From positions 3,973,001 to 4,037,000 of the forward strand of contig NC_016791.1 of assembly GCF_000244875.1 (NCBI RefSeq): a stretch of DNA of 64,000 bases, in the 5' to 3' direction. The notes under the pieces are model-generated. The model was not told the origin of the DNA. It was given only the letters and a program-made list of their open reading frames with translations, and searched no databases. Below, one piece after another: positions 1 to 64,000 of this stretch. The stretch's first letter is position 1; every line of letters starts with the position of its first letter. This DNA comes from Clostridium sp. BNL1100. GTDB taxonomy: Bacteria > Bacillota > Clostridia > Acetivibrionales > DSM-1351. The position numbers and the translations under genes are program-made.

Positions 1-361
1 CAATGTCCTCGTCGGAGATGGTTTTTCTTGCCTTAGAAAGCACTTCTTCTTGGTACTTCTTCAGCTCTACGTGTCCATCTATATGACTCATGCTGATGCC
101 GCTGACCTCACTGATGACAAACTTTAGATGCGCTGCGGGATCGGTCGTAGCAAGGTGAACTTTTTCCCCTTTTGCGGATAATCCCAAAGCAATGGCCGCC
201 GCAATGGTTGTTTTCCCAACGCCGCCCTTGCCCATCGTGAAAATAACCTTTGTGCCGGTTCTGTAAATGTCATCAACGACATCTCCAAGCTGCACAACGG
301 TTTGCACATTTATCTTTTCATCACGAAGGATGTAGTTATCTGTTGTGAGCAATCTCCCGCT
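1..361 (-). pseudogene. arsA: Remnant of a second arsA (arsenite-pump ATPase), middle part only
   Basis: Read on the minus strand, this stretch encodes the join between the two ArsA halves and the start of the second half. It has an intact P-loop (GKGGVGKTT) and the TTDPAAHLKF signature. It aligns without gaps to the intact arsA at 1094-2836 at roughly 70% identity by eye, so it is a diverged paralogue and not a recent copy. Similarity stops abruptly near 361. The frame stays open a little further upstream into unrelated sequence, but I found no start codon or ribosome binding site there. The first ArsA half is missing, and the gene continues off the left edge. It is probably the relic of a second ars operon cut by a rearrangement. 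Confidence 0.8.
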
Positions 362-532
362 CTCGGATGTTTCCGGCAGAGACGAATCATCAGAAAAAAT
401 AAACGGGCACCCAGCTCTATTTTCTGATCGACATCTTTGTTTTCTCTCCGCTTCCATGACAGGAATCAAACACAGCCAATCCCATCATAAAAACTTCATG
501 CAGTCTATGTTTTTTCTCTGTTGTTAAATATT
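362..532. other. Short unexplained gap between the arsA relic and the direct repeat
   Basis: About 170 bp with no recognisable gene, tRNA or terminator. The minus-strand frame entering the arsA relic is open for about 60 bp here but has no start. It marks a junction between unrelated sequences. Confidence 0.4.
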
Positions 533-920
533 CTTAGAGTGAGAAGTTCCCCTTGATGGTCCAACATGAACCCTCCCTTGGTCCATGAATAGAACAGACC
601 TCCCCTTGGCGGGAAGGTCATATTTTTTCGGGCTCAGTCGGGATTTCTCTGCGCCAGATAAAACAGATTGCTGCTCTTACCGCCGTTTTCCCTCCACCTT
701 TGCTCCTTACGGATACGACCGCTCTTTTCCAGGTCGGCAAGGGCACGTTTGACAGTACTTCGGGACAGTTTCAGTTCTCTTGCGATGGTACCCAATCGCC
801 GGGTAACATTTACCGTCCTTATCACAGCGGTCATATAGGTACATATATACTGCCACAGCTCGGTGCGGCAGCTTCGAGAAATACAGGGATGTATAATAGC
901 CCACAGCTTCACCTCCTTAT
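533..920. repeat. Outer copy of a ~388-bp direct repeat flanking the arsenic island
   Basis: The sequence from the CTTAGAGTGAGAAGTT start to the CTTCACCTCCTTAT end matches 9472-9859 in the same orientation, with scattered substitutions and two compensating single-base indels. It holds the entire small HTH gene, its ribosome binding site and its downstream flank. The two copies bracket 8.55 kb of arsenic genes. This suggests the island was added by homologous recombination or by duplication of the ICE end. Confidence 0.85.
634..904 (-). pseudogene. Frameshifted copy of the ICE helix-turn-helix protein
   Basis: This is the outer copy of the 89-residue HTH gene at 9574-9843. The N-terminal part (MGYYTSLYFSKLPHRAVAVYMYL...) and the C-terminal part (...LSRSTVKRALADLEKSGRIRKEQRW...) are both well conserved but lie in different frames. 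The cause is one extra C in the run at 791-793 (ggtacccaatc here, ggtaccaatc in the intact copy). The shift falls just before the recognition helix, so the product could not bind DNA as the intact protein does. The ribosome binding site is still present. Its decay fits an obsolete duplicate. Confidence 0.85.
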
Positions 921-1078
921 CCTGCCATTTTCAGCGGTACGCTGTATGCCGGAGTGCCAAGGATGAAAGTGCCGTCCTGAAATCGTTTCATGGCAGCCCA
1001 TTTGTTGTTGGTGGAGATGCTTTCGGATTCTCCCTGAACCAGGGAGCTTAAGATGGTTAGCATCTGTTCGCTTTTCTT
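917..1078 (-). pseudogene. Fragment of a large serine recombinase
   Basis: About 53 codons read KKSEQMLTILSSL, then ESESIS and KRFQDGTFILGTPAY. This is the region linking the catalytic domain to the recombinase domain in large serine recombinases of the TnpX/CTn type. Neither the catalytic N-terminus nor the zinc-ribbon C-terminus is present, and the frame ends after a few unrelated residues, right at the ribosome binding site of the repeated HTH gene. It is a scar of an earlier integration or excision at the inner edge of the left repeat. It is distinct from the recombinase at the right end of the window. Confidence 0.7.
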
Positions 1079-1093
1079 AAAATGTAAGAATGC

Positions 1094-2836
1094 TTAAACT
1101 AATAACTCTTTGAGCTTATCACCTTTGATTTCATCAGGACTCCAGCCGATGACAGCAAATTTACCATCTGTGTGATCATCCACCTTATTAATCCACTCAA
1201 TTTCACTGCTTGCTTTTGCAGCCAGCATACGATTGGTTGTACCAGTATGATAGAGTGAAGAATTGATTACCCACCATTTTGCCGCAATACCCGCACGCTT
1301 TAGATCTTCTTCAAGGCGCATTGCTTCATATACCGGGGTAGCTTCCGCAAGGGTCACAATAATAACTTCTGTTTCGTCTATATTGTGTAGTCGCGGCAAC
1401 AGCTTTTTTGCAGATTCTGGAATATCACCTTGTGATCGTTTGATTTCCTGATTATAGCTTTGTGTAGACTCAAGAAGCAAAAGCGTATGACCGGTCGGTG
1501 CGGTATCAATGACAACTACTTGATCTTCTGCCTTATCCACAATCTCCGCGAAAGCCCTGAACACTGCGATTTCCTGCGTACAGGGAGAACGCAAATCTTC
1601 CTCCACATAAGCAATATCCTCATCCGACATGGTTTCCCTTGCTTTAGAAAGCACTTCCTCTTGGTACTTCTTCAGCTCTGCCTGTTCATCAATACGACTC
1701 GTGGTGATGCCATTGCTTTCATCTATGACAAATTTTAGATGGGCTGCCGGGTCTGTAGTGGTAAGATGAACCTTTCTGCCCCTTGCGGACAATCCCATCG
1801 CAATCGCTGCCGCAACGGTAGTTTTTCCAACGCCGCCTTTTCCCATAGCGAAGATAACTTTTTTATTTGATTTGTACAGATCGTCAATTACATTTTTAAG
1901 CTCTGGGATTGTTTTAGCGTTTACCTTCTCGTCCCGGACAATGTATTGATCCTTGGTTAGTAATGCTCTTACATTGTCAAGTCCGGTGATATTATAGGCT
2001 CTAAGGGGGACTGTATAAATAGTCAGCTTTTTTAACCCTTCCGGCATATCTGCAAGTGCTTTTTGCTGCTTGTGATACAGACTTCCGGATATTTTGTCAT
2101 CATAAGAAGTCAACACACCGTTCATGACAATTGCCTGATTGTTTACGCCGATGTCCGCAAGTTCTTTTGAAGCTCTTTTTGCCTCCTTTAGGGGAGCTGC
2201 TTCGGGTCGAGAAACAAGAATGAGTGTAGTCCGTTTGTCATCTGACAGAGTTTCAACAGCTTTTTTGTAAATTTCTTTTTTACTTTCCAAACCTGACAAC
2301 TGTCCAAGACAGGATGCTCCATGTGTACTCTCGCTGATGAAATTACTCCATGCTGAAGGCAACTGCAGCATTCTAAGAGTATGACCGGTTGGTGCAGTAT
2401 CGAATATAATATGGTCATACTCTTTCTGCACTTTTTCATCCGTAATAAAGTTTGAAAATTCATTGAATGCCGCAATCTCAACCGTGCAGGAACCGGAAAG
2501 CTGTTCTTCCATATTGTTTAGAACTGCATCAGGCAACTTGCCGCGATAGGGAGCAATCACACTTTCACGGTATTCCGCTGCCGCCTGTGTTGGGTCAAGG
2601 TTAGCTACCACAAGGTTTGGCACTTCTTTAATAGGAACCCCCTTATTGTTCAAATCAAGACCAAAAACATCCTGCAAATTGGATGCAGGATCGGTACTGA
2701 TGAGCAGTACCTTTTTGCCACTGTCAGCAAGATTTACTGCGGTGGCGCAAGCGGTTGAAGTCTTTCCTACACCGCCTTTTCCCGTGTAAAACAAATATTT
2801 AGTAAGCGCAATTACTTGCGGATTAAAATTCTCCAT
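1094..2836 (-). CDS. arsA: ArsA, arsenite-activated ATPase of the efflux pump
   Basis: Cytosolic ATPase that energises arsenite or antimonite export and takes metalloid from the ArsD chaperone. At 580 residues it has the usual length of two fused homologous halves. Each half has a P-loop: GKGGVGKTS near residue 19 and GKGGVGKTT near residue 333. Each also has the DTAPTGHTL signature that transmits nucleotide state. The start follows GGAGG with good spacing. It is the last gene of the arsD-side operon, downstream of arsR, acr3 and arsD. In characterised systems ArsA works with ArsB; here the only pump is of Acr3 type, so an ArsA-Acr3 complex is inferred. Confidence 0.95.
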   Translation of the reverse strand: MENFNPQVIALTKYLFYTGKGGVGKTSTACATAVNLADSGKKVLLISTDPASNLQDVFGLDLNNKGVPIKEVPNLVVANLDPTQAAAEYRESVIAPYRGKLPDAVLNNMEEQLSGSCTVEIAAFNEFSNFITDEKVQKEYDHIIFDTAPTGHTLRMLQLPSAWSNFISESTHGASCLGQLSGLESKKEIYKKAVETLSDDKRTTLILVSRPEAAPLKEAKRASKELADIGVNNQAIVMNGVLTSYDDKISGSLYHKQQKALADMPEGLKKLTIYTVPLRAYNITGLDNVRALLTKDQYIVRDEKVNAKTIPELKNVIDDLYKSNKKVIFAMGKGGVGKTTVAAAIAMGLSARGRKVHLTTTDPAAHLKFVIDESNGITTSRIDEQAELKKYQEEVLSKARETMSDEDIAYVEEDLRSPCTQEIAVFRAFAEIVDKAEDQVVVIDTAPTGHTLLLLESTQSYNQEIKRSQGDIPESAKKLLPRLHNIDETEVIIVTLAEATPVYEAMRLEEDLKRAGIAAKWWVINSSLYHTGTTNRMLAAKASSEIEWINKVDDHTDGKFAVIGWSPDEIKGDKLKELLV

Positions 2837-2866
2837 ATGGATACCTCCAGTTTTATTCAGGCATAA

Positions 2867-2918
2867 GGGACATATCTATAAGCAAATCGCACTCAATCCA
2901 ATAAATGAGATATGTCCC
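2867..2918. promoter_or_regulatory. Inverted repeat between arsD and arsA
   Basis: GGGACATATCT (2867-2877) and AGATATGTCCC (2908-2918) are perfect 11-bp inverted repeats separated by 30 bp, in the arsD-arsA spacer. No T-run follows, so this is not a standard terminator. It could be an mRNA stem that sets the arsA:arsD ratio, or an operator. Confidence 0.5.
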
Positions 2919-2948
2919 TCGAAGTGGTTAATTTCGTTAGAAACCTAA

Positions 2949-3341
2949 TTAGCAGCAATTACCGCCAGAACATCCACAACCATCTGATTTTTTTAGTTTT
3001 GCCTTTAAAGTTTTAGGATTTTCCCCCAAAGTGCTTGCCGGAATGCCAAGCAGACTTGAGAACTCATCGTTAGTAGGATATCTGCCAGTTATCACAATTT
3101 CTCCGTCCACAACGATGGCGGGTAATTCATCTACACCGTTTACATTGATAAATTCATTCACCGCTTTATTATTTATAAACTCTTGGGGTGAATTTGAGAG
3201 ATTAAACCGTTCAACTACAACTCCCTTTTTCTCTAGTGTATTTAGTACAGTTGAAATCCTGAGGAGTTCGGAATCAACGCCAACTCCACAAAGTCCTGTA
3301 GAACAGCACATGGCTGGCTCATAGATAAACATTTTCTTCAT
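2949..3341 (-). CDS. arsD: ArsD, arsenic metallochaperone
   Basis: Small cytosolic protein that receives As(III)/Sb(III) and passes it to ArsA, raising pump affinity. The N-terminus shows the family pattern: a thioredoxin-like start (KKMFIYEPAMCCSTGLCG) with the vicinal Cys pair and the third Cys that form the chaperone site. A C-terminal CGCSGGNCC cluster gives a second vicinal Cys pair, as in R773-type ArsD. The start is the fourth codon of the longest frame, because GGAG lies nine bases before that ATG and abuts the earlier one. It sits between acr3 and arsA. Confidence 0.95.
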   Translation of the reverse strand: MKKMFIYEPAMCCSTGLCGVGVDSELLRISTVLNTLEKKGVVVERFNLSNSPQEFINNKAVNEFINVNGVDELPAIVVDGEIVITGRYPTNDEFSSLLGIPASTLGENPKTLKAKLKKSDGCGCSGGNCC

Positions 3342-3364
3342 AGAACACATCTCCTTATAAGTTG

Positions 3365-4429
3365 TTATTTGTTATCAGCCGTTGGCTGGGGGAACCAGTG
3401 CTTAGTCTTGTTTATGAACTTGACGAGCAGAAGCATGACAGGAACCTCGGTAAGCACTCCAACAGTGCAAGCAAGCACTACCGGGGATGTTGGGCCAAAC
3501 AGTGCGATTGCCACTGCCACCGATAATTCAAAAAAATCAGAGGCGGCAATAAGAGCTGCCGGTGCCGCTATATTATGAGGCTGTTTCGTCCATTTACACA
3601 TCATATACGTAAAAGTAGCTGAGATAACATTCTGGAGGATAAGCGGCACTGCTATCAATAGTACGAATAGCGGCTGCTCCAAAATAATATCGCCTTGGAA
3701 AGTAAAGATAATTATCAGAGTCAAGAGCAAGCCCAAAGTTGTTATGCCGTCAAATTTGGGGACAAATTTTTTGTTGAAAAATTCCTCGCCTTTTTTCTTT
3801 ATCATGAAAGCCCGTGTAAGAAAACCACCAACCAATGGGACAACTACGAATAATATGATTGAAAATATAAGAGTATCCCATGGAATCTGAACATTGTTAA
3901 CACCTAGCAGGAATTGAACTAATGGCACAAAAAGTATCAAAATAAGCAGGTCGTTCACCGAAACCTGTACTAAAGTATGTGCAGGATCTCCTTTTGTCAG
4001 ATTGCTCCATACAAATACCATTGCAGTACATGGAGCCGTACCTAACAGAACTGCACCTGTAACAAAGTCTTGTGCTAAGTCGGCAGGGATTAGCGCTTTA
4101 AAGACCACCAGAAAGAATAGTGATGCAAGCCCAAACATGAGAAAAGGTTTGATTACCCAACTACTGCCGCTGGATATCACTATACCCAATGGATGCTTTC
4201 CTACGTTCTTTATAGATTGAAAATTAATCTTCATCATCATTGGATAAATCATGATCCATATGAGAACTGCGATTGGAATATTTTGCCCCGCAAACTGCAT
4301 TTTATCTAAAATCGTAGGGATTACTGGCAAAAACTTCCCGATTAAAATTCCCGCTGCCATACAGAGAAGAACCCATATAGAAAGGTATTTCTCAAAAAAT
4401 CCGATGCCCTGTGTTTTTTCTTTTTCCAT
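3365..4429 (-). CDS. acr3: Acr3-type arsenite efflux permease
   Basis: Integral membrane arsenite exporter of the BASS/Acr3 family, about 354 residues with ten predicted hydrophobic segments. The conserved segment GTAPCTAMVFVWS contains the essential membrane cysteine of Acr3 proteins. The motif IAASDFFELSVAVAIALFG near the end is also typical. The start MEKEKTQG is chosen for its AAAGGAG ribosome site; the longer frame would overlap arsR. The stop lies 23 bp from the arsD start, so all are probably on one mRNA with arsR first. The gene is often named arsB in annotations although it is not homologous to E. coli ArsB. Confidence 0.93.
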   Translation of the reverse strand: MEKEKTQGIGFFEKYLSIWVLLCMAAGILIGKFLPVIPTILDKMQFAGQNIPIAVLIWIMIYPMMMKINFQSIKNVGKHPLGIVISSGSSWVIKPFLMFGLASLFFLVVFKALIPADLAQDFVTGAVLLGTAPCTAMVFVWSNLTKGDPAHTLVQVSVNDLLILILFVPLVQFLLGVNNVQIPWDTLIFSIILFVVVPLVGGFLTRAFMIKKKGEEFFNKKFVPKFDGITTLGLLLTLIIIFTFQGDIILEQPLFVLLIAVPLILQNVISATFTYMMCKWTKQPHNIAAPAALIAASDFFELSVAVAIALFGPTSPVVLACTVGVLTEVPVMLLLVKFINKTKHWFPQPTADNK

Positions 4430-4442
4430 TTTACTCACTCCT

Positions 4443-4796
4443 TTAATGAGGATTTTTATTGCAATTGCACAACCCCTGTACTTTACATTTCTGATATTCT
4501 TCAAAGTCCGAAAAATAGGACGGAAGCTCCTTTAGCCTGTGTTTCAGATATTCCCAAAGCTCTTTGTTTTCTTGAATGAAGTCATTGCTTATTCTGTAGT
4601 ACGTCCATTGTGCATTTTTGTAGCTCTCCAAAATTCCACACTTCTTTAATGCCGTCAAATGGCGTGAGGCATTCGATTGTGTCATTCTCAGGCAAGCTTC
4701 AATCTCACAGACACACAGTTCACCTTCCGGCATTAGCGATAATATCCGCAGTCTGCTTTCCTCAGACAGAGCCTTAAAAATATCTACCATACCCAT
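4443..4796 (-). CDS. arsR: ArsR/SmtB-family arsenic-sensing repressor
   Basis: Winged-helix repressor of 117 residues that releases DNA on binding As(III). The metal site motif ELCVCE (Cys28, Cys30, with Cys35 nearby) lies in the helix preceding the recognition helix (TQSNASRHLTALKKCGIL). A Cys-containing tail (QGLCNCNKNPH) might add ligands. It is the first gene of the arsR-acr3-arsD-arsA operon, 13 bp before acr3, and probably controls it through the palindrome just upstream. Confidence 0.93.
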   Translation of the reverse strand: MGMVDIFKALSEESRLRILSLMPEGELCVCEIEACLRMTQSNASRHLTALKKCGILESYKNAQWTYYRISNDFIQENKELWEYLKHRLKELPSYFSDFEEYQKCKVQGLCNCNKNPH

Positions 4797-4822
4797 TCAT
4801 CCTCTCATCTCCTTTATTCTTT

Positions 4823-4842
4823 CATGAGCATACACTCATATG
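4823..4842. promoter_or_regulatory. Probable ArsR operator upstream of the first arsR
   Basis: CATGAGCATACACTCATATG contains the inverted repeat ATGAG/CTCAT and lies 26 bp before the arsR start. Its position and near-palindromic form suit an ArsR operator. I see no strong -35/-10 pair, so the promoter is not placed. Confidence 0.45.
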
Positions 4843-4888
4843 ATATTCCTTTAAATCGCCATTGGTTACAATGTCTTTCACATAAATT

Positions 4889-6532
4889 TCATTTTTTATT
4901 ATGTGTCTTACTGTACTGCTTCTGTCCTCCGGAAAGGTTATATACTTTCTTTAGCCCTCTACCCAAAAGGATATTTTGCGCCGCATTTCCGGTCACACCC
5001 TTATTACAGTAGGTGACTGCAACTGCGTCTTTATCAAGCGATTCAACAACAGCTCGAAGTTTGGCATGGGGAATGCTCTTGGCCGTTTCAATATGATTTT
5101 TATCATACTGTGCTACAGCTCTCGCATCGATCAGCGTATACTTTTCACCAGAATCGATCAGAGCATCCAGCTCCTGCGCCGTCATCAACGGTCTGCCTTT
5201 ATGAATGGCATTGTCTAGTATCATGCCGGTATACATCACCGGATCTTTCGTTGTTGAAAATGGCGGGGCATAGGCTAAATCCAGATGGAAAAGATCTTCA
5301 ACCATTGCTTTGAAGGTAATTGCCGTCACAAATACATCGATTCTTTTATCGACGCCCTCAAATCCAATGATTTGCGCACCAAGAAGCCGGCCAGTTACAT
5401 TATCGGCTATCCCCTTGATGACCATTTCCTTGCCACCCATGTATTCCGGTTTGTTTGGTTTGATGTTGTGGCATACCTCAACACCATATCCCAATTCGTG
5501 CGCCTCACGTTCGGAAAGACCGGTTTGTGCTACTGTCATATCAAAAATTTTGAAAATGCCCGTACCGAGAATGCCTCTGAATTCCAGATTGCCGCCTGTC
5601 ATACTATCACCAGCAATCCTACCGGTTTTGTTTGCCGTAGAACCCAAAGGTCGATAGACCGGCTTACCCGTCACTACATGAAATTGTTCAATACAGTCAC
5701 CACAGGCATAAATATCTTTTTGGCTGGTTTCCATTCTGCGGTTAACCTTAATCGCACCTGTAACACCCAGTTCAATTCCTGCAGACTTTGCAAGTTCGCT
5801 GTTCGGACGGACTCCTGTAGAGAGCAGTACCACGTCCGCGGCAACTTCCGTACTATCCGATAGAATAACAGCCTTTTCTGTAATCTCTTCGATAGAAGAA
5901 CCTGTCACCACGGATACACCCTTGCTTTTCAGGTGTTCTTCAACATAAACAGCCATATCACTGTCCAGCCCCGGAGTCACCTGAGACAGTTTTTCAATCA
6001 TAGTCACATTGATCCCAAGCTTCTGCAGGTTTTCACACACCTCAAGACCAATAAAACCTGTACCGACAATCACAGCAGATTGAGGGCGGTGGCTGTCTAT
6101 AAAATTTTTAATTTGATTCATGTCATTGATATTGCGTAAGGTAAATACATGCTCAAAGTCAGTTCCTTTGATCGGTGGAATAACGGCTCTAGCGCCAGTG
6201 GCAAGTACCAACCGATCATAATAATCGGTGAACACCTCATCAGTTGAAAGGTTCCTGACAGATACTTTTTTCTCATCGGGAAGGATTGACACAACCTCAT
6301 GCAACGTGTGAATATCTACATTATATTTGCTTTTGAAAAATGCTGGATCACGAGGAGTCAGCTCACCTGCACTTTCTACTTCTCCGCCAATGTAATAAGG
6401 CATACCACAACCGGAGTAAGATATAAAATTATCTTTTTCATAAATAACAATTTCTGAATCCTCACTGTTTCTTCTGGCTTTTGCGGCAGCGGATGTTCCG
6501 GCAGCTACCGCACCAATAATAACAATACGCAT
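4889..6532 (-). CDS. CoA-disulfide reductase-like flavoprotein fused to a rhodanese domain
   Basis: About 547 residues. The N-terminal part is an FAD/NAD(P)-dependent pyridine nucleotide-disulfide reductase (GxGxxG-like start MRIVIIGAVAAGTSAA, second nucleotide fold VIVGTGFIGLEVCENL, FAD motif IYACGDC). It has the single catalytic Cys of CoA-disulfide/persulfide reductases (SYSGCGMPYY, Cys about 42). The last 100 residues are a rhodanese domain with active-site Cys in VTYCNKGVTGNAA. The start MRIVIIG follows AGGAGG; the longer frame overlaps the upstream arsR. Such fusions handle CoA persulfides or disulfides in anaerobes, and they recur in ars operons, where a role in thiol redox balance or thioarsenic handling is plausible but inferred. 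Confidence 0.85.
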   Translation of the reverse strand: MRIVIIGAVAAGTSAAAKARRNSEDSEIVIYEKDNFISYSGCGMPYYIGGEVESAGELTPRDPAFFKSKYNVDIHTLHEVVSILPDEKKVSVRNLSTDEVFTDYYDRLVLATGARAVIPPIKGTDFEHVFTLRNINDMNQIKNFIDSHRPQSAVIVGTGFIGLEVCENLQKLGINVTMIEKLSQVTPGLDSDMAVYVEEHLKSKGVSVVTGSSIEEITEKAVILSDSTEVAADVVLLSTGVRPNSELAKSAGIELGVTGAIKVNRRMETSQKDIYACGDCIEQFHVVTGKPVYRPLGSTANKTGRIAGDSMTGGNLEFRGILGTGIFKIFDMTVAQTGLSEREAHELGYGVEVCHNIKPNKPEYMGGKEMVIKGIADNVTGRLLGAQIIGFEGVDKRIDVFVTAITFKAMVEDLFHLDLAYAPPFSTTKDPVMYTGMILDNAIHKGRPLMTAQELDALIDSGEKYTLIDARAVAQYDKNHIETAKSIPHAKLRAVVESLDKDAVAVTYCNKGVTGNAAQNILLGRGLKKVYNLSGGQKQYSKTHNKK

Positions 6533-6548
6533 AATAGTTCCTCCTGTT

Positions 6549-6866
6549 TTATTCGCAGTCACATTCTCCATCTATGTCAAGGAGTACAGCTGCCTCCATT
6601 ATTTCCTCCAGTAAACGGTGTGCATTTTCAAATCCTTTTTTACTAAGGGAATAGTTCATCCACTTTCCATCACGTCGGCAGTTAACCACACCTGACTCAC
6701 ATAACAATTTCATATGATGGGATAATGTTGATTGTGAGATATTCAATTCCTCTAAAAGATTACATGCACATTTCTCACCACTTTTCAGCAATTCAATAAT
6801 CATCAAACGGTTAGGATCACAGAGTGCCTTAAAAGCTCGTGCGCTTTTCTCAAAGTTGTTTTCCAA
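6549..6866 (-). CDS. arsR: Second ArsR-family metalloregulator
   Basis: Winged-helix repressor of about 105 residues with a Cys-x-Cys sensor motif (SGEKCACNLLEEL) before the recognition helix (SQSTLSHHMKLLCESGVV), and two more Cys in the C-terminal GECDCE. I choose the TTG start at 6866 because GAGGTGAG lies just upstream. The longer ATG frame begins inside the promoter. It is the first gene of a two-gene unit with the flavoprotein (17-bp gap). Its CxC motif sits as in the first ArsR but the two are not recent duplicates. Confidence 0.88.
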   Translation of the reverse strand: MENNFEKSARAFKALCDPNRLMIIELLKSGEKCACNLLEELNISQSTLSHHMKLLCESGVVNCRRDGKWMNYSLSKKGFENAHRLLEEIMEAAVLLDIDGECDCE

Positions 6867-6877
6867 TTTTCTCACCT

Positions 6878-6932
6878 CATATCTACATTTATCGATATGT
6901 TTTATTATAAACTTCATATCGACGTATGTCAA
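6878..6932 (-). promoter_or_regulatory. SigmaA-type promoter and probable operator of the second arsR
   Basis: On the minus strand TTGACA (6927-6932) and TATAAT (6904-6909) are exact consensus boxes with a 17-bp spacer. The spacer holds the near-palindrome CATATCGACGTATG. A second imperfect palindrome (6878-6899, CATATC...GATATG ends) lies between promoter and start codon. ArsR binding there would block transcription. Confidence 0.8.
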
Positions 6933-6944
6933 TATGTTTTTTTC

Positions 6945-6971
6945 AAAAAAAGACCGCTTCGAAAAGCGGCC
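6945..6971 (-). terminator. Rho-independent terminator after the arsM-arsN unit
   Basis: The stem CCGCTT/AAGCGG with a four-base loop (6954-6969) is followed on the minus strand by seven Ts. It ends transcription coming from arsM/arsN and separates it from the second arsR promoter. Confidence 0.8.
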
Positions 6972-7034
6972 TGGGATGTCCTGCTTTGGCTAATACCAAA
7001 GTCAATAACGTTTATATGTTCAGCAGTCTAAAGT

Positions 7035-7166
7035 TTACCGATAGCAGCAGGGCTTCCTTCTGCTCCAGCATTCATTCCGGCAATATTCTTCATATGCCGA
7101 ATTGTTATTACCTGGGATTAAAGCAATAATAAAAAGTAAAAGTATACCTATTATGAAAATTAACAT
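7035..7166 (-). CDS. Small membrane-anchored cysteine-containing peptide in the ars operon
   Basis: A 43-codon frame with GGAGG nine bases before the ATG, 31 bp downstream of arsN and before the operon terminator. It begins with a hydrophobic stretch (MLIFIIGILLLFIIALIPG) and ends in a basic tail with four Cys (YCRNECW..., PCCYR). I do not recognise it. The overlapping +1 frame encodes KNIAGMNAGAEGSPAAIGKL, which also looks protein-like, so this may be the frameshifted end of a lost membrane protein. As it stands, the Cys pair could bind As(III). Confidence 0.4.
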   Translation of the reverse strand: MLIFIIGILLLFIIALIPGNNNSAYEEYCRNECWSRRKPCCYR

Positions 7167-7197
7167 GTTCATACACCTCCGGTTTTTGCTTTATCAA

Positions 7198-7692
7198 TTA
7201 GCCAACGAGTTTACTTCTTCGTTCAACTAATACTACATCATGCCACTTTCCGTTATCCATTTTGCCGAGTCTTTCTCTATAGCCAATTTCCCTGAAACCA
7301 CACTTCTTATGTAGATTCAAGCTGGAGCTATTCTCTTTTATAATTCCTGATTGCAATGTCCAATACCCGTTTTCTTCTGAGAGTTCAATCAATTTTTCCA
7401 GAAGTATAGAGCCAACTTTTTGACCTTGATATTGCTCACCGATATAGATACTTACTTCTGCAACCCCGGCGTAAACACACCGGCTGGAAACGGGAGATAA
7501 AGCAGCCCAGCCCAAAATGATATCACCAGCCCTTGCTACTAAGCGGCAGGATTCGCAATGTCCTTTATTCCACTCTTCCCAGCTTGGTGCCTCACTTTGA
7601 AATGTAGCGATTTTGGTATTTATTCCTTCTGTATAAATCTTTGCAACTTGTGCCCAGTCGGATTCTTTCATCACTTCAACTTTATAATCCAT
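7198..7692 (-). CDS. arsN: ArsN-type GNAT N-acetyltransferase
   Basis: 164-residue GNAT enzyme of the phosphinothricin acetyltransferase (PAT/Bar) branch. Visible family marks are the TEGINTKIATFQSEAP start region, the acetyl-CoA loop YQGQKVGSILLEKLI, and LHKKCGFREIGYRERLGK near the end. PAT-like genes in ars operons are called arsN, and some acetylate the arsenical antibiotic arsinothricin. That substrate is inferred here from the neighbouring arsM. It starts 11 bp after arsM and shares its transcript. Confidence 0.82.
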   Translation of the reverse strand: MDYKVEVMKESDWAQVAKIYTEGINTKIATFQSEAPSWEEWNKGHCESCRLVARAGDIILGWAALSPVSSRCVYAGVAEVSIYIGEQYQGQKVGSILLEKLIELSEENGYWTLQSGIIKENSSSLNLHKKCGFREIGYRERLGKMDNGKWHDVVLVERRSKLVG

Positions 7693-7703
7693 AATTTTTC
7701 TCC

Positions 7704-8519
7704 CTATTTGTATGCCTTAACATGTGCGCCTGCAAAAGCTCCATCCAATGCGGTTTCATCCATTTTAGAGTAAATGTCACCTAGGTTTTTGGATTCTGCA
7801 ATATCTTTAATTACATCCTTAGTGTAGATGTTTACAGGGGTGATCTCAATCTCTTTAAATCCAACCTTTTTCAGGATTCTTTTGTAATCCTCTACGGTTA
7901 ATGCACCGGAAATACAGCCCACCCACATCTGAATACTCTCTCTTATTTCATCTGATACCTCTTTTAATTGAACGATATCCGCTATAGCAAGCCTTCCGCC
8001 CTTTTTCAATACCCGGTAAGCCTCTCCCAATGCATCTTCCTTGTTTTCGCTCAAATTAATTACGCAATTCGAAGTAACTACATCAACCGTTTCATCCTGC
8101 AAGGGAATATCCTCAATATACCCTTTGATGAATTCCACATTTTTCGCACCGCTTTTTTTCTTATTCTGATTTGCTAATTCCAGCATTTCATCCGTCATAT
8201 CCAGCCCATAGACTTTTCCAGTTTCCCCTACATATTTTGAGGAAATCAGGACATCAATACCTCCACCGCTGCCTAAGTCAAGGACAGTTTCTCCTGGTTG
8301 TGAATTTGCAAGCACGAGGGGATTGGCGCACCCTAAAGAAGCATTAATCGCCTCAATGGGTATCCCCGCTGTGAAATCTTCAGAATAAAGAATGGACTCT
8401 TTTGCAGTATCGCCGCAGCAAGATGTTCCGCATCCGCAGGATGCCTTTGCATTTTCGCTTACCTTTTTCGCAATGGCACCATAATACGTTTTGATTTCAT
8501 CCTGAATACTCTTTTCCAT
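7704..8519 (-). CDS. arsM: ArsM, As(III) S-adenosylmethionine methyltransferase
   Basis: Cytosolic enzyme that methylates arsenite stepwise using SAM. The SAM-binding motif is VLDLGSGGGID (about residues 79-89). The four As-binding Cys positions of the family are present: an N-terminal cluster (CGCGTSCCG, residues 28-35), Cys64 in SLGCANP, Cys152 in TSNCVINLS, and Cys202 in WVGCISGAL. At 271 residues it is near the bacterial norm. It follows the MarR-type regulator and leads into arsN. Confidence 0.95.
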   Translation of the reverse strand: MEKSIQDEIKTYYGAIAKKVSENAKASCGCGTSCCGDTAKESILYSEDFTAGIPIEAINASLGCANPLVLANSQPGETVLDLGSGGGIDVLISSKYVGETGKVYGLDMTDEMLELANQNKKKSGAKNVEFIKGYIEDIPLQDETVDVVTSNCVINLSENKEDALGEAYRVLKKGGRLAIADIVQLKEVSDEIRESIQMWVGCISGALTVEDYKRILKKVGFKEIEITPVNIYTKDVIKDIAESKNLGDIYSKMDETALDGAFAGAHVKAYK

Positions 8520-8564
8520 AAAAGATTACCTCCCTGTATTAGTTTTTCTAATAATTTGAATCTC

Positions 8565-9005
8565 TTAGCAACATTTGTTGCTTTCGACCGCATTTGTGAG
8601 AAGTTGTAAGCTCTCCATCACTTGGCTTCTTTTGTTTTCCGGAATTGAGTTGAAGATGCTCTTATAATACCCATTCATACTTTCTTCGATATTCTTGAAT
8701 ACGTTTCTGCCATTTTCAGTTAACTGAATAATTACATACCGTCTGTTTTCCGAATCTAAGTCCCGGAGAACCAAATCTGATTCCACCAGATTATTGATTG
8801 TCCGGCTCATTGTACTTTTATCCAATCCCAACAATCCAGCGAGATCAACTAATGAAATCTTTCCTTTTCGTCCAATTTCAACGACGGCATGGCACTGCGT
8901 AATTGTAACTCCACAACAAGAGGCATCGCTTTTTTCTAAAATGCCTAAATCTCTGACAAGTATCCGAATCAACTCTCGCAAGGTTTCACTTCCTTGGTTA
9001 ATCAT
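8565..9005 (-). CDS. Cysteine-rich MarR-family regulator of the arsM-arsN unit
   Basis: 146-residue winged-helix protein of the MarR family with recognition helix LGLDKSTMSRTINNLVESDLV and wing RDLDSENRRYV. Unlike ordinary MarR proteins it has Cys clusters: SCCGVTITQCHAV near residue 30 and NKCC at the very end. These could form a thiolate trap for trivalent or methylated arsenicals. It is the first gene of the transcript, preceded by a perfect palindrome over the -35 box, so autorepression relieved by arsenic is the likely scheme (inferred). Confidence 0.8.
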   Translation of the reverse strand: MINQGSETLRELIRILVRDLGILEKSDASCCGVTITQCHAVVEIGRKGKISLVDLAGLLGLDKSTMSRTINNLVESDLVLRDLDSENRRYVIIQLTENGRNVFKNIEESMNGYYKSIFNSIPENKRSQVMESLQLLTNAVESNKCC

Positions 9006-9022
9006 ATCATCACCTCGGAATC

Positions 9023-9053
9023 ATAATAACATACAACAGTTGCATTTTGCAAC
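9023..9053 (-). promoter_or_regulatory. Promoter and palindromic operator of the MarR-arsM-arsN unit
   Basis: GTTGCA-TTT-TGCAAC (9039-9053) is a perfect 6-bp inverted repeat. On the minus strand it contains TTGCAA as a -35 box, 17-18 bp before TTATTAT as the -10 box. It lies 18-48 bp before the regulator start. The overlap with -35 suits a repressor site. Confidence 0.65.
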
Positions 9054-9471
9054 AGTTATTTTTTATTTTAGCAGACTATGAAAGAGAGGGTCTACCAACT
9101 CTTTCGTCATTTATTTTTCATATTTTTTTATTAACATCCCTAAACTTTTCTCAAAGGCTCTTTCAACACTTTTATGGTATCAGCAATAATCCGGATTTTA
9201 TGCTCATTATAGTCCCTGATTATCTTCCAGCACATGGGAGGACTGTCGTTAATACTGTAAGCAGTACCTTCTTGACCACACTGGCTTTTTGATTGCAGTT
9301 TATGATGATACCATTACCTACTTGGAGCCAGCGGCACAGCTCATTGCATATGCCAGGAAAAAAGGGGAATCATCACGATCCATCCGGATACTGCGACAAT
9401 TCCCCCATTACGATAAAAGTGGAACTCTGACGATCTATCCCCTATTATTCTTTTTCTGATGTTATTTTTTA
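9054..9471. other. Gap at the right edge of the arsenic island with a possible gene fragment
   Basis: No complete gene. On the plus strand about 9257-9460 holds an open stretch reading LLDHTGFLIAVYDDTITYLE then PAAQLIAYARKKG, which looks like real protein but has no start codon or ribosome site and ends in TGA. It is probably a truncated remnant. The rest is AT-rich with no terminator or tRNA that I can see. Confidence 0.4.
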
Positions 9472-9859
9472 CTTAGAGTGAGAAGTTCCCCTTGATGGTC
9501 CACCATGACCCCTCCCTTGGACCATGAATAGAACAGACCTTCCCCTTGGCGGCAAGGTCATATTTTTTCTGGCTCAGTCGGAATTTCTCTGCGCCAGATA
9601 AAACATGTTGCTACTCTTACCGCCATTTTCCCTCCACCTTTGCTCCTTACGGATACGGCCGCTCTTTTCCAGGTCGGCAAGGGCACGTTTGACGGTACTT
9701 CGGGACAGTTTCATTTCTCTGGCGATGGTACCAATCGCCGGGTAGCATTTACCGTCCTTATCACAGCGGTCACGCAGATACATATATACCGCCACAGCCC
9801 GGTGCGGCAGCTCCGAGGAATACAGGGATGTATAATAGCCCATAGCTTCACCTCCTTAT
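9472..9859. repeat. Inner copy of the ~388-bp direct repeat
   Basis: Same orientation as 533-920, with scattered substitutions. This copy keeps the intact HTH gene next to virD4, so it is the ancestral ICE location and the 533-920 copy is the derived one. An 8-bp inverted repeat (ATGGTCCA/TGGACCAT) lies near its left end, downstream of the HTH gene. Confidence 0.85.
9574..9843 (-). CDS. Small helix-turn-helix DNA-binding protein of the ICE
   Basis: 89-residue protein with an HTH motif of GntR/replication-initiator type (IGTIAREMKLSRSTVKRALADLEKSGRI, about residues 37-64) and a basic wing (RKEQRWRENGG). Its start lies 5 bp after the virD4 stop, so it is the last gene of the transfer operon. 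Similar small HTH proteins recur next to virD4 in clostridial ICEs. They may regulate transfer or replication; the target is unknown. A frameshifted duplicate lies at 634-904. Confidence 0.75.
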   Translation of the reverse strand: MGYYTSLYSSELPHRAVAVYMYLRDRCDKDGKCYPAIGTIAREMKLSRSTVKRALADLEKSGRIRKEQRWRENGGKSSNMFYLAQRNSD

Positions 9860-11668
9860 AGACTCCTGCTTTTGTTCAAACGGATCGAGATTGATCGCAG
9901 GCGCGGGCGTATGAAGCATCCCGCCTGATGGAGCCACCTCCCCCACAGCTTCCTCCGGAACATCCTCACAGGCGGCATTGCGGCGAATTATTTCTTCTTC
10001 CACTTTGCGCCGGTCGGCATATTGTACCTGCCGAGCAGACTGTTCGGCAATCTCATAGGGCTTGCCGAAGGTAATGCCCCAATCCAAAAACAGCTTTAAA
10101 CGAGTACGCATGGGATAGGCTCCGGTCTTGGTGACGATAAAGTGGCCTTTGGGCATGGACTTGAGCTCATCCGCTGTCATTAGCGGGCGCTCGATCATCT
10201 GCAGACTCTGGCTGGGATCGTTTTTTCCCCGGCTGACAGAGCCGCTCATGATAGTCTTATTCCCCATGGCTTTCGACAAAATCTGCGCCGACTCACTGTT
10301 AGGTGCAAACCCGCCAAACACCGTGTCCTGGCAATTGTCGACTATAATGGCGGAACCCTCCCGACCATAGTTTTTTTCCAACTGAGCGAAGGATTGTATA
10401 ATCGCCACTATGGACACCCGCCGCGAACGAGAGGCGCTGAACATCATCTCTGCAGACTCAATTTTTGGTATGGTTCCTATCTCATCTAAAAACATCATGA
10501 CCCGGTTGGGGAGTTTCCCGCCGTGCTCGTCCGCCACTGACAGGATCTCTCTATAGAGCTGCTGGACGATCAGCGATATGATGAAATACTTCGTGTTATC
10601 TTCCTCCGGCATGACCAGGAAGATGGCGCTTTTTTTCGTGCAGAACTTCTCTGCGTCGATGGCCGTATCAAAACACATGATCTGTTCCAGTTCGGAATCC
10701 AGAAAAGCGTTGAGCCGGGACAGCGCCGTGGACAGAACACTCTGCATGGCCTGCTCTGCGGAATTGAGGGCCGCTCCTGCGAACCATTTGGTTTTATGAT
10801 CATCCGGCAGGTGCGCCAAGAGCAGTTGGAACAGCGTCCGGCCCTTGACCCCGCTGGGCGCCAGCAGATCCTGAATGAGCTTGAATACCGATACGATATG
10901 GCGCTTCTGTGGCTCACAATATTCCGCAATGAGCAGGATGACGGACGTCAGGAGACCTTCTGCTGCATCGTAGAAGAAAGCATTCTGTCCTGCAGCCGCG
11001 GAATCAAAGCCGCCGGAGGTGATGATGGTCTTTGCGGTGATCTTGGCATATTTCTCTGCTCTGGCCTTGTAGGAGAGGTTCTGCGGATTGGCAAGATATA
11101 AGTCCATGTACCGGTTGACGAGATGAAGCAGGTTGTTTCCGTCCGAGCGGGTGGGGTTTCTCAGGTCGATGACGGCCACATCGTAGCCGTAGTGGTCTTT
11201 TGCGATGCCGGCGTAATTGCGGTAGAGGTCCCCCTTGGTGTCGGTCGTGACAAAGCTCATGCCGCAGGCGCAGGCGTATTCCAGATTGGGATAGAGAAAG
11301 TTGGCGGTCTTGCCGACGCCTGCGGCGCCAATCATCAGACAATGGATATCATCATCGTCTATCAGCGCGTAGCCGTGGGGAGCTGTTTTGTCAAACAGCG
11401 AGGCTCCCCGCCAGCCGACGATCAGTCCCTGGGCTTTTGGAAGGTTTTCTCCCTTGCGCCATTTCTCCGGCTCATAGCGTATTTCGGTATAAGTCTTTTG
11501 GATTTCTTTTTTTGTCGCCCATCGCGCCGTACCATGTTGACCGTCGCCCACGGTTTTGGACTTTATGCCGTTCAGCGTGTAGTAGTGCGCCAGAAGCGAT
11601 AAAAAGCCGATGACGCCGAACATAGTCAGCGCCACCGCAATCAATGTGATTATTTGGGATGTTTGCAA
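9848..11668 (-). CDS. virD4: VirD4/TraG-type type IV coupling protein
   Basis: Inner-membrane hexameric ATPase that links the relaxase-DNA complex to the transfer channel. 606 residues with an N-terminal hydrophobic segment (IITLIAVALTMFGVIGFLSLLA), Walker A IGAAGVGKT (about 113-121), Walker B MMFLDEIGTIPKIE, and the following SRSRRVSIVAIIQSFAQLEKNYG typical of TraG. The start is TTG, with AAAGGAGG correctly spaced. It follows the TOPRIM gene by 13 bp and precedes the HTH gene. The C-terminus does not carry the Met-rich tail seen on other ICE proteins. Confidence 0.93.
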   Translation of the reverse strand: MQTSQIITLIAVALTMFGVIGFLSLLAHYYTLNGIKSKTVGDGQHGTARWATKKEIQKTYTEIRYEPEKWRKGENLPKAQGLIVGWRGASLFDKTAPHGYALIDDDDIHCLMIGAAGVGKTANFLYPNLEYACACGMSFVTTDTKGDLYRNYAGIAKDHYGYDVAVIDLRNPTRSDGNNLLHLVNRYMDLYLANPQNLSYKARAEKYAKITAKTIITSGGFDSAAAGQNAFFYDAAEGLLTSVILLIAEYCEPQKRHIVSVFKLIQDLLAPSGVKGRTLFQLLLAHLPDDHKTKWFAGAALNSAEQAMQSVLSTALSRLNAFLDSELEQIMCFDTAIDAEKFCTKKSAIFLVMPEEDNTKYFIISLIVQQLYREILSVADEHGGKLPNRVMMFLDEIGTIPKIESAEMMFSASRSRRVSIVAIIQSFAQLEKNYGREGSAIIVDNCQDTVFGGFAPNSESAQILSKAMGNKTIMSGSVSRGKNDPSQSLQMIERPLMTADELKSMPKGHFIVTKTGAYPMRTRLKLFLDWGITFGKPYEIAEQSARQVQYADRRKVEEEIIRRNAACEDVPEEAVGEVAPSGGMLHTPAPAINLDPFEQKQESIRR

Positions 11669-11681
11669 AGAGATTCCTCCT

Positions 11682-13130
11682 TTACATGGTCATAGTAAAA
11701 TTTTCGGCTTGCTCCTGTACCGGGCGCTGAGAGGGTGCTTCCAGTGCAAGGAACATCTGAGCCTTCACACAATCCAACGCAAGCTTCAAATAGGAATTCA
11801 GAAGTGCTTTTTGCTCGTCCAGCGTACGGATTCCGCTTGCCTGAGATTGCTGGGTTACCGCCTTTATATCTGTCCGGATATCCTCCGCTCTTGTGCGCAT
11901 AAAACCCCGATCCTGATGTGGTTTGTATTCCGATTGGAGCCAGGTGACCACCTGTTCCATAAGAACCGGCCTCTCCATCTGCCTACAAAGTTTCTGTATG
12001 GAAAGCAGAACGCCAGCCGCTGTGAGCTGCAGCTGCAAGCTGATGTGCTCTGTGTTCTGAGCGGTCAGCTTTCCAGCTGCAAGCAGGGGCTTGAGCTTTT
12101 CGAATTGTTCCGTCAGCATGGCAGAGGCATCCTTTTGGGCCGAATTGAACTCACAGATATCTAGTAGCTGGGAACACATTTGTGGCAGCAGCTCCAGCTT
12201 CGGATGCTCCCCCGCAGGAATGGGTGTAATCCCATGCTTTGCCTTGAGATCCTCGTTCCAATCCTTAAATTCCGATTGTAAAACTTCGATTTCCATATAG
12301 GCAGGATCGTAGTATCCATGCTCACACAGAATGTCTTTTAATCTTCCGGTCGCTTCAATACCGGCCTCGTCATGGTCCAGGCACAAAACCGGGGTTTTGA
12401 GATGGGGATTCAGCTCCAGCTGACGGAGCATTGCGTGTTCCGACACACCGTCCAGCGTGACATAGCTGTGGTCTTTCCAGTCCTTCAAATGCAGGGTAAT
12501 AAAAGACAGCATATCCACTGGTGCCTCAAACACATAGAGGGTGTCGCTTTTTCCGATCCAGTGGAAGCTGTATTTCGGGTCGCTGCCCTCCACGTTGCCC
12601 TTATAGGGTTCTCCCTTGGTGTAGGTACCACGCTTGTGGGCATGCCGTGGAACCCCGTTTTCATCCAGCCCTGTGAATACCGCATTGTGATATTCCTTAT
12701 CCTCGTAGATCAGTTTTTCGTGCGCAAAGTGCGACAGCACCTCATGGCTGATAAACCGTTGCTTGATCAGATAGGCAAACACCCGGCGCATGTCCGGATT
12801 AGCCTCTGGCAGCGCAAAGGCTTTGCGGGGAGGCGGAGCGCTCTTGACAGTCTGATTCCACTCCACACCGGACTCGCCGCCGAGGAGAAACTGTACCGCC
12901 TCGGGGAAGCTGAGGTCATAGAACTGCTGCACAAAATCAATGGCGTGACCGCCTTCCTTTCTGGAATGCCGGAACCATTGGCTTCCGCGCACAGTCACAC
13001 TGTCATACCGTTTCCACCGCCACTCCCGCCCGGCGCGGGTAAGCTGCTCACCCTGCCGCTGGAGGAAGTCCACCAGATCCACCGAGTTGGCCCGTTGTTT
13101 TTGCTCATCGGTAAAATGAATATACGCCAT
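11682..13130 (-). CDS. DUF3991/TOPRIM-domain protein (primase-like mobile element protein)
   Basis: 482 residues. The N-terminal 90 residues resemble a primase zinc-finger-like module (WFRHSRKEGGHAIDFVQQFYDLSFPEAVQFLLGG), followed by the DUF3991 region (YLIKQRFISHEVLSHFAHEKLIYED). A TOPRIM fold follows (LYVFEAPVDMLSF ... TPVLCLDHDEAGIEATGRL). Such proteins accompany relaxases and may act in plasmid-strand synthesis or DNA processing. The C-terminal half is helical. It ends in ENFTMTM, a member of the shared C-terminal tail group. The start has AAAGGAGGTG. It lies between the relaxase and virD4. Confidence 0.8.
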   Translation of the reverse strand: MAYIHFTDEQKQRANSVDLVDFLQRQGEQLTRAGREWRWKRYDSVTVRGSQWFRHSRKEGGHAIDFVQQFYDLSFPEAVQFLLGGESGVEWNQTVKSAPPPRKAFALPEANPDMRRVFAYLIKQRFISHEVLSHFAHEKLIYEDKEYHNAVFTGLDENGVPRHAHKRGTYTKGEPYKGNVEGSDPKYSFHWIGKSDTLYVFEAPVDMLSFITLHLKDWKDHSYVTLDGVSEHAMLRQLELNPHLKTPVLCLDHDEAGIEATGRLKDILCEHGYYDPAYMEIEVLQSEFKDWNEDLKAKHGITPIPAGEHPKLELLPQMCSQLLDICEFNSAQKDASAMLTEQFEKLKPLLAAGKLTAQNTEHISLQLQLTAAGVLLSIQKLCRQMERPVLMEQVVTWLQSEYKPHQDRGFMRTRAEDIRTDIKAVTQQSQASGIRTLDEQKALLNSYLKLALDCVKAQMFLALEAPSQRPVQEQAENFTMTM

Positions 13131-13148
13131 ATAAAATCACCTCCTTTG

Positions 13149-13280
13149 TCAGCGCTTGCGTTTCCCGCAGCGCCGAAAAAAGGCCACCCGCTGATGAACG
13201 GATGGCCTGTACGACAGATGATTGAGTTTTGCGGAAAGCGGTTCTTTTTTCTGTAGCTGTTTTGTATATTGTTTCTGCAT
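13149..13280 (-). CDS. Possible 43-residue basic peptide between relaxase and TOPRIM genes
   Basis: ATG at 13280 follows GGGAGGG with good spacing and opens 43 codons (MQKQYTKQLQKKEPLSAKL..., ending GKRKR). The second half encodes a strong terminator-like hairpin, so it may be a leader peptide tied to attenuation and not a working protein. Lys and Arg make up about a third of the residues. I do not recognise the family. Confidence 0.4.
   Translation of the reverse strand: MQKQYTKQLQKKEPLSAKLNHLSYRPSVHQRVAFFRRCGKRKR
13175..13207 (-). terminator. Terminator or attenuator between relaxase and TOPRIM genes
   Basis: On the minus strand a long stem starts GGCCATCCG and closes CGGGTGGCC, followed by six Ts. 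It lies inside the possible small ORF and just before the TOPRIM gene, so it could limit read-through into virD4. Confidence 0.7.
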
Positions 13281-13297
13281 GGAAACCCTCCCTTTCG

Positions 13298-16200
13298 TTA
13301 ATAGGTTTGCTTGAGTTCGTGATCGTCCGGGGCGTGACCCTGGGCAATCTTTTTCTGTCTGAGTTTGCGGCGCAGTTTGCTGTCCACCTGCATACCGGGA
13401 CCTCCGGGGAGCTTTCGCTGTTCTTCATGAAAAATCCGGCTTAAGTGATGCAGAAGTCTTGTCGCCGCAAGAAAAAGAGACGGATCACGGAAGGAGTCCA
13501 GATGGTCGAGAAAAAACTGTGCATAGATGTTTCCCTGTTCTGCTGACAGGGTAAGCCACCGGATAGCTGCTTCCCGGTCATGGGGTACATCTCTGCCCAT
13601 AAGGTACAATTTACCGGTGGCATATTGTGCGTACTGATTGCCTTGCTCCGCGGATGCGGTCAGCCATCGGATCGCAGATGCCACATCTTTGGGAACATCC
13701 TCTCCCGACAGATACAGCTTGCCAAGCCTATACTGCGCATACTGGTTGCCTTGCTCTGCGGATGCAGTCAGCCATTTCACAGCGGATGCCACATCCTTGG
13801 GGACATCCTCTCCCGACAGGTAGAGCTTGCTGAGCTGATACTGAGCGAATGAATTGTTCTGCACTGCTGCCTTCGTGAACAGTTCCACCGCCTTTGGAAT
13901 GTTTTTCGGAATAACCTCACCGGAAAGATACAATTTTGCTAATGCATACTGTGCAAACTGATTTCTTAGGTCTGAGGAAAGCGTCAGCCATTTCATGGCG
14001 GACTCCACGTCTTTGGGGACAGCCTCATCCAGCAGGTAAATCTTGCCGAGAGCATATGCCGCATAGGAATTGTCCTGCTCCGCCGAGAGGGTGAACAAAG
14101 AAATAGCTTTCTGTATGTCTTTCTCAACATGGCTCCCGTCCCGGTAGAGCTTCCCGAGGGCGTATTGCGCCAGGTCATTGCCGTTTTCTGCGGCTTTCGT
14201 CAGCCATAGAATGGCTTGCTCTATATTCTCATGGCCGCTTTCCGTATCCAGATAGATTTTACCGAGCATGTACTGTGCATGAACGTTGCCGAGGCGGGCA
14301 GCCTTTTCAAAATACCCGATGGCTGCTTCCACATCTTTTTCCGTCCCTGTCCCGGTGTAGAGCATGTGTCCCAGGCGGTACTGGAGTTTATCATCGTGAC
14401 TCTGTTCCTCCAGACTTTGAAAACCGTAAAAGGCTTCCTCGAAGTGCAGCTCCGCATCTTCTGCATTCTTTACGGTACCTACACCGTCCCGGTACATTTT
14501 CGCCAGCTCATAATCGGCATACGGCACACGCTGTCTGGCAGACCTGCGGTACAAATCGAAGGCGGTTTCAAAGCTCTGTTCCACGCCCTGTCCCCGGTAA
14601 TACAATCCGGCAAGGGAGTATTGGGCATATTTGTGGTTTTGCGAGGCCGCCAGTTCAAACCAGCCGGCCGCTTCCTCGTAGTCCTGCGGTGTGCCAAGCC
14701 CCGCCGCGTACATTTTACCTATGCGATATTCCACATAGCGGTGCTTTTTCTCCGCTTCGATATCCTGAAATACGTTAAGAGCCTTGTGATACCAGCCGAA
14801 TGCAGTATCGGCATCCATCTCCACACCGAGTCCATCTGCATACATCCTGCCGAGGTCATGCATGGCGAGGGCGTTGTTTGCTTCCGCTTCCTCCAAAAAT
14901 AAGCGGAGGGCCTGCTCAAAGTCCGGCTCCGTGTCATCGCTACCATAGAGAAACGTGCGGGCCTCCTTGTAGCGGTCACTCCATTCGATATGGGGCTTGC
15001 CGGAAGCATTCTCATTGGATTCCGGGCGGGATGAATGCTCCGAAACAGAAGGCGGCATATCCTCGCCATCTTCCAACGGTTCCTCAATGGCCGGCGGTTG
15101 ACTTTCCTCCGGCATCACGGAATCGGATTCTTCGTTTGCGGATTCCGCTTCTTCCTTTAATAATTGGTCTGCACTCTCATCGTCCTCAAAAGTAAAATGA
15201 TGACTGCCGATGTTCATGGCTTCCGCGATCACCATATTTTTGAGGTTCTTAAACTCTTTCTGCTGTGAGAGAGGCAGCGGATCGGGGAGCTTATCCTTGT
15301 AGGTTCGAAGCACTTCATTGCGAAGCTCCTGCCACTTGGCGTAGGCTTCCGCTACCCGTGTATCCTTTGCCAACTCATCCACGATCTGATTGACGATGGC
15401 TTTTAAGGGTGCTTTAAGATAGCCGTACTGCTTTCTCCCAGCGGTGTGCTTCAGGCGCTCTGCAAGTTGTGACAGCAGATCCTCCACAGCAGTATTCTCA
15501 CAGGCTCCCGACTGCATTTGCACCAGGATATCCTGCAGCGCATCCCGGCTCTGTTCGGTAAGCGCATTCCTTTGAACGGTCTGGTCGGAATAAATCTGAA
15601 TGAGATCCTGCTGAAAGATTTCCCTTGCCAGGCCGCTCCGCATATTATCAATGGCAGACTTGCTGACATACCCTTTACGGGGATCGGCCGAATAAACAAT
15701 CATATGGCAATGGGGATGATGCCCTTCGTTGTGAAAGGCCGCATACCAGCGCAGGTTTTCCGGAGCAATCTTCATTTGCTCGGCAAACACATTCCGCTGC
15801 TTGCGCAACAGTGCCATCCACGCAGCGGCGTTATCATAACCCAGCCGTGCGGCGTCCTCCCGCTGCAGAGAAATAATTGGCGTCCACACGTTTCCGGTGT
15901 GACTGCCGACTTCCTCTGCGACCTTTGACAGCACCAGCGGAGCATCCTCATCGGAAAACAGTCCGTGCGCTCCCAGCTTCTCCGCGCGGGGACGGGTGGC
16001 AATGTAATTGACATAAACCTCCTGATGGGCCAGCTGATCCAGGTTCTGATCCAATGCGGCGGTGATGAATTCCGAAGCGTTTTCCACGGTCGGCTGTTTC
16101 AGGTAATCTTCGTACTCAAATAAATCAGCCGTGTCGGGAAACTGCGAGAGAACGTTTGCCATGAGCTCCTTCTGCTTTTTTGAAGCGGGCAGTTTCCGGT

Positions 16201-16312
16201 TGCCCGGAGGGATTTTTTCCACGCCCTCCCGTGTCGCAATGTAGGTCACCAGATTTTCCAGATGCTCCGCGGCGTTTTTGATATACCTGCACTTGAAGAT
16301 TATCCGCGGCAT
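13298..16312 (-). CDS. MobP-type relaxase with a long C-terminal Sel1-repeat domain
   Basis: 1004 residues. The N-terminal 320 residues are a relaxase of the MobL/MobP3 kind, with the metal-binding three-His motif HNEGHHPHCHMIVYS (His194 to His203) that nicks oriT and carries the strand. A linker rich in Glu and Ser (about 385-440) follows. Roughly 13 Sel1/TPR-like repeats of about 36 residues run from about 455 to 965, with signatures such as AQYALGKLYLSGEDVPKDVASA. The last few copies are nearly identical. The tail is basic. Sel1 arrays usually bind proteins, so the tail may dock the relaxase to the transfer channel or to the tagged accessory proteins (inference). It follows the ribbon-helix-helix gene by 2 bp. 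Confidence 0.88.
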   Translation of the reverse strand: MPRIIFKCRYIKNAAEHLENLVTYIATREGVEKIPPGNRKLPASKKQKELMANVLSQFPDTADLFEYEDYLKQPTVENASEFITAALDQNLDQLAHQEVYVNYIATRPRAEKLGAHGLFSDEDAPLVLSKVAEEVGSHTGNVWTPIISLQREDAARLGYDNAAAWMALLRKQRNVFAEQMKIAPENLRWYAAFHNEGHHPHCHMIVYSADPRKGYVSKSAIDNMRSGLAREIFQQDLIQIYSDQTVQRNALTEQSRDALQDILVQMQSGACENTAVEDLLSQLAERLKHTAGRKQYGYLKAPLKAIVNQIVDELAKDTRVAEAYAKWQELRNEVLRTYKDKLPDPLPLSQQKEFKNLKNMVIAEAMNIGSHHFTFEDDESADQLLKEEAESANEESDSVMPEESQPPAIEEPLEDGEDMPPSVSEHSSRPESNENASGKPHIEWSDRYKEARTFLYGSDDTEPDFEQALRLFLEEAEANNALAMHDLGRMYADGLGVEMDADTAFGWYHKALNVFQDIEAEKKHRYVEYRIGKMYAAGLGTPQDYEEAAGWFELAASQNHKYAQYSLAGLYYRGQGVEQSFETAFDLYRRSARQRVPYADYELAKMYRDGVGTVKNAEDAELHFEEAFYGFQSLEEQSHDDKLQYRLGHMLYTGTGTEKDVEAAIGYFEKAARLGNVHAQYMLGKIYLDTESGHENIEQAILWLTKAAENGNDLAQYALGKLYRDGSHVEKDIQKAISLFTLSAEQDNSYAAYALGKIYLLDEAVPKDVESAMKWLTLSSDLRNQFAQYALAKLYLSGEVIPKNIPKAVELFTKAAVQNNSFAQYQLSKLYLSGEDVPKDVASAVKWLTASAEQGNQYAQYRLGKLYLSGEDVPKDVASAIRWLTASAEQGNQYAQYATGKLYLMGRDVPHDREAAIRWLTLSAEQGNIYAQFFLDHLDSFRDPSLFLAATRLLHHLSRIFHEEQRKLPGGPGMQVDSKLRRKLRQKKIAQGHAPDDHELKQTY

Positions 16313-16314
16313 GG

Positions 16315-16728
16315 TTACTCACCCTTCTGGAATTTCGCCACATCCTCGAAGGTGACCGATCCAACGGATTTTTTCACATCCCCGATGCACTTGCCGCGTA
16401 AGCGCCGCAGGGTGTCCTCATCGAAATCCGCATTGGAGGCGAGGATGTTCATCATCATGGACATCTCCACAGTCAACTTGAAAATGAGACGCGCCATACG
16501 GTTTTCCAGGCTGTCCACCATGCCGGTCATGGCCGAGGTGATCGCAGCGGGGAGAAAACGCACACCTTCCTCCGCTGAGATATAGCCGCAGTAAAACTTG
16601 ATTGCTTTTTCAATGAATTCACTCTGGCTCTGGCAATTGTCACGCTTGTACCAGTCCATCACAAGCTTTCGTGTTTCGGGGTACATCCATAAGGGAAATT
16701 TCTTTTTATTCTCGTTTTCTGTAGCCAT
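16315..16728 (-). CDS. Relaxosome accessory protein (ribbon-helix-helix, MobC-like)
   Basis: 137 residues. The start FPLWMYPETRKLVMDWYKRDNCQSQSEFIEKAIKFY resembles a ribbon-helix-helix DNA-binding fold. A helical C-terminal half with many Met follows. Its position directly before the relaxase and next to a palindrome-containing gap suggests it binds oriT and helps load the relaxase. It has an AAGGAAGG ribosome site. Confidence 0.72.
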   Translation of the reverse strand: MATENENKKKFPLWMYPETRKLVMDWYKRDNCQSQSEFIEKAIKFYCGYISAEEGVRFLPAAITSAMTGMVDSLENRMARLIFKLTVEMSMMMNILASNADFDEDTLRRLRGKCIGDVKKSVGSVTFEDVAKFQKGE

Positions 16729-17371
16729 CGAATTACCTTCCTTTCTGTTAAAAAGGGCTGCAACCCCTACTGCAGCTCTCCTTAAGTTCTTGATTTACGG
16801 TGCTTTCCAAGCGTTTCTCTGCACTTTGACCCCGAAGCCGACCCCAGGTGGTATAATCTGACCCCGGTGCAAAACGTTCCCCGCCCCGCATTGCGGGGCG
16901 GGGTGAGCCGGAGTGGGGGCGCTCTGCGACCCCGCTCCTTTAACCCGCATCGTTTTCGACCCCATGGTTCAGCCCTCTTTCGGTAGGGTTTTAGGTTTCT
17001 GCGAAGGGCGCTTTTTCTCTTTTCCCAAGCTCCTTCACAAAGCCCTTACACGGCGCATTGCCCGTCTTCAGGTGTTACGGTGCCACTCCTGCCGTCAAAA
17101 GCCGACACAGGGGCACACGGGCGGCAACAGCTGGCTGTCATTGCGGCAACTAAAATAAGCCCGGATATCTCCGGGTTGACAGTGTCATGTGGCCGGTTAT
17201 GCCAGTCTTTTCGCGGCGGGCCGGTTGGAGTCGGCACCTTATTCCTCCAGTCCCAGGTATTCTGCCATAAACTGCTCACTTTGCAGGATTATTTGTTAGT
17301 ACCCACAGCGCGAACAACAGAGATAAAAATACAATCGTATGCCGACTTTCTTAGCAACCTTTTTCTTTGCT
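16729..17371. other. Long non-coding region, likely oriT
   Basis: 640 bp with no convincing gene upstream of the relaxosome genes, the usual oriT position. It contains a perfect GC-rich hairpin at 16879-16903, several GACCCC motifs between 16828 and 16965, and the short IR AACCCGGATATCTCCGGGTT-like element near 17160-17177. A 77-codon minus-strand frame (17046-17279) has no ribosome site and a Cys/Pro/Arg-rich composition, so I do not call it. The nick site cannot be placed from sequence alone. Confidence 0.5.
16879..16903. repeat. Perfect GC hairpin in the putative oriT
   Basis: CCCCGCCCCGC and GCGGGGCGGGG are 11-bp perfect arms with an ATT loop. There is no T-run on either side, which argues against a terminator. 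Hairpins like this next to the nick site are typical relaxase recognition elements. Confidence 0.6.
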
Positions 17372-17656
17372 TCACAGGTGCATTTCAGGAGCCTGAACAG
17401 GGTAGTCCTGAGAGGGCTCGCCTGTAAGCAGATACCAGTTCCCATCGATCTCATTGTAATTGCAGTTTTCGACAATCTGGTCCTTCAATTCCTCCCAGGG
17501 GATTGGAATTTCCGTACCCCGCACACCCGCATGAGCGGATAATTCGGTCAATGGTAGATTGGGTGAGATAGTAACATAACCGCCGGGTGACATTATCTGG
17601 ATCATGTCGTGAGGATGTTCCTGCACAAACTGTTCCAGCGTAATCGGTTCTTTCAT
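17372..17656 (-). CDS. Small conserved ICE protein of unknown function
   Basis: 94 residues, unrecognised. It starts MKEPITLEQFVQEHPHDMIQIMSPGGYVTI and has an acidic middle with WEELKDQIVENCNYNEIDGNWYLL. It ends QAPEMHL, a weaker variant of the C-terminal tail on other ICE proteins. Its start overlaps the stop of the upstream gene by four bases and has GGAGG, so the two are translationally coupled. It is the last gene of the partition cluster. Confidence 0.65.
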   Translation of the reverse strand: MKEPITLEQFVQEHPHDMIQIMSPGGYVTISPNLPLTELSAHAGVRGTEIPIPWEELKDQIVENCNYNEIDGNWYLLTGEPSQDYPVQAPEMHL

Positions 17657-17838
17657 GAAGCATCGCCTCCTTTCTGGCTGTCGATATATTCTCGTACTTC
17701 GGCTGGAACATGTTTTTCATACAAAGCTTTGAGGGAAGCCTCCAGTCCGGCCTCTAGCGCTGTTTCATCGGGCATGCATTGCCGGAGAGCGCACAACTTC
17801 CCGGTATCATACTGAATTTGAATGGTTGACATTTTCAA
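17653..17838 (-). CDS. Small ICE protein (DUF6103-like)
   Basis: About 61 residues, starting from a TTG that lies ten bases after GGAG; an ATG six bases later (17832) is the alternative start. The segment ALYEKHVPAEVREYIDSQKGG closely resembles the TYEKVVPTQVREYVESR segment of the 119-residue protein at 19151-19510. The two are therefore members of one small family flanking parM/parR. Function is unknown. The pattern (short helical protein ending in an amphipathic helix) could suit a DNA-binding or ParR-associated role. Confidence 0.65.
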   Translation of the reverse strand: MKMSTIQIQYDTGKLCALRQCMPDETALEAGLEASLKALYEKHVPAEVREYIDSQKGGDAS

Positions 17839-17868
17839 GATAGGTTCACTCCTTTCTGCTTTTCTCAG

Positions 17869-17940
17869 AGGAAAGTGAGCCATGTTGGTGCATTTTCCGA
17901 CCCTCCGTCATAGCGACGGCAGGAAAGTGAGCCAACATGG
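17869..17940. repeat. Direct and inverted repeats beside parR, possible centromere
   Basis: AGGAAAGTGAGCCA occurs at 17869-17882 and 17921-17934. CCATGTTGG (first copy) and CCAACATGG (second copy) form inverted arms, and a small CCGTC/GACGG hairpin lies between. Short iterated sites beside parMR often serve as parC, but only two copies are present, so an RNA hairpin role is equally possible. Confidence 0.45.
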
Positions 17941-18234
17941 TTACAATTCCTCCAGCGCATGGATCAGGCTGCCGGGAAGATCGGACAACTGAACACCGGT
18001 ATCCGTTTTCCCCGGCAGCGTGGTTGGCGATGGCAACTTGGCACTTTGCAGTTCATCCCGGACTGCCTGCCGGACGATCTGTTCCAGGTTCTCCGTCTGA
18101 TGTGCCGTCAGGATACTGTTGACCACATACTCGGTGCGCTGCCGGCTGGCCTGCTGCGCAAACAGCGCTTCCGCTTCCCGATGCCTTGGGCTGTCCATAT
18201 CGAAGGAAAGATAATATCGTTTTCGCTCGGCCAT
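17941..18234 (-). CDS. parR: ParR-like centromere-binding protein
   Basis: 97 residues directly after the parM-like gene (4-bp gap), the standard order of type II partition operons. The N-terminal half (KRYYLSFDMDSPRHREAEALFAQQASRQRTEYVVNSIL) fits a ribbon-helix-helix dimer that binds centromere repeats. The C-terminal half is variable, as expected for the ParM-contacting tail. Identification rests mainly on context and fold pattern. Confidence 0.65.
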   Translation of the reverse strand: MAERKRYYLSFDMDSPRHREAEALFAQQASRQRTEYVVNSILTAHQTENLEQIVRQAVRDELQSAKLPSPTTLPGKTDTGVQLSDLPGSLIHALEEL

Positions 18235-18238
18235 AGGC

Positions 18239-19120
18239 TCACCCCATCAGGAGCTTGTAGCCATCTGCGTTGGCGAACCGGTTCAGCACCGCCACCGTAT
18301 TCAGGCCGCTCCCGTGCAACATGGGTTCAAGCAGTTCAGCGCCGCCGCCCGCGAACACCGTGGGGAGCCTCAGATCCAGTCCGCGCTCCCGCAGGGCGTT
18401 GAACAGTTCCTTGCAGTAAACTGCCACAGCCTGCTCCACCACAGTTTCAATCAATTTGCTGTCGGCATGTTGGATCTCCCCGCGGATGGCATCGGTGATG
18501 AGTTCATCCGACAGGAGGATGTCACTGCGCTGGAGCGTATCCTGAATCCGGCTGTACAGGGTGATGGTACCCATGCGCAGGCTGGCACAGCTCGACCTGT
18601 CCAGACGGAAGTCATGGAGCGTGAGGATATCCACCGTATAGCCGCCGATGTCCACCAGAGTGATGCTCCGGTAATCCTTCAGCTGCGGGTAATAGCGGCA
18701 CAGCGCCGCATGCCCCTGGGCGAACACCTTGCACTCTTCAATATGGCAGCGGTAGAATGTTCCCTCGAACCGAAACGAGATATTGTCACGCAGGAAATAC
18801 CTACGGAATGCTTCCTTCTGCATACCGTAACTGTCAATGGGCAGTCCCACGCCAAGGACGATTTCCGCGTTGGTGGTTCCTGCTTTTTTCATGGCATCCG
18901 CGATAGCCGGCAGTGTCAAAAGAAAAGCGTCCGGCTCCCTGGTCTTATCCTGTTGGAAGCGCATACGGCGTTCCCCGATGGCATAATATCTGCCCTCAAA
19001 AAAGAGCTGCATCTCCGGCGTGATGAATTCCTTGTCGCTTGCCGCATAGCCGGAGGCATAAAGCATCCCCTCCGAGGATTTGGTGTTGTAATTTCCGTTA
19101 TCTATACCAAGTCGAATCAT
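18239..19120 (-). CDS. parM: ParM/StbA-like actin-family partition ATPase
   Basis: 293 residues. The phosphate-1 motif LGIDNGNYNTKS, phosphate-2 motif ITLVDIGGYTVDILTL and adenosine motif PTVFAGGGAELLEPML are those of actin-like plasmid segregation proteins. The start is the ATG with AGGAGG eight bases upstream; the GTG three codons earlier is too close. It would form filaments that push sister copies apart via ParR. In an ICE this implies that the excised circle replicates and is partitioned, a plasmid-like trait. Confidence 0.85.
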   Translation of the reverse strand: MIRLGIDNGNYNTKSSEGMLYASGYAASDKEFITPEMQLFFEGRYYAIGERRMRFQQDKTREPDAFLLTLPAIADAMKKAGTTNAEIVLGVGLPIDSYGMQKEAFRRYFLRDNISFRFEGTFYRCHIEECKVFAQGHAALCRYYPQLKDYRSITLVDIGGYTVDILTLHDFRLDRSSCASLRMGTITLYSRIQDTLQRSDILLSDELITDAIRGEIQHADSKLIETVVEQAVAVYCKELFNALRERGLDLRLPTVFAGGGAELLEPMLHGSGLNTVAVLNRFANADGYKLLMG

Positions 19121-19150
19121 TTTCAGCACCTCCTTTTTCTTTTCTGCGAT

Positions 19151-19510
19151 TTACATGCTCATAGTCATGCCCGGAGTTTCTTCTTCGCCGGGGCCTTCTG
19201 CTTCGGTCTGCGCTTCCGGAGAAGGAGGTATTTCAGGCGCAGCCTGCTCCCGCTGACGGCGGGTCTGACGCGCTGGACGTTCTCTGGAGGCAGGAGTCTG
19301 TTCAGCCTCCGATGCCTGCTCCTGTGCAGGAGTCTGTTCCATGCGGCTCTCCACGTACTCTCTTACTTGAGTGGGAACTACCTTCTCATAGGTCTTGTCG
19401 AGGTAATCCTTCAACTCCTGCTCAATGGTCTGTTCCTTTTTCTCCATGAAAAAACGGAGGGCATCCAGCCGCTCCGAAGGGAAAAGGACTTTTAATTCAG
19501 TCGTACTCAT
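19151..19510 (-). CDS. Small ICE protein (DUF6103-like) with acidic linker and PGMTMSM tail
   Basis: 119 residues. The N-terminal 55 residues (ELKVLFPSERLDALRFFMEKKEQTIEQELKDYL then TYEKVVPTQVREYVESR) are a helical domain shared with the 61-residue protein at 17653. A disordered Glu/Gln/Pro/Ala linker follows, and the protein ends in PGMTMSM. It is one of the clearest examples of the linker-plus-tail architecture repeated across the ICE. It sits just upstream of parM and may be cotranscribed with it. Function unknown. Confidence 0.75.
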   Translation of the reverse strand: MSTTELKVLFPSERLDALRFFMEKKEQTIEQELKDYLDKTYEKVVPTQVREYVESRMEQTPAQEQASEAEQTPASRERPARQTRRQREQAAPEIPPSPEAQTEAEGPGEEETPGMTMSM

Positions 19511-19522
19511 ATTTTTTCCTCC

Positions 19523-20428
19523 TTATAATTTCAGGGTCATACCGGGTTCATCCGGCTCCGGTCTAACCCAGGTTTCATAATCTTCATTGGGGCAATCCCC
19601 AGCCAACATCAGAGAAAAATCAGCGAGACGCTGGGGATCTACTCCTGCGCATTCCGCCTGAATACCATAAATACCATGAAACACACGCACCACCTGTGTA
19701 TTCAAAACATCGCCCCATTCCTGTTTTCCGGCATCGGTTAGGGTGTCGGAAGCCAGGTATACGATGGTGGCCGGCTCCATGTCCACCTCATGATGAACAA
19801 GGTGGAAATCCTCAATAGGTACCCTGATTAAATCTTTTAAGCGAAACACATCGTCGGGAATTCCGGAGGAGAGCTTTTCTTTCTCGTCGAGATTCGGACA
19901 GTAATCGAGATAGAAGGTCATGTCATAGCCATCCTCCATCGGTTCCACTTCCGCCATCTCCGGTCTTGCTTCCATGATGGAAAGCAGCATAGCACCGATA
20001 CCGTTGTCAAAGTTAAGGGTGGCATCGTACTGCTCTTTGATCTCATCAAAATAAACAGCCCATGTGCCATTGGAGGTATTCTGTGTACCATCCCTGATGA
20101 TCTGGTCTGCGAGCTTACCCAACCGAACCGTGATAAAATCTCTTGCCCCCGGCAGGAGGCTGGCATACCTGGCATAGTCATATCCTTCACTCTGAATAAG
20201 AACACCCTCGGAATTATTTTTTTCCAACACCAGTAAACAATGATTCAGGCCGTTTCCATCCATCAGCATGAAGTCCGCACTCTCTGCAATAAAGCCGGTA
20301 TCCCGGAGCAGATTGTTTTTGAACTGCCGGTATTCTTCTTCCGACAATTCCACAATTTTTTCAATCACACAGTCCCTTACGGGGAATTCATTGGTCTTTC
20401 TTTCAAAGACTGCCTGTAAATTCAGCAT
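19523..20428 (-). CDS. Conserved ICE protein of unknown function with GMTLKL tail
   Basis: 301 residues in two parts. Residues 1-105 form an alpha/beta domain (IVELSEEEYRQFKNNLLRD, then a GLNHCLLVLEKNNSEGVLIQSEG segment). The rest contains LNFDNGIGAMLLSIMEARPEMAEVEPME and IYGIQAECAGVDP. It ends PDEPGMTLKL. I do not recognise an enzymatic motif. Homologous proteins are common in clostridial ICEs and are annotated only as DUFs. It has an AAGGAG ribosome site and lies 12 bp before the DUF6103-like gene. Confidence 0.7.
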   Translation of the reverse strand: MLNLQAVFERKTNEFPVRDCVIEKIVELSEEEYRQFKNNLLRDTGFIAESADFMLMDGNGLNHCLLVLEKNNSEGVLIQSEGYDYARYASLLPGARDFITVRLGKLADQIIRDGTQNTSNGTWAVYFDEIKEQYDATLNFDNGIGAMLLSIMEARPEMAEVEPMEDGYDMTFYLDYCPNLDEKEKLSSGIPDDVFRLKDLIRVPIEDFHLVHHEVDMEPATIVYLASDTLTDAGKQEWGDVLNTQVVRVFHGIYGIQAECAGVDPQRLADFSLMLAGDCPNEDYETWVRPEPDEPGMTLKL

Positions 20429-20451
20429 ATTGTTCTCCTTCCTTTTCCTGC

Positions 20452-20811
20452 CTATGGCAGATAGTTTCTTGGATTTTTTGCTGTACCGTTTACTCTCACC
20501 TCAAAGTGCAGGTGGTTTCCGGTGCTCTTTCCGGTGGAACCCACCCTTGCGATGACATCTCCGGCCTTTACGGTCTGCCCCTCGCTGACCAGAATCTCTG
20601 AACAATGACCATATAGCGTGACCAGCCCGCCGCCGTTATCGATGGTCAGGTGATAACCATATCCTGTAGTTCCATAGCTCACGGTTTCCACTGTGCCGTC
20701 TTTAGCTGCCCGGATTGCCGTGCCCTTAGCAGCGCCAAGGTCAATACCGTCATGTCCGGCCCATTCTCCTGTGACGGGGTCAGTTCTGCCGCCGAATTCC
20801 GAAGTTACCAT
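20452..20811 (-). CDS. M23 (LytM) peptidase domain, the severed C-terminal part of the wall hydrolase
   Basis: A zinc metallopeptidase domain with HDGIDLGAAKGTAIRAAKDG and the active-site HLHFEV motif near the end. It cleaves peptidoglycan cross-bridges, typically to let a transfer channel through the wall. The upstream frame (20812-20931) is open and continues exactly in phase from the NlpC/P60 gene, separated only by a TAA at 20932-20934. The ATG used here (SMVTSEFGG) has no ribosome site, so translation may depend on read-through, internal initiation, or not occur. Treat it as a probable pseudogene half. Confidence 0.6.
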   Translation of the reverse strand: MVTSEFGGRTDPVTGEWAGHDGIDLGAAKGTAIRAAKDGTVETVSYGTTGYGYHLTIDNGGGLVTLYGHCSEILVSEGQTVKAGDVIARVGSTGKSTGNHLHFEVRVNGTAKNPRNYLP

Positions 20812-20931
20812 GGACCGCCAACCGCTCCCAAGCGGAGAGACAAATCCACTTGCGGATGCTGTTTTAGACGCTTCGGCATATGGCCTTGCGTACAGAACCT
20901 GTTTATCCGCATCGAACAGGCTACGGTATAC

Positions 20932-21960
20932 TTACTTGCCACGGGAGGATGATGCGTCCACCACCATACCGTCCCCGGCGTAAATCCCCACATGCGTAAT
21001 ATTGAGATATCGTCCGTTTACCTTGTGGCTCCAGAACACGAGATCCCCCGGAGCCAGGTCTGATTTGGAGATGGTCAGGCCGTTATCCACGCAATATTTG
21101 CCCTGCGCAGCGGCGGTGCCGGGGAGCTTGACTCCCAGCTGGCGGTACACCGATTGCACCAGATAGCTGCAATCGGTGTAATCGCCAGAACCTCGAAGCT
21201 CCTGGGAATACGGATCTCCCAGACGGTCCAGGGCAATCTGAACAGCCTCAGAGCCTGTTTCGCCCACCGGCAGGTCGTAGAACAGATCCGCCAGCTGCTC
21301 CGGTGTCCAATCCGACCACTGGTCAAAACTATCGCCTTCTCCCGGCGCTCCTGTTCCATACAGCGCCCTATAGTAGATTTCTGAGGCGTTGGCCTTATTC
21401 TCATAGGTAATCTCCCGGCCAAGGGTACTTTCAAGATTTGCATAGATTTCAGGCAGGGAGTCAATCGGAACAGCCACGGTATACGTTTCTTCGGTTTCAT
21501 TACCGTCTGCATCCGTCACGGTGCGGGTGCGTTTCTCATAGCGGACGAAGCAATCGGCAATCCCCCGGTAATCCATGCCACGCAGAGATTCGACGCCGAA
21601 ATACAGAGAATAAAAAACGGCCTTGACCTGTGTGGGGTCAAGGCTTCCGTCCTCAATCATGGGCGTGATGTCCGCGATGGCAGCGTCCAATTCCGTAAAG
21701 CCGGACCGCATATCCTCAATGTACTGGCGGTAATCTTCTGGTACCTGCCCGGAGATCACGCCGCCGTGAAAGGAAAGCTGAACAGCCATGTTGTTGTGGT
21801 CAGTAGTGCCGGAGAGAAGGCTGGTAATCATCACAATGATGAGGATAAAAGGTGTTAAAATGGCAGCGATGATAACGCCGAGGGCCTTCCAGGTTCGCTT
21901 GTCGGTGGCGGCGGCAACAGCGGCTTTGACCGCCAGAGCGATGGTTGCGGGATCTGCCAT
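20932..21960 (-). CDS. Conjugation-associated NlpC/P60 cell-wall hydrolase (CD1108-like), shortened by an in-frame stop
   Basis: 342 residues. An N-terminal hydrophobic anchor (ALGVIIAAILTPFILIIVMITSLLSG, about 26-51) places it in the membrane with the rest outside. After a middle domain of VirB1-like or unknown type comes an NlpC/P60 domain (about 235-342) with catalytic Cys in YTDCSYLVQSVYRQLG and His in ITHVGIYAGDGMVVDA. Family members in clostridial ICEs continue into an M23 domain. Here a TAA follows SSRGK, and the same frame runs on for another 160 codons with a perfect M23 domain. The start overlaps nothing and follows the cyclotransferase-like gene by 6 bp. Confidence 0.8.
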   Translation of the reverse strand: MADPATIALAVKAAVAAATDKRTWKALGVIIAAILTPFILIIVMITSLLSGTTDHNNMAVQLSFHGGVISGQVPEDYRQYIEDMRSGFTELDAAIADITPMIEDGSLDPTQVKAVFYSLYFGVESLRGMDYRGIADCFVRYEKRTRTVTDADGNETEETYTVAVPIDSLPEIYANLESTLGREITYENKANASEIYYRALYGTGAPGEGDSFDQWSDWTPEQLADLFYDLPVGETGSEAVQIALDRLGDPYSQELRGSGDYTDCSYLVQSVYRQLGVKLPGTAAAQGKYCVDNGLTISKSDLAPGDLVFWSHKVNGRYLNITHVGIYAGDGMVVDASSSRGK

Positions 21961-21966
21961 GCATCA

Positions 21967-22470
21967 TCACCACCATTTCTGGCCGAACAGATTGCCCTGC
22001 TCCGGTTCCTGCTCCTGCTGTTCCTGTGCCAGCTGGACGGATCTCTCCACGGCCTGTTCCAGAATTTCGGTATCAAAGCCTGCGGTTTTATAACCCTCCA
22101 TAATGACATTTAGGTAGTAATCCGAGGGGGAACCGTAGGGATGGCCCTCATTCATGATATAGACCATGGCGGGAACCGTCCTGCCTTTCAGCTCCACATC
22201 GAGGATCTCCTTGCGGTAAAGATGGGGATATCCTTCATAGCGGTCGAGAGCCTGCAGATCCCTTTCCTTTAACGTCCACAGAAGAACAGGGACGGTGGAA
22301 CCCTTAAGCGGCTCCACCGTTGCGACAGAGTTTCTCCGGCTGCCGCAGAACAGCAGCCCGTAATCCTTTATTTCGCTGGCGCCGACCACCTTGGCGGTAG
22401 GGCAGCGGAACGCCATCTGCGGCAGGTTTAGGTTGCTGCCGTAGGCAATGTACAGCATTTCTGATTTCAT
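21967..22470 (-). CDS. Gamma-glutamylcyclotransferase-like (AIG2/GGCT) protein
   Basis: 167 residues. The GGCT-fold signature IAYGSNLNLPQM starts the protein. EGYPHLYRKEI holds the expected catalytic Glu region (about residues 80-90). These enzymes cyclise and release gamma-glutamyl groups. The neighbouring gene encodes an amidoligase, and the pair recurs in mobile elements; comparative-genomic work has proposed such pairs act in peptide tagging. Here one could attach and the other remove an amide-linked group. The C-terminal tail is Gln/Glu-rich and ends FGQKWW, not the Met tail. It has an AAGGAGG ribosome site. Confidence 0.75.
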   Translation of the reverse strand: MKSEMLYIAYGSNLNLPQMAFRCPTAKVVGASEIKDYGLLFCGSRRNSVATVEPLKGSTVPVLLWTLKERDLQALDRYEGYPHLYRKEILDVELKGRTVPAMVYIMNEGHPYGSPSDYYLNVIMEGYKTAGFDTEILEQAVERSVQLAQEQQEQEPEQGNLFGQKWW

Positions 22471-22507
22471 TTTTCATTCCTCCTTGTCCAGAATGGTTCA
22501 TGAGTAT

Positions 22508-23560
22508 TTACATGCTCATAGAAAGACCGGGGCTTTCTTCTTCAGCCCCGGTCTGTTCCTGTTCGTTTTCAATTGTTTGCTCCTGCTGTTGCGATGCTGC
22601 TTGTGCCGCTTCGGCCAGCTCTTTTTCTTTTTTCTGTCTTAATCGTTCCTTTTGCTGGAGTGCCTGCGCTGGGTCCTTCCACGCAATACAGCCGTCCAGA
22701 TGCTCCAGCAGGTGAAGCCGGGCGGTTTTGTATTCATCACCGATGAGCCCCAGCCGCAGGAGCCATGTGCGGAAGGTGTATTTTTCATTCGAACTCTTTG
22801 TCTTTTGACGGCTGGCACATCGTTGGTTGAGGGCCTGTGCGGAGATCGCAAGGCAGAGCTGAATGTATGCCTTGATCTTGCCGGCGTGAGTAGTGCTGTT
22901 AAACAGCCTGAATTCAATGGTACCTTTCTGGAAAACCGAGTGAAGGTTTAAACAGTGGTACCGGCTGTCGTGGTAGTGCTCAGAGCGACCGTCGCGGCCG
23001 TTGTACCAGATGCGGCTTACCTCGTCCAGCGTGTGGGGCTTTTTCCGGTTGATCTCGTCGAGAAAACTCTGCTCCACCTTCCTGCAATACTGCCGCTCTC
23101 TTGCTACCTCCACCTGCATGGCCTTGTAAATCAGATCCTCCTTGGAAGCCATGATGTTGGTGATGTTTCTAAGTGTACCCGCGTTATACGGAGAAGCGTC
23201 AATATGGATGTGGATGCCGCACTTATTATTTACAATTGCGCCTGCCGCACGGAGCTTTCTTACCAGCTCCTGAATGGTTTCTATGTCCTCATACCGGCAA
23301 ATGGGGGTGACCATCTCTGTTTTATACTCATCCGAGGCCTCGGTTATCGTTCTTCCAACCTTCCGCTGGGCAGTGATACTGCTGTCGTAGGTAAATTTCC
23401 ACTTGCGGTTCTGTTCATCCAGCGCGGAATATGTTGCGTAAAAAGTACCGTCATAATGGGAAACTGTTCCGAAATGGGATGCAGCTATTTCAGCGGCCTC
23501 TTTCCTCGTTATACCGGTCATTTCAACTTCAACCCCGAAGCGCTGCTCTTTCATGTCCAT
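22508..23560 (-). CDS. Amidoligase (carboxylate-amine ligase fold) with PGLSMSM tail
   Basis: 350 residues of the Amidoligase_2 family, a relative of glutamine synthetase and gamma-glutamyl ligases. Visible marks: RFGVEVEMTGITRKEAAEIA at the start, CGIHIHIDASPYN in the middle (metal/ATP ligands), and GTIEFRLFNSTTHAGKI. It would form an amide bond between a carboxylate and an amine at ATP cost; the substrate is unknown. After the enzyme domain (to about 295) comes a Gln/Glu-rich linker and the tail PGLSMSM. It is the partner of the cyclotransferase-like gene 37 bp downstream. Confidence 0.82.
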   Translation of the reverse strand: MDMKEQRFGVEVEMTGITRKEAAEIAASHFGTVSHYDGTFYATYSALDEQNRKWKFTYDSSITAQRKVGRTITEASDEYKTEMVTPICRYEDIETIQELVRKLRAAGAIVNNKCGIHIHIDASPYNAGTLRNITNIMASKEDLIYKAMQVEVARERQYCRKVEQSFLDEINRKKPHTLDEVSRIWYNGRDGRSEHYHDSRYHCLNLHSVFQKGTIEFRLFNSTTHAGKIKAYIQLCLAISAQALNQRCASRQKTKSSNEKYTFRTWLLRLGLIGDEYKTARLHLLEHLDGCIAWKDPAQALQQKERLRQKKEKELAEAAQAASQQQEQTIENEQEQTGAEEESPGLSMSM

Positions 23561-23578
23561 GCTTGTTTCACCCCCTCG

Positions 23579-24076
23579 CTACAACATCTGCATTCCGCCC
23601 ATGCTGTTTTTGATCTCCAGTGCCTCCTGAATGGAAGCTTCGCAAGCCTCACTCATCCAGTTGTAGATTTCATCCCGCCGCCAGGAATCCAGAAGGTGAT
23701 TGCCTGTTTTCTCATCCAGCATACTGATTTCAGACCACGCTTTGTCAGCGAGGGCTTTAGCCGGAGGCAGATGTCCTTCTGCGCAGCCCTCGGTCAAGCC
23801 GTCAATAAATCGGTCCATGACAGCAGCCAGCTCATCAATTTCCTTTTGGGAGTAAAAGGGTTCCCAGGCTTCAGGCCGGTCATAAGGTTGGCCAGTAATA
23901 CACTTTGCCAGTTCCTCTAACAGCTCCGCCTTGTCCACACCACCCAGCTCATCGTTCAGATAGGAACGCATAAAGCTGTAAATATCAGCTTCCCGGTTGT
24001 CAGCCGGCGTAATGCTGCCGAGGGCATCTTCGAGGATATACTGCTTATTTTCCTTGAATTCTTCCAGCCTGCCCAT
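23579..24076 (-). CDS. Helical ICE protein of unknown function with GGMQML tail
   Basis: 165 residues, acidic and mostly helical, with no motif I recognise. It starts MGRLEEFKENKQYILEDALGS and includes LNDELGGVDKAELLEELAKC. It ends KNSMGGMQML, another member of the shared C-terminal tail set. The start overlaps the VirB4 stop (TAATG), so it is translationally coupled to the transfer ATPase. It lies between VirB4 and the amidoligase. Confidence 0.7.
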   Translation of the reverse strand: MGRLEEFKENKQYILEDALGSITPADNREADIYSFMRSYLNDELGGVDKAELLEELAKCITGQPYDRPEAWEPFYSQKEIDELAAVMDRFIDGLTEGCAEGHLPPAKALADKAWSEISMLDEKTGNHLLDSWRRDEIYNWMSEACEASIQEALEIKNSMGGMQML

Positions 24077-25908
24077 TACCTGCCACCTGCCTTTCCAAAC
24101 AGCGCCGCTTTATATTCCGGGGCCTGAACCATGAGGTTGTATCGTTCGTTGCCGCATTTATAGAGGCAGGTGCCCCGCTGCGGATACCGGATCAGATTGT
24201 ATTCCGATTCCTCCAACTGCAGGGTATCCATATAGAACCGCTTGTCGATATTGCCGGCATTGAACAGAAATGCGTGCGCCGGAATAGAGAACAGCGGCTT
24301 GGTGTACTCCCGGATGCCCTCCAGATTGAAATCCTCCAAATTCTGACTTGAAAGAATTACTGCCGAGTCCTTTTTCCTTACACGCTTCATAAAATTACGG
24401 ACATATTCGACGGCGGTCAGGTTGGAAAGGAACAGATAGAATTCATCAATGCTGGCGGCAGTATTGCCGGTGGTGAGTAGCTCATTGCTCATATACGACA
24501 GCACGTTGAACAGAAGGGCATTGCGCAGATTTTTACTGGTCTGCAGAAGCCCCTTGACGCCGAAGGTCACGAACTCACTGTTTTTTATATTGGTGTGCCC
24601 GTTAAAGAATTTAGACTCCGCGCCCTTGCACAGGGAATGGAGCCCAAGGCAGATTTCCCGCAGGGTATCTGCGGTATAGAGCTGGCGGCGGCTTTCATCA
24701 AATTCTTTGTACTCCGACTCAATCAGCTCATACAGGTCGGACAGGATGGGATAATCTTCTGGTTTTAAACGGTCAAAATTACTATGATCGGTAATTCCCC
24801 ATTTTTCGTAGAGCTTACCCAGCATGATCTCGATGGTGTCAATCTCACGGTCGGTAAAATCCTTGTAGGTTCTAAAAAAATCCTTGAGAAAGGAAATGTG
24901 CTGGCTAAGCTTGCTGCAGATACGGAAGGTCTGAGGTGCATCCTTGTCCTCCGGGCTGCCGTTTTCATCCCATGTCTTGGGTTCCAGCACATTGATGATG
25001 TATTCGCCCGTCATCAGATCGATGAAGCATCCACCCAGATTATTGGTGAGATCCTCAAACTCCATTTCCGGATCAAGGCAGATGATATTCATGCCGGATT
25101 CCCGCAGATTGGTAAGGATGAGTTTCAATAAGTAGCTCTTGCCCTGGCCGGAGTTGCCTAAAATCAAAATATTGGCATTGGTCTTGTCATCGGCACGTCG
25201 ATTAAAATCTACTAAGATGTTGCTGCCGAATTTATCCCTGCCCAGATAAAAACCGTTGGGATCGGTTTTGCCGCTGTAGTTAAAAGGATACAGATTGGCA
25301 ACGGAGCTGGCGGGCAGCACCCGTTCAAACTGGTCGGAAAACACATTCCAGCCACTTGGCATGACCGATAAAAAGCCCTGCTGCTGGCGGAGCAGAAGCC
25401 GGTCAACATTTAGCTTGCTTCGCACCAGCTCAGTCAGCACTTCCGTCTGCAAGAGCCCCAGCTGGTTAAGGTCATGAGCGGACAGTTCAATATATACCGC
25501 CGCGTGGAGGAGAGGCTCTTTGCTCCGGTGCATCTGTGCAACGATAGCGGTCACATCCTGGAGATTCGATTCTGCCGTGACGGTTTGCTGCAGATCCTGA
25601 GTACTGCTTCTTTGCATACGGTTTTTGTTGGCAGCATTTGATATGATTTTGCGTTCTTCAACAGGGGACACATGCCGGGTGTAGATGTGGAGGGTGACAC
25701 TGTCTTTTTCACCAAGGTGCCGGAGGATGGCCTGTTCCTCCGTAGCGGTAGGGTACTCACGGAGCGCCCAAACGGACCGGAATGTATTTCCGCAAATGAA
25801 ATAGTCCGTAAAAAATTTGATCGCGGACGGGGCAATCATGTCCAAAAATTCCTGAATACGGACATCCTCTGTTTGAGATGCCCGCTGTGCTTTATTCTTA
25901 TATGCCAT
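24076..25908 (-). CDS. virB4: VirB4-family conjugation ATPase (motor domain)
   Basis: About 610 residues. The Walker A motif ILILGNSGQGKSYLLKL lies near residue 250, followed by IICLDPEMEFEDLTNNLGG and a VirB4-type C-terminal core (SIDEFYLFLSNLTAVEYVRNFMKRVRKKDSAVILSSQN, where Walker B and the arginine-rich region sit). It powers assembly and transport in the type IV channel. The start is the ATG eight bases after GGAAG; the GTG three codons earlier overlaps it. The upstream 196-residue gene may supply the N-terminal VirB4 domain as a separate chain. Confidence 0.9.
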   Translation of the reverse strand: MAYKNKAQRASQTEDVRIQEFLDMIAPSAIKFFTDYFICGNTFRSVWALREYPTATEEQAILRHLGEKDSVTLHIYTRHVSPVEERKIISNAANKNRMQRSSTQDLQQTVTAESNLQDVTAIVAQMHRSKEPLLHAAVYIELSAHDLNQLGLLQTEVLTELVRSKLNVDRLLLRQQQGFLSVMPSGWNVFSDQFERVLPASSVANLYPFNYSGKTDPNGFYLGRDKFGSNILVDFNRRADDKTNANILILGNSGQGKSYLLKLILTNLRESGMNIICLDPEMEFEDLTNNLGGCFIDLMTGEYIINVLEPKTWDENGSPEDKDAPQTFRICSKLSQHISFLKDFFRTYKDFTDREIDTIEIMLGKLYEKWGITDHSNFDRLKPEDYPILSDLYELIESEYKEFDESRRQLYTADTLREICLGLHSLCKGAESKFFNGHTNIKNSEFVTFGVKGLLQTSKNLRNALLFNVLSYMSNELLTTGNTAASIDEFYLFLSNLTAVEYVRNFMKRVRKKDSAVILSSQNLEDFNLEGIREYTKPLFSIPAHAFLFNAGNIDKRFYMDTLQLEESEYNLIRYPQRGTCLYKCGNERYNLMVQAPEYKAALFGKAGGR

Positions 25909-26013
25909 AGGGGTCACTTCCTTTTTTTATATGATGAAGGCAGCCCGGCCTGTTTCGTTCTGCTGAAAGGCTGGGGCTTTTTAGAACACTTTAGGTGTCT
26001 GGATGAGCTGTAC

Positions 26014-26604
26014 TCACTCATTCAGGATCATCCAGCGCTCTCCGTCAAAGTCCTCAAATTTCTCCGTGGTGACGTTCTGCTCGAAATAAATCGCCAGCAG
26101 ACGCCTGATATCCTCCTTGTCGGCGCGCTTTGTGGAAAAACCTTGATCCCGAAGTGTCTTTTCAATGCGGCTTAAATAGGAAAGCGCTTCGTTCTCTTTC
26201 TCGTTTCGGAGCCGTATGACTACAAGGAATTCTCGTGCCGTCGCCATCTGTACCTGTATCCGGTCAAGGTGGGTCTGGTCATGCTCCAACAGCCTGTGAA
26301 CAGCCGGATTGTTCTCCTGTTCCATGCGGCTTTTAAGAAACTCTTTGTTATCCTCGAAGTTTTCCCGGCTGTTCGAACACAGGAATTCCAGCTCCGCCAC
26401 ACCTTTAAGGACGGTCATCAAGGCGTAGATCCGAGCCGATATGCTGGCCTCGGATAAAACGGAAATGTTCGTAGGCTTGATGATGAAATACACCAGTTCA
26501 TCGCCGCGGAAGGTTTCCAGACTATGGTCGGTGACCGCCTTGGTATTAATAAGCTGGCGGGTATACTGCTTTTGTTTCACATTTTTCTTTTCTGCTTTGC
26601 TCAT
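26014..26604 (-). CDS. Conjugation protein, possibly the detached N-terminal domain of VirB4
   Basis: 196 residues, no hydrophobic segment. The part DELVYFIIKPTNISVLSEASISARIYALMTVLKGV then AELEFLCSNSRENFEDNKEFL resembles the alpha/beta N-terminal domain of VirB4/TraC proteins, which contacts the membrane complex. The start overlaps the PrgI stop (ATGA), and virB4 follows 105 bp downstream, so all three are one unit. Its place in the operon supports a structural channel role; the VirB4-domain reading is inference. Confidence 0.6.
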   Translation of the reverse strand: MSKAEKKNVKQKQYTRQLINTKAVTDHSLETFRGDELVYFIIKPTNISVLSEASISARIYALMTVLKGVAELEFLCSNSRENFEDNKEFLKSRMEQENNPAVHRLLEHDQTHLDRIQVQMATAREFLVVIRLRNEKENEALSYLSRIEKTLRDQGFSTKRADKEDIRRLLAIYFEQNVTTEKFEDFDGERWMILNE

Positions 26605-26873
26605 TGTTCGCTGTACCCCCATTCATAGGTCTGCTGCTTTGTAAGGAAAAAGGCGCAGGCGTATCGGATAAAATCAAGGATGCTGGTATCGTCAAAACGG
26701 ATGGTCAAAAAAGCATAGAGGGCTGTGATGACGATGGGCGGCAGAAACTTAAGCTGCGCTATCGCAAACACAGAAAGCAAAAGGCCAACGCCGATGATAC
26801 CGATGTCGCGCAGCTGCCACAGCCATAGCACTGCCTTGGATTTCAGGTTGTCGGGGTAGATGTAGGTATACAT
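26601..26873 (-). CDS. prgI: PrgI-family membrane protein of the conjugation channel
   Basis: 90 residues with two hydrophobic segments (IGIIGVGLLLSVFAIAQ and LPPIVITALYAFLTI) and the family layout of a small membrane protein directly upstream of the VirB4 ATPase, a VirB3-equivalent position. The start MYTYIYPDN is chosen for its GGAGG; the longer frame lies inside the methyltransferase gene. The 5' end still overlaps the end of the C5 methyltransferase by 31 bp, in a different frame. Confidence 0.82.
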   Translation of the reverse strand: MYTYIYPDNLKSKAVLWLWQLRDIGIIGVGLLLSVFAIAQLKFLPPIVITALYAFLTIRFDDTSILDFIRYACAFFLTKQQTYEWGYSEQ

Positions 26874-28951
26874 TCGGATTCCTCCCATTCTTGTTTAAAT
26901 TTTCGTAAAAAATAAGCGATCCCCCGAAGTACATGCTCAACACAGGGGATCGCAACGCTGTTGCCGAGGGCTTTGTATCTTGCGCTGTCTGAAGCGCCGG
27001 GGATGTCCGTCCAGTAATCGGGGAAGCCCTGGAGACGCTCGCATTCCAGCGGCGTCAATCGCCTGATCAGCTTGCCGATGCGGACAGGATGCACATTATT
27101 GAGGGAATATCCTCCATCCGTCTTGGATTGGAGTGTTCCGCTTAAGTTTCCGTTTTCCGTCCCATTGCGGCAATCCAGACCAGCAACATCCGTTTCACAC
27201 ACAAGGTCGGTGGCGTCTTTATACTGTCTTGCACTCTGGGTGCTGACCACGTTATTGGAAGCATACTCATCGCTCCGCTGCTGGGAAAATACGCAATGCC
27301 GATCCGCGGTGTTCAAGGTGTAGCTGATGTCCGGCTGAAACCCCATACCGTTGCCGCCGTTGTGATCCTGCCTGTCAATGATATTGCCGGCAATGCAGTA
27401 CGTTTCGGCAGGTGACGATTCTTCCCCGGAATCCGCAAGAAACACAGACGGCTGGGAAATGAGCGGCACGTTATTGCCGCCGGTACCGTATCTGGCAGAC
27501 ATGGTTGGGGCTACTTCATGTGGGCCGGTATAGCGCGAGTCAATACCATGATTTTCAAACAATTCTGGATCGTTGCCCAAAACTAGTGGAGGGTGGCCAT
27601 CCATTCGTGCCCGAAGTGTTCCAGTAACATTGTGACTTACGTCCATTACACTTCCGCCCTGATCGTTCAGGCAAAGAACAGACTCAGATACAAATGTTTG
27701 CATCTGCATATTGCAAGTTGCTAACAGCGCACCCGAAATTCCATGTAAATCAATTATTTCATCCCGCTGATTGATATGAAATGTAGTAATATCTGCGGAA
27801 TCCACTATAAAGGTCTGTTGCTTCATACCGGGCTGGGCTTGTATCGCTCCAGCAACATTATTAAGATCGCGCACCTCATCCCGCTGATTGCACGCAAAGG
27901 CAACGGATGTGTTGCTTTCTACCTGCGTACTGAACACAGCATGGGAATGCGCCGCCTGTAAAGTAAAGGCCGGGTCGCCGTTCTCTCCGATGCCCAGCCC
28001 GGTGCCTTCGCCCATCCGCTTGTGCCGCATGGCAATCTGTGTGTTGATGGGGATGGTGATTTGCTTGTTTTTTTCTGCCGATACATACCCATGACCGCCG
28101 CCTTCCCCTCCATACAGGGAGGGCCAAACGCCATCCTCCTCATAAATCCTGCGGCTCTGCACATCCCACGGGGTCAGGGATTCTCCGCTTGTTCCTCCGG
28201 AATTGGCTGGATTTCCGCCTGGATCTCCAGCGCCTGTTTCAGAACAGAAGGCAGCTCCTTGCCGCGTTTCTTCGCCCGGCGCAGAATCCCCAAACAGGCG
28301 GTCTTGCTCAAATAGTATTTGGGGTGCGGTGCGGCCTCCAAAATCTGCGACAAGGAAGATACGCTTGCGCCTTTGTGGGACGGACCAGTATTGAGCATCG
28401 TATATTCTCCAAGCAACGGAGAATTGAGGTCCCAATATGGCCCCAGCAGATTGCCATACCCCTCCCGTAGGTCGAGGTACAGATACGGTACTGTCAGCAA
28501 TTCGGCAGGTTTCTTCCAGTACCGCCCGGAAGTCCTCTCCGTCTGCGCTGGAGAAAGCTCCGGGTACATTTTCCCAGACCATATATCGAGGTCGAACAGC
28601 GTCAGCTGTCCTTCCGTTTGCTTTGTCATAGGCTCTCATCTCCTTCACAATGCGGATTTGCTCCATGAACAGCCCAGATCGTTCACCCTGAAGTCCGGCA
28701 CGTTTGCCGGCTACGCTAAGATCCTGGCATGGCGAGCCCCCGCAGACTGCGTCCACAGGGGACAACTCCGAGCCTTTTAGTTTTGTAATGTCACCCACAT
28801 GGAGCATATCCGGAAGCCTTATCTTCGTGACTTCAATGGGAAACGGTTCAATTTCGCTGGCCCATACAGGAGTAAACCCCTGCCGGACGCCTGCCAGCGG
28901 AAAACCGCCGATCCCGTCAAACAGACTTCCGAGGGTCAGCGATAAAGTCAC
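26843..28951 (-). CDS. DNA cytosine-5 methyltransferase with a repeat-filled target-recognition region
   Basis: 702 residues, much longer than the usual 350-450. Motif I FDGIGGFPLAG, motif IV with catalytic Cys75 (GGSPCQDLSVAGKR), motif VI ENVPGAFSS, motif VIII QRRKRIFLVADF and motif X ALGNSVAIPCVEHVL are all present, so it should be active. Between VIII and the C-terminal motifs lie about 350 residues containing around seven degenerate copies of a (G/P)TLxAx...H/P-x-V-F type unit (AFTLQAAHSHAVF, TGTLRARMDGHPPLVL, APTMSARYGTGGNNVPLI and others). The GTG start overlaps the previous stop. Likely roles are self-protection against host restriction and marking of transferred DNA. Confidence 0.88.
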   Translation of the reverse strand: MTLSLTLGSLFDGIGGFPLAGVRQGFTPVWASEIEPFPIEVTKIRLPDMLHVGDITKLKGSELSPVDAVCGGSPCQDLSVAGKRAGLQGERSGLFMEQIRIVKEMRAYDKANGRTADAVRPRYMVWENVPGAFSSADGEDFRAVLEETCRIADSTVSVPRPTGGVWQSAGAILGPQFSVAWRIYDAQYWSVPQRRKRIFLVADFGGRTAPQILFEQDRLFGDSAPGEETRQGAAFCSETGAGDPGGNPANSGGTSGESLTPWDVQSRRIYEEDGVWPSLYGGEGGGHGYVSAEKNKQITIPINTQIAMRHKRMGEGTGLGIGENGDPAFTLQAAHSHAVFSTQVESNTSVAFACNQRDEVRDLNNVAGAIQAQPGMKQQTFIVDSADITTFHINQRDEIIDLHGISGALLATCNMQMQTFVSESVLCLNDQGGSVMDVSHNVTGTLRARMDGHPPLVLGNDPELFENHGIDSRYTGPHEVAPTMSARYGTGGNNVPLISQPSVFLADSGEESSPAETYCIAGNIIDRQDHNGGNGMGFQPDISYTLNTADRHCVFSQQRSDEYASNNVVSTQSARQYKDATDLVCETDVAGLDCRNGTENGNLSGTLQSKTDGGYSLNNVHPVRIGKLIRRLTPLECERLQGFPDYWTDIPGASDSARYKALGNSVAIPCVEHVLRGIAYFLRKFKQEWEESECIPTSTPTT

Positions 28952-29508
28952 AGCTGCAGTTTCATGCCGGGGGAAGGCGCTTCCTCCAGCTCGATTTCTC
29001 TTTCCTTGGGAAAATAGGACACATTAGGTGTACGAATGTCCTGCATCAGTCTTTTTGCTTCCGTGGCCGCTTCCCCATAGGTGTCAAAGGTTACGGGTTC
29101 GCCATCCTGCTTGAGCCATGCTTCTGCGGAGCCGCAGACTGAGGCGGCACTCCGGCGGGCCAAGATACCGTATTGCTTCATATAAGTTCCTCCTTGTATT
29201 TGTTGGGTTGATATGTTTCGAATGGGGATGCCGAGCCGTTTTGCTTCCGCGATTTCACAGCGCATGCCGGAGCTGATATGCCCGCCGCAGATCCACAGTT
29301 CTTCGCACGAAGCCAGTACCCGCAGCCCCATCCGGATTCCGGTTTCTCTTTCTGAGGGTATTGCATCATTCAGGAGCAGAGGGTACAGAAGATGGACGGC
29401 CACAGGTGCACAGTCCTGCTCCATGGCATAGCGGCAGGCGTCTTTGGCAAACCGGATATTGCTTTCGATATCTCCGGCGTAAGGGGAACAGATATAAACC
29501 AGCTTCAC
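28948..29508 (-). CDS. DUF4406/nucleoside deoxyribosyltransferase-like protein with PGMKLQL tail
   Basis: 186 residues from a GTG that overlaps the VirB6 stop. The longer frame is a shadow of virB6. The N-terminal 115 residues (KLVYICSPYAGDIESNIRFAKDACRYAM, then LWICGGHISSGMRCEIAEAKRLGIPI) have the Rossmann-like pattern of DUF4406 proteins related to nucleoside 2-deoxyribosyltransferases. A second small domain follows (YGILARRSAASVCGSAEAWLKQDGEPVTFDTYGEAATEAKRL) and the end is PSPGMKLQL. Substrate unknown. It is coupled to virB6 and to the methyltransferase on either side. Confidence 0.7.
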   Translation of the reverse strand: MKLVYICSPYAGDIESNIRFAKDACRYAMEQDCAPVAVHLLYPLLLNDAIPSERETGIRMGLRVLASCEELWICGGHISSGMRCEIAEAKRLGIPIRNISTQQIQGGTYMKQYGILARRSAASVCGSAEAWLKQDGEPVTFDTYGEAATEAKRLMQDIRTPNVSYFPKEREIELEEAPSPGMKLQL

Positions 29509-30410
29509 TTTGCAGCCACCGCCTTTACGACCGTCCGGGTCATGTTGACTGCGGTTTGTGCCGTATATACCGCACTCATGAGGTTGGCTTTGGTGCTGGT
29601 ATCCAGACCGAAGGCTCCCGCGATGCGGGGGATCTCTCCAGCGGACAGCATCAGCCCAAGCCCCAGCAAGGCATGGTCTTTGACCACCATGAGTCCCGCA
29701 GTGAGAATGGTCGCCTGCAGAAACGCCGTCAGGCACAGACCAATGATCTGCTTACACCAGCTGACAAAACCGTCAAGATAACCGCGTGGTACAGAAAACA
29801 TATATAGGCTGCCCACGGAAATTTGAATGAGCAGAATACCGCCGCGCTTTAAATTAGCGAAAAACACCTTGATGATTGCATAGCCCATGAGGATCAGGAT
29901 AAAGAGCATCATGATGGGGCTGGTAACGGTCCCTATGCCACCGAAAACACCAGCGCTTCCGGCACTTTCAAGACTTCCCGCCGCGCTCAGATCGCTGATG
30001 ATATTACTTGCGAGGGTGTCGATACCGGAGCCAAAGCCGGTGATTCCCGCTGTCAGGCTGCTCTGCAGGGAAATGGACAGCTTGTACAGCTCCACAGGCA
30101 CGGTGGAAAACAGGCCCACTGCCAGAAAGCCCTTGAGGGCATTGAGGGCGGCATCTTTGACGCTGCCCCGGCCGGACTGGTATTCGATTGCACATTCGAA
30201 AACGGATACCACCAGACCGGTGACATAGAGCGCCCACGCCAGATAAACAAAAAACAGGACGATGGATTGTACCCAGCTCATCTCGAACAGATCGGCGCCC
30301 ATATTGCCCATTTCGCCAAAGAAATTAGCGAGGAAACCGATGATCTGGCCGTAGATCCAGTCGATGATCTGGCCCAGCACCGTATCGGCTACAAAGTCCC
30401 ATATAAACAT
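29505..30410 (-). CDS. VirB6/TrbL-like polytopic membrane protein of the transfer channel
   Basis: About 301 residues. It begins with an amphipathic helix region (FIWDFVADTVLGQIIDWIYGQIIGFLANFF) and has about five or six membrane segments, including SIVLFFVYLAWALYVTGLVV, SPIMMLFILILMGYAIIKVFFA and ATILTAGLMVV, with Gly/Ser-rich loops. This matches VirB6/TrbL proteins that form part of the inner-membrane pore. The start MFIWDF follows GAGGTGAACCCAAA. It is the first transfer gene after the cargo block at 30.4-36.36 kb. Confidence 0.8.
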   Translation of the reverse strand: MFIWDFVADTVLGQIIDWIYGQIIGFLANFFGEMGNMGADLFEMSWVQSIVLFFVYLAWALYVTGLVVSVFECAIEYQSGRGSVKDAALNALKGFLAVGLFSTVPVELYKLSISLQSSLTAGITGFGSGIDTLASNIISDLSAAGSLESAGSAGVFGGIGTVTSPIMMLFILILMGYAIIKVFFANLKRGGILLIQISVGSLYMFSVPRGYLDGFVSWCKQIIGLCLTAFLQATILTAGLMVVKDHALLGLGLMLSAGEIPRIAGAFGLDTSTKANLMSAVYTAQTAVNMTRTVVKAVAAK

Positions 30411-30437
30411 TTTGGGTTCACCTCTTTCTAAAAAAAT

Positions 30438-30464
30438 AAGGCGCACCTTTGGAAGGTACGCCTT
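30438..30464 (-). terminator. Terminator between the AbiE unit and virB6
   Basis: AAGGCGCACCTT and AAGGTACGCCTT arms with a three-base loop, followed on the minus strand by A and seven Ts. It sits between the cargo block and the virB6 start. Confidence 0.75.
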
Positions 30465-30477
30465 GAACTTGAAAAAA

Positions 30478-30504
30478 AGGCTCTCGTAAATAAACGAGAA
30501 CCTT
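30478..30504 (-). terminator. Terminator of the abiE operon
   Basis: AAGGCTCTCGT and ACGAGAACCTT arms with a short loop, followed on the minus strand by a T-run. It lies 46 bp after the abiEii stop. With the next hairpin it forms a tandem terminator shielding virB6. Confidence 0.78.
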
Positions 30505-30549
30505 GAGTCATGGTTTTAGCTATTTAATTTTAGAGTTACCAGCTTAGTT

Positions 30550-31557
30550 TCAGAGCATCCTCTGTTCTGTACCTTCGCTGGCAGTCTGCGTCATTTCTAG
30601 ATCTTCATCCAGCTTAAGCAGAGCTTGGTTAAGTACAGTCATGCTCTTAGACAGTTGTGCAGGTGAAAGGATATCACTTTGTGAAAATACATAAATCTCC
30701 TGCATTCTAATAAATGCCGCAGTCAGTTCAGTATCTATGCCAACTGCTTGAAACAGCTTAAAGTCAGAAAACGGTTTTTCCGCAAGATCACTGCCGATCC
30801 TTTCCCTTTCTTCTTTGCGCTTGTAGGCAAGCATTTTTACCAGTTCATCTGGTGCAGAGAGCAGCGACTGTATTCTGTCCTGCTCCATCATCGTGGTAAG
30901 ATCGTAAAGATGCTTTGCGGTATCAAACAACATATGTCGTTGGTAGTAAAACTCCGCAGCCAATACTTTGTCTGCAAAAATTCTCTCCAGTTTAATGGTG
31001 TTAATGGTAAATGGCTTGACCTCATAATTTTCGTCAAGGACCAGGCGCTGCTCTGAGGTTGCTTCCGAATAGAGAAGAGGCGAAATTTCAAGGGATTCAA
31101 CAGGTTCGCTGATCGTGAAGGATGTCGCCTCAACTTTCACATAACCGAACCGTTGAAGTGCATCATCAGCGTCGACAGCGGTGACGGGATTATATTCATA
31201 TACGCTGGTAATGCTGCCCCTTTGGTTGCTTTCTCTCGCTTTGTCCGATGTCCTCGAAAGAGTATGATAGCCGTTCGCCGCAACTTCCAAGCGCTTTTTT
31301 CCTTGACTTTTAGAGCAGTCCTGGATTTCAACTGTGAGATCAATATCTTCGGAAAAGCGCTTCATACGGCCTATTGCTTTATACAGGGCGGTGCCTCCCT
31401 TAAAGTATGCGGGAAGCGTGCCCTGCCTTTCTGCCAGTTCCCATAGAAGCAGTGTCAGATAATAGTCTTTTTCTACGATGTCACTTCGAATTCCTGTTCT
31501 CCTGCTAACATCGGAGAGCAGGGCTTCAAACGCATCTCTATCTTGATGTAACTTCAT
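30550..31557 (-). CDS. abiEii: AbiEii-type nucleotidyltransferase toxin
   Basis: 335 residues of the AbiEii/MenT family of type IV toxin-antitoxin and abortive-infection systems. Catalytic signatures are GGTALYK (residues 54-60) and FSEDIDL (68-74, with two acidic metal ligands), and IKLERIFADKVLAAE further on. In characterised members the toxin transfers nucleotides to RNA such as tRNA and arrests growth. It overlaps the end of the antitoxin gene by 20 bp. In an ICE it would help retain the element and block phage. The ending GTEQRML is not clearly a member of the Met-tail group. Confidence 0.9.
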   Translation of the reverse strand: MKLHQDRDAFEALLSDVSRRTGIRSDIVEKDYYLTLLLWELAERQGTLPAYFKGGTALYKAIGRMKRFSEDIDLTVEIQDCSKSQGKKRLEVAANGYHTLSRTSDKARESNQRGSITSVYEYNPVTAVDADDALQRFGYVKVEATSFTISEPVESLEISPLLYSEATSEQRLVLDENYEVKPFTINTIKLERIFADKVLAAEFYYQRHMLFDTAKHLYDLTTMMEQDRIQSLLSAPDELVKMLAYKRKEERERIGSDLAEKPFSDFKLFQAVGIDTELTAAFIRMQEIYVFSQSDILSPAQLSKSMTVLNQALLKLDEDLEMTQTASEGTEQRML

Positions 31558-32206
31558 TTTTCACCTCCATGAGTAAGTCTATAATCGGCAATAAAATTTT
31601 CGATGTGTAATGCCTGCGAGCTGTGAAGATCAGTGTAAGTCCGTCTAGTTGCTGCTTCTGTGCATATTGCACCAGCAACTGCTCCGGCTTTTCCGCATCA
31701 ATGTGAGCATTTGGCAGTTCACTTAACATATCGATAAACTGCAAATATTTCCAGTTCTCATCTGTCACAACCGCAGACGGCTTTCTTACCTTGATATGGC
31801 AGCCTTCGGGCAGCTTTGCTCCATAACGGTCTGTAGTGATTTCGATATCACGGGGAATCAAGGTTGTCAGTCCCAGCTTATTAAACAGGAACGCCCCGGA
31901 TTCATATCCTATTTTCGCGCCATTCTGTACCGTTAATGTTTTTATCACCACTTCATCAATGCTGGGCGTAACTTTCCCAAAGACGGTTTGCTTCACATGG
32001 CAGTATACTCCTTTTTGCAGTCTTTCAATTTCACCTTTGTCTGCCATCCGTTTCAGCTTGACATTGGTTAAGGTTTTGGCCTTATCGTATGGAAGTGCAT
32101 ACTTCACCGCCAACTGCTCAGCTATGTCCTCGGTTTGGATTGCTGACTCATAAGGCATATTTCTGACAGTGTCGGAAATGTGTTCTCCATATCCGATTTG
32201 TTCCAT
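31538..32206 (-). CDS. abiEi: AbiEi-type antitoxin and autorepressor (DUF6088)
   Basis: 222 residues. The N-terminal winged-helix part (VKLKRMADKGEIERLQKGVYCHV, about residues 49-71) binds the promoter and the C-terminal part neutralises the toxin in characterised AbiE systems. The start MEQIGYGEH follows GGAGGTGA; the longer frame would begin within the right arm of the operator at 32262-32276. It is followed with overlap by abiEii. A perfect 15-bp inverted repeat lies just upstream, as expected for negative autoregulation. Confidence 0.88.
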   Translation of the reverse strand: MEQIGYGEHISDTVRNMPYESAIQTEDIAEQLAVKYALPYDKAKTLTNVKLKRMADKGEIERLQKGVYCHVKQTVFGKVTPSIDEVVIKTLTVQNGAKIGYESGAFLFNKLGLTTLIPRDIEITTDRYGAKLPEGCHIKVRKPSAVVTDENWKYLQFIDMLSELPNAHIDAEKPEQLLVQYAQKQQLDGLTLIFTARRHYTSKILLPIIDLLMEVKNEVTSR

Positions 32207-32220
32207 ATTCTCACCTCCAC

Positions 32221-32293
32221 AAGTGATATTATAATCATGATTTTCGTTTAATATTCTTGCCATTATAATATCACTTTATGCATTGAAAGTCAA
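32221..32293 (-). promoter_or_regulatory. abiE promoter with perfect 15-bp inverted-repeat operator
   Basis: AAGTGATATTATAAT (32221-32235) and ATTATAATATCACTT (32262-32276) are exact inverted copies, 26 bp apart. On the minus strand TTGACT (32288-32293) is the -35 box and TATTAT, inside the right arm, the -10 box at 17 bp spacing. Two AbiEi monomers binding the arms would cover the promoter. Confidence 0.85.
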
Positions 32294-32335
32294 TTGGTTA
32301 CGCTAATTACGTGCTAAGTATCTGACAGTTGATCC

Positions 32336-33076
32336 TTACTTCATATTAAACTCCATATCATCGTGCATTTCCTCAACATTGTATTTCTCACACAGACAAG
32401 GTAACATTTGGGGCAAATTATTAATACTCCAGTCAGGGTCAATGTCTGGCCTGATTCTAATTTCCGCCATGATCTCCGCAGTAGTTTCTTCACTCAGCGA
32501 TTGTTGCTCGGTTGCGTTGTAGATGTCGTACACTTGAGATAATGCTCTGAGGTAGGCGGCAGCAATGCGTTGCTCATTACTCACTCCCTTTTTAGGGTGG
32601 CATTCATAAAAGTCATTCAGCGTGGCCGAATTTCCCGTAAGCCAAGAACTATAATCCAGTAGGAAAGAATTTAAGCCTTTGCTTTCCATCGCCATTTGGA
32701 CCGCATAACAGTCATGCGCAACATATCCATATGACTCAAAGTCTGCTGTACCTATTGGAAAGTCATGTTCGGCCAGCGTATCAGGGTCGTTTAGAGCGTC
32801 CATGTGGACTTCTCTTCCTCTCGATATCAACCAAGAGCGAAAGTCAATAAAACCATCATCTGTGCTGTGAGACTGCGTTGCGGCGCAGGCCGCCCATAAA
32901 TCGTTTCGGTAGGCTAAATCCATATACACCTTTTTTATATTGTGCCAATCTATAATATCCTTTGACGAAAACGCCAAGAGTTTTTTCTCGGTCACTTTCA
33001 AGATAGTAGATTGATTGTTTTGATCTGTCTCTGAATTAACCTCGTCTATAATTCTCCAAAAAGTATCTTTGTTCAT
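32336..33076 (-). CDS. DUF4240-like protein
   Basis: 246 residues, cytosolic. The start MNKDTFWRIIDEVN and WAACAATQSHSTDDGFIDFRSWLISRGREV are typical of DUF4240 proteins. Their function is unknown, and they occur scattered in bacteria, often in defence or stress contexts. The C-terminal 100 residues are acidic. It has an AAGGAGGTAAGG ribosome site and a 43-codon ORF just upstream. It lies 130 bp before abiEi, transcribed the same way, and may be an AbiE accessory or independent cargo. Confidence 0.75.
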   Translation of the reverse strand: MNKDTFWRIIDEVNSETDQNNQSTILKVTEKKLLAFSSKDIIDWHNIKKVYMDLAYRNDLWAACAATQSHSTDDGFIDFRSWLISRGREVHMDALNDPDTLAEHDFPIGTADFESYGYVAHDCYAVQMAMESKGLNSFLLDYSSWLTGNSATLNDFYECHPKKGVSNEQRIAAAYLRALSQVYDIYNATEQQSLSEETTAEIMAEIRIRPDIDPDWSINNLPQMLPCLCEKYNVEEMHDDMEFNMK

Positions 33077-33096
33077 TTGTCCTTACCTCCTTCATC

Positions 33097-33228
33097 TCAC
33101 ATAAGGGGATATGCTAATTTGAGCAGGCCAAATCCATTAACAAGAAGCCGGCCTGCTCTCTTTTTTACATTCCAAGTATCTGCCAGTCCATCCTTGGATA
33201 AGGACGGTGAACGGATTTTTACCTTCAT
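33097..33228 (-). CDS. Possible 43-residue small basic protein upstream of the DUF4240 gene
   Basis: ATG at 33228 preceded by AAGGAGG; MKVKIRSPSLSKDGLADTW... ending LLKLAYPLM. Unrecognised. Its 3' half contains a 9-bp inverted repeat (GAGCAGGCC/GGCCTGCTC, 33121-33158) that is followed by a T-run on the plus strand. Stop to DUF4240 start is 20 bp, so it could be cotranscribed. Confidence 0.45.
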   Translation of the reverse strand: MKVKIRSPSLSKDGLADTWNVKKRAGRLLVNGFGLLKLAYPLM

Positions 33229-33279
33229 ACGAAGTCCTCCTTGTTATCGTTCAATAAGTATTAGAATATCGCATTGTGG

Positions 33280-33308
33280 TTGACAAAGGATAAGGTAGTG
33301 CATATAAT
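33280..33308 (+). promoter_or_regulatory. Consensus sigmaA promoter for the riboswitch-ATPase unit
   Basis: TTGACA (33280-33285), 17-bp spacer, TATAAT (33303-33308): both boxes are exact consensus. It lies about 55 bp before the riboswitch aptamer and 270 bp before the ATPase start, leaving a long leader. Confidence 0.92.
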
Positions 33309-33361
33309 GGTCTAGTAATCTCTTTGCACTGCATTACATCCGATTGTGGATGCGAGATCAA

Positions 33362-33467
33362 CAGTACAAACTGAGCAGGCGATGAACCTTTTAACGGAGG
33401 TCATGGGGCCGGGCCACCCAACGAGTGGCAACAGATTGCAATTTATGCACATCTGCGGGACAGTAGT
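33362..33467 (+). ncRNA. NiCo riboswitch (czcD motif) in the ATPase leader
   Basis: The leader contains the blocks CTGAGCAGGCGATGAACC, GGGCCGGGCCACCC and GTGGCAACAGAT in the order I recall for the NiCo (czcD) riboswitch, with terminal pairing of ACTG (33370-33373) and CAGT (33461-33464). This class binds Ni(II) or Co(II) cooperatively and switches on transporter genes in clostridia. The stretch to the gene contains GTTCCAT...ATGGAAC arms, which could be part of the expression platform. Identification is from remembered consensus; no covariance search was run. Confidence 0.78.
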
Positions 33468-33577
33468 ATGTTCCATAGGTGTGCTATTTTTATACCCAAA
33501 TGGAACAACGACCCCGAAAAATGGAGTGCCATAGAGCTATCGAACGAATGCCGAAAGGCTAAACGGAGGTAACTTTT

Positions 33578-36100
33578 ATGACAAGCAACAAACCAAACAT
33601 GGCAGGCCTTACCGCTGCCGAAGCACACAAGCTACAGGAGAAGTACGGTAAGAATGAACTGACGCAGGGTAAAAAGCAGAACTTTTTCTCTAAGGCTCTG
33701 CACATCATCTGTGAGCCGATGTTTCTGCTGCTCATCGTAGCGGCAATCATCTATTTCATTCTCGGTGAGCCGAGAGACGGAGCAATCATGCTGGTGTTTG
33801 TCATCTGCATCATCAGTATTGACATCATTCAAGAGTGGAAAACCGACAAAACACTCAATGCCCTCAAAGACCTGTCTGCGCCACATATCACCGTCATCCG
33901 TGACTGCAAGGAGCAGACCATTGCCAGTGCTGATCTTGTTCCCGGTGACCTGATGATGATCTACGAGGGCATCAAAATCCCCGCCGACGGCATTGTGGTA
34001 AAGTGCAGCGACCTCTGTGTGGATGAATCCTCCCTAACTGGCGAAGCAGAGGGCGTTTGGAAACTCCCCACCGAGAACGCCGAGCCGACCACCGATTATT
34101 GGCGTCGAGACTATTGTTACGCAGGCACCTTGGTCACACAAGGCACGGCAACCGTTTGTGTGGATAAAATTGGTGCCGTCACTGAATACGGTAAAATCGG
34201 TGCAAATGTGACCGCCGCACCTGATGAGGATACACCTCTGCAAAAGCAAACTGGTAGCCTTGTTAAGCTATGTGCGGGGATTGCCGCAGTCCTGTTCGCC
34301 CTGGTGGGTTTATTCACATGGTTCAATATTCCGGACCATGCCATAGGCGACCGACTGATTGAAAGCATTCTTTCCGGCATTACCCTTGCGATGGCGATGA
34401 TACCCGAGGAATTTCCGGTTATTCTTACCGTGTTCCTTTCTATGGGCGCATGGCGGCTTGCCAAAAAGCAATCTTTGGTGCGTAAGCTTCCTTCCGTGGA
34501 AACATTGGGTGCGGTATCAGTACTTTGCGTAGACAAAACCGGCACCATTACCATGAATCAAATGACAGTGCAAGATGTATGGGCACTGGATGGAGATAAC
34601 CATACATTGTGTGAAACCATGGGACTCGGCTGCGAAACAGATGCCTACGACCCCATGGAAAAAGCGATGCTTTCCCACTGCGACAATCTTGGCATCTCCA
34701 AGGAACATCTTTTCAGCGGAGAGCTGGTCAGCGAATACGCGTTCACCAACGAGCTGAAAATGATGGGTCATGTCTGGCGCAGAAACGGAGAGCTTGTCAT
34801 TGCAGCAAAAGGCTCTCCCGAACGGATTTTGACTATCTGCAACATGAGCAATGAAAAAAGAAAAATCGCTGAACGTAAAATCATGGAAATGTCCAAGGAA
34901 GGCCTTCGCGTCATTGCAGTAGCCACCGCGAAACCCCAAAGTGAAGCAGAAATACCTGCTCAAATCACCGACTGCACATTGACACTCTGCGGCCTGATCG
35001 GTCTTGCAGACCCTCCTCGTGAAAGCGTAAAAGCCGATATTGCCGTTTGCAACAAGGCCGGTATTCGTGTGGTGATGATTACGGGCGACAATGGTATCAC
35101 CGCTTCCTCGATTGCCAAGAAAATTGGTATGCCAAACAGCGATCATATCATCACTGGCGATATGTTAAGCGAAATGAGTGATGAGGAGCTTCGTGAAGAG
35201 GTGAAAGATGTTTCAATCTTCTCGCGTGTTGTACCGGAACACAAAATGCGGATTGTTAAGGCATTTAAGGAAAACGGCGAGATTGTTGCCATGACAGGTG
35301 ATGGTGTGAATGATGCCTCTGCACTGAAATACGCCGATATTGGCATTGCCATGGGAAAGCGCGGCAGCGAGGTTTCTCGTGAAGCCGCCGACCTGATTTT
35401 GATGGACGATAACTTTACAACCATTGTAGAGACGGTGAAGGACGGAAGACGTATTTATGACAACATCCGCAAAGCGGTTGGCTACGTGTTCACTATCCAC
35501 ATCCCGATTGCATTTGCATCCTTGCTTGCCCCTATGCTTGGCATCGCGCCCACTGCGCTCTTGCTACTGCCGTTGCACGTTGTGCTGCTGGAACTATTAA
35601 TTGACCCGACCTGCTCCATTGTGCTGGAGCGACAGCCTGCTGAAATGGATATTATGGAGCGCAAGCCGCGCGATCCGAAAGAGAAGCTGCTCACTGCAAC
35701 CATTCTTTTCAAAAGCGTTCTGCAAGGACTGGTTATTTTCGCCGCATCCTTTGGTGCTTATTATACGATACTTGATGGCAATGCAGCAGGCGCACCCACA
35801 GCTCGTGCAATGGGGCTTACCATTATCATGCTTTCCAATCTGTTCTTAGTACAGGTGAACAGCTCCGACCACGATTTAGCAGCGCAGTCGATAAAACGCC
35901 TTGTGAAAGATAAGGTGATGTGGGCGGTGAACTTTGGAACACTTGCAATGCTGGGGGTCATTCTATATTCTCCATTGAATGCGTTTCTGAAGCTGGCTCC
36001 GCTGTCTGCTCCTATGTTTTTTACTGCTGTGGGCATTGCGGCTGTGGCGGTATTCTGGTATGAAATCGTGAAGCTGATAAAAAAGCTGCGCAAAAAATAA
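33578..36100 (+). CDS. P-type cation-transporting ATPase, probably Ni/Co or other divalent metal exporter
   Basis: 840 residues. It has the order actuator (LTGEAEGV in place of TGES), M4 motif MIPEEFPVILTVF, phosphorylation site DKTGTIT (Asp319), nucleotide-binding KGSPERIL, and hinge TGDGVNDASALKYADIGIAMG. About ten membrane segments. Family features (PEEFP in M4 and IDPTCSIVLE in M6) set it apart from typical calcium SERCA and from CPx heavy-metal pumps, and no N-terminal metal-binding domain is present. The riboswitch upstream suggests that Ni(II)/Co(II) induces it, so export of these ions is the best guess. It is the only plus-strand gene inside the ICE and has GGAGG before its ATG. Confidence 0.88.
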   Translation: MTSNKPNMAGLTAAEAHKLQEKYGKNELTQGKKQNFFSKALHIICEPMFLLLIVAAIIYFILGEPRDGAIMLVFVICIISIDIIQEWKTDKTLNALKDLSAPHITVIRDCKEQTIASADLVPGDLMMIYEGIKIPADGIVVKCSDLCVDESSLTGEAEGVWKLPTENAEPTTDYWRRDYCYAGTLVTQGTATVCVDKIGAVTEYGKIGANVTAAPDEDTPLQKQTGSLVKLCAGIAAVLFALVGLFTWFNIPDHAIGDRLIESILSGITLAMAMIPEEFPVILTVFLSMGAWRLAKKQSLVRKLPSVETLGAVSVLCVDKTGTITMNQMTVQDVWALDGDNHTLCETMGLGCETDAYDPMEKAMLSHCDNLGISKEHLFSGELVSEYAFTNELKMMGHVWRRNGELVIAAKGSPERILTICNMSNEKRKIAERKIMEMSKEGLRVIAVATAKPQSEAEIPAQITDCTLTLCGLIGLADPPRESVKADIAVCNKAGIRVVMITGDNGITASSIAKKIGMPNSDHIITGDMLSEMSDEELREEVKDVSIFSRVVPEHKMRIVKAFKENGEIVAMTGDGVNDASALKYADIGIAMGKRGSEVSREAADLILMDDNFTTIVETVKDGRRIYDNIRKAVGYVFTIHIPIAFASLLAPMLGIAPTALLLLPLHVVLLELLIDPTCSIVLERQPAEMDIMERKPRDPKEKLLTATILFKSVLQGLVIFAASFGAYYTILDGNAAGAPTARAMGLTIIMLSNLFLVQVNSSDHDLAAQSIKRLVKDKVMWAVNFGTLAMLGVILYSPLNAFLKLAPLSAPMFFTAVGIAAVAVFWYEIVKLIKKLRKK

Positions 36101-36116
36101 CTGTAGCTCTCCTAAA

Positions 36117-36162
36117 TGCACTTCACGGTACAGTCTAATTTCATCCTGTGCCGTGAAGTGCA
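36117..36162 (+). repeat. Long hairpin after the P-type ATPase gene
   Basis: TGCACTTCACGG and CCGTGAAGTGCA are perfect 12-bp arms, extended by ACAG/CTGT, 17 bp after the ATPase stop. No T-run follows, so it may protect the mRNA 3' end instead of terminating. Confidence 0.6.
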
Positions 36163-36321
36163 CGTGAGAAAGGAACTTTTTGTGATCTGCAAACAACTGC
36201 ATTCTTTTTCGCTCTTTCGCTCCAAAAGGTACTTAACTGAACAATACGGTGAGGCATTTTTCCCTCCAGCTATGAGTTTGGCCCGCCGTACATCGCTTGG
36301 TTGTAAGCCTTAAGGCAAATC

Positions 36322-36360
36322 AGCACCAAGTAGCTTTCTTTAAGGCTACTCGGTGCTTTT
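36322..36360 (+). terminator. Terminator of the P-type ATPase transcript
   Basis: AGCACCAAGTAGC and GGCTACTCGGTGCT arms with an AT-rich loop, followed by TTTT. It lies at the right edge of the cargo block, a few bases from the stop of the converging VirB2-like gene. Confidence 0.75.
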
Positions 36361-36363
36361 CTA

Positions 36364-36702
36364 CTACATCCCCAAAATGCCCCAGATGTATAGTGGACAA
36401 GTCAGGGCAAACACAAGACAGGCGAACAAAATAGCAGGCGCGGCCCATTCAAACTGGCCATGCTTCCTGTAATCGAAATACGCCATCGCCAATTTTGCAA
36501 AGAAAAACACCGCCAGGATCAGATCGATTGCCGGGAAGACAACCTTATTAACGACGGTCTTGATCTGATCAGAAGCATCGTTCCAGGTGCCTTCGATCGC
36601 TCCGGCCACGTCACCGCTCGGCGCGGCATAAGCGGTTGTGCTGAACACACAGACCAGCATGAGCACTACGCAAAGGATAGGCAGGATTCGTTTGAATTTC
36701 AT
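36364..36702 (-). CDS. VirB2/TrbC-like conjugation pilin (DUF3852)
   Basis: 112 residues. An N-terminal signal sequence (KFKRILPILCVVLMLVCVFSTTAYAA) probably cleaves after AYA. The mature part has two hydrophobic segments (VVFPAIDLILAVFFFAKLAMAYF and APAILFACLVFALTCPLYIW) linked by a basic turn (DYRKHGQFEW), the VirB2/TrbC layout. The start MKFKR is the one preceded by AAAGGTGG. In a standard transfer operon it would lie beside virB6, but the cargo block now separates them. Confidence 0.75.
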   Translation of the reverse strand: MKFKRILPILCVVLMLVCVFSTTAYAAPSGDVAGAIEGTWNDASDQIKTVVNKVVFPAIDLILAVFFFAKLAMAYFDYRKHGQFEWAAPAILFACLVFALTCPLYIWGILGM

Positions 36703-36795
36703 AAAGATTAACCACCTTTCATATTTCATATTTGATTTTTGCAAAGAAAAAGACCGCAAAGCTATGCCCTGCGATCCTGTTTCTTTTTCTGTTGT

Positions 36796-38526
36796 TTACG
36801 GCTTTACCGGCGCGATATGCCAGTCATCCCAAAGGCTTCCACGAATGGTCACCGAGTCGGTAAGGTTCATACTGAGCATACCAGTTGGCGTCCAACAATC
36901 GATCAGCCATGTGTATGGCGTATAGCTTCCATCAGGGAACCAGATCGGGGTGAACTGCGTTCTGCGCTTATAAGTTGAGTATTTATTGGACGCAAATTCG
37001 AATTTGGAGTTATAACCGGTCTGTGTGCGTTTCAGCAGTCGCCAGTATGTTTTGTACTGAAATTCAGGAAAATAGGTAACCGCAGTTTGTGCATCGGTCA
37101 CTGCTGATGACTGATTGGTGCTGACATTGGCGGTTGTATATTGATTTACGCCATACCCTGATTTCATGGTTTTTCCGTATGCGGTTGGGTTTTTGTCATC
37201 CGGCACGATACTCATGGATGCGGAAAGACTGGCATGGTAAGCGTCCCAATCGAACTCCCACCAGCCCTTGTCCACCCATTCGCCGTCATCCTCCCAGCTG
37301 CCTCCGCCTTCTCCGTCGCCGTGCCAGTTCCAGTCGCTTTCCCAAACCCAATATTCATGCCACCATGGACGCCAGATTCCCCAGGAGGACGATGTTGTCT
37401 GTGCCTTATTGGGAACGGCCGGCGCGGTATAGCTGTCGTTACGGTCATCCGCAACGGGGTTGGGCGGATCGTTGCCGGAGAGATCTACGATTTTAGCGGT
37501 GATGGTACCACTGCCGGCAGAGCCGCCTCCTGATACCGCCACCTGAATGGTCATAGTCTGCGGTGTGGAAGGTGTCCGCCACCGTACCCACACAAGCTGG
37601 CGGTCACCCTCCGGATAATACACTCCGCTTACGGTATAGGTTTGACCGCCGATAGTGAAGCGCACCGTCACCGGGTGATCGGGATCGGCCTGACCGCCGC
37701 GAACTGTGACTGAGGTGATAACCTCAGTATTAACCCGGTACTCATAATTATAAGTTGTAACTTCAGGCGGATCGGCCAGTGTTTCATTGAACCGGACAAT
37801 TCCAATGCCGAGAGCTGCGATGATATCTGCGTTGGAAGCCGGGGATGTCCGGGAACCCGACCATGCAGGATAGCCGAGGTCGGGTGTTTCGAGGAACATT
37901 GCAAGAGGTAAGTTTTTATGGCTGAGAGACACCATCTTGCTGCGCAGCCCTCCACCCAACTGCTGGTCGTAAAGTGCCGCTTCGGTAGCGGTCATTGCCA
38001 TCTTGATGCCCTGGAATGTCATGTATGCGATGGGCTCCAGCAGAAGCTTATACTCGCCGTTGATTAGTATATCGTAGTTCATGCCGGTAACATCGGCAAT
38101 ACGCATTAAAACATATTCCGAGCAGAAATATCGCTTAATTTCCTCAATGCTGGCTTGCCCGCTGTCGGAGCTTATAATTCGTGGAAGAGGTATTTCAACT
38201 TTTATACACGAATATGTTGACGTAGATGGTGTAATAGAGCTTCCATTTGTATATGCTATCTTTGATACTTTTCCGAAATGTACGGCTACCGCGGGCGTTT
38301 TATTGGTGAAGTCAATGGGAGTGGTGACTGCTGTTCTGTCACTTCCCCGAATAACAGTTATCCTGACACCCTCATTCCCGGAATTCCAATAGTTTTCGCT
38401 TGTACCACTGCCCATTCCGCCGCCACCGTGGTCTATGTTGCCATCCCCCTCAGCGTAGGCTTTAATAGGCAAAACTAAAGAAATCAGCAGTACTAATGCG
38501 AAAAAAATGCTGAGTTGTCGTTTCAT
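36796..38526 (-). CDS. Secreted aromatic-rich surface protein of the conjugation region
   Basis: 576 residues with a Sec signal peptide (KRQLSIFFALVLLISLVLPIKAYAEG, cleavage after AYA). The mature start is Gly-rich. A beta-rich domain (VTVRFTIGGQTYTVSGVYYPEGDRQLVWVRWRT) suggests an immunoglobulin-like fold, followed by a striking Trp/Gly/Asp-rich segment (WGIWRPWWHEYWVWESDWNW, about residues 404-423). No membrane anchor or LPXTG is visible. It lies between the VirB2-like gene and the DUF6550-like gene, suggesting an outer channel or adhesion part. I do not recognise a named family. Confidence 0.65.
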   Translation of the reverse strand: MKRQLSIFFALVLLISLVLPIKAYAEGDGNIDHGGGGMGSGTSENYWNSGNEGVRITVIRGSDRTAVTTPIDFTNKTPAVAVHFGKVSKIAYTNGSSITPSTSTYSCIKVEIPLPRIISSDSGQASIEEIKRYFCSEYVLMRIADVTGMNYDILINGEYKLLLEPIAYMTFQGIKMAMTATEAALYDQQLGGGLRSKMVSLSHKNLPLAMFLETPDLGYPAWSGSRTSPASNADIIAALGIGIVRFNETLADPPEVTTYNYEYRVNTEVITSVTVRGGQADPDHPVTVRFTIGGQTYTVSGVYYPEGDRQLVWVRWRTPSTPQTMTIQVAVSGGGSAGSGTITAKIVDLSGNDPPNPVADDRNDSYTAPAVPNKAQTTSSSWGIWRPWWHEYWVWESDWNWHGDGEGGGSWEDDGEWVDKGWWEFDWDAYHASLSASMSIVPDDKNPTAYGKTMKSGYGVNQYTTANVSTNQSSAVTDAQTAVTYFPEFQYKTYWRLLKRTQTGYNSKFEFASNKYSTYKRRTQFTPIWFPDGSYTPYTWLIDCWTPTGMLSMNLTDSVTIRGSLWDDWHIAPVKP

Positions 38527-38545
38527 TTAAACCCTCCTTGAACAA

Positions 38546-38570
38546 CAAAAAGCACCGAAAACTCGGTGCT
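38546..38570 (-). terminator. Terminator between DUF6550-like gene and the surface protein
   Basis: AGCACCGA/TCGGTGCT arms with a four-base loop and T-runs on both strands (five Ts on the minus strand). It ends the Tad-cluster transcript or reduces read-through into the conjugation surface genes. Confidence 0.72.
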
Positions 38571-38593
38571 TTTAGCTTATTAAAGAACTATCT

Positions 38594-39157
38594 TCAGTCC
38601 ATATCTCCAACCTGTTTATTGATATCACCTTCACCACCTACTGTTTTTTGATCAACAGCCCCACCTTCATCGTCTATCCAGCCAAATCCGGGGACATAAA
38701 TCTTGCCATCTTTTTTCTCACCACCTGAAGGTTCCTTGGGTTCAGTTTTTACCGTATCCTCCGGCTTATATTCGGGTGCTTTGCTTGTATCTTTTGTAGA
38801 AGTTTCCGGCTTGGGTGTAGGTTTTTCTGTAGGAGCTGCAGGCTTGGTAGGCTCTGCCTGCAGGCTTTGATCCTTACCGCTGGAATCAGCTGTATCCGTG
38901 CCTGCGGTCACGACCGGTGTTGCAGTTGGATCAATAGGTGAAACGCTTACCTCCGGTTTCGTTGTCGGCGCTGCGGCGGATGTCGGGGGTTCCGCACTGG
39001 GGTTGACTACCCCCGACATGGTCGGAGAGGGCTGGATTGGCACATCTACCGGCTTTTCTGTCTTGAATTGCGAGGATATGGCTATGACAAGGACTACGCA
39101 TACCACACCGAGTCCGGTTAGGGTGAGCCTCTTTTTTGTTTTGTCTGTCAGTTTCAT
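38594..39157 (-). CDS. Membrane-anchored Pro/Thr-rich protein (DUF6550-like)
   Basis: 187 residues. One N-terminal membrane segment (RLTLTGLGVVCVVLVIAIS) is followed by a long extracellular Pro/Thr/Ser/Glu/Lys linker (for example KPAAPTEKPTPKPETSTKD). A small conserved end follows (GKIYVPGFGWIDDEGGAV), which is the family mark. Such a stalk could span the cell wall. It lies at the downstream end of the Tad cluster. Function is unknown; a spacer or anchor for the surface apparatus is inferred. Confidence 0.7.
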   Translation of the reverse strand: MKLTDKTKKRLTLTGLGVVCVVLVIAISSQFKTEKPVDVPIQPSPTMSGVVNPSAEPPTSAAAPTTKPEVSVSPIDPTATPVVTAGTDTADSSGKDQSLQAEPTKPAAPTEKPTPKPETSTKDTSKAPEYKPEDTVKTEPKEPSGGEKKDGKIYVPGFGWIDDEGGAVDQKTVGGEGDINKQVGDMD

Positions 39158-39253
39158 TCAAACTACCTCCTTTTGTGTAAAAGGTTAATGTGTTTTTTCA
39201 ATGACACACCATACTACAAGTTTTTTCAGAAGTCCAGGAAAATCCGAAAATTG

Positions 39254-39805
39254 TTAAAACAAGGGCATATATTTGGCCTGTACTTTGAGGTTGATCTGCA
39301 TTGGGGGGAGCAATTTACCCCCGAACCGAACCGGAACCTCCAGCCGAATTACCGCATCGGCTAGAAAGCCATCATTATTGTCGGGGCTGCCGGGTGCCAG
39401 CGGCATATTCTGCAAGTCCACCGACAGCCTGGAGAGCTTGAATTCTACCACATCTCCGGCGTATTTCACATGATAGCCGCCTGCATAACGCAGCCCCAGC
39501 AGTTCGTCCAGAAGTCCGTAAATGTCACTATAGTCCAGACTTTCTTCAAAATCATCCGCCGATGGCTGATAAGCACCGCTGTATCCTTCTCGCACTCCGT
39601 GATAAACATCATCATAACTGTCGTTCACTGTCGAAATGACAGCGGATTGTACTGCGTCCCGAACACCCTGTGCAATAATAACCAGCCGAATGTATTCGGA
39701 TATGCCGCAGAAAATGATGACCAGCGCAAGGGCAACCGCAATTATGAGCGGAAAAGATGTTCCTTTTTTATCTTTCAGTATAACACATAATTTTCCATTT
39801 GTCAT
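39254..39805 (-). CDS. TadE/TadG-like pseudopilin
   Basis: 183 residues. A short basic N-terminus (LKDKKGTSFPLIIAVALALVIIFCGISEYIR) resembles type IVc pseudopilins: Gly-Thr-Ser-Phe-Pro before a hydrophobic helix, as in TadE proteins. The extracellular part is beta-rich. It overlaps the next upstream gene by four bases (ATGA). It would be processed by the prepilin peptidase at 45567 and form a minor part of the Tad fibre. Confidence 0.7.
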   Translation of the reverse strand: MTNGKLCVILKDKKGTSFPLIIAVALALVIIFCGISEYIRLVIIAQGVRDAVQSAVISTVNDSYDDVYHGVREGYSGAYQPSADDFEESLDYSDIYGLLDELLGLRYAGGYHVKYAGDVVEFKLSRLSVDLQNMPLAPGSPDNNDGFLADAVIRLEVPVRFGGKLLPPMQINLKVQAKYMPLF

Positions 39806-40197
39806 TTCCAGTATACCTCACTTTTTCCGCTGGCACGAGCCTGGAGAGTGACAGGAAAACTCCCGAATCCTCCGAACAGACCGATATCCGCCTGTGTAGT
39901 CACCGTCACTGTAAATTCCTCGTTGAGTTGGATTTTGCCGGATTTCGACCATGAGATGTCAGGATTCAGGCCGGTCTTTTCCGTGAGTACCTGTGCCCGC
40001 AGTGTCGTTTCGCTGCCCACACGCCCAGCAATTTCGGCTTCCCGGCAGAGCTCCGTGGCATAGGTATCCAGCTTATTTTTGGTGACGAACACCGGCAAAA
40101 CACTAACCGCCACGGCGATGACCAGCATCACGCACAGCACCAGTACCGCCACATCGATATAACCCTCGCCCCGTTTGGAGTGCAGCCGTTTCAACAT
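39802..40197 (-). CDS. DUF4320-like TadE-type pseudopilin
   Basis: 131 residues. The N-terminus KRLHSKRGEGYIDVAVLVLCVMLVIAVAVSVLPVF has the RGEGYID pattern with Glu after the Gly, then the hydrophobic helix of type IVc prepilins. The rest is a small beta domain. RGEG is shared in spirit with HGEGFVD in the pilin candidate at 45985, suggesting the same peptidase cuts both after Gly. Start and stop overlap the neighbouring genes. Confidence 0.72.
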   Translation of the reverse strand: MLKRLHSKRGEGYIDVAVLVLCVMLVIAVAVSVLPVFVTKNKLDTYATELCREAEIAGRVGSETTLRAQVLTEKTGLNPDISWSKSGKIQLNEEFTVTVTTQADIGLFGGFGSFPVTLQARASGKSEVYWK

Positions 40198-40568
40198 AGG
40201 CGTACCCCCTCGTTAAGAGTTGGCGGCTGATATGCTTCATCTATCGCATAATCACCCTCTCCCAACCCCTTGTCCACGATGTTCCAGAGGACGTGCCCCA
40301 TTTCTTCGCTGTGCGCCACATTCTGTTCATCCAACCAGTAATTACTTACCAACTCCAGCGGATTTTCAAAGCGGATCAGGTATTCTGCGTAATCCGGACT
40401 GCATGCTTCCATCAGTTCCTCGTACACCAGCTTCACCGCGGCGATTTCCGCAGCCTGCCCGATCAGATCGGATACAGGTTTGTTCTGGAGCTGCTGGATG
40501 TAGGAGCGGTAGTTCGCTTCCATCTTTTCCTGCAGCTTTTTTTCTAATTTTTTTCGATCCATATCCAT
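40191..40568 (-). CDS. DUF3848-like cytosolic protein
   Basis: 125 residues, helical and acidic, with no membrane segment. LEKKLQEKMEANYRSYIQQLQNKPVSDLIGQAAEIAAVKLVYEEL is typical of DUF3848 proteins found in clostridial mobile elements. Function unknown. It overlaps the DUF4320-like gene by 7 bp and follows tadC by 15 bp, so it is cotranscribed with the Tad cluster. Confidence 0.65.
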   Translation of the reverse strand: MDMDRKKLEKKLQEKMEANYRSYIQQLQNKPVSDLIGQAAEIAAVKLVYEELMEACSPDYAEYLIRFENPLELVSNYWLDEQNVAHSEEMGHVLWNIVDKGLGEGDYAIDEAYQPPTLNEGVRLC

Positions 40569-40583
40569 GAGATTTCCTCCTTT

Positions 40584-41456
40584 CTAAAACATGTTGCCGA
40601 GGGAACTGACTATCTCCATAGCAATGATGGCAAGGTAAGTAAAGAGAAAGCACATCAGCATGACAAAGGAAAACACCCGGATCTTCGGCGGGATCTTCTG
40701 CGCCTGTCCTTTCAGCCGCTGCAGTTCCAGTGCCTTGAAATCATGTGTCAGCATCTGAAAGTATACGGCGCTGTCATCGCCTCTAAGGACACCGATGAGT
40801 CCTCTCACCACATCGGAAAGCATGGGAGAATTCAGTCTTGCCTCGCACCGGGTCAGCGCCGCCTCATAACTGGAGGAGCGCATGTCGGCCGTCAGCACGT
40901 CCAGCTCATGGGCAAAGGCGGAGCCAGCGTTCTTCTTATAGGCTTCGATCATTGCCAGCACATCCCGGCTGGCCTTGAGAGTTTGCTCAATCGTTGCCAC
41001 AAACCGGGGCAGCTCGCTTTCTACCTGCTCCCGTTTTTCCCGGAGCTGCTCGTCGGCTCTTTTGCTTTCCTTGAAATAGGTCAGCAAAGCCAGAATGACT
41101 AACACTGGTGAGAGCAAAGGAAGCAGCACCAGGCTTGGGATCACGCCCAGCAGGATGGCGCCGGCCTTGACAATGGCATAGGCCGAGTACACCTCCGGCG
41201 TCATGGGAATTCCCGCTGCCTTGAGGATATTTGTCATCCGGCTTTTCTTGTACTCGTCCATTCGGATATATTTTGAAAGCTTCACGGCGCCTGACATCAA
41301 CCAGGCTTCCACGGTTTTTGCGGCTTTCTTATCCTCTTTTCCAGCAGACAGCATGGCTTTGGCAGCGCCTATGGCCGGCAGCTTCAGTACCTCCGCCAGA
41401 ATAAAAAACAGCCCTGCCGCAAACAAAGCCGTAAACAAAAATAGTAGAGATTGCAA
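40584..41456 (-). CDS. tadC: TadC-like inner-membrane platform protein
   Basis: 290 residues of the type II secretion F (GspF) superfamily. It has an N-terminal membrane segment, the cytosolic F domain (LPRFVATIEQTLKASRDVLAMIEAYKKNAGSAFAHELDVLTADM), and C-terminal segments (RVFSFVMLMCFLFTYLAIIAMEIV). Paired with the TadB-like gene upstream, as in all Tad loci, it would form the assembly platform. The start is TTG, nine bases after GGAGG. Confidence 0.82.
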   Translation of the reverse strand: MQSLLFLFTALFAAGLFFILAEVLKLPAIGAAKAMLSAGKEDKKAAKTVEAWLMSGAVKLSKYIRMDEYKKSRMTNILKAAGIPMTPEVYSAYAIVKAGAILLGVIPSLVLLPLLSPVLVILALLTYFKESKRADEQLREKREQVESELPRFVATIEQTLKASRDVLAMIEAYKKNAGSAFAHELDVLTADMRSSSYEAALTRCEARLNSPMLSDVVRGLIGVLRGDDSAVYFQMLTHDFKALELQRLKGQAQKIPPKIRVFSFVMLMCFLFTYLAIIAMEIVSSLGNMF

Positions 41457-41543
41457 ATAGTTTCACCTCCTGAAAAGTTTAATAATAAAACGACCACATC
41501 CATGCAGCGGTTATGATATCTCCGATTTTGTCGATAGCCGCGG

Positions 41544-42473
41544 CTATCGTTTGTACTCAATGGGTCGGGTCAGCTTAATGACGAATGCCATACTGATGAA
41601 AATGGCCGCCCCGCACACCGCAAGAATGATCTGTCCCACTGCTGTATACATCAGGGTATGATACCAGTCCCGGTTGAGCATGTACATGACAGGGATATTG
41701 CCGATGACCAGGATTGCCATGATGATGAATTCCTTGCGTGGTTCGGATACCAGAAATTCCAGTTCCGCGTTGACAATACGCATATCACTCAGCTTACTGA
41801 CAATCGGCGTCAGCGTGGTTTTCAGGCTGCGGTCGTACAGGCAGGCACAAATCGCGTCGATCCACTCATGAAAGACCTCGTTTTGGATCTTCGGTTTCAT
41901 GGCATGGAGCGCGGTTTCCACATCTGGATCAATCAGTTTTGTCTGCGCCAGAAATTCCGTGAACACATTCCGCACGGGCGGATTCAGGTACTGTGCGCTT
42001 TCTTCCACTGCCGTCAGGATATCCTCATTTCGCAGGTACGCCGTGGTGATGATGGAGAGCGCCGTTTCCAGTTCCGCCGCTACGCTCTTTTTGTAATGCG
42101 TCGCCGTCAGCCGGATGATCCAGAAGGGCAGAAACATAAGCCCCACCGCAAGCACCGGCACGAGGAACACATTGCCCAGAAGGATGGCGAGGCTTGCGCC
42201 CACCGCAAACAGTAAAAGTGAGGCGGCGCAGACCATGGAGAATCGCTTGCTTCGGCCGGTGATTTTTAGAATTTCCTGCACCTCTGTAACTTCACGGCGC
42301 AGGTAGCCGGTCTTTTTCCGGTGGGTCGTTTCATTGATCTCCGCCTTGATGCTCTTGTTTTTCCGGGTCAGAAAACCGAACAACCCATCGGTAAACTCCA
42401 ACGGTGTGATCCCAAACAGTAAAAAGGCGCCGATAATCATACCGACACAGGCGAAAAGTAAAACAGTGGTCAT
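41544..42473 (-). CDS. tadB: TadB-like inner-membrane platform protein
   Basis: 309 residues with two N-terminal membrane stretches (TVLLFACVGMIIGAFLLFG; AASLLLFAVGASLAILLGN), an F-type cytosolic domain (AELETALSIITTAYLRNEDILTAVEES) and two C-terminal segments. Partner of TadC. Its ATG overlaps the tadA stop, so the ATPase and platform are translationally coupled. An 87-bp gap separates it from tadC. Confidence 0.82.
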   Translation of the reverse strand: MTTVLLFACVGMIIGAFLLFGITPLEFTDGLFGFLTRKNKSIKAEINETTHRKKTGYLRREVTEVQEILKITGRSKRFSMVCAASLLLFAVGASLAILLGNVFLVPVLAVGLMFLPFWIIRLTATHYKKSVAAELETALSIITTAYLRNEDILTAVEESAQYLNPPVRNVFTEFLAQTKLIDPDVETALHAMKPKIQNEVFHEWIDAICACLYDRSLKTTLTPIVSKLSDMRIVNAELEFLVSEPRKEFIIMAILVIGNIPVMYMLNRDWYHTLMYTAVGQIILAVCGAAIFISMAFVIKLTRPIEYKR

Positions 42474-43906
42474 ACCGCGGCACCTCCCATCGAAATAATT
42501 CGTTTCAGGGTGTCCTGCGGCATGCCGTTTTCGAGAAAACGCCTCTGCAGTCCGGGTGAGATTCCCTGTACCACACCATGCTCGCCGTTGATGATGAATT
42601 TGCCGTCCTCCATACGGTTCTCGGCAATCTGATACCTAAACAGCGGGCGAAAGTTTCTTGTGCCGTCCGGCAGGATCTCGCACTCCATGATTTCCATAAC
42701 CCGGCGCGCTTTGTTTTCGAGCTGCTTGCAGAACACCACAATGGGATACGCTTCCGTTACATAGGCCATGAGGGTTTCGTCGGACATGTCGACGGCGCGC
42801 TTGCAAAGAGATACCATTCTGCGGTAGGTGGCTTCACAGCTGTTGGAGTGGATGGTGGTCAGAACTGCCACGCCAGTGCGGGCAGCTTCCTGCGCCGCGT
42901 TTGCTTCCGCGCCGCGCATCTCTCCAACAACCAGTATGTCGGGGTTAAAACGCAGGGACATATCCAGCAGGGTGGTCTGGTCGATCCGCTGCCGCTCGTT
43001 TTCACTGTCGCGGGTCAGGGTATGGATGACGCTGTTGCAGACTCTGCCGTCCTTCCGGCGCACCAATGCCAGCTCACGAGAGCCGTTCTCAATCGTGAAG
43101 ATTCGTTTTCCATCGGGGATAGTGGTTAAAAGCCAGCCTGCCAGCGTGGTTTTCCCAGAGCTGGTGGCTCCAGCTACACAGGTGGAAACGCCATAACGCA
43201 GGCATTCCGCCAGAAAGCCCAGCATCGGCTCGGTTGCGGTTCCTCCCAGGATAAAATCCTCCTTTTGCATCGACTGCGGATTGACAATACGGATACTTGC
43301 CGCTACTCCCACATCCTCGTCCACCACCGGCGCTTTTAATACCGCGATACGGATGTTCTTGGAGAGATGCCCCAACACGGTGGGGCTGGCGTTGTCAAGC
43401 ACCATGCCGGAAACATGCAGCATACGCCGCACCACATTAACGGCATGCTCGGGCGAGTCAAAGTGTTCGTCCAGCTTTTTGGTGACGCCGCTGCTGTACT
43501 GCACCTCCACGTCATCCCACCCGTTCACATCGATTTCCTCGATGCCGCTTCCGAAGATGTACTTGGTGAGGAATGAAAACTCCGCCATTTCGGTGTAGAG
43601 AGCGTCCACCAGCTGCGGCTGTGTCATGCCGGAGACTGCAATGCGGTTATCCTGAATGTATTTGGTGATATACCGTTTGATCTGTGCCTTCATCTCTCCT
43701 GCGCCGCTGTCTGTAATCAGTCCTGCGTAATGCGAGGATATATACTCCTGCACCTCCCGCAGCACGGAGCCGAACTCGCGCGCTCCCGAAGATGAAAAAA
43801 ACAGGCTCTGATTGCCTGCCATGCTCACTGTACGGGATTTTTCAGTTGTCTCTGAGGGCACCGGCACCGGCTGCTGTCCCATATCTCCGTGTTTTTTTCG
43901 ACTCAT
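42470..43906 (-). CDS. tadA: TadA/CpaF-type secretion ATPase
   Basis: 478 residues, hexameric motor for type IVc pilus assembly. Walker A is GATSSGKTT (residues 246-254). The Asp box is IFTIENGSRELAL, Walker B is PDILVVGEMRGAEA, and the His box is VLTTIHSNSCEATYRRM. The N-terminal domain (ELIDVNGWDDVEVQY-like region, about 118-140) matches CpaF proteins. It is distinct from the VirB4 and VirD4 motors, so it is not a VirB11 missing from a standard T4SS by position: it is embedded between tadZ and tadB. Confidence 0.92.
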   Translation of the reverse strand: MSRKKHGDMGQQPVPVPSETTEKSRTVSMAGNQSLFFSSSGAREFGSVLREVQEYISSHYAGLITDSGAGEMKAQIKRYITKYIQDNRIAVSGMTQPQLVDALYTEMAEFSFLTKYIFGSGIEEIDVNGWDDVEVQYSSGVTKKLDEHFDSPEHAVNVVRRMLHVSGMVLDNASPTVLGHLSKNIRIAVLKAPVVDEDVGVAASIRIVNPQSMQKEDFILGGTATEPMLGFLAECLRYGVSTCVAGATSSGKTTLAGWLLTTIPDGKRIFTIENGSRELALVRRKDGRVCNSVIHTLTRDSENERQRIDQTTLLDMSLRFNPDILVVGEMRGAEANAAQEAARTGVAVLTTIHSNSCEATYRRMVSLCKRAVDMSDETLMAYVTEAYPIVVFCKQLENKARRVMEIMECEILPDGTRNFRPLFRYQIAENRMEDGKFIINGEHGVVQGISPGLQRRFLENGMPQDTLKRIISMGGAAV

Positions 43907-44712
43907 ACATTAAACACCTCCTTTGCAATTTTGGCGATCTCCGCACGAAAGCCGCGGCTGTCCTTGAGTGCCAGATCCTTAAACAAATCCCCGCAGAGCG
44001 CAAGGTTCTCCAGCTCGTCCGAATGCGGGATTTTGAACGCCACATTGCCCAGCACCTGCTCGATGTGCTCGCCCGCCTGGTTTGATTTTACGTTAGAGGC
44101 CACCTTGTACTGCTTCTCCGAATCCCATTTTTGATCCTTGAGGAGTGGCAGTTGGCTGGACAGGTAGCTTATGGACTTGAGATCGCAGTTTACCAGTCTC
44201 AGCACCGTATCAGCCTCCAGCAGGGAAACCGCCGACAAGATATCGTGGGCGATGGCGCTGCCACAGTCAATGATGATGTATGGGGCGATGTCCCGCAGAT
44301 GGTCGATCAGCTCTGTCGCAAGTTCCTGGGTATAAGGCGGGTAAGTAAACACATTTTCGCCCTTGAGCATGCCGATGACCGTCAGATAGCTTATCTTCTT
44401 GTGGGTGATGCAGTTCTGCCTGATGAGCATATCCGTCACATGGGTGGCGGCAAGGATGCTGCCCAGGGATCGTTCGCACTCAAGATCACCGGGTGGGCAG
44501 ATGCAGGGCAGCATAGGCGCAGTCATGTCGCAAAGCAGCAGTGCCACATTCTTTTTCTGATCCGCCAGATGCTTGGCAAGGCGCACACTGACCGTGGTCT
44601 TGCCGCTGCCGGGGCTGCCCCATACCGCCAGTACCTGTACATCCTGCTCTGGTTCCTCGTTTGGAGGTTCTGTTTTACCGCGGGTAAAAATACTTCCTTT
44701 TATAAAGTTCAT
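43903..44712 (-). CDS. tadZ: TadZ/CpaE-like ParA-family localisation ATPase
   Basis: About 269 residues. The deviant Walker A WGSPGSGKTTVSVRLAKHLAD and later IIIDCGSAIAHD (where the Walker B Asp sits) fit TadZ/CpaE proteins, which place the pilus machine in the cell. The ATG is 11 bases after GGAGG; a GTG one codon earlier is equally possible. It overlaps tadA by four bases. Confidence 0.82.
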   Translation of the reverse strand: MNFIKGSIFTRGKTEPPNEEPEQDVQVLAVWGSPGSGKTTVSVRLAKHLADQKKNVALLLCDMTAPMLPCICPPGDLECERSLGSILAATHVTDMLIRQNCITHKKISYLTVIGMLKGENVFTYPPYTQELATELIDHLRDIAPYIIIDCGSAIAHDILSAVSLLEADTVLRLVNCDLKSISYLSSQLPLLKDQKWDSEKQYKVASNVKSNQAGEHIEQVLGNVAFKIPHSDELENLALCGDLFKDLALKDSRGFRAEIAKIAKEVFNV

Positions 44713-44716
44713 CACA

Positions 44717-45553
44717 TTACTCACCTCCGGCTTCCGGTGCAATGTTTTCGGGTTCTGCTGAAGCTTCCGGGGCGGCTTGCTGCTCTGTTTGCCCGGTTCT
44801 CTGCTCCGCGGGAGTCGGGTACAGCGTTTCGATTACCTTGTCCTGCAGTTCGGTAAATTGGGCGGCATTCTCTTTGCTTCCGCGAAAGATAAGGGAAAGA
44901 TGGAGTTTGCCGTCCGTTTCCAGTTCCGCGAGGATTTTTGCTTGCTCCGGGGAAACCAGCAGGGTGACCGTGGCGGGAAGCTGCTTTTCGGTTTCATCCT
45001 GCGTATTCTCGGAAGGCTCTTTAGAATTGGTGTCATAACCAGTGCTGGCGGTCACGCCGATGACCTCCACATAAGTAAGTTCCGGGGGGATTACGGTGGA
45101 GCCCTGCTTCTTGTAGTCCGGGGCGATGACCGACACGATATCCCCTGAAACCAGCTTACCGGACAGTCCCTGCGCGAAGCTTTTGATGCTGACGGAAATG
45201 GCCTGCTTGTCACCGTTTAAGCTGTAGAGATAGGCATTTTCAGCGGCTGGGACATCGGATATCTTTTCTGGAAGGATGTAATCGCCGGAAAACAGATCCG
45301 CTGACGCATACTTGCCGACCACAGTTTCACTCTGCCGGATCACGTCCTCCGGCAGGTTATAGCCGCCGACCTCCACGGTCTGCACCATATCCTTTGTGAT
45401 CTGAGCGCCGGACTTGACGTCCTTGACCACCCGGACAATGTTTGTTTTCTGCGATACACTTTGGTTGAACAGGGGAGTGATCGCAAAGCAGATGAGTAAA
45501 GAAAGCACGATGCAGAGTACGCCCAGCATTGTGCGGTTTTTCAGAAAACCCAT
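44717..45553 (-). CDS. SAF-domain protein, CpaB/RcpC-like
   Basis: 278 residues with one N-terminal membrane segment (TMLGVLCIVLSLLICFAITPLF) and a SAF domain (VRVVKDVKSGAQITKDMVQTVEVGGYNLPEDVI). A second domain (VTLLVSPEQAKILAELETDGKLHLSLIFRG) matches the pilus-assembly CpaB C-terminal pattern. The tail is Glu/Gln/Pro-rich. In Tad loci this protein helps the fibre cross the envelope. The start MGFLKNR has AAGGAGG; the longer frame overlaps the peptidase gene. Confidence 0.82.
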   Translation of the reverse strand: MGFLKNRTMLGVLCIVLSLLICFAITPLFNQSVSQKTNIVRVVKDVKSGAQITKDMVQTVEVGGYNLPEDVIRQSETVVGKYASADLFSGDYILPEKISDVPAAENAYLYSLNGDKQAISVSIKSFAQGLSGKLVSGDIVSVIAPDYKKQGSTVIPPELTYVEVIGVTASTGYDTNSKEPSENTQDETEKQLPATVTLLVSPEQAKILAELETDGKLHLSLIFRGSKENAAQFTELQDKVIETLYPTPAEQRTGQTEQQAAPEASAEPENIAPEAGGE

Positions 45554-45566
45554 AGAGTGTTCCTCC

Positions 45567-45995
45567 TTATATAATAATAAAATAGGCTGCAAGGCAGCCA
45601 AGCGTTAAAAAAGGCGCGAGGGGGTATGCTTTTTGCACAGCCCTCCCGCGCAGCTTTTGGATAATGGCATAAACTGCATGGCAGATCAACAGGGCCGTAA
45701 GCCCTATGATCATGGCAGCCATGCTTTTGTGAAAGCCCAGCACCAGCCCGGCCGCCGCCATGAGCTTGATATCCCCGCCGCCCATGCCGCCCCAAATCAG
45801 GGCGGCGATTAGAAACGGCGTGGCGGCAAAGACACCGAACAGTTTTTCCGGCTCAAAAGCCAGAAACCCGACCAGGGCAATGCATAGGCAGAGGGTGTCT
45901 GGAATGATCCGTTTTCGGATATCCCAGAGACAGGCTGCCGCCAGAAGGACAGTGAAAAAACCGCCCTGCAAGAGGAGCAGCACATCAGCCCCCAT
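45567..45995 (-). CDS. tadV: A24-family prepilin peptidase (TadV/CpaA type)
   Basis: About 142 residues with five or so membrane segments. Both catalytic Asp motifs are visible: DIRKRIIPDTL near the N-terminus and GGGDIKLMAAAG in the middle. It removes the positively charged leader from pilins and pseudopilins in the cluster. The ATG used overlaps the pilin-candidate gene by 11 bp and lacks a clear ribosome site, so coupling is likely; a TTG five codons earlier is possible. Confidence 0.88.
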   Translation of the reverse strand: MGADVLLLLQGGFFTVLLAAACLWDIRKRIIPDTLCLCIALVGFLAFEPEKLFGVFAATPFLIAALIWGGMGGGDIKLMAAAGLVLGFHKSMAAMIIGLTALLICHAVYAIIQKLRGRAVQKAYPLAPFLTLGCLAAYFIII

Positions 45996-46215
45996 AGTTG
46001 AACATTTCAATAATGCGCTGTTTCAGGGTCGGCAGGATCGTTTCACCGAACAGAGCATACAGCCCGGCAAGGACAAGGGCGCCGATGACAACAGCCATCA
46101 GGATTTTGATTGCGGTGTCCACGAAGCCTTCACCGTGCTGGGAACGAAGCAGGGACTGTGCCATAAGGATCTTGCCTGTGATTTGGTTTTTTACCTTGGA
46201 TACGAATTTTTTCAT
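45985..46215 (-). CDS. DUF6133-like small pilin candidate of the Tad system
   Basis: 76 residues. A basic leader (KKFVSKVKNQITGKILMAQSLLRSQHGEG) ends in GEGFVDTAIKILMAVVIGALVLAGLYALFG, where Gly-Glu-Gly, then Phe and the hydrophobic helix look like a prepilin cleavage and assembly site. It is small enough to be the Flp-type major pilin, directly before the peptidase gene. The leader is unusually long. The start follows GGAGGTAATCTCA. Confidence 0.65.
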   Translation of the reverse strand: MKKFVSKVKNQITGKILMAQSLLRSQHGEGFVDTAIKILMAVVIGALVLAGLYALFGETILPTLKQRIIEMFNYGG

Positions 46216-46272
46216 TGAGATTACCTCCATTTTAATTTATTGTTTGGTTGTTAAAGAGAAAAATGGTGGGGC

Positions 46273-46689
46273 TTAAAGTCCCGCCATCTGCATGCCGGAA
46301 TGCTGCTCCGGCGCTTGATCAAAAGGGGGCGCGTCAGCCGCCTTTGGCTGGTCTTGACTCTGGCTTTGGGTGAGCGCCTGATGGTAGGCATCGATCACTG
46401 CGTTATTCAGCTGTTCCCTGAATTCCTTGGTAACCGGGAAGCAGATGTCCTTGTACTCGTTGCCCGCGCGGTAGCTGGGCATAGCAACGAATAATCCTTT
46501 GGAGCTGTCCACCACCCTCACATTGCGGATGGCGAAGCAGTCGTTCAGGTTAATGGATGCATAGGCCCGGATGTTACCCTCTGGGCGGATGGAACCGATT
46601 TTGACGTCTACCTTCATGGGCATGGGCTGCCCGGCTGCGGTCTGTGCAGATTCCTGCGGGGTCTTGGCTGCGGCTTGCGGTTTACTCAT
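46273..46689 (-). CDS. spoVG: SpoVG-family protein with GMQMAGL tail
   Basis: 138 residues. The core (VDVKIGSIRPEGNIRAYASINLNDCFAIRNVRVVDSSKGLFVAMPSYR) is clear SpoVG, a small RNA/DNA-binding regulator usually chromosomal in Firmicutes. N- and C-terminal extensions rich in Gln, Ala and Pro are added, and the end HSGMQMAGL matches the ICE tail group loosely. It is first in line before the Tad cluster and may regulate it (inference). It has a GGAGG ribosome site. Confidence 0.85.
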   Translation of the reverse strand: MSKPQAAAKTPQESAQTAAGQPMPMKVDVKIGSIRPEGNIRAYASINLNDCFAIRNVRVVDSSKGLFVAMPSYRAGNEYKDICFPVTKEFREQLNNAVIDAYHQALTQSQSQDQPKAADAPPFDQAPEQHSGMQMAGL

Positions 46690-46712
46690 GGTGTTTCCTC
46701 CTTTATTTTTGG

Positions 46713-46739
46713 GGTTAAAAAAACAGCCCTCCGGCTGTT
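46713..46739 (-). terminator. Terminator between the YodL-like gene and spoVG
   Basis: AACAGCC/GGCTGTT arms with a four-base loop and seven Ts on the minus strand, 12 bp after the stop of the 186-residue gene. It separates the surface-protein unit from the SpoVG-Tad unit. Confidence 0.8.
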
Positions 46740-46750
46740 GGGGTACCTGT

Positions 46751-47311
46751 TCACAGGTTCATCTGCGGGCCTTGCAGCTGCTCCTGTTCGGACGCCTGAA
46801 ATGAAATCTCCCGGAATCCAAAGCGGTCGACATAGTGGAAGGAGCTGCCGGATTCATCGTACAATTCCACCACATCCGACATGGAGAGGCTGTGCCCCTC
46901 ATAGCCGGACGGGTGGTCAAGGTTGAATTTGGCGTACAGTTCTTCCAGATCATTGGTTTCCACTTCGCCGTCATAAATCACCAGGTAATTGTCCGGGTCG
47001 GGTTCCCCGAACTCTTTTTGCAGCTCGTCATACCCGATGAATTTCATCATGACGTCTGTGTCGGGTTTCAGCTGCCAGACACGGCAGTTTTTAAGTACCT
47101 GCGCATTGCCCTCCTGGTCGATGCTGCCTTCCGCCAGCCGTGCAAAGGTACCGTTTTTCCATTCCACGTCCAATCCTTTCTTTTCTGAAAGATAGGACTT
47201 CATCTCATCGGTCTGGAACATGGGGTCGACAATGGCCCTGCCTTTTTCGATATAGCCAGCGGTATTGCCATAGTAAAGAATACGGTTATTTTTGATCTGA
47301 ATACTGTTCAC
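46751..47311 (-). CDS. YodL-domain-like ICE protein with GPQMNL tail
   Basis: 186 residues from a GTG preceded by AAAGGAGG; the longer frame overlaps the surface-protein gene. The segment GHSLSMSDVVELYDESGSSFHYVDRFGFREI (about 140-171) is the pattern of YodL-type domains that recur in clostridial mobile element proteins. The N-terminal half has no recognised motif. It ends QEQLQGPQMNL, a tail-group member. Function unknown. It follows the 1550-residue surface protein. Confidence 0.7.
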   Translation of the reverse strand: MNSIQIKNNRILYYGNTAGYIEKGRAIVDPMFQTDEMKSYLSEKKGLDVEWKNGTFARLAEGSIDQEGNAQVLKNCRVWQLKPDTDVMMKFIGYDELQKEFGEPDPDNYLVIYDGEVETNDLEELYAKFNLDHPSGYEGHSLSMSDVVELYDESGSSFHYVDRFGFREISFQASEQEQLQGPQMNL

Positions 47312-47349
47312 GAAGCTTCCTCCTTTCCCGGTAAAACTGCCGTTACCCG

Positions 47350-50300
47350 TTACTGAAAATAGAATGCGACGGAGTACGTGATGTTGCTTTTGTTGTACAT
47401 GCAATCATGGTTTGTGTAGTAATAAAACTCCAATTGGCTGTAGAGTCCGGGCGACAGGCTGCGGCTGAAGGTGATGCCGTTGGTCGTTGTGCCGTAATCC
47501 AGCTGATCCCATTGGCCCGTCAATATGTTATAGCCGCGGACACGACCAAAGTCCTGTCCTGAGTGCCCGGAAACAGGCGGAACCGTAAAGGTGTAATTGG
47601 TTATGGTCGCACCCGCAATGCCCTGTTCCAGGATTACTGACTCTGGCCCGGTGAGCGTCATGCCGCCGCCTCGATTGGGGTCGGCAACGAAGAACACAAT
47701 AGCTGTCCATGGAGATTCAGCGCCGGTAGAGTCCACTGCCTTCACGCGAACCACATTTTTGCCCAATGGATAGGCAGTGCTGGTTTGTGCCGGACGGCCT
47801 TCCCAAATATAAGTGATGGCATCTCCATCGGGGTCGGTGCTTGCGGCTGTGATGGTAATAGCTACGCCTGGTGCAATGCTGTTGCCGTCAGGAGTACGGG
47901 TGATGACAGGGGTCGATGGAGCGGAATTGGAAACGGTAAAGGTGATATCCGTCCAGTCGGAGTACAGCCCCCAGGCGTCTTTTGCCCTGACCTTCACTGT
48001 ATGGGCACCCACAGCATAGTAGCTGTCGGAGGTGTTGCCGGAGTATTCCAAGGTCACAGTGTCACCGTCCGGATCGGTGGCATAGGCTGAGAAGTTCACC
48101 AACAGTTTGCCAGCCTTCGCGGTTCGGGTTACCGATGCGCTTCCGGTTGGTTTATTCGGTGCGTTGTTGGTGATGGTGATGTTCTGCGAATAGGTGAAAG
48201 TTCTTCCGGTGCTGTCGGTAGTGCTGGCAGTTAGGACATAGCTTCCGGTACTTTGGATAGCAATGGTCCCACCGCTGCCCGTGAGGCTTCCAGTGTAGCC
48301 AGCCGCACTTCCGCCCTTGGTCAGCGACCAATTAAGAGTCCTGCCCTCCAGTCCGGAGGTTCCCGGCAGAGAAACGTAAAAGCCGGAGCCGATATGTGCG
48401 GAGGAAGGAACGGTAAACGGGAAGCTGGCAATGGGCTTGACCAGTCCTGCATTAGAGGTGAAAGTGAATCTGCGCCCATTGGTATCAGTGACCACTGCCT
48501 GCAGCTTCACGGAAACGGTTTTATCCGTATGGAACCACAGAGTGCCACCGCTGATTCCGAGGGAGCCGGTTGCATATTCCGTGTAGGGCTTTGCCTCGCC
48601 ACCATCCACTGAAAGGAGCCAGTCAGCGGCTGCTCCGCTCAGCTCAGTACCGGAGGCAGTGACCGCCATGGACTCACCGCTGTAGGTCAGCGATGGTACG
48701 CCAATGCTCATGGTTGGAATGGGGTACACCGTGAAGCTCTGACTTCTGGCAAAGGTTCGGCCGGTCGGGTCTGTCAGAGTGAGGATCAGTTCATACTGTC
48801 CTTTCGAGGGGAAGGTCAGACTGCCCCCTGCTTTGGTCAGGGTCCCGGAGGCATAAGCAGTATAAGGCTTCGCGCTACCGTTTCCCTGAATGACCGACCA
48901 GTCCGCGGTAAGGCTCTCCAAGTCCGTGCCGCTGACACCGACCGTTGCGGCTTCTCCGGCATACCATGTCTGCTGGACGCTGAGTGAAACAGACGGGATG
49001 GGATAAACCATGAAGCTCTGGCTTCTGGTAAAGGTTCGGCCCGTAGGGTCCGTCATAGTGAGGATAAGCTCGTACTGTCCCTTCGACGGGAAGGTCAGGC
49101 TGCCGCCCTCTTTGGTCAGGGTACCGGAGGCATAGGCAGAATAAGGCTTTGCGCTACTGCTTCCCTGAATGACCGTCCAGTCCGCAGTGAGGTTCTCCAG
49201 ATCCGTGCCACTGACACTAACGGTTCCGACTTCTCCGGCGTGCCAGGTCTGCTGGACGTTGAGTGAAATTGAAGGAATGGGATAGACCGTAATACTCCGG
49301 CTCCTGATAAAGGTTCGGCCGGTGGGGTCTGTCATGGTGAGAATTAGCTCGTATTGTCCCTTCGCTGGGAAAGTCAGGCTGCCGCCTGTTTTCGTCAGAG
49401 TGCCGGAAGTGTAGATGTCATACGGTTGTGCGCCGCCGTCACCCTGGATGATTGTCCAGTCCGCGGTGAGATTCTCCAAGTCCGTGCCGCTGACACTGAC
49501 GGTTCCGGCTTCTCCGGCATGCCAGGTCTGCTGGACGCTGAGTGAAATTGACGGGATCGGATAGACCGTAGTGGATGCACTATAGGAGAACACTCTGCCC
49601 AACGCATCCGTCATGGAGGCCGTTAGGATATAGCTCCCGACATCTTTAAACTGTATTTTACCGCCGTAGGCATTCAGGCTTCCTTCCAAAGCATCGGAAG
49701 TTTCCACAGACTCTCCGTCTTTGGTAAGCGACCATTCCACCGGCAGCACGTTGTTTTTACCGCGGGTCCGAAGGTCAACGGTACGGTCGGTATGGGTCGA
49801 TTCGGGAAGCTCGAAAGAAATGTTCAGCACCGGCAGGACTTCGATCTTGCCGCCGTTTTCGAACAGGAATACTCTCCCTATTTCATCGGTGATTCTCGCA
49901 ATCAACTCATAGGCACCAGCATGCTTGAATCGGATAGAACCGCCGCTGTTATCCAGAGTTCCATCGACATAAGTCGCAAAATCCTGGAATCCAAAGCCGT
50001 TCTCTAACAGCCATTCCACTTTTAAACCGTCTAATTCCAAGGTTTCTGGAATCACGGAGACGAGGGTGTCGGTATGGGCGGTTTCCGGTAGCTTGTAGGT
50101 GATGCCGGGAACGGGATATACCTTGATCGGCGTAGTATAGCTGTAGTTTCTTCCCGCGGGGTCAGTAAAGGCGGCTTTCAGCACATATTCGCCCTTTTCT
50201 TTGAAACGGACGGTGCTGTCCGTGTCGGTGAGTTTCCCCTCCATGTAATCGGCAACGGGAACGGATTCTCCATTTCTGGTCAGCGACCATTGGATTTCCG

Positions 50301-52002
50301 CTGTTCCAAGATTCTGGAATGATGCCTCTACCTGAACACTCGTATCGGTATGGGTGATCTCAGGCAGATAAAATCCAACGGAGCCTACCAGATAGACGGT
50401 GATAGTCCCGGAGGTTTCAAAGGTTCTGCCGGTTTCATCGGTGAGCGTTCCCGTGAGCATATACACGCCCTTATCCCTGAAACGGATCTTGCCGCCGTCA
50501 TTGGTCAAAGCACCTTCCAGCTCATCGGCAAGTTCTTTTGCAGCTTCACCGTTTTTGGTCAGGCTCCAGTCAACCGTCAGTCCGTCTGCTTCCGTCAGAT
50601 TTGTTGAAACATCCAGTGTTGTATCTGTATGGGAAGCGGCTGGAAGTTCAAAGGCAATTCCGGCTACCGGATAGACTTTGGTGCTTTCCGTATGAGTAAA
50701 GACACGGCCGGTTTCGTCGGTGATAGATGCTGTCAGCATATATTCGCCCTTGCTCCTGAACACAAAGGTGCCACCTTCATTCCCAAGTTTACCTTCCAGG
50801 ATGTCGGCTGGCTGCACGGCTTCTCCATCCTTCTCAGTAATCCACACGATGTCGTGCCCATAGAGCTTTTCCAGCTGAAAGGCAAGTATGGTCGATTTGT
50901 CCGTGTGCGTCGTTTCCGGCAGATCAAAGCTCAGATCAATTATCGGATAGACCGTGATCTGTTTGGACAGTACGGTTTCTTTTCCTCTGGAGTTCTTTGC
51001 TGTGGCGGTCAGGGTATACTGTCCGTCCTCCTTGAACCCAATGGTACCGCCCTCCAATCCGAGGGTACCGCTGATAGCATCTTCCAGTGCCACAGGCTGC
51101 TGGGAGCCGTCCACGGCGGCTTTGGTTAACGACCAGGTGAAGTTGCTCATGTATTTCCACACAGGCATTACTTGAATTTCCGTGTCGGTATGGGCGGTCG
51201 CAGGAAGTTCAAATCGCACCTGTGCGTCCGGGTAATAATGTGAGCCTCCTCCCGAACTACCCCCGGAACCATTGCCCGGATTATCCGGCGTAGGTGTCGG
51301 AGTATGCAGAGCCGGATTTGTCGGAGCAGGTGTCGGCTGAGCTGGATTTACCGGCGTGGGTGTTGGCTGAGCCGGATTTACGGGAGTTGTCGTCGGCTGG
51401 TCCGAAGTACCGGGGGCTGGTGAAGGAGATACCTGAGTTGGCGTGGACTTTTGCGGCTTGACCTTATCGATCAGATCGTCAGCTTCACCCTTTGTCACAG
51501 GATCATTCGGATGGATCTTATTATCATCTGTGTCCCCGATGATACCGTCCTCACGGCCAATGATGAGATATCCTTTGTCCCCATCTTTGATCGCGTCCTG
51601 ATCCTCATAGCCGCTGTGTCCCTGGGTGTTTTTCGCTTCCTCATCCTTTCCGCTGATCCGCACGAGCATCTTGATGATCTCGGCGCGGGTGATGGGGTCA
51701 TCCGGAAAGAAGCCGTCCGGATAGTCGAGGGGGTCAATAATGCCGGCATCGATTAGGGCTTCAATGCTTGCCTCCGACCAGTGACCGTTAATGTCAGGAA
51801 AGCTGGGCGGGTCTTTCTCTGCGTTTGCAGTATTCAGCGGGATATCCCGCACCATAATGGCGGCGAACTCGCCGCGGGTGATGATCTCATCCTTCTGGAT
51901 GAAATTTTCCGGATGCAGGCGGTATGCCGTATAGATCCCGCCGCAGACCAGAAGTAGGAGAACAAGGGCGAGAATGCCAATGCGTTTTCCTTTTTGTTTC
52001 AT
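47350..52002 (-). CDS. Giant SLH-domain surface protein with ~11 Ig-like repeats
   Basis: 1550 residues. An N-terminal signal or anchor helix (RIGILALVLLLLVCGGIYTAY) is followed by two or three S-layer homology modules (about 35-180) that would bind secondary cell-wall polymer. Next are a Pro/Thr-rich stalk with NPAQPTPTPV repeats (about 185-240) and about eleven repeats of roughly 94 residues. Each repeat runs YP(I/V)..ISF.LP..HTDT...WSLTK.GE......G.L...GG...F...G.Y.LTA..TD..GR.F, a bacterial Ig-like pattern. Two PKD/FN3-like domains (ATDPDGDTVTLEYSG; STDPDGDAITYIWEG) and a small end domain close it. It is probably a mating-pair adhesin. No LPXTG. Confidence 0.85.
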   Translation of the reverse strand: MKQKGKRIGILALVLLLLVCGGIYTAYRLHPENFIQKDEIITRGEFAAIMVRDIPLNTANAEKDPPSFPDINGHWSEASIEALIDAGIIDPLDYPDGFFPDDPITRAEIIKMLVRISGKDEEAKNTQGHSGYEDQDAIKDGDKGYLIIGREDGIIGDTDDNKIHPNDPVTKGEADDLIDKVKPQKSTPTQVSPSPAPGTSDQPTTTPVNPAQPTPTPVNPAQPTPAPTNPALHTPTPTPDNPGNGSGGSSGGGSHYYPDAQVRFELPATAHTDTEIQVMPVWKYMSNFTWSLTKAAVDGSQQPVALEDAISGTLGLEGGTIGFKEDGQYTLTATAKNSRGKETVLSKQITVYPIIDLSFDLPETTHTDKSTILAFQLEKLYGHDIVWITEKDGEAVQPADILEGKLGNEGGTFVFRSKGEYMLTASITDETGRVFTHTESTKVYPVAGIAFELPAASHTDTTLDVSTNLTEADGLTVDWSLTKNGEAAKELADELEGALTNDGGKIRFRDKGVYMLTGTLTDETGRTFETSGTITVYLVGSVGFYLPEITHTDTSVQVEASFQNLGTAEIQWSLTRNGESVPVADYMEGKLTDTDSTVRFKEKGEYVLKAAFTDPAGRNYSYTTPIKVYPVPGITYKLPETAHTDTLVSVIPETLELDGLKVEWLLENGFGFQDFATYVDGTLDNSGGSIRFKHAGAYELIARITDEIGRVFLFENGGKIEVLPVLNISFELPESTHTDRTVDLRTRGKNNVLPVEWSLTKDGESVETSDALEGSLNAYGGKIQFKDVGSYILTASMTDALGRVFSYSASTTVYPIPSISLSVQQTWHAGEAGTVSVSGTDLENLTADWTIIQGDGGAQPYDIYTSGTLTKTGGSLTFPAKGQYELILTMTDPTGRTFIRSRSITVYPIPSISLNVQQTWHAGEVGTVSVSGTDLENLTADWTVIQGSSSAKPYSAYASGTLTKEGGSLTFPSKGQYELILTMTDPTGRTFTRSQSFMVYPIPSVSLSVQQTWYAGEAATVGVSGTDLESLTADWSVIQGNGSAKPYTAYASGTLTKAGGSLTFPSKGQYELILTLTDPTGRTFARSQSFTVYPIPTMSIGVPSLTYSGESMAVTASGTELSGAAADWLLSVDGGEAKPYTEYATGSLGISGGTLWFHTDKTVSVKLQAVVTDTNGRRFTFTSNAGLVKPIASFPFTVPSSAHIGSGFYVSLPGTSGLEGRTLNWSLTKGGSAAGYTGSLTGSGGTIAIQSTGSYVLTASTTDSTGRTFTYSQNITITNNAPNKPTGSASVTRTAKAGKLLVNFSAYATDPDGDTVTLEYSGNTSDSYYAVGAHTVKVRAKDAWGLYSDWTDITFTVSNSAPSTPVITRTPDGNSIAPGVAITITAASTDPDGDAITYIWEGRPAQTSTAYPLGKNVVRVKAVDSTGAESPWTAIVFFVADPNRGGGMTLTGPESVILEQGIAGATITNYTFTVPPVSGHSGQDFGRVRGYNILTGQWDQLDYGTTTNGITFSRSLSPGLYSQLEFYYYTNHDCMYNKSNITYSVAFYFQ
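48712..49560. repeat. Three near-identical ~282-bp tandem repeats inside the surface-protein gene
   Basis: Units beginning near 48712, 48993 and 49274 are highly similar at the DNA level; each encodes one 94-residue Ig-like repeat beginning YPIP(S)...QQTW. Flanking repeats are diverged. The high DNA identity implies recent duplication or gene conversion, and copy number could vary between strains. Confidence 0.8.
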
Positions 52003-52041
52003 GGGTTTTCAGTCCTTTCTTTTTTGATTTTGACTATGACA

Positions 52042-52072
52042 AAGCCGGAATCAGCAATCTGATCCCGGCCTT
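52042..52072 (-). terminator. Hairpin after the GMELKL-tail gene
   Basis: AAGCCGGAATCAG and CTGATCCCGGCCTT arms pair with one or two mismatches across a four-base loop. The T-run is poor, so it may be a weak terminator or processing stem ahead of the surface-protein gene. Confidence 0.4.
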
Positions 52073-52087
52073 AAGTCCTGATTGGTT

Positions 52088-52675
52088 TCATAGCTTCAGT
52101 TCCATGCCTCCGCTTTGCTCCTGCTCCCTGCGGTACGATTCCATGGCCTCCTGTGTCGGGTAGATAAGCTTTCCGTCCACCATCTCAAAAATGCAGAAGT
52201 CCTCCCGGTCGCAGACCATGATCTTGTGCTGGTAGTCCTTCTGCATGTCAATGTAGTCCTTGACCTCCTGCGCACTGCACAGCCAGACACCGGTGGTGTA
52301 GCGTCCGTCCGGCAGATAACAATAGCCGCTGTATTGCGGCTCATGGTTTTTCAAATCCAGCGCTCCCACGGGACGAATCTGTGACAGCTGGAGTCTGGCC
52401 TGATCGGACAGGATCTCCGGCTTTGCAATACCGAACACGTCACTCCGGTTCCAGCGGATTTTTTCTCCTTCCGCCAGGGAAACGGTAAAGATTGAGCGGC
52501 TGATGGGATTAGGATTGCTGCCGTTTCCTCCGGTGCAAAAGTACAGCTGGTGTTTTGCCTCCCGGCAGTCCTCCGGCAGTGCGGAAGGATGCAGGACAAT
52601 GACCTTTCCGCTGATGGGCATGTCATATCCGGTCTGTAAGCAGTCCTCCTGAGAAAATAATGTTTTTTCACTCAT
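52088..52675 (-). CDS. ICE protein of unknown function with GGMELKL tail
   Basis: 195 residues from the ATG at 52675; the longer frame is a shadow of the AbrB gene. It starts MSEKTLFSQEDCLQTGYDMPISGKVIVLHPSALPEDC. The middle (LYFCTGGNGSNPNPISRSIFTVSL) is Cys/Gly/Asn-rich, and the C-terminal half resembles a small alpha/beta domain (KIMVCDREDFCIFEMVDGKLIYPTQEAMESY). It ends EQSGGMELKL. Not a family I can name. It overlaps the AbrB gene by 8 bp. Confidence 0.68.
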   Translation of the reverse strand: MSEKTLFSQEDCLQTGYDMPISGKVIVLHPSALPEDCREAKHQLYFCTGGNGSNPNPISRSIFTVSLAEGEKIRWNRSDVFGIAKPEILSDQARLQLSQIRPVGALDLKNHEPQYSGYCYLPDGRYTTGVWLCSAQEVKDYIDMQKDYQHKIMVCDREDFCIFEMVDGKLIYPTQEAMESYRREQEQSGGMELKL

Positions 52676-52961
52676 GACGCTGCCCCTTTCTCTGCTCGAT
52701 GAGTTCCAGCAGCCGTGCAGCGATGGCGATCTGTGTGCCCTCCGGCATCTCACGGATAGCGGCATGGACAAAGGCTTCCACCGCCTCCGGCGATTGATCA
52801 CCCACCTCGATGAGATCCACTTTTTTGATGCTGATAGTTCCCTGGCTGATGCCCAGCCTGACAATATCACCATAGTCCATGCCAGAGGAGGATCGGAGTT
52901 CTTTGGGGATCAGGACACGCCCCTTGCCGTCTACGATTTTGTAAATAGGCTTTGCTTTCAT
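52668..52961 (-). CDS. AbrB/SpoVT-type transition regulator
   Basis: 97 residues. The swapped-hairpin DNA-binding domain is clear (IYKIVDGKGRVLIPKELRSSSGMDYGDIVRLG, residues 6-37). The C-terminal half is helical and could oligomerise. It lies second in the leftward operon after an acidic AbrB-like protein, with overlapping stop/start (ATGA). It probably regulates the transfer or surface genes. Confidence 0.85.
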   Translation of the reverse strand: MKAKPIYKIVDGKGRVLIPKELRSSSGMDYGDIVRLGISQGTISIKKVDLIEVGDQSPEAVEAFVHAAIREMPEGTQIAIAARLLELIEQRKGQRHE

Positions 52962-53401
52962 ACGAAGTAACCCTCCTTTTTCATAACCTCCCGAACGGTG
53001 TCGGAGTGGATGCCCAGGTTGTCAAACAGCCCGTGCAGTTCATCCGGCAGACGATCCAGCGGGTCGGCGGGTCGGATCTTGATTTCTCTGTCCCCGCAGA
53101 TGATGTCCAGATCGCTATCCAAAGGGATATTCGCATCTTCCAGCAGGGAATAAGGCAGGGTCAGATCATCTTCCTCTTCCGGTTCTTCCTCCTCATCCAT
53201 CTCCTGTGCGTTGTGAATGGTGATATCCAAGGGTTCTGTCATAATAAGAATCATTGGGTACGGATAGTTTTCTTCCTCCGAAACCGTGAGGGTGACGTAC
53301 ACCTCGTCACCGGGCTTTAACCCGGCTGCGCTTACGGTTTCCTCCGAAAAAATAAGGTAGCCTTTGTTGTCTACAGCAGATTTCATTTCAATCATTTTCA
53401 T
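52958..53401 (-). CDS. Acidic protein with an AbrB-like N-terminus
   Basis: 147 residues. The first 40 residues (EMKSAVDNKGYLIFSEETVSAAGLKPGDEVYVTL) resemble an AbrB/MazE swapped-hairpin but with few basic residues, followed by an acidic stretch (EMDEEEEPEEEDD, about 69-81). Strong acidity makes DNA binding doubtful. It could be an antagonist or a partner of the adjacent AbrB-type regulator, by analogy with DNA-mimic proteins (inference). The start has AAGGAGG. Confidence 0.62.
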   Translation of the reverse strand: MKMIEMKSAVDNKGYLIFSEETVSAAGLKPGDEVYVTLTVSEEENYPYPMILIMTEPLDITIHNAQEMDEEEEPEEEDDLTLPYSLLEDANIPLDSDLDIICGDREIKIRPADPLDRLPDELHGLFDNLGIHSDTVREVMKKEGYFV

Positions 53402-53415
53402 AGGGATTTCCTCCT

Positions 53416-54372
53416 TTAAGTTAGCCCCTCAGTGGGGTCATCGTTGTTTGCCGAAAACAGGTCGGCGTCAAAGAGATTCATTTGGGACGGCATGTCCCGC
53501 AGACGCTCGCCGGTATCGTAATTTGAAATCAGGACTTCGGCGTATTCACAGCCGTTGTCGTAACGCTGCGCCAAGTTATTGAGGCGGCTGACTGACTCGA
53601 TGCAAAAGCCCTGATACAGCTCCCGGATAAATTCGCAGTCGTTGTAGCTGACCAGCCATTTTCCCTGACAAGCTGCAAGGGTATCCCGCAGCCTTGTATG
53701 ATCTTCCTTTTTAAATTCCACGGCGTAGTGTCCTTCCGTCTGGTAATAGGGAGGGTCGCAGTAGATGAAGGCGTTCTCCCGGCTGTATTGCTTGATCAAA
53801 TCCTCAAAATCCTTGTTTTCAATGATGGTATCCTTGAGCCTCCGGCTGCCCTGCCAGAGCAGGTGGAAGGTTCTGCGGATATCGAAGGGCTGGCAGCCGT
53901 AGCTGGTGCAGCCGCTTCCGTAGCTTAAGCGGATGAGCCGGTAAAAGGCGGCGGCGCGCTTCACATCATTCATCTGCGCGTATTCCAAGAGGATGGGCTC
54001 GATTTCCTCAAACTGCGGCTCTGTGAGATACTGCTCGGCAATCTCCAGTTCCTCCCGCAGATACTCGTTTGTGAACTCCTCCTTCGTCAGATACTTTTTC
54101 AGGACATTGAATTCATCGCGGCCGTTGAGAGGAAAGAAGTTCAGCTCCTTTAAGAGAGCCAGGGGACGGTCACGGACACAGCGGAACAGGTTTGCCAGGT
54201 CGGAATTAAAATCGTTGTAGACCTCCATGGCAGTATCGGGTGGCTTACCAAACAGCACCCAGCCTCCGCCGCCGAAGACTTCAATGTACCGTCCGAACTC
54301 CTTTGGCATCCGCTGATAGATCATCTCCCGCAGTGCTTTCTTGCCGCCCACCCAGCTGATGATGCTGTTCAT
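53416..54372 (-). CDS. dam: Dam-family DNA N6-adenine methyltransferase
   Basis: 318 residues. SAM-binding motif YIEVFGGGGWVLFGK and catalytic motif IYCDPPYYQTEGHY place it in the D12/Dam class. The start WVGGKKALREMIYQ is the typical N-terminal motif. No cognate endonuclease is nearby, so it is an orphan enzyme, likely to guard ICE DNA against host restriction or to mark it during transfer. The ATG at 54372 follows GGTGATC; the end (TEGLT) lacks the Met tail, but SQMNLF occurs about 24 residues before. Confidence 0.9.
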   Translation of the reverse strand: MNSIISWVGGKKALREMIYQRMPKEFGRYIEVFGGGGWVLFGKPPDTAMEVYNDFNSDLANLFRCVRDRPLALLKELNFFPLNGRDEFNVLKKYLTKEEFTNEYLREELEIAEQYLTEPQFEEIEPILLEYAQMNDVKRAAAFYRLIRLSYGSGCTSYGCQPFDIRRTFHLLWQGSRRLKDTIIENKDFEDLIKQYSRENAFIYCDPPYYQTEGHYAVEFKKEDHTRLRDTLAACQGKWLVSYNDCEFIRELYQGFCIESVSRLNNLAQRYDNGCEYAEVLISNYDTGERLRDMPSQMNLFDADLFSANNDDPTEGLT

Positions 54373-54377
54373 TTTGA

Positions 54378-54581
54378 TCACCTGCCTTTGCTTCGGAGGT
54401 TAATTTTCTCCATATCGGTTTTCATACAGGAGCCGTCTGCGCTCCAGCAGATAAATCCAACGCCGGGATAGGGACAGCCCTCGCAGCGGGAGGGATCTTT
54501 TGGCGGCGGCACGACGTACTTTTTTGGCGGGCCGGTCACTCCCGCGCCTGTCTTTTGTTCTGGGGTTATATCATAGTTCAT
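54378..54581 (-). CDS. Small Cys-containing ICE protein
   Basis: 67 residues. A Pro/Lys-rich first half leads into SRCEGCPYPGVGFICWSADGSCMKTDM, with four Cys (CxxC then two more) spaced to bind zinc or an Fe-S cluster. The stop overlaps the region just before dam (5-bp gap). Unrecognised family; it may be a small zinc-ribbon partner of the methyltransferase. Confidence 0.65.
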   Translation of the reverse strand: MNYDITPEQKTGAGVTGPPKKYVVPPPKDPSRCEGCPYPGVGFICWSADGSCMKTDMEKINLRSKGR

Positions 54582-54609
54582 GATTCAGCTCCTTTCTCGG
54601 AAAACAAAA

Positions 54610-54642
54610 AAGGCGCTGCCTTTTTTTATAAGACAGCGCCTT
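54610..54642 (-). terminator. Terminator after the ArdA-like gene
   Basis: AAGGCGCTG/CAGCGCCTT arms with an AT-rich loop and T-runs on both sides, 26 bp after the stop of the 400-residue gene. It separates it from the small Cys protein and dam. Confidence 0.75.
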
Positions 54643-54667
54643 TTCGTTCTATTATCTTTGTTGTGGG

Positions 54668-55870
54668 TTACAGCATCTGCTGACCAAGTGCGGGACTTGA
54701 ATATTCCAGAGTCATCTCCCGGTTGCCCAGCCGGATTATGCCATAGGGCGTAGCGCAAATATTTGCTTCCTTCATCAGATCAGAATCGCATCGGGAGAAA
54801 TGAATGTGCTTGAGCATTGGATCATCTTCCGGGATGTGATATCGTTTCAGGAATTCCTGCCTGGCGTAATCTTCAGGGGAGGACAGCTCCGGATAAAAAT
54901 CAAAGCAATCCATGTTCTGTGTAATATCAAGGGCCAGGTCGATATCGGTACAGTCCATCAGCTCAAGAGCTGCTTTGAACTTCGCTTCCTGACCTTGGCA
55001 GCGGAGTTCATAAATCTTTTCTGCCAGCAGCTTTATTTTTTCGATGTCCTCATAGTCACCAAACACACCATTTAATTTGGGGACAGAGCTTTTATTGGTA
55101 TACACCACGCATCCATCAAAATTTTTAATGCCCTGTTCCTTTAATACTTCCGATATCTCATCCGGTGTAGCGGGCAGTTTAAGTATTGTACATTCGTCAA
55201 TATCCGACGGATAAAATGTACCATCACATACCAGGAGTTCAAAGACATAGTTCTCCAGGAAAGATTGCTCCGGCAAGTGGATACCATCATAAACTGTTTC
55301 CCAACTCCCAGAGCCATTTACTACATAAAAATCGTTGTGAAAGATACCACCTTCCGCTTCCTGACGCGCACGACCGATTTTTTCATAGTCCAGCAAGTCC
55401 AGAAGCTCCTGCTGATATTCTGGAGGTACATGATTGACCGCATCTATAAAATCATTGTCGACATAGAATTTGCCGAGTTCCCGATCATTTTTAGCAGGTA
55501 CTGCATGAGCATCACCAAGATTGTATGTTTGGTTGATCAGGTCATGCATTGCCAGATTGCCCTCGCCCACTAACGCACAGCCGGTGAAGGCGATGCGGTC
55601 ATGCTCGCTCAACTCACTTATACGGTATGCAAGGAAGTTCAGCTCAGCAAGAGGAGGATTTTCTGGAATAAAACTCAGTTCCTCTCCCTGCATATTGAAG
55701 CACTCCACAACCTGATATGGCTGATCATCTGTGACTCTTGCACGATGTAGTGCGTCCTGTATTTCGTCCCGGCTTGCGGGGAGTTTCAGATATGCGCCGG
55801 AGTATGCGGGCGCGTCGTACAGGTCCGACCGCATCAGTGTCACAGTCATCACCTTTTCCTTTTCTGACAT
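54668..55870 (-). CDS. ArdA-like antirestriction protein with LGQQML tail
   Basis: 400 residues, acidic. It shows an internal duplication (LKLPASRDEIQDALHRARV near 28 and LKLPATPDEISEVLKEQGI in the second half). The segment MHDLINQTYNLGDAHAVPAKNDRELGKFYVDNDF resembles the ArdA-type DNA-mimic proteins of Firmicutes elements. ArdA blocks type I restriction on entry, so early position in the operon is sensible. It ends ALGQQML, a weak tail-group member. Homology is judged by eye, so it could be another DUF of similar build. Confidence 0.55.
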   Translation of the reverse strand: MSEKEKVMTVTLMRSDLYDAPAYSGAYLKLPASRDEIQDALHRARVTDDQPYQVVECFNMQGEELSFIPENPPLAELNFLAYRISELSEHDRIAFTGCALVGEGNLAMHDLINQTYNLGDAHAVPAKNDRELGKFYVDNDFIDAVNHVPPEYQQELLDLLDYEKIGRARQEAEGGIFHNDFYVVNGSGSWETVYDGIHLPEQSFLENYVFELLVCDGTFYPSDIDECTILKLPATPDEISEVLKEQGIKNFDGCVVYTNKSSVPKLNGVFGDYEDIEKIKLLAEKIYELRCQGQEAKFKAALELMDCTDIDLALDITQNMDCFDFYPELSSPEDYARQEFLKRYHIPEDDPMLKHIHFSRCDSDLMKEANICATPYGIIRLGNREMTLEYSSPALGQQML

Positions 55871-55929
55871 TGATTATCTCCTTTCTGAAATAAAAAAAGC
55901 GCCCTTCAGTTTTATAAAACCAAAAGACG

Positions 55930-56256
55930 CTACATGTTCATCTGCATCCCCTGATCAGGATAGAGGATGGCGAATCTTGCGTTTTGCAGATTTGTAACCG
56001 CATTACTTTTCAAGAATTCGGGATGAGATTTAAGCCACTGGAGATCTTCGACGGTTGCATCTTGAGGTTCCCCCTCGCCATAACGGAAGGATTTAACCGC
56101 CACTGTGATGTATTCTGAACCGCCGCAGTCCTCAACCAGTTCTTTATATAGCTGGGAGTTTTGTATGTCCTCCACTTCGGGAACCCCACTCATGAGTCCA
56201 ACGTCGCGGATGCCAGTGTTGGTTTCCAGGCCGATGATGGAAAATATCTTGCTCAC
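55930..56256 (-). CDS. Small ICE protein of unknown function with GMQMNM tail
   Basis: 108 residues from a GTG preceded by GGAGG. Starts MSKIFSIIGLETNTGIRDVGLMSGVPEVEDIQNSQLYKEL; the end is YPDQGMQMNM. No motif recognised. It follows the 170-residue gene immediately (stop and start adjacent), so both are translated together. Homologous proteins are likely in related ICEs, but I cannot name the family. Confidence 0.68.
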   Translation of the reverse strand: MSKIFSIIGLETNTGIRDVGLMSGVPEVEDIQNSQLYKELVEDCGGSEYITVAVKSFRYGEGEPQDATVEDLQWLKSHPEFLKSNAVTNLQNARFAILYPDQGMQMNM

Positions 56257-56769
56257 TTACATTCCTCCCATCATCGGACCGCTGTAACCGAGAGCGGGAG
56301 CGCTGTTTTTCATTTCCTTCTCCGGCTTGATGGAGTAATTCTCATCATTCCAGAGGCTGACATAAATCTCGCCGTCTGGCGTTTTGATAGGGCGCTGTTC
56401 TAGGCTTTCCCCGAAGCCATCTGCATTTTGTCCAACCACAAAATTCAAAAGCTCGGCTGTTTCCTCACCAGAAAGAGCTTCTGTTAGCCCGGCGGTCATG
56501 ACTCCCCACAGCTCACCATCGCAGACTTCCACGGATGGATACAGGCTGTGTACCTTTTCCTTCAGCGCATCCTCATGGATGTATTCCGCAAGGCCGCGGT
56601 CATTTTTAAATTGCCGGTTCTCTTTGACGATGGCAGCGAGGATAGCATCTTCATAAGAGACAGCATCTGCAGGGGTGATTTCCACCGGATTGTCCTCCAC
56701 TCCATACTCGCCCTGGGGGTAAGTCACGATCTTCAGAGGGAAAAAGATACGCATTGTTTCGTTTGCCAT
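56257..56769 (-). CDS. First gene of the ICE operon, unknown function, GPMMGGM tail
   Basis: 170 residues, from the ATG preceded by GGAGG. Acidic alpha/beta protein (ITPADAVSYEDAILAAIVKENRQFKNDRGLAEYI; YPSVEVCDGELWGVMTAGLTEALSGEETAELLNFVVGQNADGFGESLEQRPI). The end SAPALGYSGPMMGGM is a loose tail-group member. It is the rightmost ICE-type gene and follows a hairpin in its leader. Proteins like it are common in clostridial elements as DUFs. Confidence 0.68.
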   Translation of the reverse strand: MANETMRIFFPLKIVTYPQGEYGVEDNPVEITPADAVSYEDAILAAIVKENRQFKNDRGLAEYIHEDALKEKVHSLYPSVEVCDGELWGVMTAGLTEALSGEETAELLNFVVGQNADGFGESLEQRPIKTPDGEIYVSLWNDENYSIKPEKEMKNSAPALGYSGPMMGGM

Positions 56770-56814
56770 TTCGGTTTCCTCCATTCTTTTTCGCCACATC
56801 AGGCAATAAAAAAA

Positions 56815-56852
56815 GAGGCTATGCTTCTCATAAAAAAGAAAAACATAGCCTC
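56815..56852 (-). terminator. Terminator or attenuator ahead of the ICE operon
   Basis: GAGGCTATG/CATAGCCTC arms with a long A/T loop, then seven Ts on the minus strand, 46 bp before the first ICE gene start. Either it blocks read-in from the flank or it attenuates an ICE transcript that starts further right. No promoter is clear between 56853 and 57056. Confidence 0.72.
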
Positions 56853-57056
56853 ATGTGCTTCTGCCTGACGGCAGATTTAGAAAATTGTTTTGGGTATATG
56901 AAAACAAAGGCATCAAGATTTATCATCTCAATACCTTTGGATTTTCAATTCAATTCTATTAATTTTTCCATTTAGCATAATTGATCCTATATACCAATAG
57001 ATAATACCAAACTCATACGATACCAGTTTATAAAGTGTCACATGAATAATTTGTCA

Positions 57057-57548
<492 letters not shown>

Positions 57549-57566
57549 TATCTATATTTTCCTCCC

Positions 57567-57905
57567 TTAACTCTTATTTTCATTTTCTATAACCTCACAG
57601 GTACATATCTTATTTATACTCCCTTCGGCTATTGATTGGCCAAGCTGAATAAGTTCCTTTATTCTTTCGTCAGAAATATAATAATAGATATTCTTTCCTT
57701 CTTTAATTGACTTTACAAAATTACACCATTTCAAACATTTTAACTGCATTGATATAAGACTTTGGGAGCAACATAAATCTTCGGCCAGTTCACCTACGTT
57801 TTTTTTATCATTTAATAAAGAAATAATAATTTGGTATCTTGTAGGATTAGATAGTCCGTGAAAAAACTTTGTATACGCTTCAATTTGTTCATTTTTAATT
57901 TGCAT
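57567..57905 (-). CDS. ArsR/SmtB-family metal-responsive regulator
   Basis: About 112 residues from the ATG preceded by GAGAGGT, right after the MerT-like stop. The winged helix is clear (LSNPTRYQIIISLL; ELAEDLCCSQSLISMQLKCLKWCNFV), with a vicinal Cys pair (LCCSQ) in the recognition helix region and CTCEV near the end. These Cys could sense Hg(II), Cd(II) or As(III). It lies between the transporter and the chaperone genes in place of a MerR. Confidence 0.82.
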   Translation of the reverse strand: MQIKNEQIEAYTKFFHGLSNPTRYQIIISLLNDKKNVGELAEDLCCSQSLISMQLKCLKWCNFVKSIKEGKNIYYYISDERIKELIQLGQSIAEGSINKICTCEVIENENKS

Positions 57906-57907
57906 AA

Positions 57908-58204
57908 CTACCTCTCTAAAAAGTACGAATATGAAATAAATCCAACAGATATTACCGTTGAAATCCATAGAATAATTCTTGTGGTTTTTGGTGTACTCTT
58001 ATTTTTTGCTATTATATAGTGAGCTACACCAAGCATTAATGCTGTTATTACTATGAAAACGTTTTTATAAGGTGTAATAACTGGAGCAAAAGAAAGACCT
58101 ATACCGCTCAAACCAAGAACTGATAATAGAGGGATTCCAATACAACATATTGATGCAAAAAAAGATGATATAATTGATCCTACACTTAATATTTTCTCTT
58201 TCAT
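57908..58204 (-). CDS. merT: MerT-like mercuric/thiophilic metal transporter
   Basis: 98 residues with about three membrane segments. The first (GSIISSFFASICCIGIPLLSVLGLSGIG) carries the paired Cys of MerT-type importers. No MerP-like secreted protein, MerA reductase or MerR is visible in the window, so a full mer pathway is absent here. It begins a three-gene operon with an ArsR regulator and a CopZ-like protein, which could deliver the metal on. Substrate is inferred. It has a GGAGG ribosome site. Confidence 0.72.
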   Translation of the reverse strand: MKEKILSVGSIISSFFASICCIGIPLLSVLGLSGIGLSFAPVITPYKNVFIVITALMLGVAHYIIAKNKSTPKTTRIILWISTVISVGFISYSYFLER

Positions 58205-58697
58205 AATATATCCTCCACATTATATAAACATTTCAACATTTATTGATATGTTTATATTAACATAATTTAATTATATATACAATAAGAAAAAATATAGTGT
58301 CTCTGTTACATTTTTAAAAGTTATGAATAACATATTGCAAACAATTTGTGAATTTACAAAAAACACCCGATGTCATCTATAAAATGCCTCAAAAAAACGG
58401 GCCGAAAAATGCACTATTTCTGCCCGTTTTTTTCTCATTTTTTGCTCCAAAACCACTACATATTGTGGTTGTACCCCTTTATTTTTTGTCTCGACCACAA
58501 TACGTCATCATTATTATCACCTCAACGTGTTTTGAGAGGTCTTGATAGCTGTCAAAACGGCGTTTTAGTTCTATTTTTACCTACTCTCGAACTTAGGAAC
58601 ATATCCACGCTCGTAAATGGAAACATATCCAAGATTGACTCTCGTTTATGGAAAAATATCAAAGTCAAATTTAAATAAAAAAATTCTCAAAAATATA
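58205..58697. other. AT-rich intergenic region between the metal operon and hsp18
   Basis: No gene seen. It holds the upstream region of the MerT-like operon and a bidirectional terminator-like hairpin at 58392-58433 (AAAAACGGGC/GCCCGTTTTT). A short plus-strand frame at 58348-58545 and one at 58370-58678 lack ribosome sites and are not called. Confidence 0.6.
58392..58433. terminator. Bidirectional terminator-like hairpin
   Basis: AAAAAACGGGC/GCCCGTTTTTTT arms with an AT-rich loop, and T-runs on both strands. No gene lies just upstream on either strand, so it may be left from a lost gene. Confidence 0.65.
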
Positions 58698-58757
58698 TTG
58701 ACAAGTGGAACATTCTGTGTTATATAATAATTAGCACTCAACAATCGAGAGTGCTAA
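58698..58757 (+). promoter_or_regulatory. hsp18 promoter with a perfect CIRCE element
   Basis: TTGACA (58698-58703) and a TATATAAT region (58721-58728) form the promoter. CIRCE, TTAGCACTC-N9-GAGTGCTAA (58731-58757), is exact. It is the operator of the HrcA heat-shock repressor, so hsp18 should be induced by heat and protein damage. Confidence 0.95.
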
Positions 58758-58788
58758 CAAAAAATAAATTGAAAAGGAGTTGTTATTT

Positions 58789-59238
58789 ATGGCTGGATTA
58801 GTACCTTTTAACAAAAAGAACAAAGAAATCTCTACAAACACTGGCTTTGAGGACTTCTACAACGTACTTGATGACTTTTTTTCCAATGACTGGCCTTTTA
58901 GAAGAACCCTCACACATGACACTTTCAAAGTTGATGTCGAAGATAATGGCAATGAATACCTAATTGAGGCTGAAGTGCCAGGTATAGATAAAAAAGACAT
59001 CAATGTTGAACTTAACGATGGAAAACTTATGATTTCTATTACTAGGGATGAAAACAGTGAATCAAAGAAAAAGAATTTCATCCACAGAGAGAGACGTTAT
59101 AGTTCTATGAGTCGTTCAATTTATTTGGAAGATGCCAAGCCAGATGGTATTAAAGCAAAACTGGAAAATGGTTTACTTAAAGTTGTAGTTCCTAAAGAAG
59201 AAAAGCCAAACAACAGCATTACAATTGATGTTGAATAA
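58789..59238 (+). CDS. hsp18: Hsp20-family small heat-shock chaperone
   Basis: 149 residues. The alpha-crystallin domain is complete (TFKVDVEDNGNEYLIEAEVPGIDKKDINVELNDGKLMI ... ENGLLKVVVPKEE). It binds unfolding proteins without ATP. The start MAGLVPFNKKN follows AAAAGGAG. It is close to clostridial Hsp18 in length and start. It has its own CIRCE promoter and a terminator, and it is a self-contained heat-shock unit on the opposite strand to its neighbours. Confidence 0.95.
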   Translation: MAGLVPFNKKNKEISTNTGFEDFYNVLDDFFSNDWPFRRTLTHDTFKVDVEDNGNEYLIEAEVPGIDKKDINVELNDGKLMISITRDENSESKKKNFIHRERRYSSMSRSIYLEDAKPDGIKAKLENGLLKVVVPKEEKPNNSITIDVE

Positions 59239-59242
59239 GGCA

Positions 59243-59285
59243 AAATAAAGCACATCGGGTTATTCACCCATGTGCTTTATTTTTT
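59243..59285. terminator. Bidirectional terminator between hsp18 and the CmpB-like gene
   Basis: AATAAAGCACAT/ATGTGCTTTATT arms with an inner GGGT/ACCC pair, flanked by A and T runs. It serves hsp18 (+) and the converging 270-residue gene (-). Confidence 0.85.
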
Positions 59286-59291
59286 ATACTA

Positions 59292-60104
59292 TCAATTGCT
59301 TTTTTTATTTTTCTTGTTTGTGTTCATTTTATTTACTGCTTTTAAATTAATTAGTGTTTCTTTATGTAATTTTGACGTTATATTGGGGAAAGCAGCAAAT
59401 ACTCTTTTCACAAACTCTTTATTTTGTTTTGATATATCATTAAATTTTTGGTTAAGCTCATCGATTTTATTTGTTAATACCCTAATCTGAGACAGTTCTT
59501 CGTCAGATTGTATTGATTTTAATTTTATAAAAAATTCCTCTGACATCGTCTCTTTGATTTCATCCGCAATCATATGAAGCTTCGATAGGTTGGTATTCAA
59601 TTTTAAAGCATTTAGAGTAGATATTATATTATCAGTCAAGAATATGGATAGTAATATTAAACTTGATGTGTAACGCATGCTTAATGGCAACTTGTTAATC
59701 ATATTAAGTAAAATAGGATTTAGAAAATATATTGCGATTAATGATAATCCTCCAAAAATCAACGAATTATGTAATACGACTCTTCCATGAATATTCAACT
59801 TATAATTTGAATAATCCCACCATTTTAAATGGTATATTCGTTCTAATAAATATCCCGTAACATATTCCAAAAGACTAGTTACAATCACTGCAAGAAAATA
59901 AACTATTATAGGATTATCTGAAAAAGGTGTCAAAATATTTATGACTGCAAGTGCTCCAAAGCCATAAATAGGACAATACGGGCCTATTAAAAACCCTCTG
60001 TTCACAAACTTTTTATCCGGAAACGAACAATATATTACCTCACATACCCAGCCAATAAAGCTGTATGTTAAAAAAAGCAAAAATTCTTTTATTATATACT
60101 CCAT
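59292..60104 (-). CDS. CmpB-type putative ABC transporter permease (membrane protein)
   Basis: 270 residues. The first 165 form five or so membrane segments with family signatures FIGWVCEVIYCS, NRGFLIGPYCPIYGFGAL, LLEYVTGYLLERIYHLKWWDYS and LNIHGRVVLHNSLIFG, typical of the ABC_trans_CmpB family. The last 100 residues are a cytosolic coiled-coil-like helix. No ATPase partner is nearby, and the transporter label for this family is weak. It is AT-rich with an AGAAAGG ribosome site. It is probably host or flank content, unrelated to hsp18. Confidence 0.75.
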   Translation of the reverse strand: MEYIIKEFLLFLTYSFIGWVCEVIYCSFPDKKFVNRGFLIGPYCPIYGFGALAVINILTPFSDNPIIVYFLAVIVTSLLEYVTGYLLERIYHLKWWDYSNYKLNIHGRVVLHNSLIFGGLSLIAIYFLNPILLNMINKLPLSMRYTSSLILLSIFLTDNIISTLNALKLNTNLSKLHMIADEIKETMSEEFFIKLKSIQSDEELSQIRVLTNKIDELNQKFNDISKQNKEFVKRVFAAFPNITSKLHKETLINLKAVNKMNTNKKNKKSN

Positions 60105-60148
60105 AACGATCCCTTTCTATAATTCAATATTATTCGAGAAACTTTTTC

Positions 60149-60373
60149 CTAATCCGCATTTTGTCTCAACAACTCTTTTAAAGCTTTCCTGTTCGATATT
60201 AGCCATACAGATGAAAAAATCTCTGATTTAAAAGCATCCGAAAAGCTCTCGGACTTAATAAAGCAAAGGAACTTATCCGATGAGCATGAACAAATCCAAG
60301 GCAATACCAATATTTTATTTGCTGTAATATCATTTTCCATCTGATGACATCTTTGAAAATAATATATCTCCAC
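60149..60373 (-). CDS. Doubtful 74-residue hypothetical downstream of the PD-(D/E)XK gene
   Basis: A GTG-started frame (MEIYYFQRCHQMEND...) beginning 15 bp after the nuclease stop, with GGAG about 20 bases upstream, further than normal. Composition is plausible (LVLPWICSCSSDKFLCFIKSESF) but no family is recognised. It may be a gene remnant. Confidence 0.3.
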   Translation of the reverse strand: MEIYYFQRCHQMENDITANKILVLPWICSCSSDKFLCFIKSESFSDAFKSEIFSSVWLISNRKALKELLRQNAD

Positions 60374-60387
60374 AGACGACGGTCTCT

Positions 60388-61989
60388 TTACTCCTTTTTT
60401 GCTTTGTAAATAGTATTTAGAAATCTTCTTTGCATTTCTTCTTCTAAATCATTATCGTAGTCCTTTGTGTGCTTATGCATTGCATTAATGAAATCTTCAA
60501 AATAAGTCACATCATCAAACAGGCTCCTGTTTTCAATAAAGAAATTATAAATTTCTCTGTAATAAATGACAGTATACTTTTCACCGCACGAAAACTTGCT
60601 TAATTCAATGCGATTGTAATTAGGTGAAAAAATAAAGCAACTCACAGATTTCTTGCGATACTCATCATCAGTTGTGACTTGTTGATAGTATTTTTTAAGC
60701 TGTGATTGTACCTTATCACTGTAAATATCGTGTCGGTCATCAATACCATTGATGCTTGATTTGATTTTATTTTCTATTACAATGGCATTGTTTTTGTCAG
60801 AGATTAGCAGGTCAATATTTCTCTTTTCTCTCTCTATGTTGAAATCTGTTTGTATCTTGATAGATAAAACTTCATGCGCAAACTTAGAAAAAGCTTCTCT
60901 ATTTATATTGAAAAAGTAAGCAAGCATATTGGAAAAAGCGAGTTCATTGTCTTCCTGCTTAATTATTTTAAGGAAATTGAAATGTGGATCTTTTTGTAGC
61001 TTTGGCAATTCAGAAATTGCTTGGGTCGTATTAGTATCTTCCCATAGCTCTTTGGCCTCAATTATCTGATTCAAATCAGCAAAGGAATCCGGCTTTTCAT
61101 TTTCGTTGTAGAACTCTCTTAATGTTTGTTTGCCAAATCCTTTATTTGTACGAATGAAAAAAGTGTTATCTCCACTTACAGATTCATCGTCTGTAATATA
61201 AATCTGATTTTTTGGCTTAATAACCCTATCCGCAACAAACGTAGTATAAGCATTTTTTTCTTCTTCAAGGCTACCTTGATATGAATTTTCATTAAATAAA
61301 TCAACAAGGCTTACTCCACCATAGGTCAGCCCTAATTCAACTTGCCCTTGATATCTCTCTTTTCGCGTAAGTTTACTGTCGGCAAAATCAAGAATTTTAA
61401 CACCCTCTGCCTTCGCTAGTATTTTATATGTTTTCGAGGCAAATTTCCGTACCAACAAAACGGTTATACAACTTTCTCCATGAGATAATTCTATTGTTCC
61501 TTGTGAATTCAGATAAATATAGTTCTTTCCATCATCAGCCTTATATAAGTTAATTATTTCATGACCTATATTATCGCCCTCAGACAAATAGCCTCCAACA
61601 TACATTTTGTTGATTATTATTTCTCTACTCTTATGTTTTGGCTTTTCTGTGATTTGTTTTCTATTCTCAACTGGAACTAATTTCCCATCTGATGACAAAA
61701 ATAAACGAAACCTTCTTAAATGAGATAAGTAGCTATTAACAAGTGAAACAACGTTACCGGTCGAGTTATTAGAAAGAGCTTTTAATAACTCTTCCTTTGC
61801 ATCACTCTCAAAATCAGTAGATGTCACTACATTCCAGAACAGCTCTTTACTCCCTTTTTTCCAAAGATAGAAGGAATCAGAGTAAGAAGTGCTGACTGTT
61901 GATTTGGAAAGGTTCAGGCTATGTAAGAATTTTTTATATAATGATCGTAACTCTTCATAAGATAAAGCTTTCATATTGTTTATCTCCAA
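60388..61989 (-). CDS. PD-(D/E)XK nuclease-family protein with an N-terminal core-binding-like domain
   Basis: About 533 residues. Residues 1-100 (SYEELRSLYKKFLHSLNLSKSTVSTSYSDSFYLWKKGSK ... YLSHLRRFRLFLSSDG) look like the SAM-like, integrase core-binding fold that in other proteins contacts DNA. The middle is beta-rich. The C-terminal third is a PDDEXK_4-type nuclease: IEREKRNIDLLISD then AIVIENKIKSSI gives the D...ExK core. I choose the TTG start, seven bases after GGGAGG. It follows a 228-residue partner by 27 bp, with an XRE gene before that. The set could be an anti-phage unit; function is inferred only. Confidence 0.7.
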   Translation of the reverse strand: MEINNMKALSYEELRSLYKKFLHSLNLSKSTVSTSYSDSFYLWKKGSKELFWNVVTSTDFESDAKEELLKALSNNSTGNVVSLVNSYLSHLRRFRLFLSSDGKLVPVENRKQITEKPKHKSREIIINKMYVGGYLSEGDNIGHEIINLYKADDGKNYIYLNSQGTIELSHGESCITVLLVRKFASKTYKILAKAEGVKILDFADSKLTRKERYQGQVELGLTYGGVSLVDLFNENSYQGSLEEEKNAYTTFVADRVIKPKNQIYITDDESVSGDNTFFIRTNKGFGKQTLREFYNENEKPDSFADLNQIIEAKELWEDTNTTQAISELPKLQKDPHFNFLKIIKQEDNELAFSNMLAYFFNINREAFSKFAHEVLSIKIQTDFNIEREKRNIDLLISDKNNAIVIENKIKSSINGIDDRHDIYSDKVQSQLKKYYQQVTTDDEYRKKSVSCFIFSPNYNRIELSKFSCGEKYTVIYYREIYNFFIENRSLFDDVTYFEDFINAMHKHTKDYDNDLEEEMQRRFLNTIYKAKKE

Positions 61990-62016
61990 GGTTGCTCCTC
62001 CCTTACCCAATCAAAT

Positions 62017-62703
62017 CTACTCATCCTCATCCTCGTCCTCCTCAGTAACATCGATACCAAATAACATCTGAAATTTATCGAAGTTATAGGGGTATGAGTT
62101 ATCACCATCAAAGCTTACCGATTTATGGCCATTGCTATATTCAAATTCCAGCTCCCACTGTGTACCATCAAGTACCATGTATCCGAAACGCTTTGTTGAG
62201 TATCGTCTACGCCACTCACCGATATGAAGATCTTTAAGTGCAACTATAAAAGTATCCTTTGTACACGGCTCCTGGTTATCTTCATCCCATAATGAGAGAG
62301 GTTCTTCATCTTCCCATAACTTTGTATAGGCTTTCAATTCATCAGTTAGTTCTACAACATAATTACTATAGCCACCAAAGTAACCTCCAATGCTAAAGGT
62401 TATCTTACTGATGGCATCTATATTTGCATCAAAGTCAGCTGCCTTTTCTTCTGCCTTTGATAAGGTATACGTTCCACCAGCTTCAGCATAGGCTTCTTTG
62501 GCTTTCTCTAAATATTCACGATTCCAGTGTAGGCGAGTATCTTCACTTGGATGCATAACAGTTTTAATGCCACCATGCGGGTTTTCCATTGAGTTTTTTA
62601 GACGACCTATTTCTTGCTTAAGTCCCCGGATAGCGGTCATTATCTGTTCTTTAGTTTTTCCTTTAAGATACTCTTCGTAATAACTTTCTGGACTGATCAT
62701 CAT
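62017..62703 (-). CDS. Unknown acidic protein, partner of the PD-(D/E)XK gene
   Basis: 228 residues. A helical N-terminus (SPESYYEEYLKGKTKEQIMTAIRGLKQEIGRLKNSME) looks like a coiled coil. A central region (SIGGYFGGYSNYVVELTDELKAY) and a compact C-terminal domain (RRRYSTKRFGYMVLDGTQWELEFEYSNGHKSVSFDGDNSYPYNFDKFQMLF) follow, then a Glu/Asp tail. I cannot name a family. Tight spacing to the nuclease gene and to the XRE gene suggests one operon. Confidence 0.62.
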   Translation of the reverse strand: MMISPESYYEEYLKGKTKEQIMTAIRGLKQEIGRLKNSMENPHGGIKTVMHPSEDTRLHWNREYLEKAKEAYAEAGGTYTLSKAEEKAADFDANIDAISKITFSIGGYFGGYSNYVVELTDELKAYTKLWEDEEPLSLWDEDNQEPCTKDTFIVALKDLHIGEWRRRYSTKRFGYMVLDGTQWELEFEYSNGHKSVSFDGDNSYPYNFDKFQMLFGIDVTEEDEDEDE

Positions 62704-62718
62704 ATTAGACCGCCTCCT

Positions 62719-62943
62719 TTACTCATTGCCTGTCTTTATTTCATTGCCATCAGGCAAAATAAACGCCTGCTCAAACTTAATATCCAATACATCGGCTATA
62801 GCCTTCAACTCATCCAAGGTTATAGTTTCACGTTTTAATTTCTTATTGAAATTCTGTGGAGTCTGACCAATACGTCTAGCAAGTTCCGCGACGCTAATAT
62901 TCATTTGTTCACATAGTTGCTTAATCATATCTGCCGTAGTCAT
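62719..62943 (-). CDS. XRE-family helix-turn-helix regulator
   Basis: 74 residues from the ATG preceded by GGAGG; the longer frame has no ribosome site. Domain: MIKQLCEQMNISVAELARRIGQTPQNFNKKLKRETITLDELKAIADVLDIKFEQAFIL, a Cro/C1-type HTH. It is first in the unit with the 228-residue protein and the nuclease, and probably controls them. Confidence 0.85.
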   Translation of the reverse strand: MTTADMIKQLCEQMNISVAELARRIGQTPQNFNKKLKRETITLDELKAIADVLDIKFEQAFILPDGNEIKTGNE

Positions 62944-63035
62944 ACAGCACCTCCAATTTACACTAAAATATATTATAAACCATTTGGTTGATAATAACAA
63001 TAGTTTTTTCAATATTGCTACAATTATAAACCAAA

Positions 63036-63070
63036 AGAAAAACCCACAACTCTACGTTAGAGTCATGGGC
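63036..63070 (-). terminator. Terminator of the serine recombinase gene
   Basis: CCCACAACTCTA/TAGAGTCATGGG arms (63044-63070) with a three-base loop and a T-rich run on the minus strand, 18 bp after the recombinase stop. Confidence 0.78.
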
Positions 63071-63087
63071 CATCTAAGTTCCTTTTT

Positions 63088-64000
63088 TCATACTTCAACT
63101 TCAATGCCAGATTTAAAGCATATTACAAAGTGGTCATTGTAAACAGTAACATTCTGTATTAACTTTCTTACAAGTGCATCATCATATCTTTGGGTACGGT
63201 ATTTATTGTTGCGGATAAATTCTATCAGCTCGTTGATCCTCTCATTCTCTCCACTTAAGGATGCATCCTCCACAAGAAGGTTCTGCCGTTTTTCACGCAA
63301 GTTATCAATCTCATCTGCAAGAGGTTCATAGTCTTTCCCTTTATTCGCAAGGCTAATTAACTCTTTCTGCTTTTCTTCAAGCAAGGTGTTAATCTCTGAA
63401 ATTTGATACTCTGTAGCGTCACCGATTACTGCATGAATGTTTTCTTCCAGTGTTTTTATCATGTTGTCACCGCCAGCAAGTAATCTATTAATGGCGGTCA
63501 TAACAGCATCATATAAATCGCCTTCCTTTACTGTTCGGCTCTTACAAACTTCGGGGCCTTGCTCGATTCTTGTTACGCATCGCCAAACAATTTCTTTTCT
63601 ACCGTGAATGTTCCAGTAAACTCGTCTGTAAATATCACCACAATCGCCACAAAAGGTTATGGAGCTCAAAGCGTATTTACTGCTGTAAATCCTTTTGTTC
63701 TTGTCTTCACCTGTGTAAATGTTATTCCGGCGATGAAGCTCTTCCTGTGCTTGTAAAAAAAGTTCTTTTGGAATAATAGCATCATGGTTATTTTCAACAT
63801 AATACTGCGGGAGATGACCTTCATTCTTGACCCTTTTCTTTGTAAGAAAATCAACTGTAGTGGTCTTTTGCAAAAGTGCATCACCGATGTATTTCTCATT
63901 CGTAAGGATTTTCTTTAAGGTTTCTGGTCTCCACTTTGGTTTTCCGGCAGCTGTTAAAATACCATCCTTTTCAAGATCCCTACCAATACCCGCCAGGCTT
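63088..64000 (-). CDS. Large serine recombinase, C-terminal part (runs off the right edge)
   Basis: About 304 codons visible and continuing to the window end in the same frame (LAGIGRDLEKDGILTAAGKPKWRPETLKKILTNEKYIGDALLQKT). This is the recombinase domain. It is followed by the zinc ribbon (ITFCGDCGDIYRRVYWNIHGRKEIVWRCVTR, then a further CKSRTVKEGDLYDAV) and a coiled coil (ISEINTLLEEKQKELISLANKG). The catalytic Ser domain lies beyond the edge. It would integrate or excise an element; whether it serves this ICE or a separate island cannot be told from here. Confidence 0.88.
   Translation of the reverse strand, partial: SLAGIGRDLEKDGILTAAGKPKWRPETLKKILTNEKYIGDALLQKTTTVDFLTKKRVKNEGHLPQYYVENNHDAIIPKELFLQAQEELHRRNNIYTGEDKNKRIYSSKYALSSITFCGDCGDIYRRVYWNIHGRKEIVWRCVTRIEQGPEVCKSRTVKEGDLYDAVMTAINRLLAGGDNMIKTLEENIHAVIGDATEYQISEINTLLEEKQKELISLANKGKDYEPLADEIDNLREKRQNLLVEDASLSGENERINELIEFIRNNKYRTQRYDDALVRKLIQNVTVYNDHFVICFKSGIEVEV

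Follow-up and report, generated by a model that had tools for sequence, protein, structure and literature searches.

A short hydrophobic C-terminal tail shared by unrelated proteins of a clostridial ICE, a probable translocation signal

Thirteen otherwise unrelated proteins of one mobile element, an ICE of Clostridium sp. BNL1100, end in a short hydrophobic tail, which is located at the extreme C-terminus, as would be expected of a T4CP-recognised signal. The element lies in a 64,000-nucleotide stretch of DNA, hereafter the window, for which a sequence-only reading had listed 13 C-termini that end alike. All 13 were found again, letter for letter, at their coordinates, and our analysis confirms that the shared tail is real and that the phenomenon is larger than was originally stated. 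We consider it probable that the coupling protein of the element reads the tail as a translocation signal. To our knowledge, substrate choice by Gram-positive coupling proteins is still largely unexplained, and we know of no address signal described until now for the proposal that anti-defence proteins pass from ICEs into the recipient. If our interpretation is correct and the tail is readable, sequence alone would suffice to predict what many ICEs translocate, uncharacterized DUF families would gain a likely place of action (the recipient at entry), and the way in which small mobilizable elements choose a helper would be explained.

The tail-bearing proteins of the window are as follows.

11682..13130, - strand: DUF3991/Toprim primase-like protein, end ENFTMTM
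17372..17656, - strand: 94-aa protein, tail QAPEMHL (second-ICE orthologue, QAPELRL)
19151..19510, - strand: DUF6103 protein, tail PGMTMSM; C-terminal half unstructured in the model
19523..20428, - strand: DUF6329 protein, tail PGMTLKL; long and short forms occur elsewhere, mostly tailed
22508..23560, - strand: Amidoligase_2 protein, tail PGLSMSM; model confidence below 50 across residues 325-350
23579..24076, - strand: 165-aa protein, tail GGMQML
28948..29736, - strand: DUF7768 protein, tail PGMKLQL
46273..46689, - strand: SpoVG paralogue with a C-terminal extension, tail SGMQMAGL
46751..47404, - strand: YodL protein, tail QGPQMNL
52088..52873, - strand: protein without an assigned family, tail GGMELKL (second-ICE orthologue, EGMELKL)
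54668..55870, - strand: ArdA-domain antirestriction protein, tail ALGQQML
55930..56256, - strand: 108-aa protein, tail QGMQMNM
56257..56799, - strand: 180-aa protein, tail SGPMMGGM; larger homologues end GMQGMSM (locus L098) and GMEMNMNM (locus L113)

Other proteins of the element that enter the argument are these.

9848..11668, - strand: VirD4-type coupling protein, the putative reader of the tail
13298..16312, - strand: MobL relaxase, end DDHELKQTY, no canonical tail (profile score -2.5)
21967..22470, - strand: gamma-glutamyl cyclotransferase, with another conserved ending, NLFGQKWW
30550..31557, - strand: AbiEii toxin-family protein, tail-like end EGTEQRML, just below threshold

The tail is uncommon in the chromosomal samples taken from the host genome. 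When the family being scored was withheld from the training of the profile (leave-one-family-out), all 13 tails ranked beyond the 99th percentile of a set of 328 independent C-termini from the chromosome of the same genome, and 11 exceeded all 328, with SpoVG and ArdA each equalled by a single chromosomal C-terminus. Using the full profile and the 99th-percentile threshold, 13 of 46 ICE proteins pass compared with 4 of 328 chromosomal ORFs (Fisher P 5e-10), although here the 13 families are also part of the training set, and the fair comparison is the leave-one-out scoring. The members that the sequence-only reading had rated as weaker (those starting at 11682, 17372, 46273, 46751, 54668 and 56257) stand up in this scoring. 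The AbiEii end EQRML scores 4.86 against a threshold of 4.92; this protein, the sole named match in a PADLOC scan of ten proteins, best matches the AbiEii profile over residues 1-317 of 335, and the tail-like end lies outside the match. As had been noted for the dedicated channel parts, VirD4, VirB4, PrgI, VirB6, the Tad proteins and MobC of the window lack the tail, and all score below zero. The ParM-like protein of the ICE, which belongs to a known passenger type, likewise has no tail (profile score -3.8).

The sequence-only reading had allowed that such tails might be equally frequent among chromosomal host proteins, or might not be conserved in other ICEs. Neither is the case. A regular expression for the tail matches 11 of 46 ICE proteins versus 0 of 581 chromosomal ORFs (36 stretches covering 0.72 of 4.61 Mb), and inside the same ICE proteins it matches 0.3% of internal positions (37/12,373). 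The looser end [ML]x[ML] is found on 8 of 78 called window ORFs versus 3 of 252 background ORFs. A whole-genome scan with a DNA pattern that admits only Met and HTG-type Leu codons gave nine matches and a control gave none. Two of the nine are in this ICE, one is in the second ICE that this genome carries, and six are elsewhere, where five are at no ORF end and one ends a 57-aa ORF that overlies a longer ORF. Short hydrophobic C-termini can serve as Clp degrons, and the degradation tag that had been among the candidate meanings would in that case shorten the lifetime of ICE proteins. However, the tail bears no likeness to the host tmRNA tag AKNDNFALAAA (end ALAAA), it is absent from the chromosomal sample, and the element-class-specific tails common to relaxases that are described below are not expected of a host degron. 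We regard this explanation as highly improbable.

Tails are present again in the second ICE of this genome, and homologues encoded in VirB4-anchored loci are tailed as well. Among homologues with at least 30% identity over at least 40% of the window protein, the threshold is passed by 61/66 amidoligases, 25/36 DUF6329 proteins and 17/29 DUF7768 proteins, but by only 41/77 DUF6103 and only 5/15 DUF3991 proteins. The corresponding fractions for channel and other proteins are 0/79 for VirB4, 0/63 for VirB6, 1/73 for PrgI, 0/60 for MobC and 0/67 for NlpC. Many DUF7768 homologues start at about residue 77 of the window ORF, and relatives of the 165-aa protein at roughly 30% identity mostly carry W at the end (e.g. 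HRMW or KKLW). Relatives without the tail elsewhere include chromosomal SpoVG, single-domain ArdA, and the amidoligases and cyclotransferase of prophages. Only 5 of the 28 ArdA ORFs that were read pass. The DUF3991 protein and MobP3 relaxase beside a 34%-identical VirD4 have no tail. In a plasmid collection, VirD4 relatives with E of 1e-60 or below occur in two records, one of them 65% and the other 34% identical.

The feature of the tail that is retained is an alternation of hydrophobicity at positions -1, -3 and -5, whereas the last residue varies (Met, Leu or Tyr). In 63 amidoligases, the hydrophobic fraction is 0.90/0.89/0.89 at -1/-3/-5 and 0.10/0.19/0.10 at -2/-4/-6. In 19 DUF6103 proteins, picked by identity and coverage without regard to the tail, positions -1, -3 and -5 are hydrophobic in 19/19 and positions -2, -4 and -6 in 0/19. 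The consensus tail is hydrophobic with few Lys or Arg among the top residues at each position, and the preceding linker is Glu/Gln-rich. In the DUF6103 and amidoligase models, the tail has no secondary structure and the linker is of low confidence. Two further alignments (A1 and A2) took their members from the list of tailed ORFs, and the conserved Met residues in them are therefore not evidence. For a concerted Phe at -5 in amidoligase and DUF7768 proteins (table 5, 12, 1, 21; P 0.07) we make no claim. Binding to the beta-clamp was rejected as a candidate function; beta-clamp motifs have QLxLxL-type spacing, and most tails lack the Gln.

These patterns bear on whether the tails could reflect shared ancestry or drift, having spread by 3ʹ-end recombination among these elements without a selected function. 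It is true that neighbouring genes carry tails and that 3ʹ ends may in some cases have been exchanged. However, amidoligase tails share an identity of just 0.39 while their hydrophobic pattern is kept at about 0.9 (n=63), DUF6103 proteins keep the alternation throughout with a tail identity of 0.78 that exceeds the linker identity of 0.54, and the long and short forms of DUF6329 and DUF3991 carry different tail strings at their ends. We therefore give an origin without selection very little credence.

The strongest clue comes from small mobilizable elements, where the tail also occurs on relaxases, the obligate T4SS substrates. A DNA pattern scan across 391 genomes yielded 45 matches versus 9 for a reversed control; 30 of the matches came with loci, and 10 of these 30 end an ORF. 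The ten comprise four DUF6103 proteins, one YodL protein, three relaxases of two families, a 57-aa ORF, and a presumably GroEL-like protein whose end, GGMGMGM, we took to be an unrelated tail. We then scored 80 relaxase loci, omitting from the counts 14 that gave no ORF hit, using a profile trained without relaxases and a threshold exceeded by about 1% of chromosomal C-termini. Where the tail had played no part in choosing the set, 8 of 21 relaxases in a PF03432 clade near locus L167 and 6 of 20 MobL relaxases exceed this threshold, with two of the six MobL proteins already encountered in the pattern scan. A distant relaxase clade has the tail in 0/25, and only 7/38 class-1 MobL relatives of the window relaxase pass. 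Among relatives of the window relaxase, ends such as TMSL, QDMKL and GQGMKL occur. Some relaxases without the tail have Arg-rich ends. No homologue of VirB4 or VirD4 (two ICE classes), VirB6 or PrgI was found in 15 relaxase neighbourhoods of 7-20 kb each, and the same search was positive for control loci L248 and L332. The relaxase has the best tail score among all ORFs in 13 of 16 neighbourhoods, a ranking that is illustrative because these were hand-picked after tails had been seen (locus L254 being an untailed control). Ten further tailed ORFs were scanned, and include two Fic/DOC proteins and one LPD28 polyvalent-associated domain. Genomes with a window-type VirD4 show no enrichment for tailed relaxases, numbering 4/16 in the first, mostly tailed relaxase group versus 4/17 in the others, and 3/12 where the first-group relaxase passes the threshold.

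The sequence-only reading had also offered the tail as a substrate tag for the adjoining amidoligase/cyclotransferase pair, which would modify the C-terminus. The two enzyme genes are adjacent and this arrangement is often conserved, and the amidoligase is itself tailed. Nevertheless, prophages carry both enzymes without these tails, tailed relaxases occur with no amidoligase homologue in the 7-20 kb read, and it is the hydrophobic alternation that is kept while the last residue is variable. We find this proposal scarcely credible.

The alternative that the tail is a docking tag acting in the donor is also unlikely, if less remote. Here a beta-strand peptide would bring ICE proteins together on one shared scaffold, which could be VirD4 or a different protein of the ICE or host, and would serve the assembly of the relaxosome or its regulation with no translocation. 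The -1/-3/-5 alternation after a low-confidence linker resembles a strand-addition peptide, and the presence of tails on relaxases agrees with a role of this kind. However, the relaxase alone usually ranks first in small elements, such that its partner would be needed in trans, the relaxosome protein MobC never exceeds the threshold, and ArdA, Toprim primase-like and Fic proteins have functions that are expected in the recipient. Formation of a beta-strand would fit the alternation and would also be compatible with a translocation signal.

A signal read by VirD4 is the best supported of the four meanings originally put forward. The same tail is found on relaxases of unrelated small elements, some cargo families match known passengers, and another ICE family has a different tail common to relaxase and cargo. 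The absence of the tail from the window's own relaxase, from the distant relaxase clade and from the ParM-like protein stands against it, as does the missing enrichment of tailed relaxases with this VirD4. In that second ICE family, whose VirD4 is about 27% identical, a tail of the form (D/E)EΦEΦ is carried by the relaxase (ELDEMEF), ArdA-DUF3846 (ETDEMEV), RadC (DDMEF) and a 139-aa protein (EEMEM), and is kept with small changes across five close loci. At loci L262 and L270, KEMER/KEAER is common to the relaxase and a neighbour. At loci L333-L335 and L337, the shared cargo tails differ from the relaxase end. Of 39 class-1 loci, only 3 show tail similarity between relaxase and neighbour at P<0.05. 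Of the other 48 loci, 5 have P of 0.01 or less, and in one of these (L337) the relaxase is matched to an ORF without the shared cargo tail.

We propose that the tail is a translocation signal of the approximate form (G/P/Q)-Φ-x-Φ-x-Φ-COOH, where Φ is mostly Met or Leu, and that a flexible linker rich in E/Q/P would display it as a short, exposed C-terminal peptide. Its reader may be the VirD4-type coupling protein found in this ICE class, or a partner of that protein, with a beta-strand perhaps forming on binding. The predicted cargo consists of soluble accessory proteins (primase-like DUF3991/Toprim, ArdA, SpoVG, YodL, amidoligase, DUF7768 and others) that would reach the recipient together with the relaxase-bound DNA and would there protect the arriving element and establish it. 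A small mobilizable element whose relaxase carries the same signal could in this way exploit a coupling protein able to read it. Because tails differ between ICE families, the tail may be an element-class address. A broader possibility, to which we assign somewhat less than an even chance, is that clostridial conjugative elements employ a family of short C-terminal address codes, with one terminal peptide per class on the relaxase or on the whole anti-defence and establishment set. A defined payload would then be loaded together with the DNA by one coupling protein, and small parasitic elements would gain a ride by copying the code onto their relaxase. The codes would be GMxMxM here, (D/E)EMEF, KExER, and perhaps NDLEV and PxxxGAR.

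Several known systems offer parallels. Dot/Icm (type IVB) systems use C-terminal signals, among them the hydrophobic C-terminus of the RalF type and the E-block, whereas the signal in the window is an alternating Met/Leu triplet that occurs in Gram-positive ICEs, on relaxases and accessory proteins, and differs by element class. Agrobacterium VirB/D4 signals are described in parts of PMC10025392 and PMC11288057, and in a title cited in PMC8406263, as C-terminal and positively charged, and as used by relaxases (VirD2, MobA) and effectors. Our tail resembles these in location and in its use by relaxases, but it is uncharged and hydrophobic and lacks a net positive C-terminus. The BID domain, according to portions of PMC5675462, is common to rhizobial and Bartonella relaxases and the FicT toxin VbhT, which gained it by terminal reassortment. 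The tail would similarly place one signal on a relaxase and a Fic passenger of conjugative elements; however, the BID signal takes the form of a domain that has a positively charged tail, whereas here about six residues occur on a dozen families. No BID domain is among the Pfam scan matches, and the modelled tails are without secondary structure. Sections of PMC8406263 name relaxases, a primase, ParM and FicT toxins as conjugative passengers known earlier. Passages of PMC5512222 propose that polyvalent proteins of conjugative elements and phages, including YodL, Toprim primases and LPD domains, are transferred with DNA, and a search of that article's text found neither 'secretion signal' nor 'C-terminal tail'. 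The repertoire of tailed proteins overlaps with theirs (YodL, Toprim primases, LPD domains), and what the tail would provide beyond that account is an address.

Thirteen proteins of the ICE in this window end in a common tail, roughly (G/P/Q)-Φ-x-Φ-x-Φ-COOH with Φ mostly Met or Leu, and every tail quoted in the sequence-only reading was found as described. The owners carry the Pfam domains DUF3991 with Toprim, DUF6103, DUF6329, Amidoligase_2, DUF7768, SpoVG, YodL and ArdA; five have no Pfam match. The host genome (4.61 Mb, a single contig) also holds a second, related ICE.

Features of the element and its surroundings
Window (G000:C1:3973001-4037000), between about 9.8 and 56.8 kb: ICE that encodes a VirD4 coupling protein, a Toprim primase-like protein and a MobL relaxase bearing Sel1 repeats; further genes presumably encode VirB4 (100% identity with a Sinanaerobacter chloroacetimidivorans protein), PrgI, VirB6 and a Tad-like set
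Window 33361-36100, inside the ICE: NiCo riboswitch (Rfam RF02683), directly upstream of what we take to be a P-type cation ATPase gene
Window 1094-9005, adjoining the ICE: a presumed arsenic-resistance-like set (two-domain ArsA-like ATPase; ArsD-, Acr3-, ArsR- and ArsM-like proteins)
G000:C1:3913001-3953000 (L001, L002), 20 to 60 kb upstream of the window: second ICE of the same genome, whose MobL relaxase gene appears in the form of an 811-aa and a 157-aa ORF

The tail distinguishes ICE proteins from the chromosomal proteins sampled. A regular expression for it matched 9 of 78 called window ORFs versus 0 of 252 chromosomal ORFs in a first background, and 11 of 46 ICE proteins versus 0 of 581 when both chromosomal backgrounds were pooled. 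With leave-one-family-out profiles, each of the 13 tails outscored more than 99% of a further set of 328 chromosomal C-termini. A whole-genome DNA pattern scan, restricted to Met and HTG codons, returned nine matches, three of them in the two ICEs; of the six outside, five lie at no ORF end and one ends a 57-aa ORF under a longer ORF. Diverged orthologues in the second ICE are also tailed (window/second ICE: ENFTMTM/ANFIMTM, PGLSMSM/PGLSMNM, GPQMNL/GPAMNM, GGMELKL/EGMELKL, GQQML/GQQML).

Two other C-terminal sequences are of note. Closer homologues of a small protein at window 40191-40568 end in (G)-V-R-[LM]-C, which is tail-like with Cys last; the small protein itself scores -6.3 and is uncounted. 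Close to the C-terminus of the Dam-type methylase (window 53416-54381 and L002) is the string Q-x-x-L/I-F (SQMNLF/TQLGIF), which resembles a DNA-clamp-binding motif.

Conservation was assessed across 80 loci anchored on VirB4 and taken from named genomes, with homologues defined by at least 30% identity and at least 40% coverage and the threshold taken from a leave-family-out profile.

Homologues with a tail score over threshold
Tail-bearing families: amidoligase 61/66, DUF6103 41/77, DUF6329 25/36, DUF7768 17/29, DUF3991 5/15
Others: MobL 7/38, cyclotransferase 4/64, short DUF6103 paralogue 2/21, window ORF o23579 1/9
Channel and relaxosome genes: VirB4 0/79, PrgI 1/73, VirB6 0/63, MobC 0/60
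Further genes: window ORF o26014 0/73, NlpC 0/67, Maff2 0/51, Dcm 0/30

The sequence-only reading had made conservation in orthologues of other ICEs its second test, and the amidoligase, DUF6329 and DUF7768 counts bear it out. By locus, DUF6103 has a tailed copy in 39 of 63, with two copies in 14. From position -1 to -6, the hydrophobic fraction alternates in 63 amidoligases (0.90, 0.10, 0.89, 0.19, 0.89, 0.10), 19 DUF6103 proteins (1, 0, 1, 0, 1, 0) and 20 DUF7768 proteins (0.95, 0.15, 0.95, 0.05, 0.95, 0.00). The 22 DUF6329 proteins are hydrophobic at -1 and -3 (0.86, 0.86) and at -5 reach only 0.41; alternation is absent from 14 DUF3991 proteins anchored at the last residue. Tail identity is 0.39 versus 0.71 for the domain in the amidoligases, and exceeds linker identity in DUF6103 (0.78 versus 0.54). 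The ICE gamma-glutamyl cyclotransferase (window 21967-22470; homologues L045-L124) has a different conserved end, NLFxxKWW, with WW in 43 of 64 homologues.

Linker and tail lack secondary structure in the amidoligase and DUF6103 models. Confidence in the amidoligase model is below 50 at residues 325-350, and the model is weak at 248-300 as well; for DUF6103 it is below 50 across most of residues 63-114, with about 50 at the last residues. Tails also occur at different end points. DUF6329 proteins come in two lengths, stopping at about residue 185 or residue 300 on the numbering of the window protein, and most of both forms are tailed (e.g. SPEMQMNL at length 197, PGMTLKL at 301). DUF3991 behaves likewise, with a short form of about 313 aa (GFEMKMA) and a long form of about 472 aa (QGMKLSM). 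Some few members are untailed. In the ICE, SpoVG is extended at its C-terminus and ends GMQMAGL, and its chromosomal counterpart in this genome has 83 residues and ends AILESYKNS.

Outside this ICE class, the tail is absent from amidoligases about 47-51% identical and from the cyclotransferases beside them. Both untailed-amidoligase loci checked (L251, L253) contain phage terminase genes, and L253 also portal and capsid genes; the prophage cyclotransferase relatives in L251-L253 lack the NLFxxKWW end. On a plasmid whose VirD4 is 34% identical, both the DUF3991 protein and the MobP3 relaxase are untailed. Among 28 ArdA ORFs, five exceed the threshold (L320, L321, L322, L330, L331). Near forms that stay below it (MKFGGM, MGGMKFE) are found at the ends of certain further long ArdA proteins. 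Single-domain ArdA (about 165 aa; L302-L304, L307), presumably like that of Tn916, is untailed. Suggestively, the coupling proteins of Tn916 and ICEBs1 are described as being without the all-alpha substrate-recognition domain of VirD4, TrwB and PcfC (PMC9154091).

Relaxases elsewhere carry the tail. Scanning 391 genomes for GGNATGNNNATGNNNATGTRA gave 45 matches versus 9 with the reversed control; loci were obtained for 30, and 10 matches end an in-frame ORF, namely four DUF6103 proteins, a YodL protein, one PF03432-type and two MobL-type relaxases, a GroEL-like protein, and a 57-aa ORF taken as spurious. In later family searches, not selected on tails, 66 relaxase ORFs from 80 loci were scored; the number above the threshold was 8/21 for the clade containing the query L167 (which ends GGMQMKM), 6/20 for MobL and 0/25 for a distant clade. 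Their ends include DHGMGMHM, TPTMKM, GQGFYMQM, EQEMNLTM, GPVMTM, GPQLMM and GPTMTL. Fifteen relaxase neighbourhoods were searched for VirB6, PrgI and the VirB4/VirD4 of the two ICE classes tested: L240, L249 and 13 in which the relaxase ranks first and its tail is clear or weak. None of these genes was found, and on this search the neighbourhoods look like mobilizable elements that would need a helper. Two more tailed proteins belong to the Fic/DOC family, one within such a small element. Just before the end, MobL and PF03432 relaxases (L175, L208, L211, window MobL) show, in part, a KKxAxGHKxDDHE-type stretch, suggesting a putative signal module common to relaxase families.

Other shared ends occur in mobile elements. 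Non-homologous neighbours with very similar C-termini (score at least 20) number 13 of 10,943 pairs in mobile regions, five of them in the window, versus 0 of 4,593 in the chromosome; at score 16 there are 36 versus 3. In the L332/L351 ICE family (VirD4 27% identical), a relaxase, an ArdA-DUF3846 protein, RadC and a 139-aa protein have DEMEF/DDMEF/EEMEM-type ends, kept with small changes in the close loci L352-L354 for those genes that were located there. Loci at greater distance have ends such as SKDEELEI, KENEIEM or NSMELE, with relaxase ends like SSIEWEE and some members untailed. KEMER/KEAER is common to relaxase and neighbour in L262 and L270. NDLEV ends three proteins of L345 (9359-12032), a stretch in which no relaxase was seen, and GAR ends three of L337 (10131-13012), among them an ArdA and one with ParB-N; in L337 the relaxase itself lacks the GAR tail of its neighbours.

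The tail is probably a signal for the coupling protein, judging from the sequences, because relaxases, a Toprim primase-like protein, ArdA and Fic proteins share it and channel parts are excluded, as one would expect if it marked proteins for translocation. However, the relaxase and the ParM-like protein of this ICE are untailed, relaxase and cargo tails match poorly within the ICE class of the window, and a co-occurrence test was null. A relaxase may use another or an internal signal, as mapped in several Gram-negative relaxases (PMC10025392). No description of such a tail was found in open-access literature, judged by titles and abstract openings, and the available portions of PMC5512222, PMC5313138, PMC12857230, PMC12624023, PMC10025392, PMC8406263, PMC11288057, PMC9154091 and PMC7251119 do not mention one. 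The coupling-protein reading also draws on two comparisons: in a 2021 paper the conjugative passengers known until then are given as FicT toxins, ParM, the SogL primase and relaxases (PMC8406263), and the BID signal, common to the TraA relaxase and VbhT, provides a precedent for one signal on both a relaxase and a toxin (PMC5675462).
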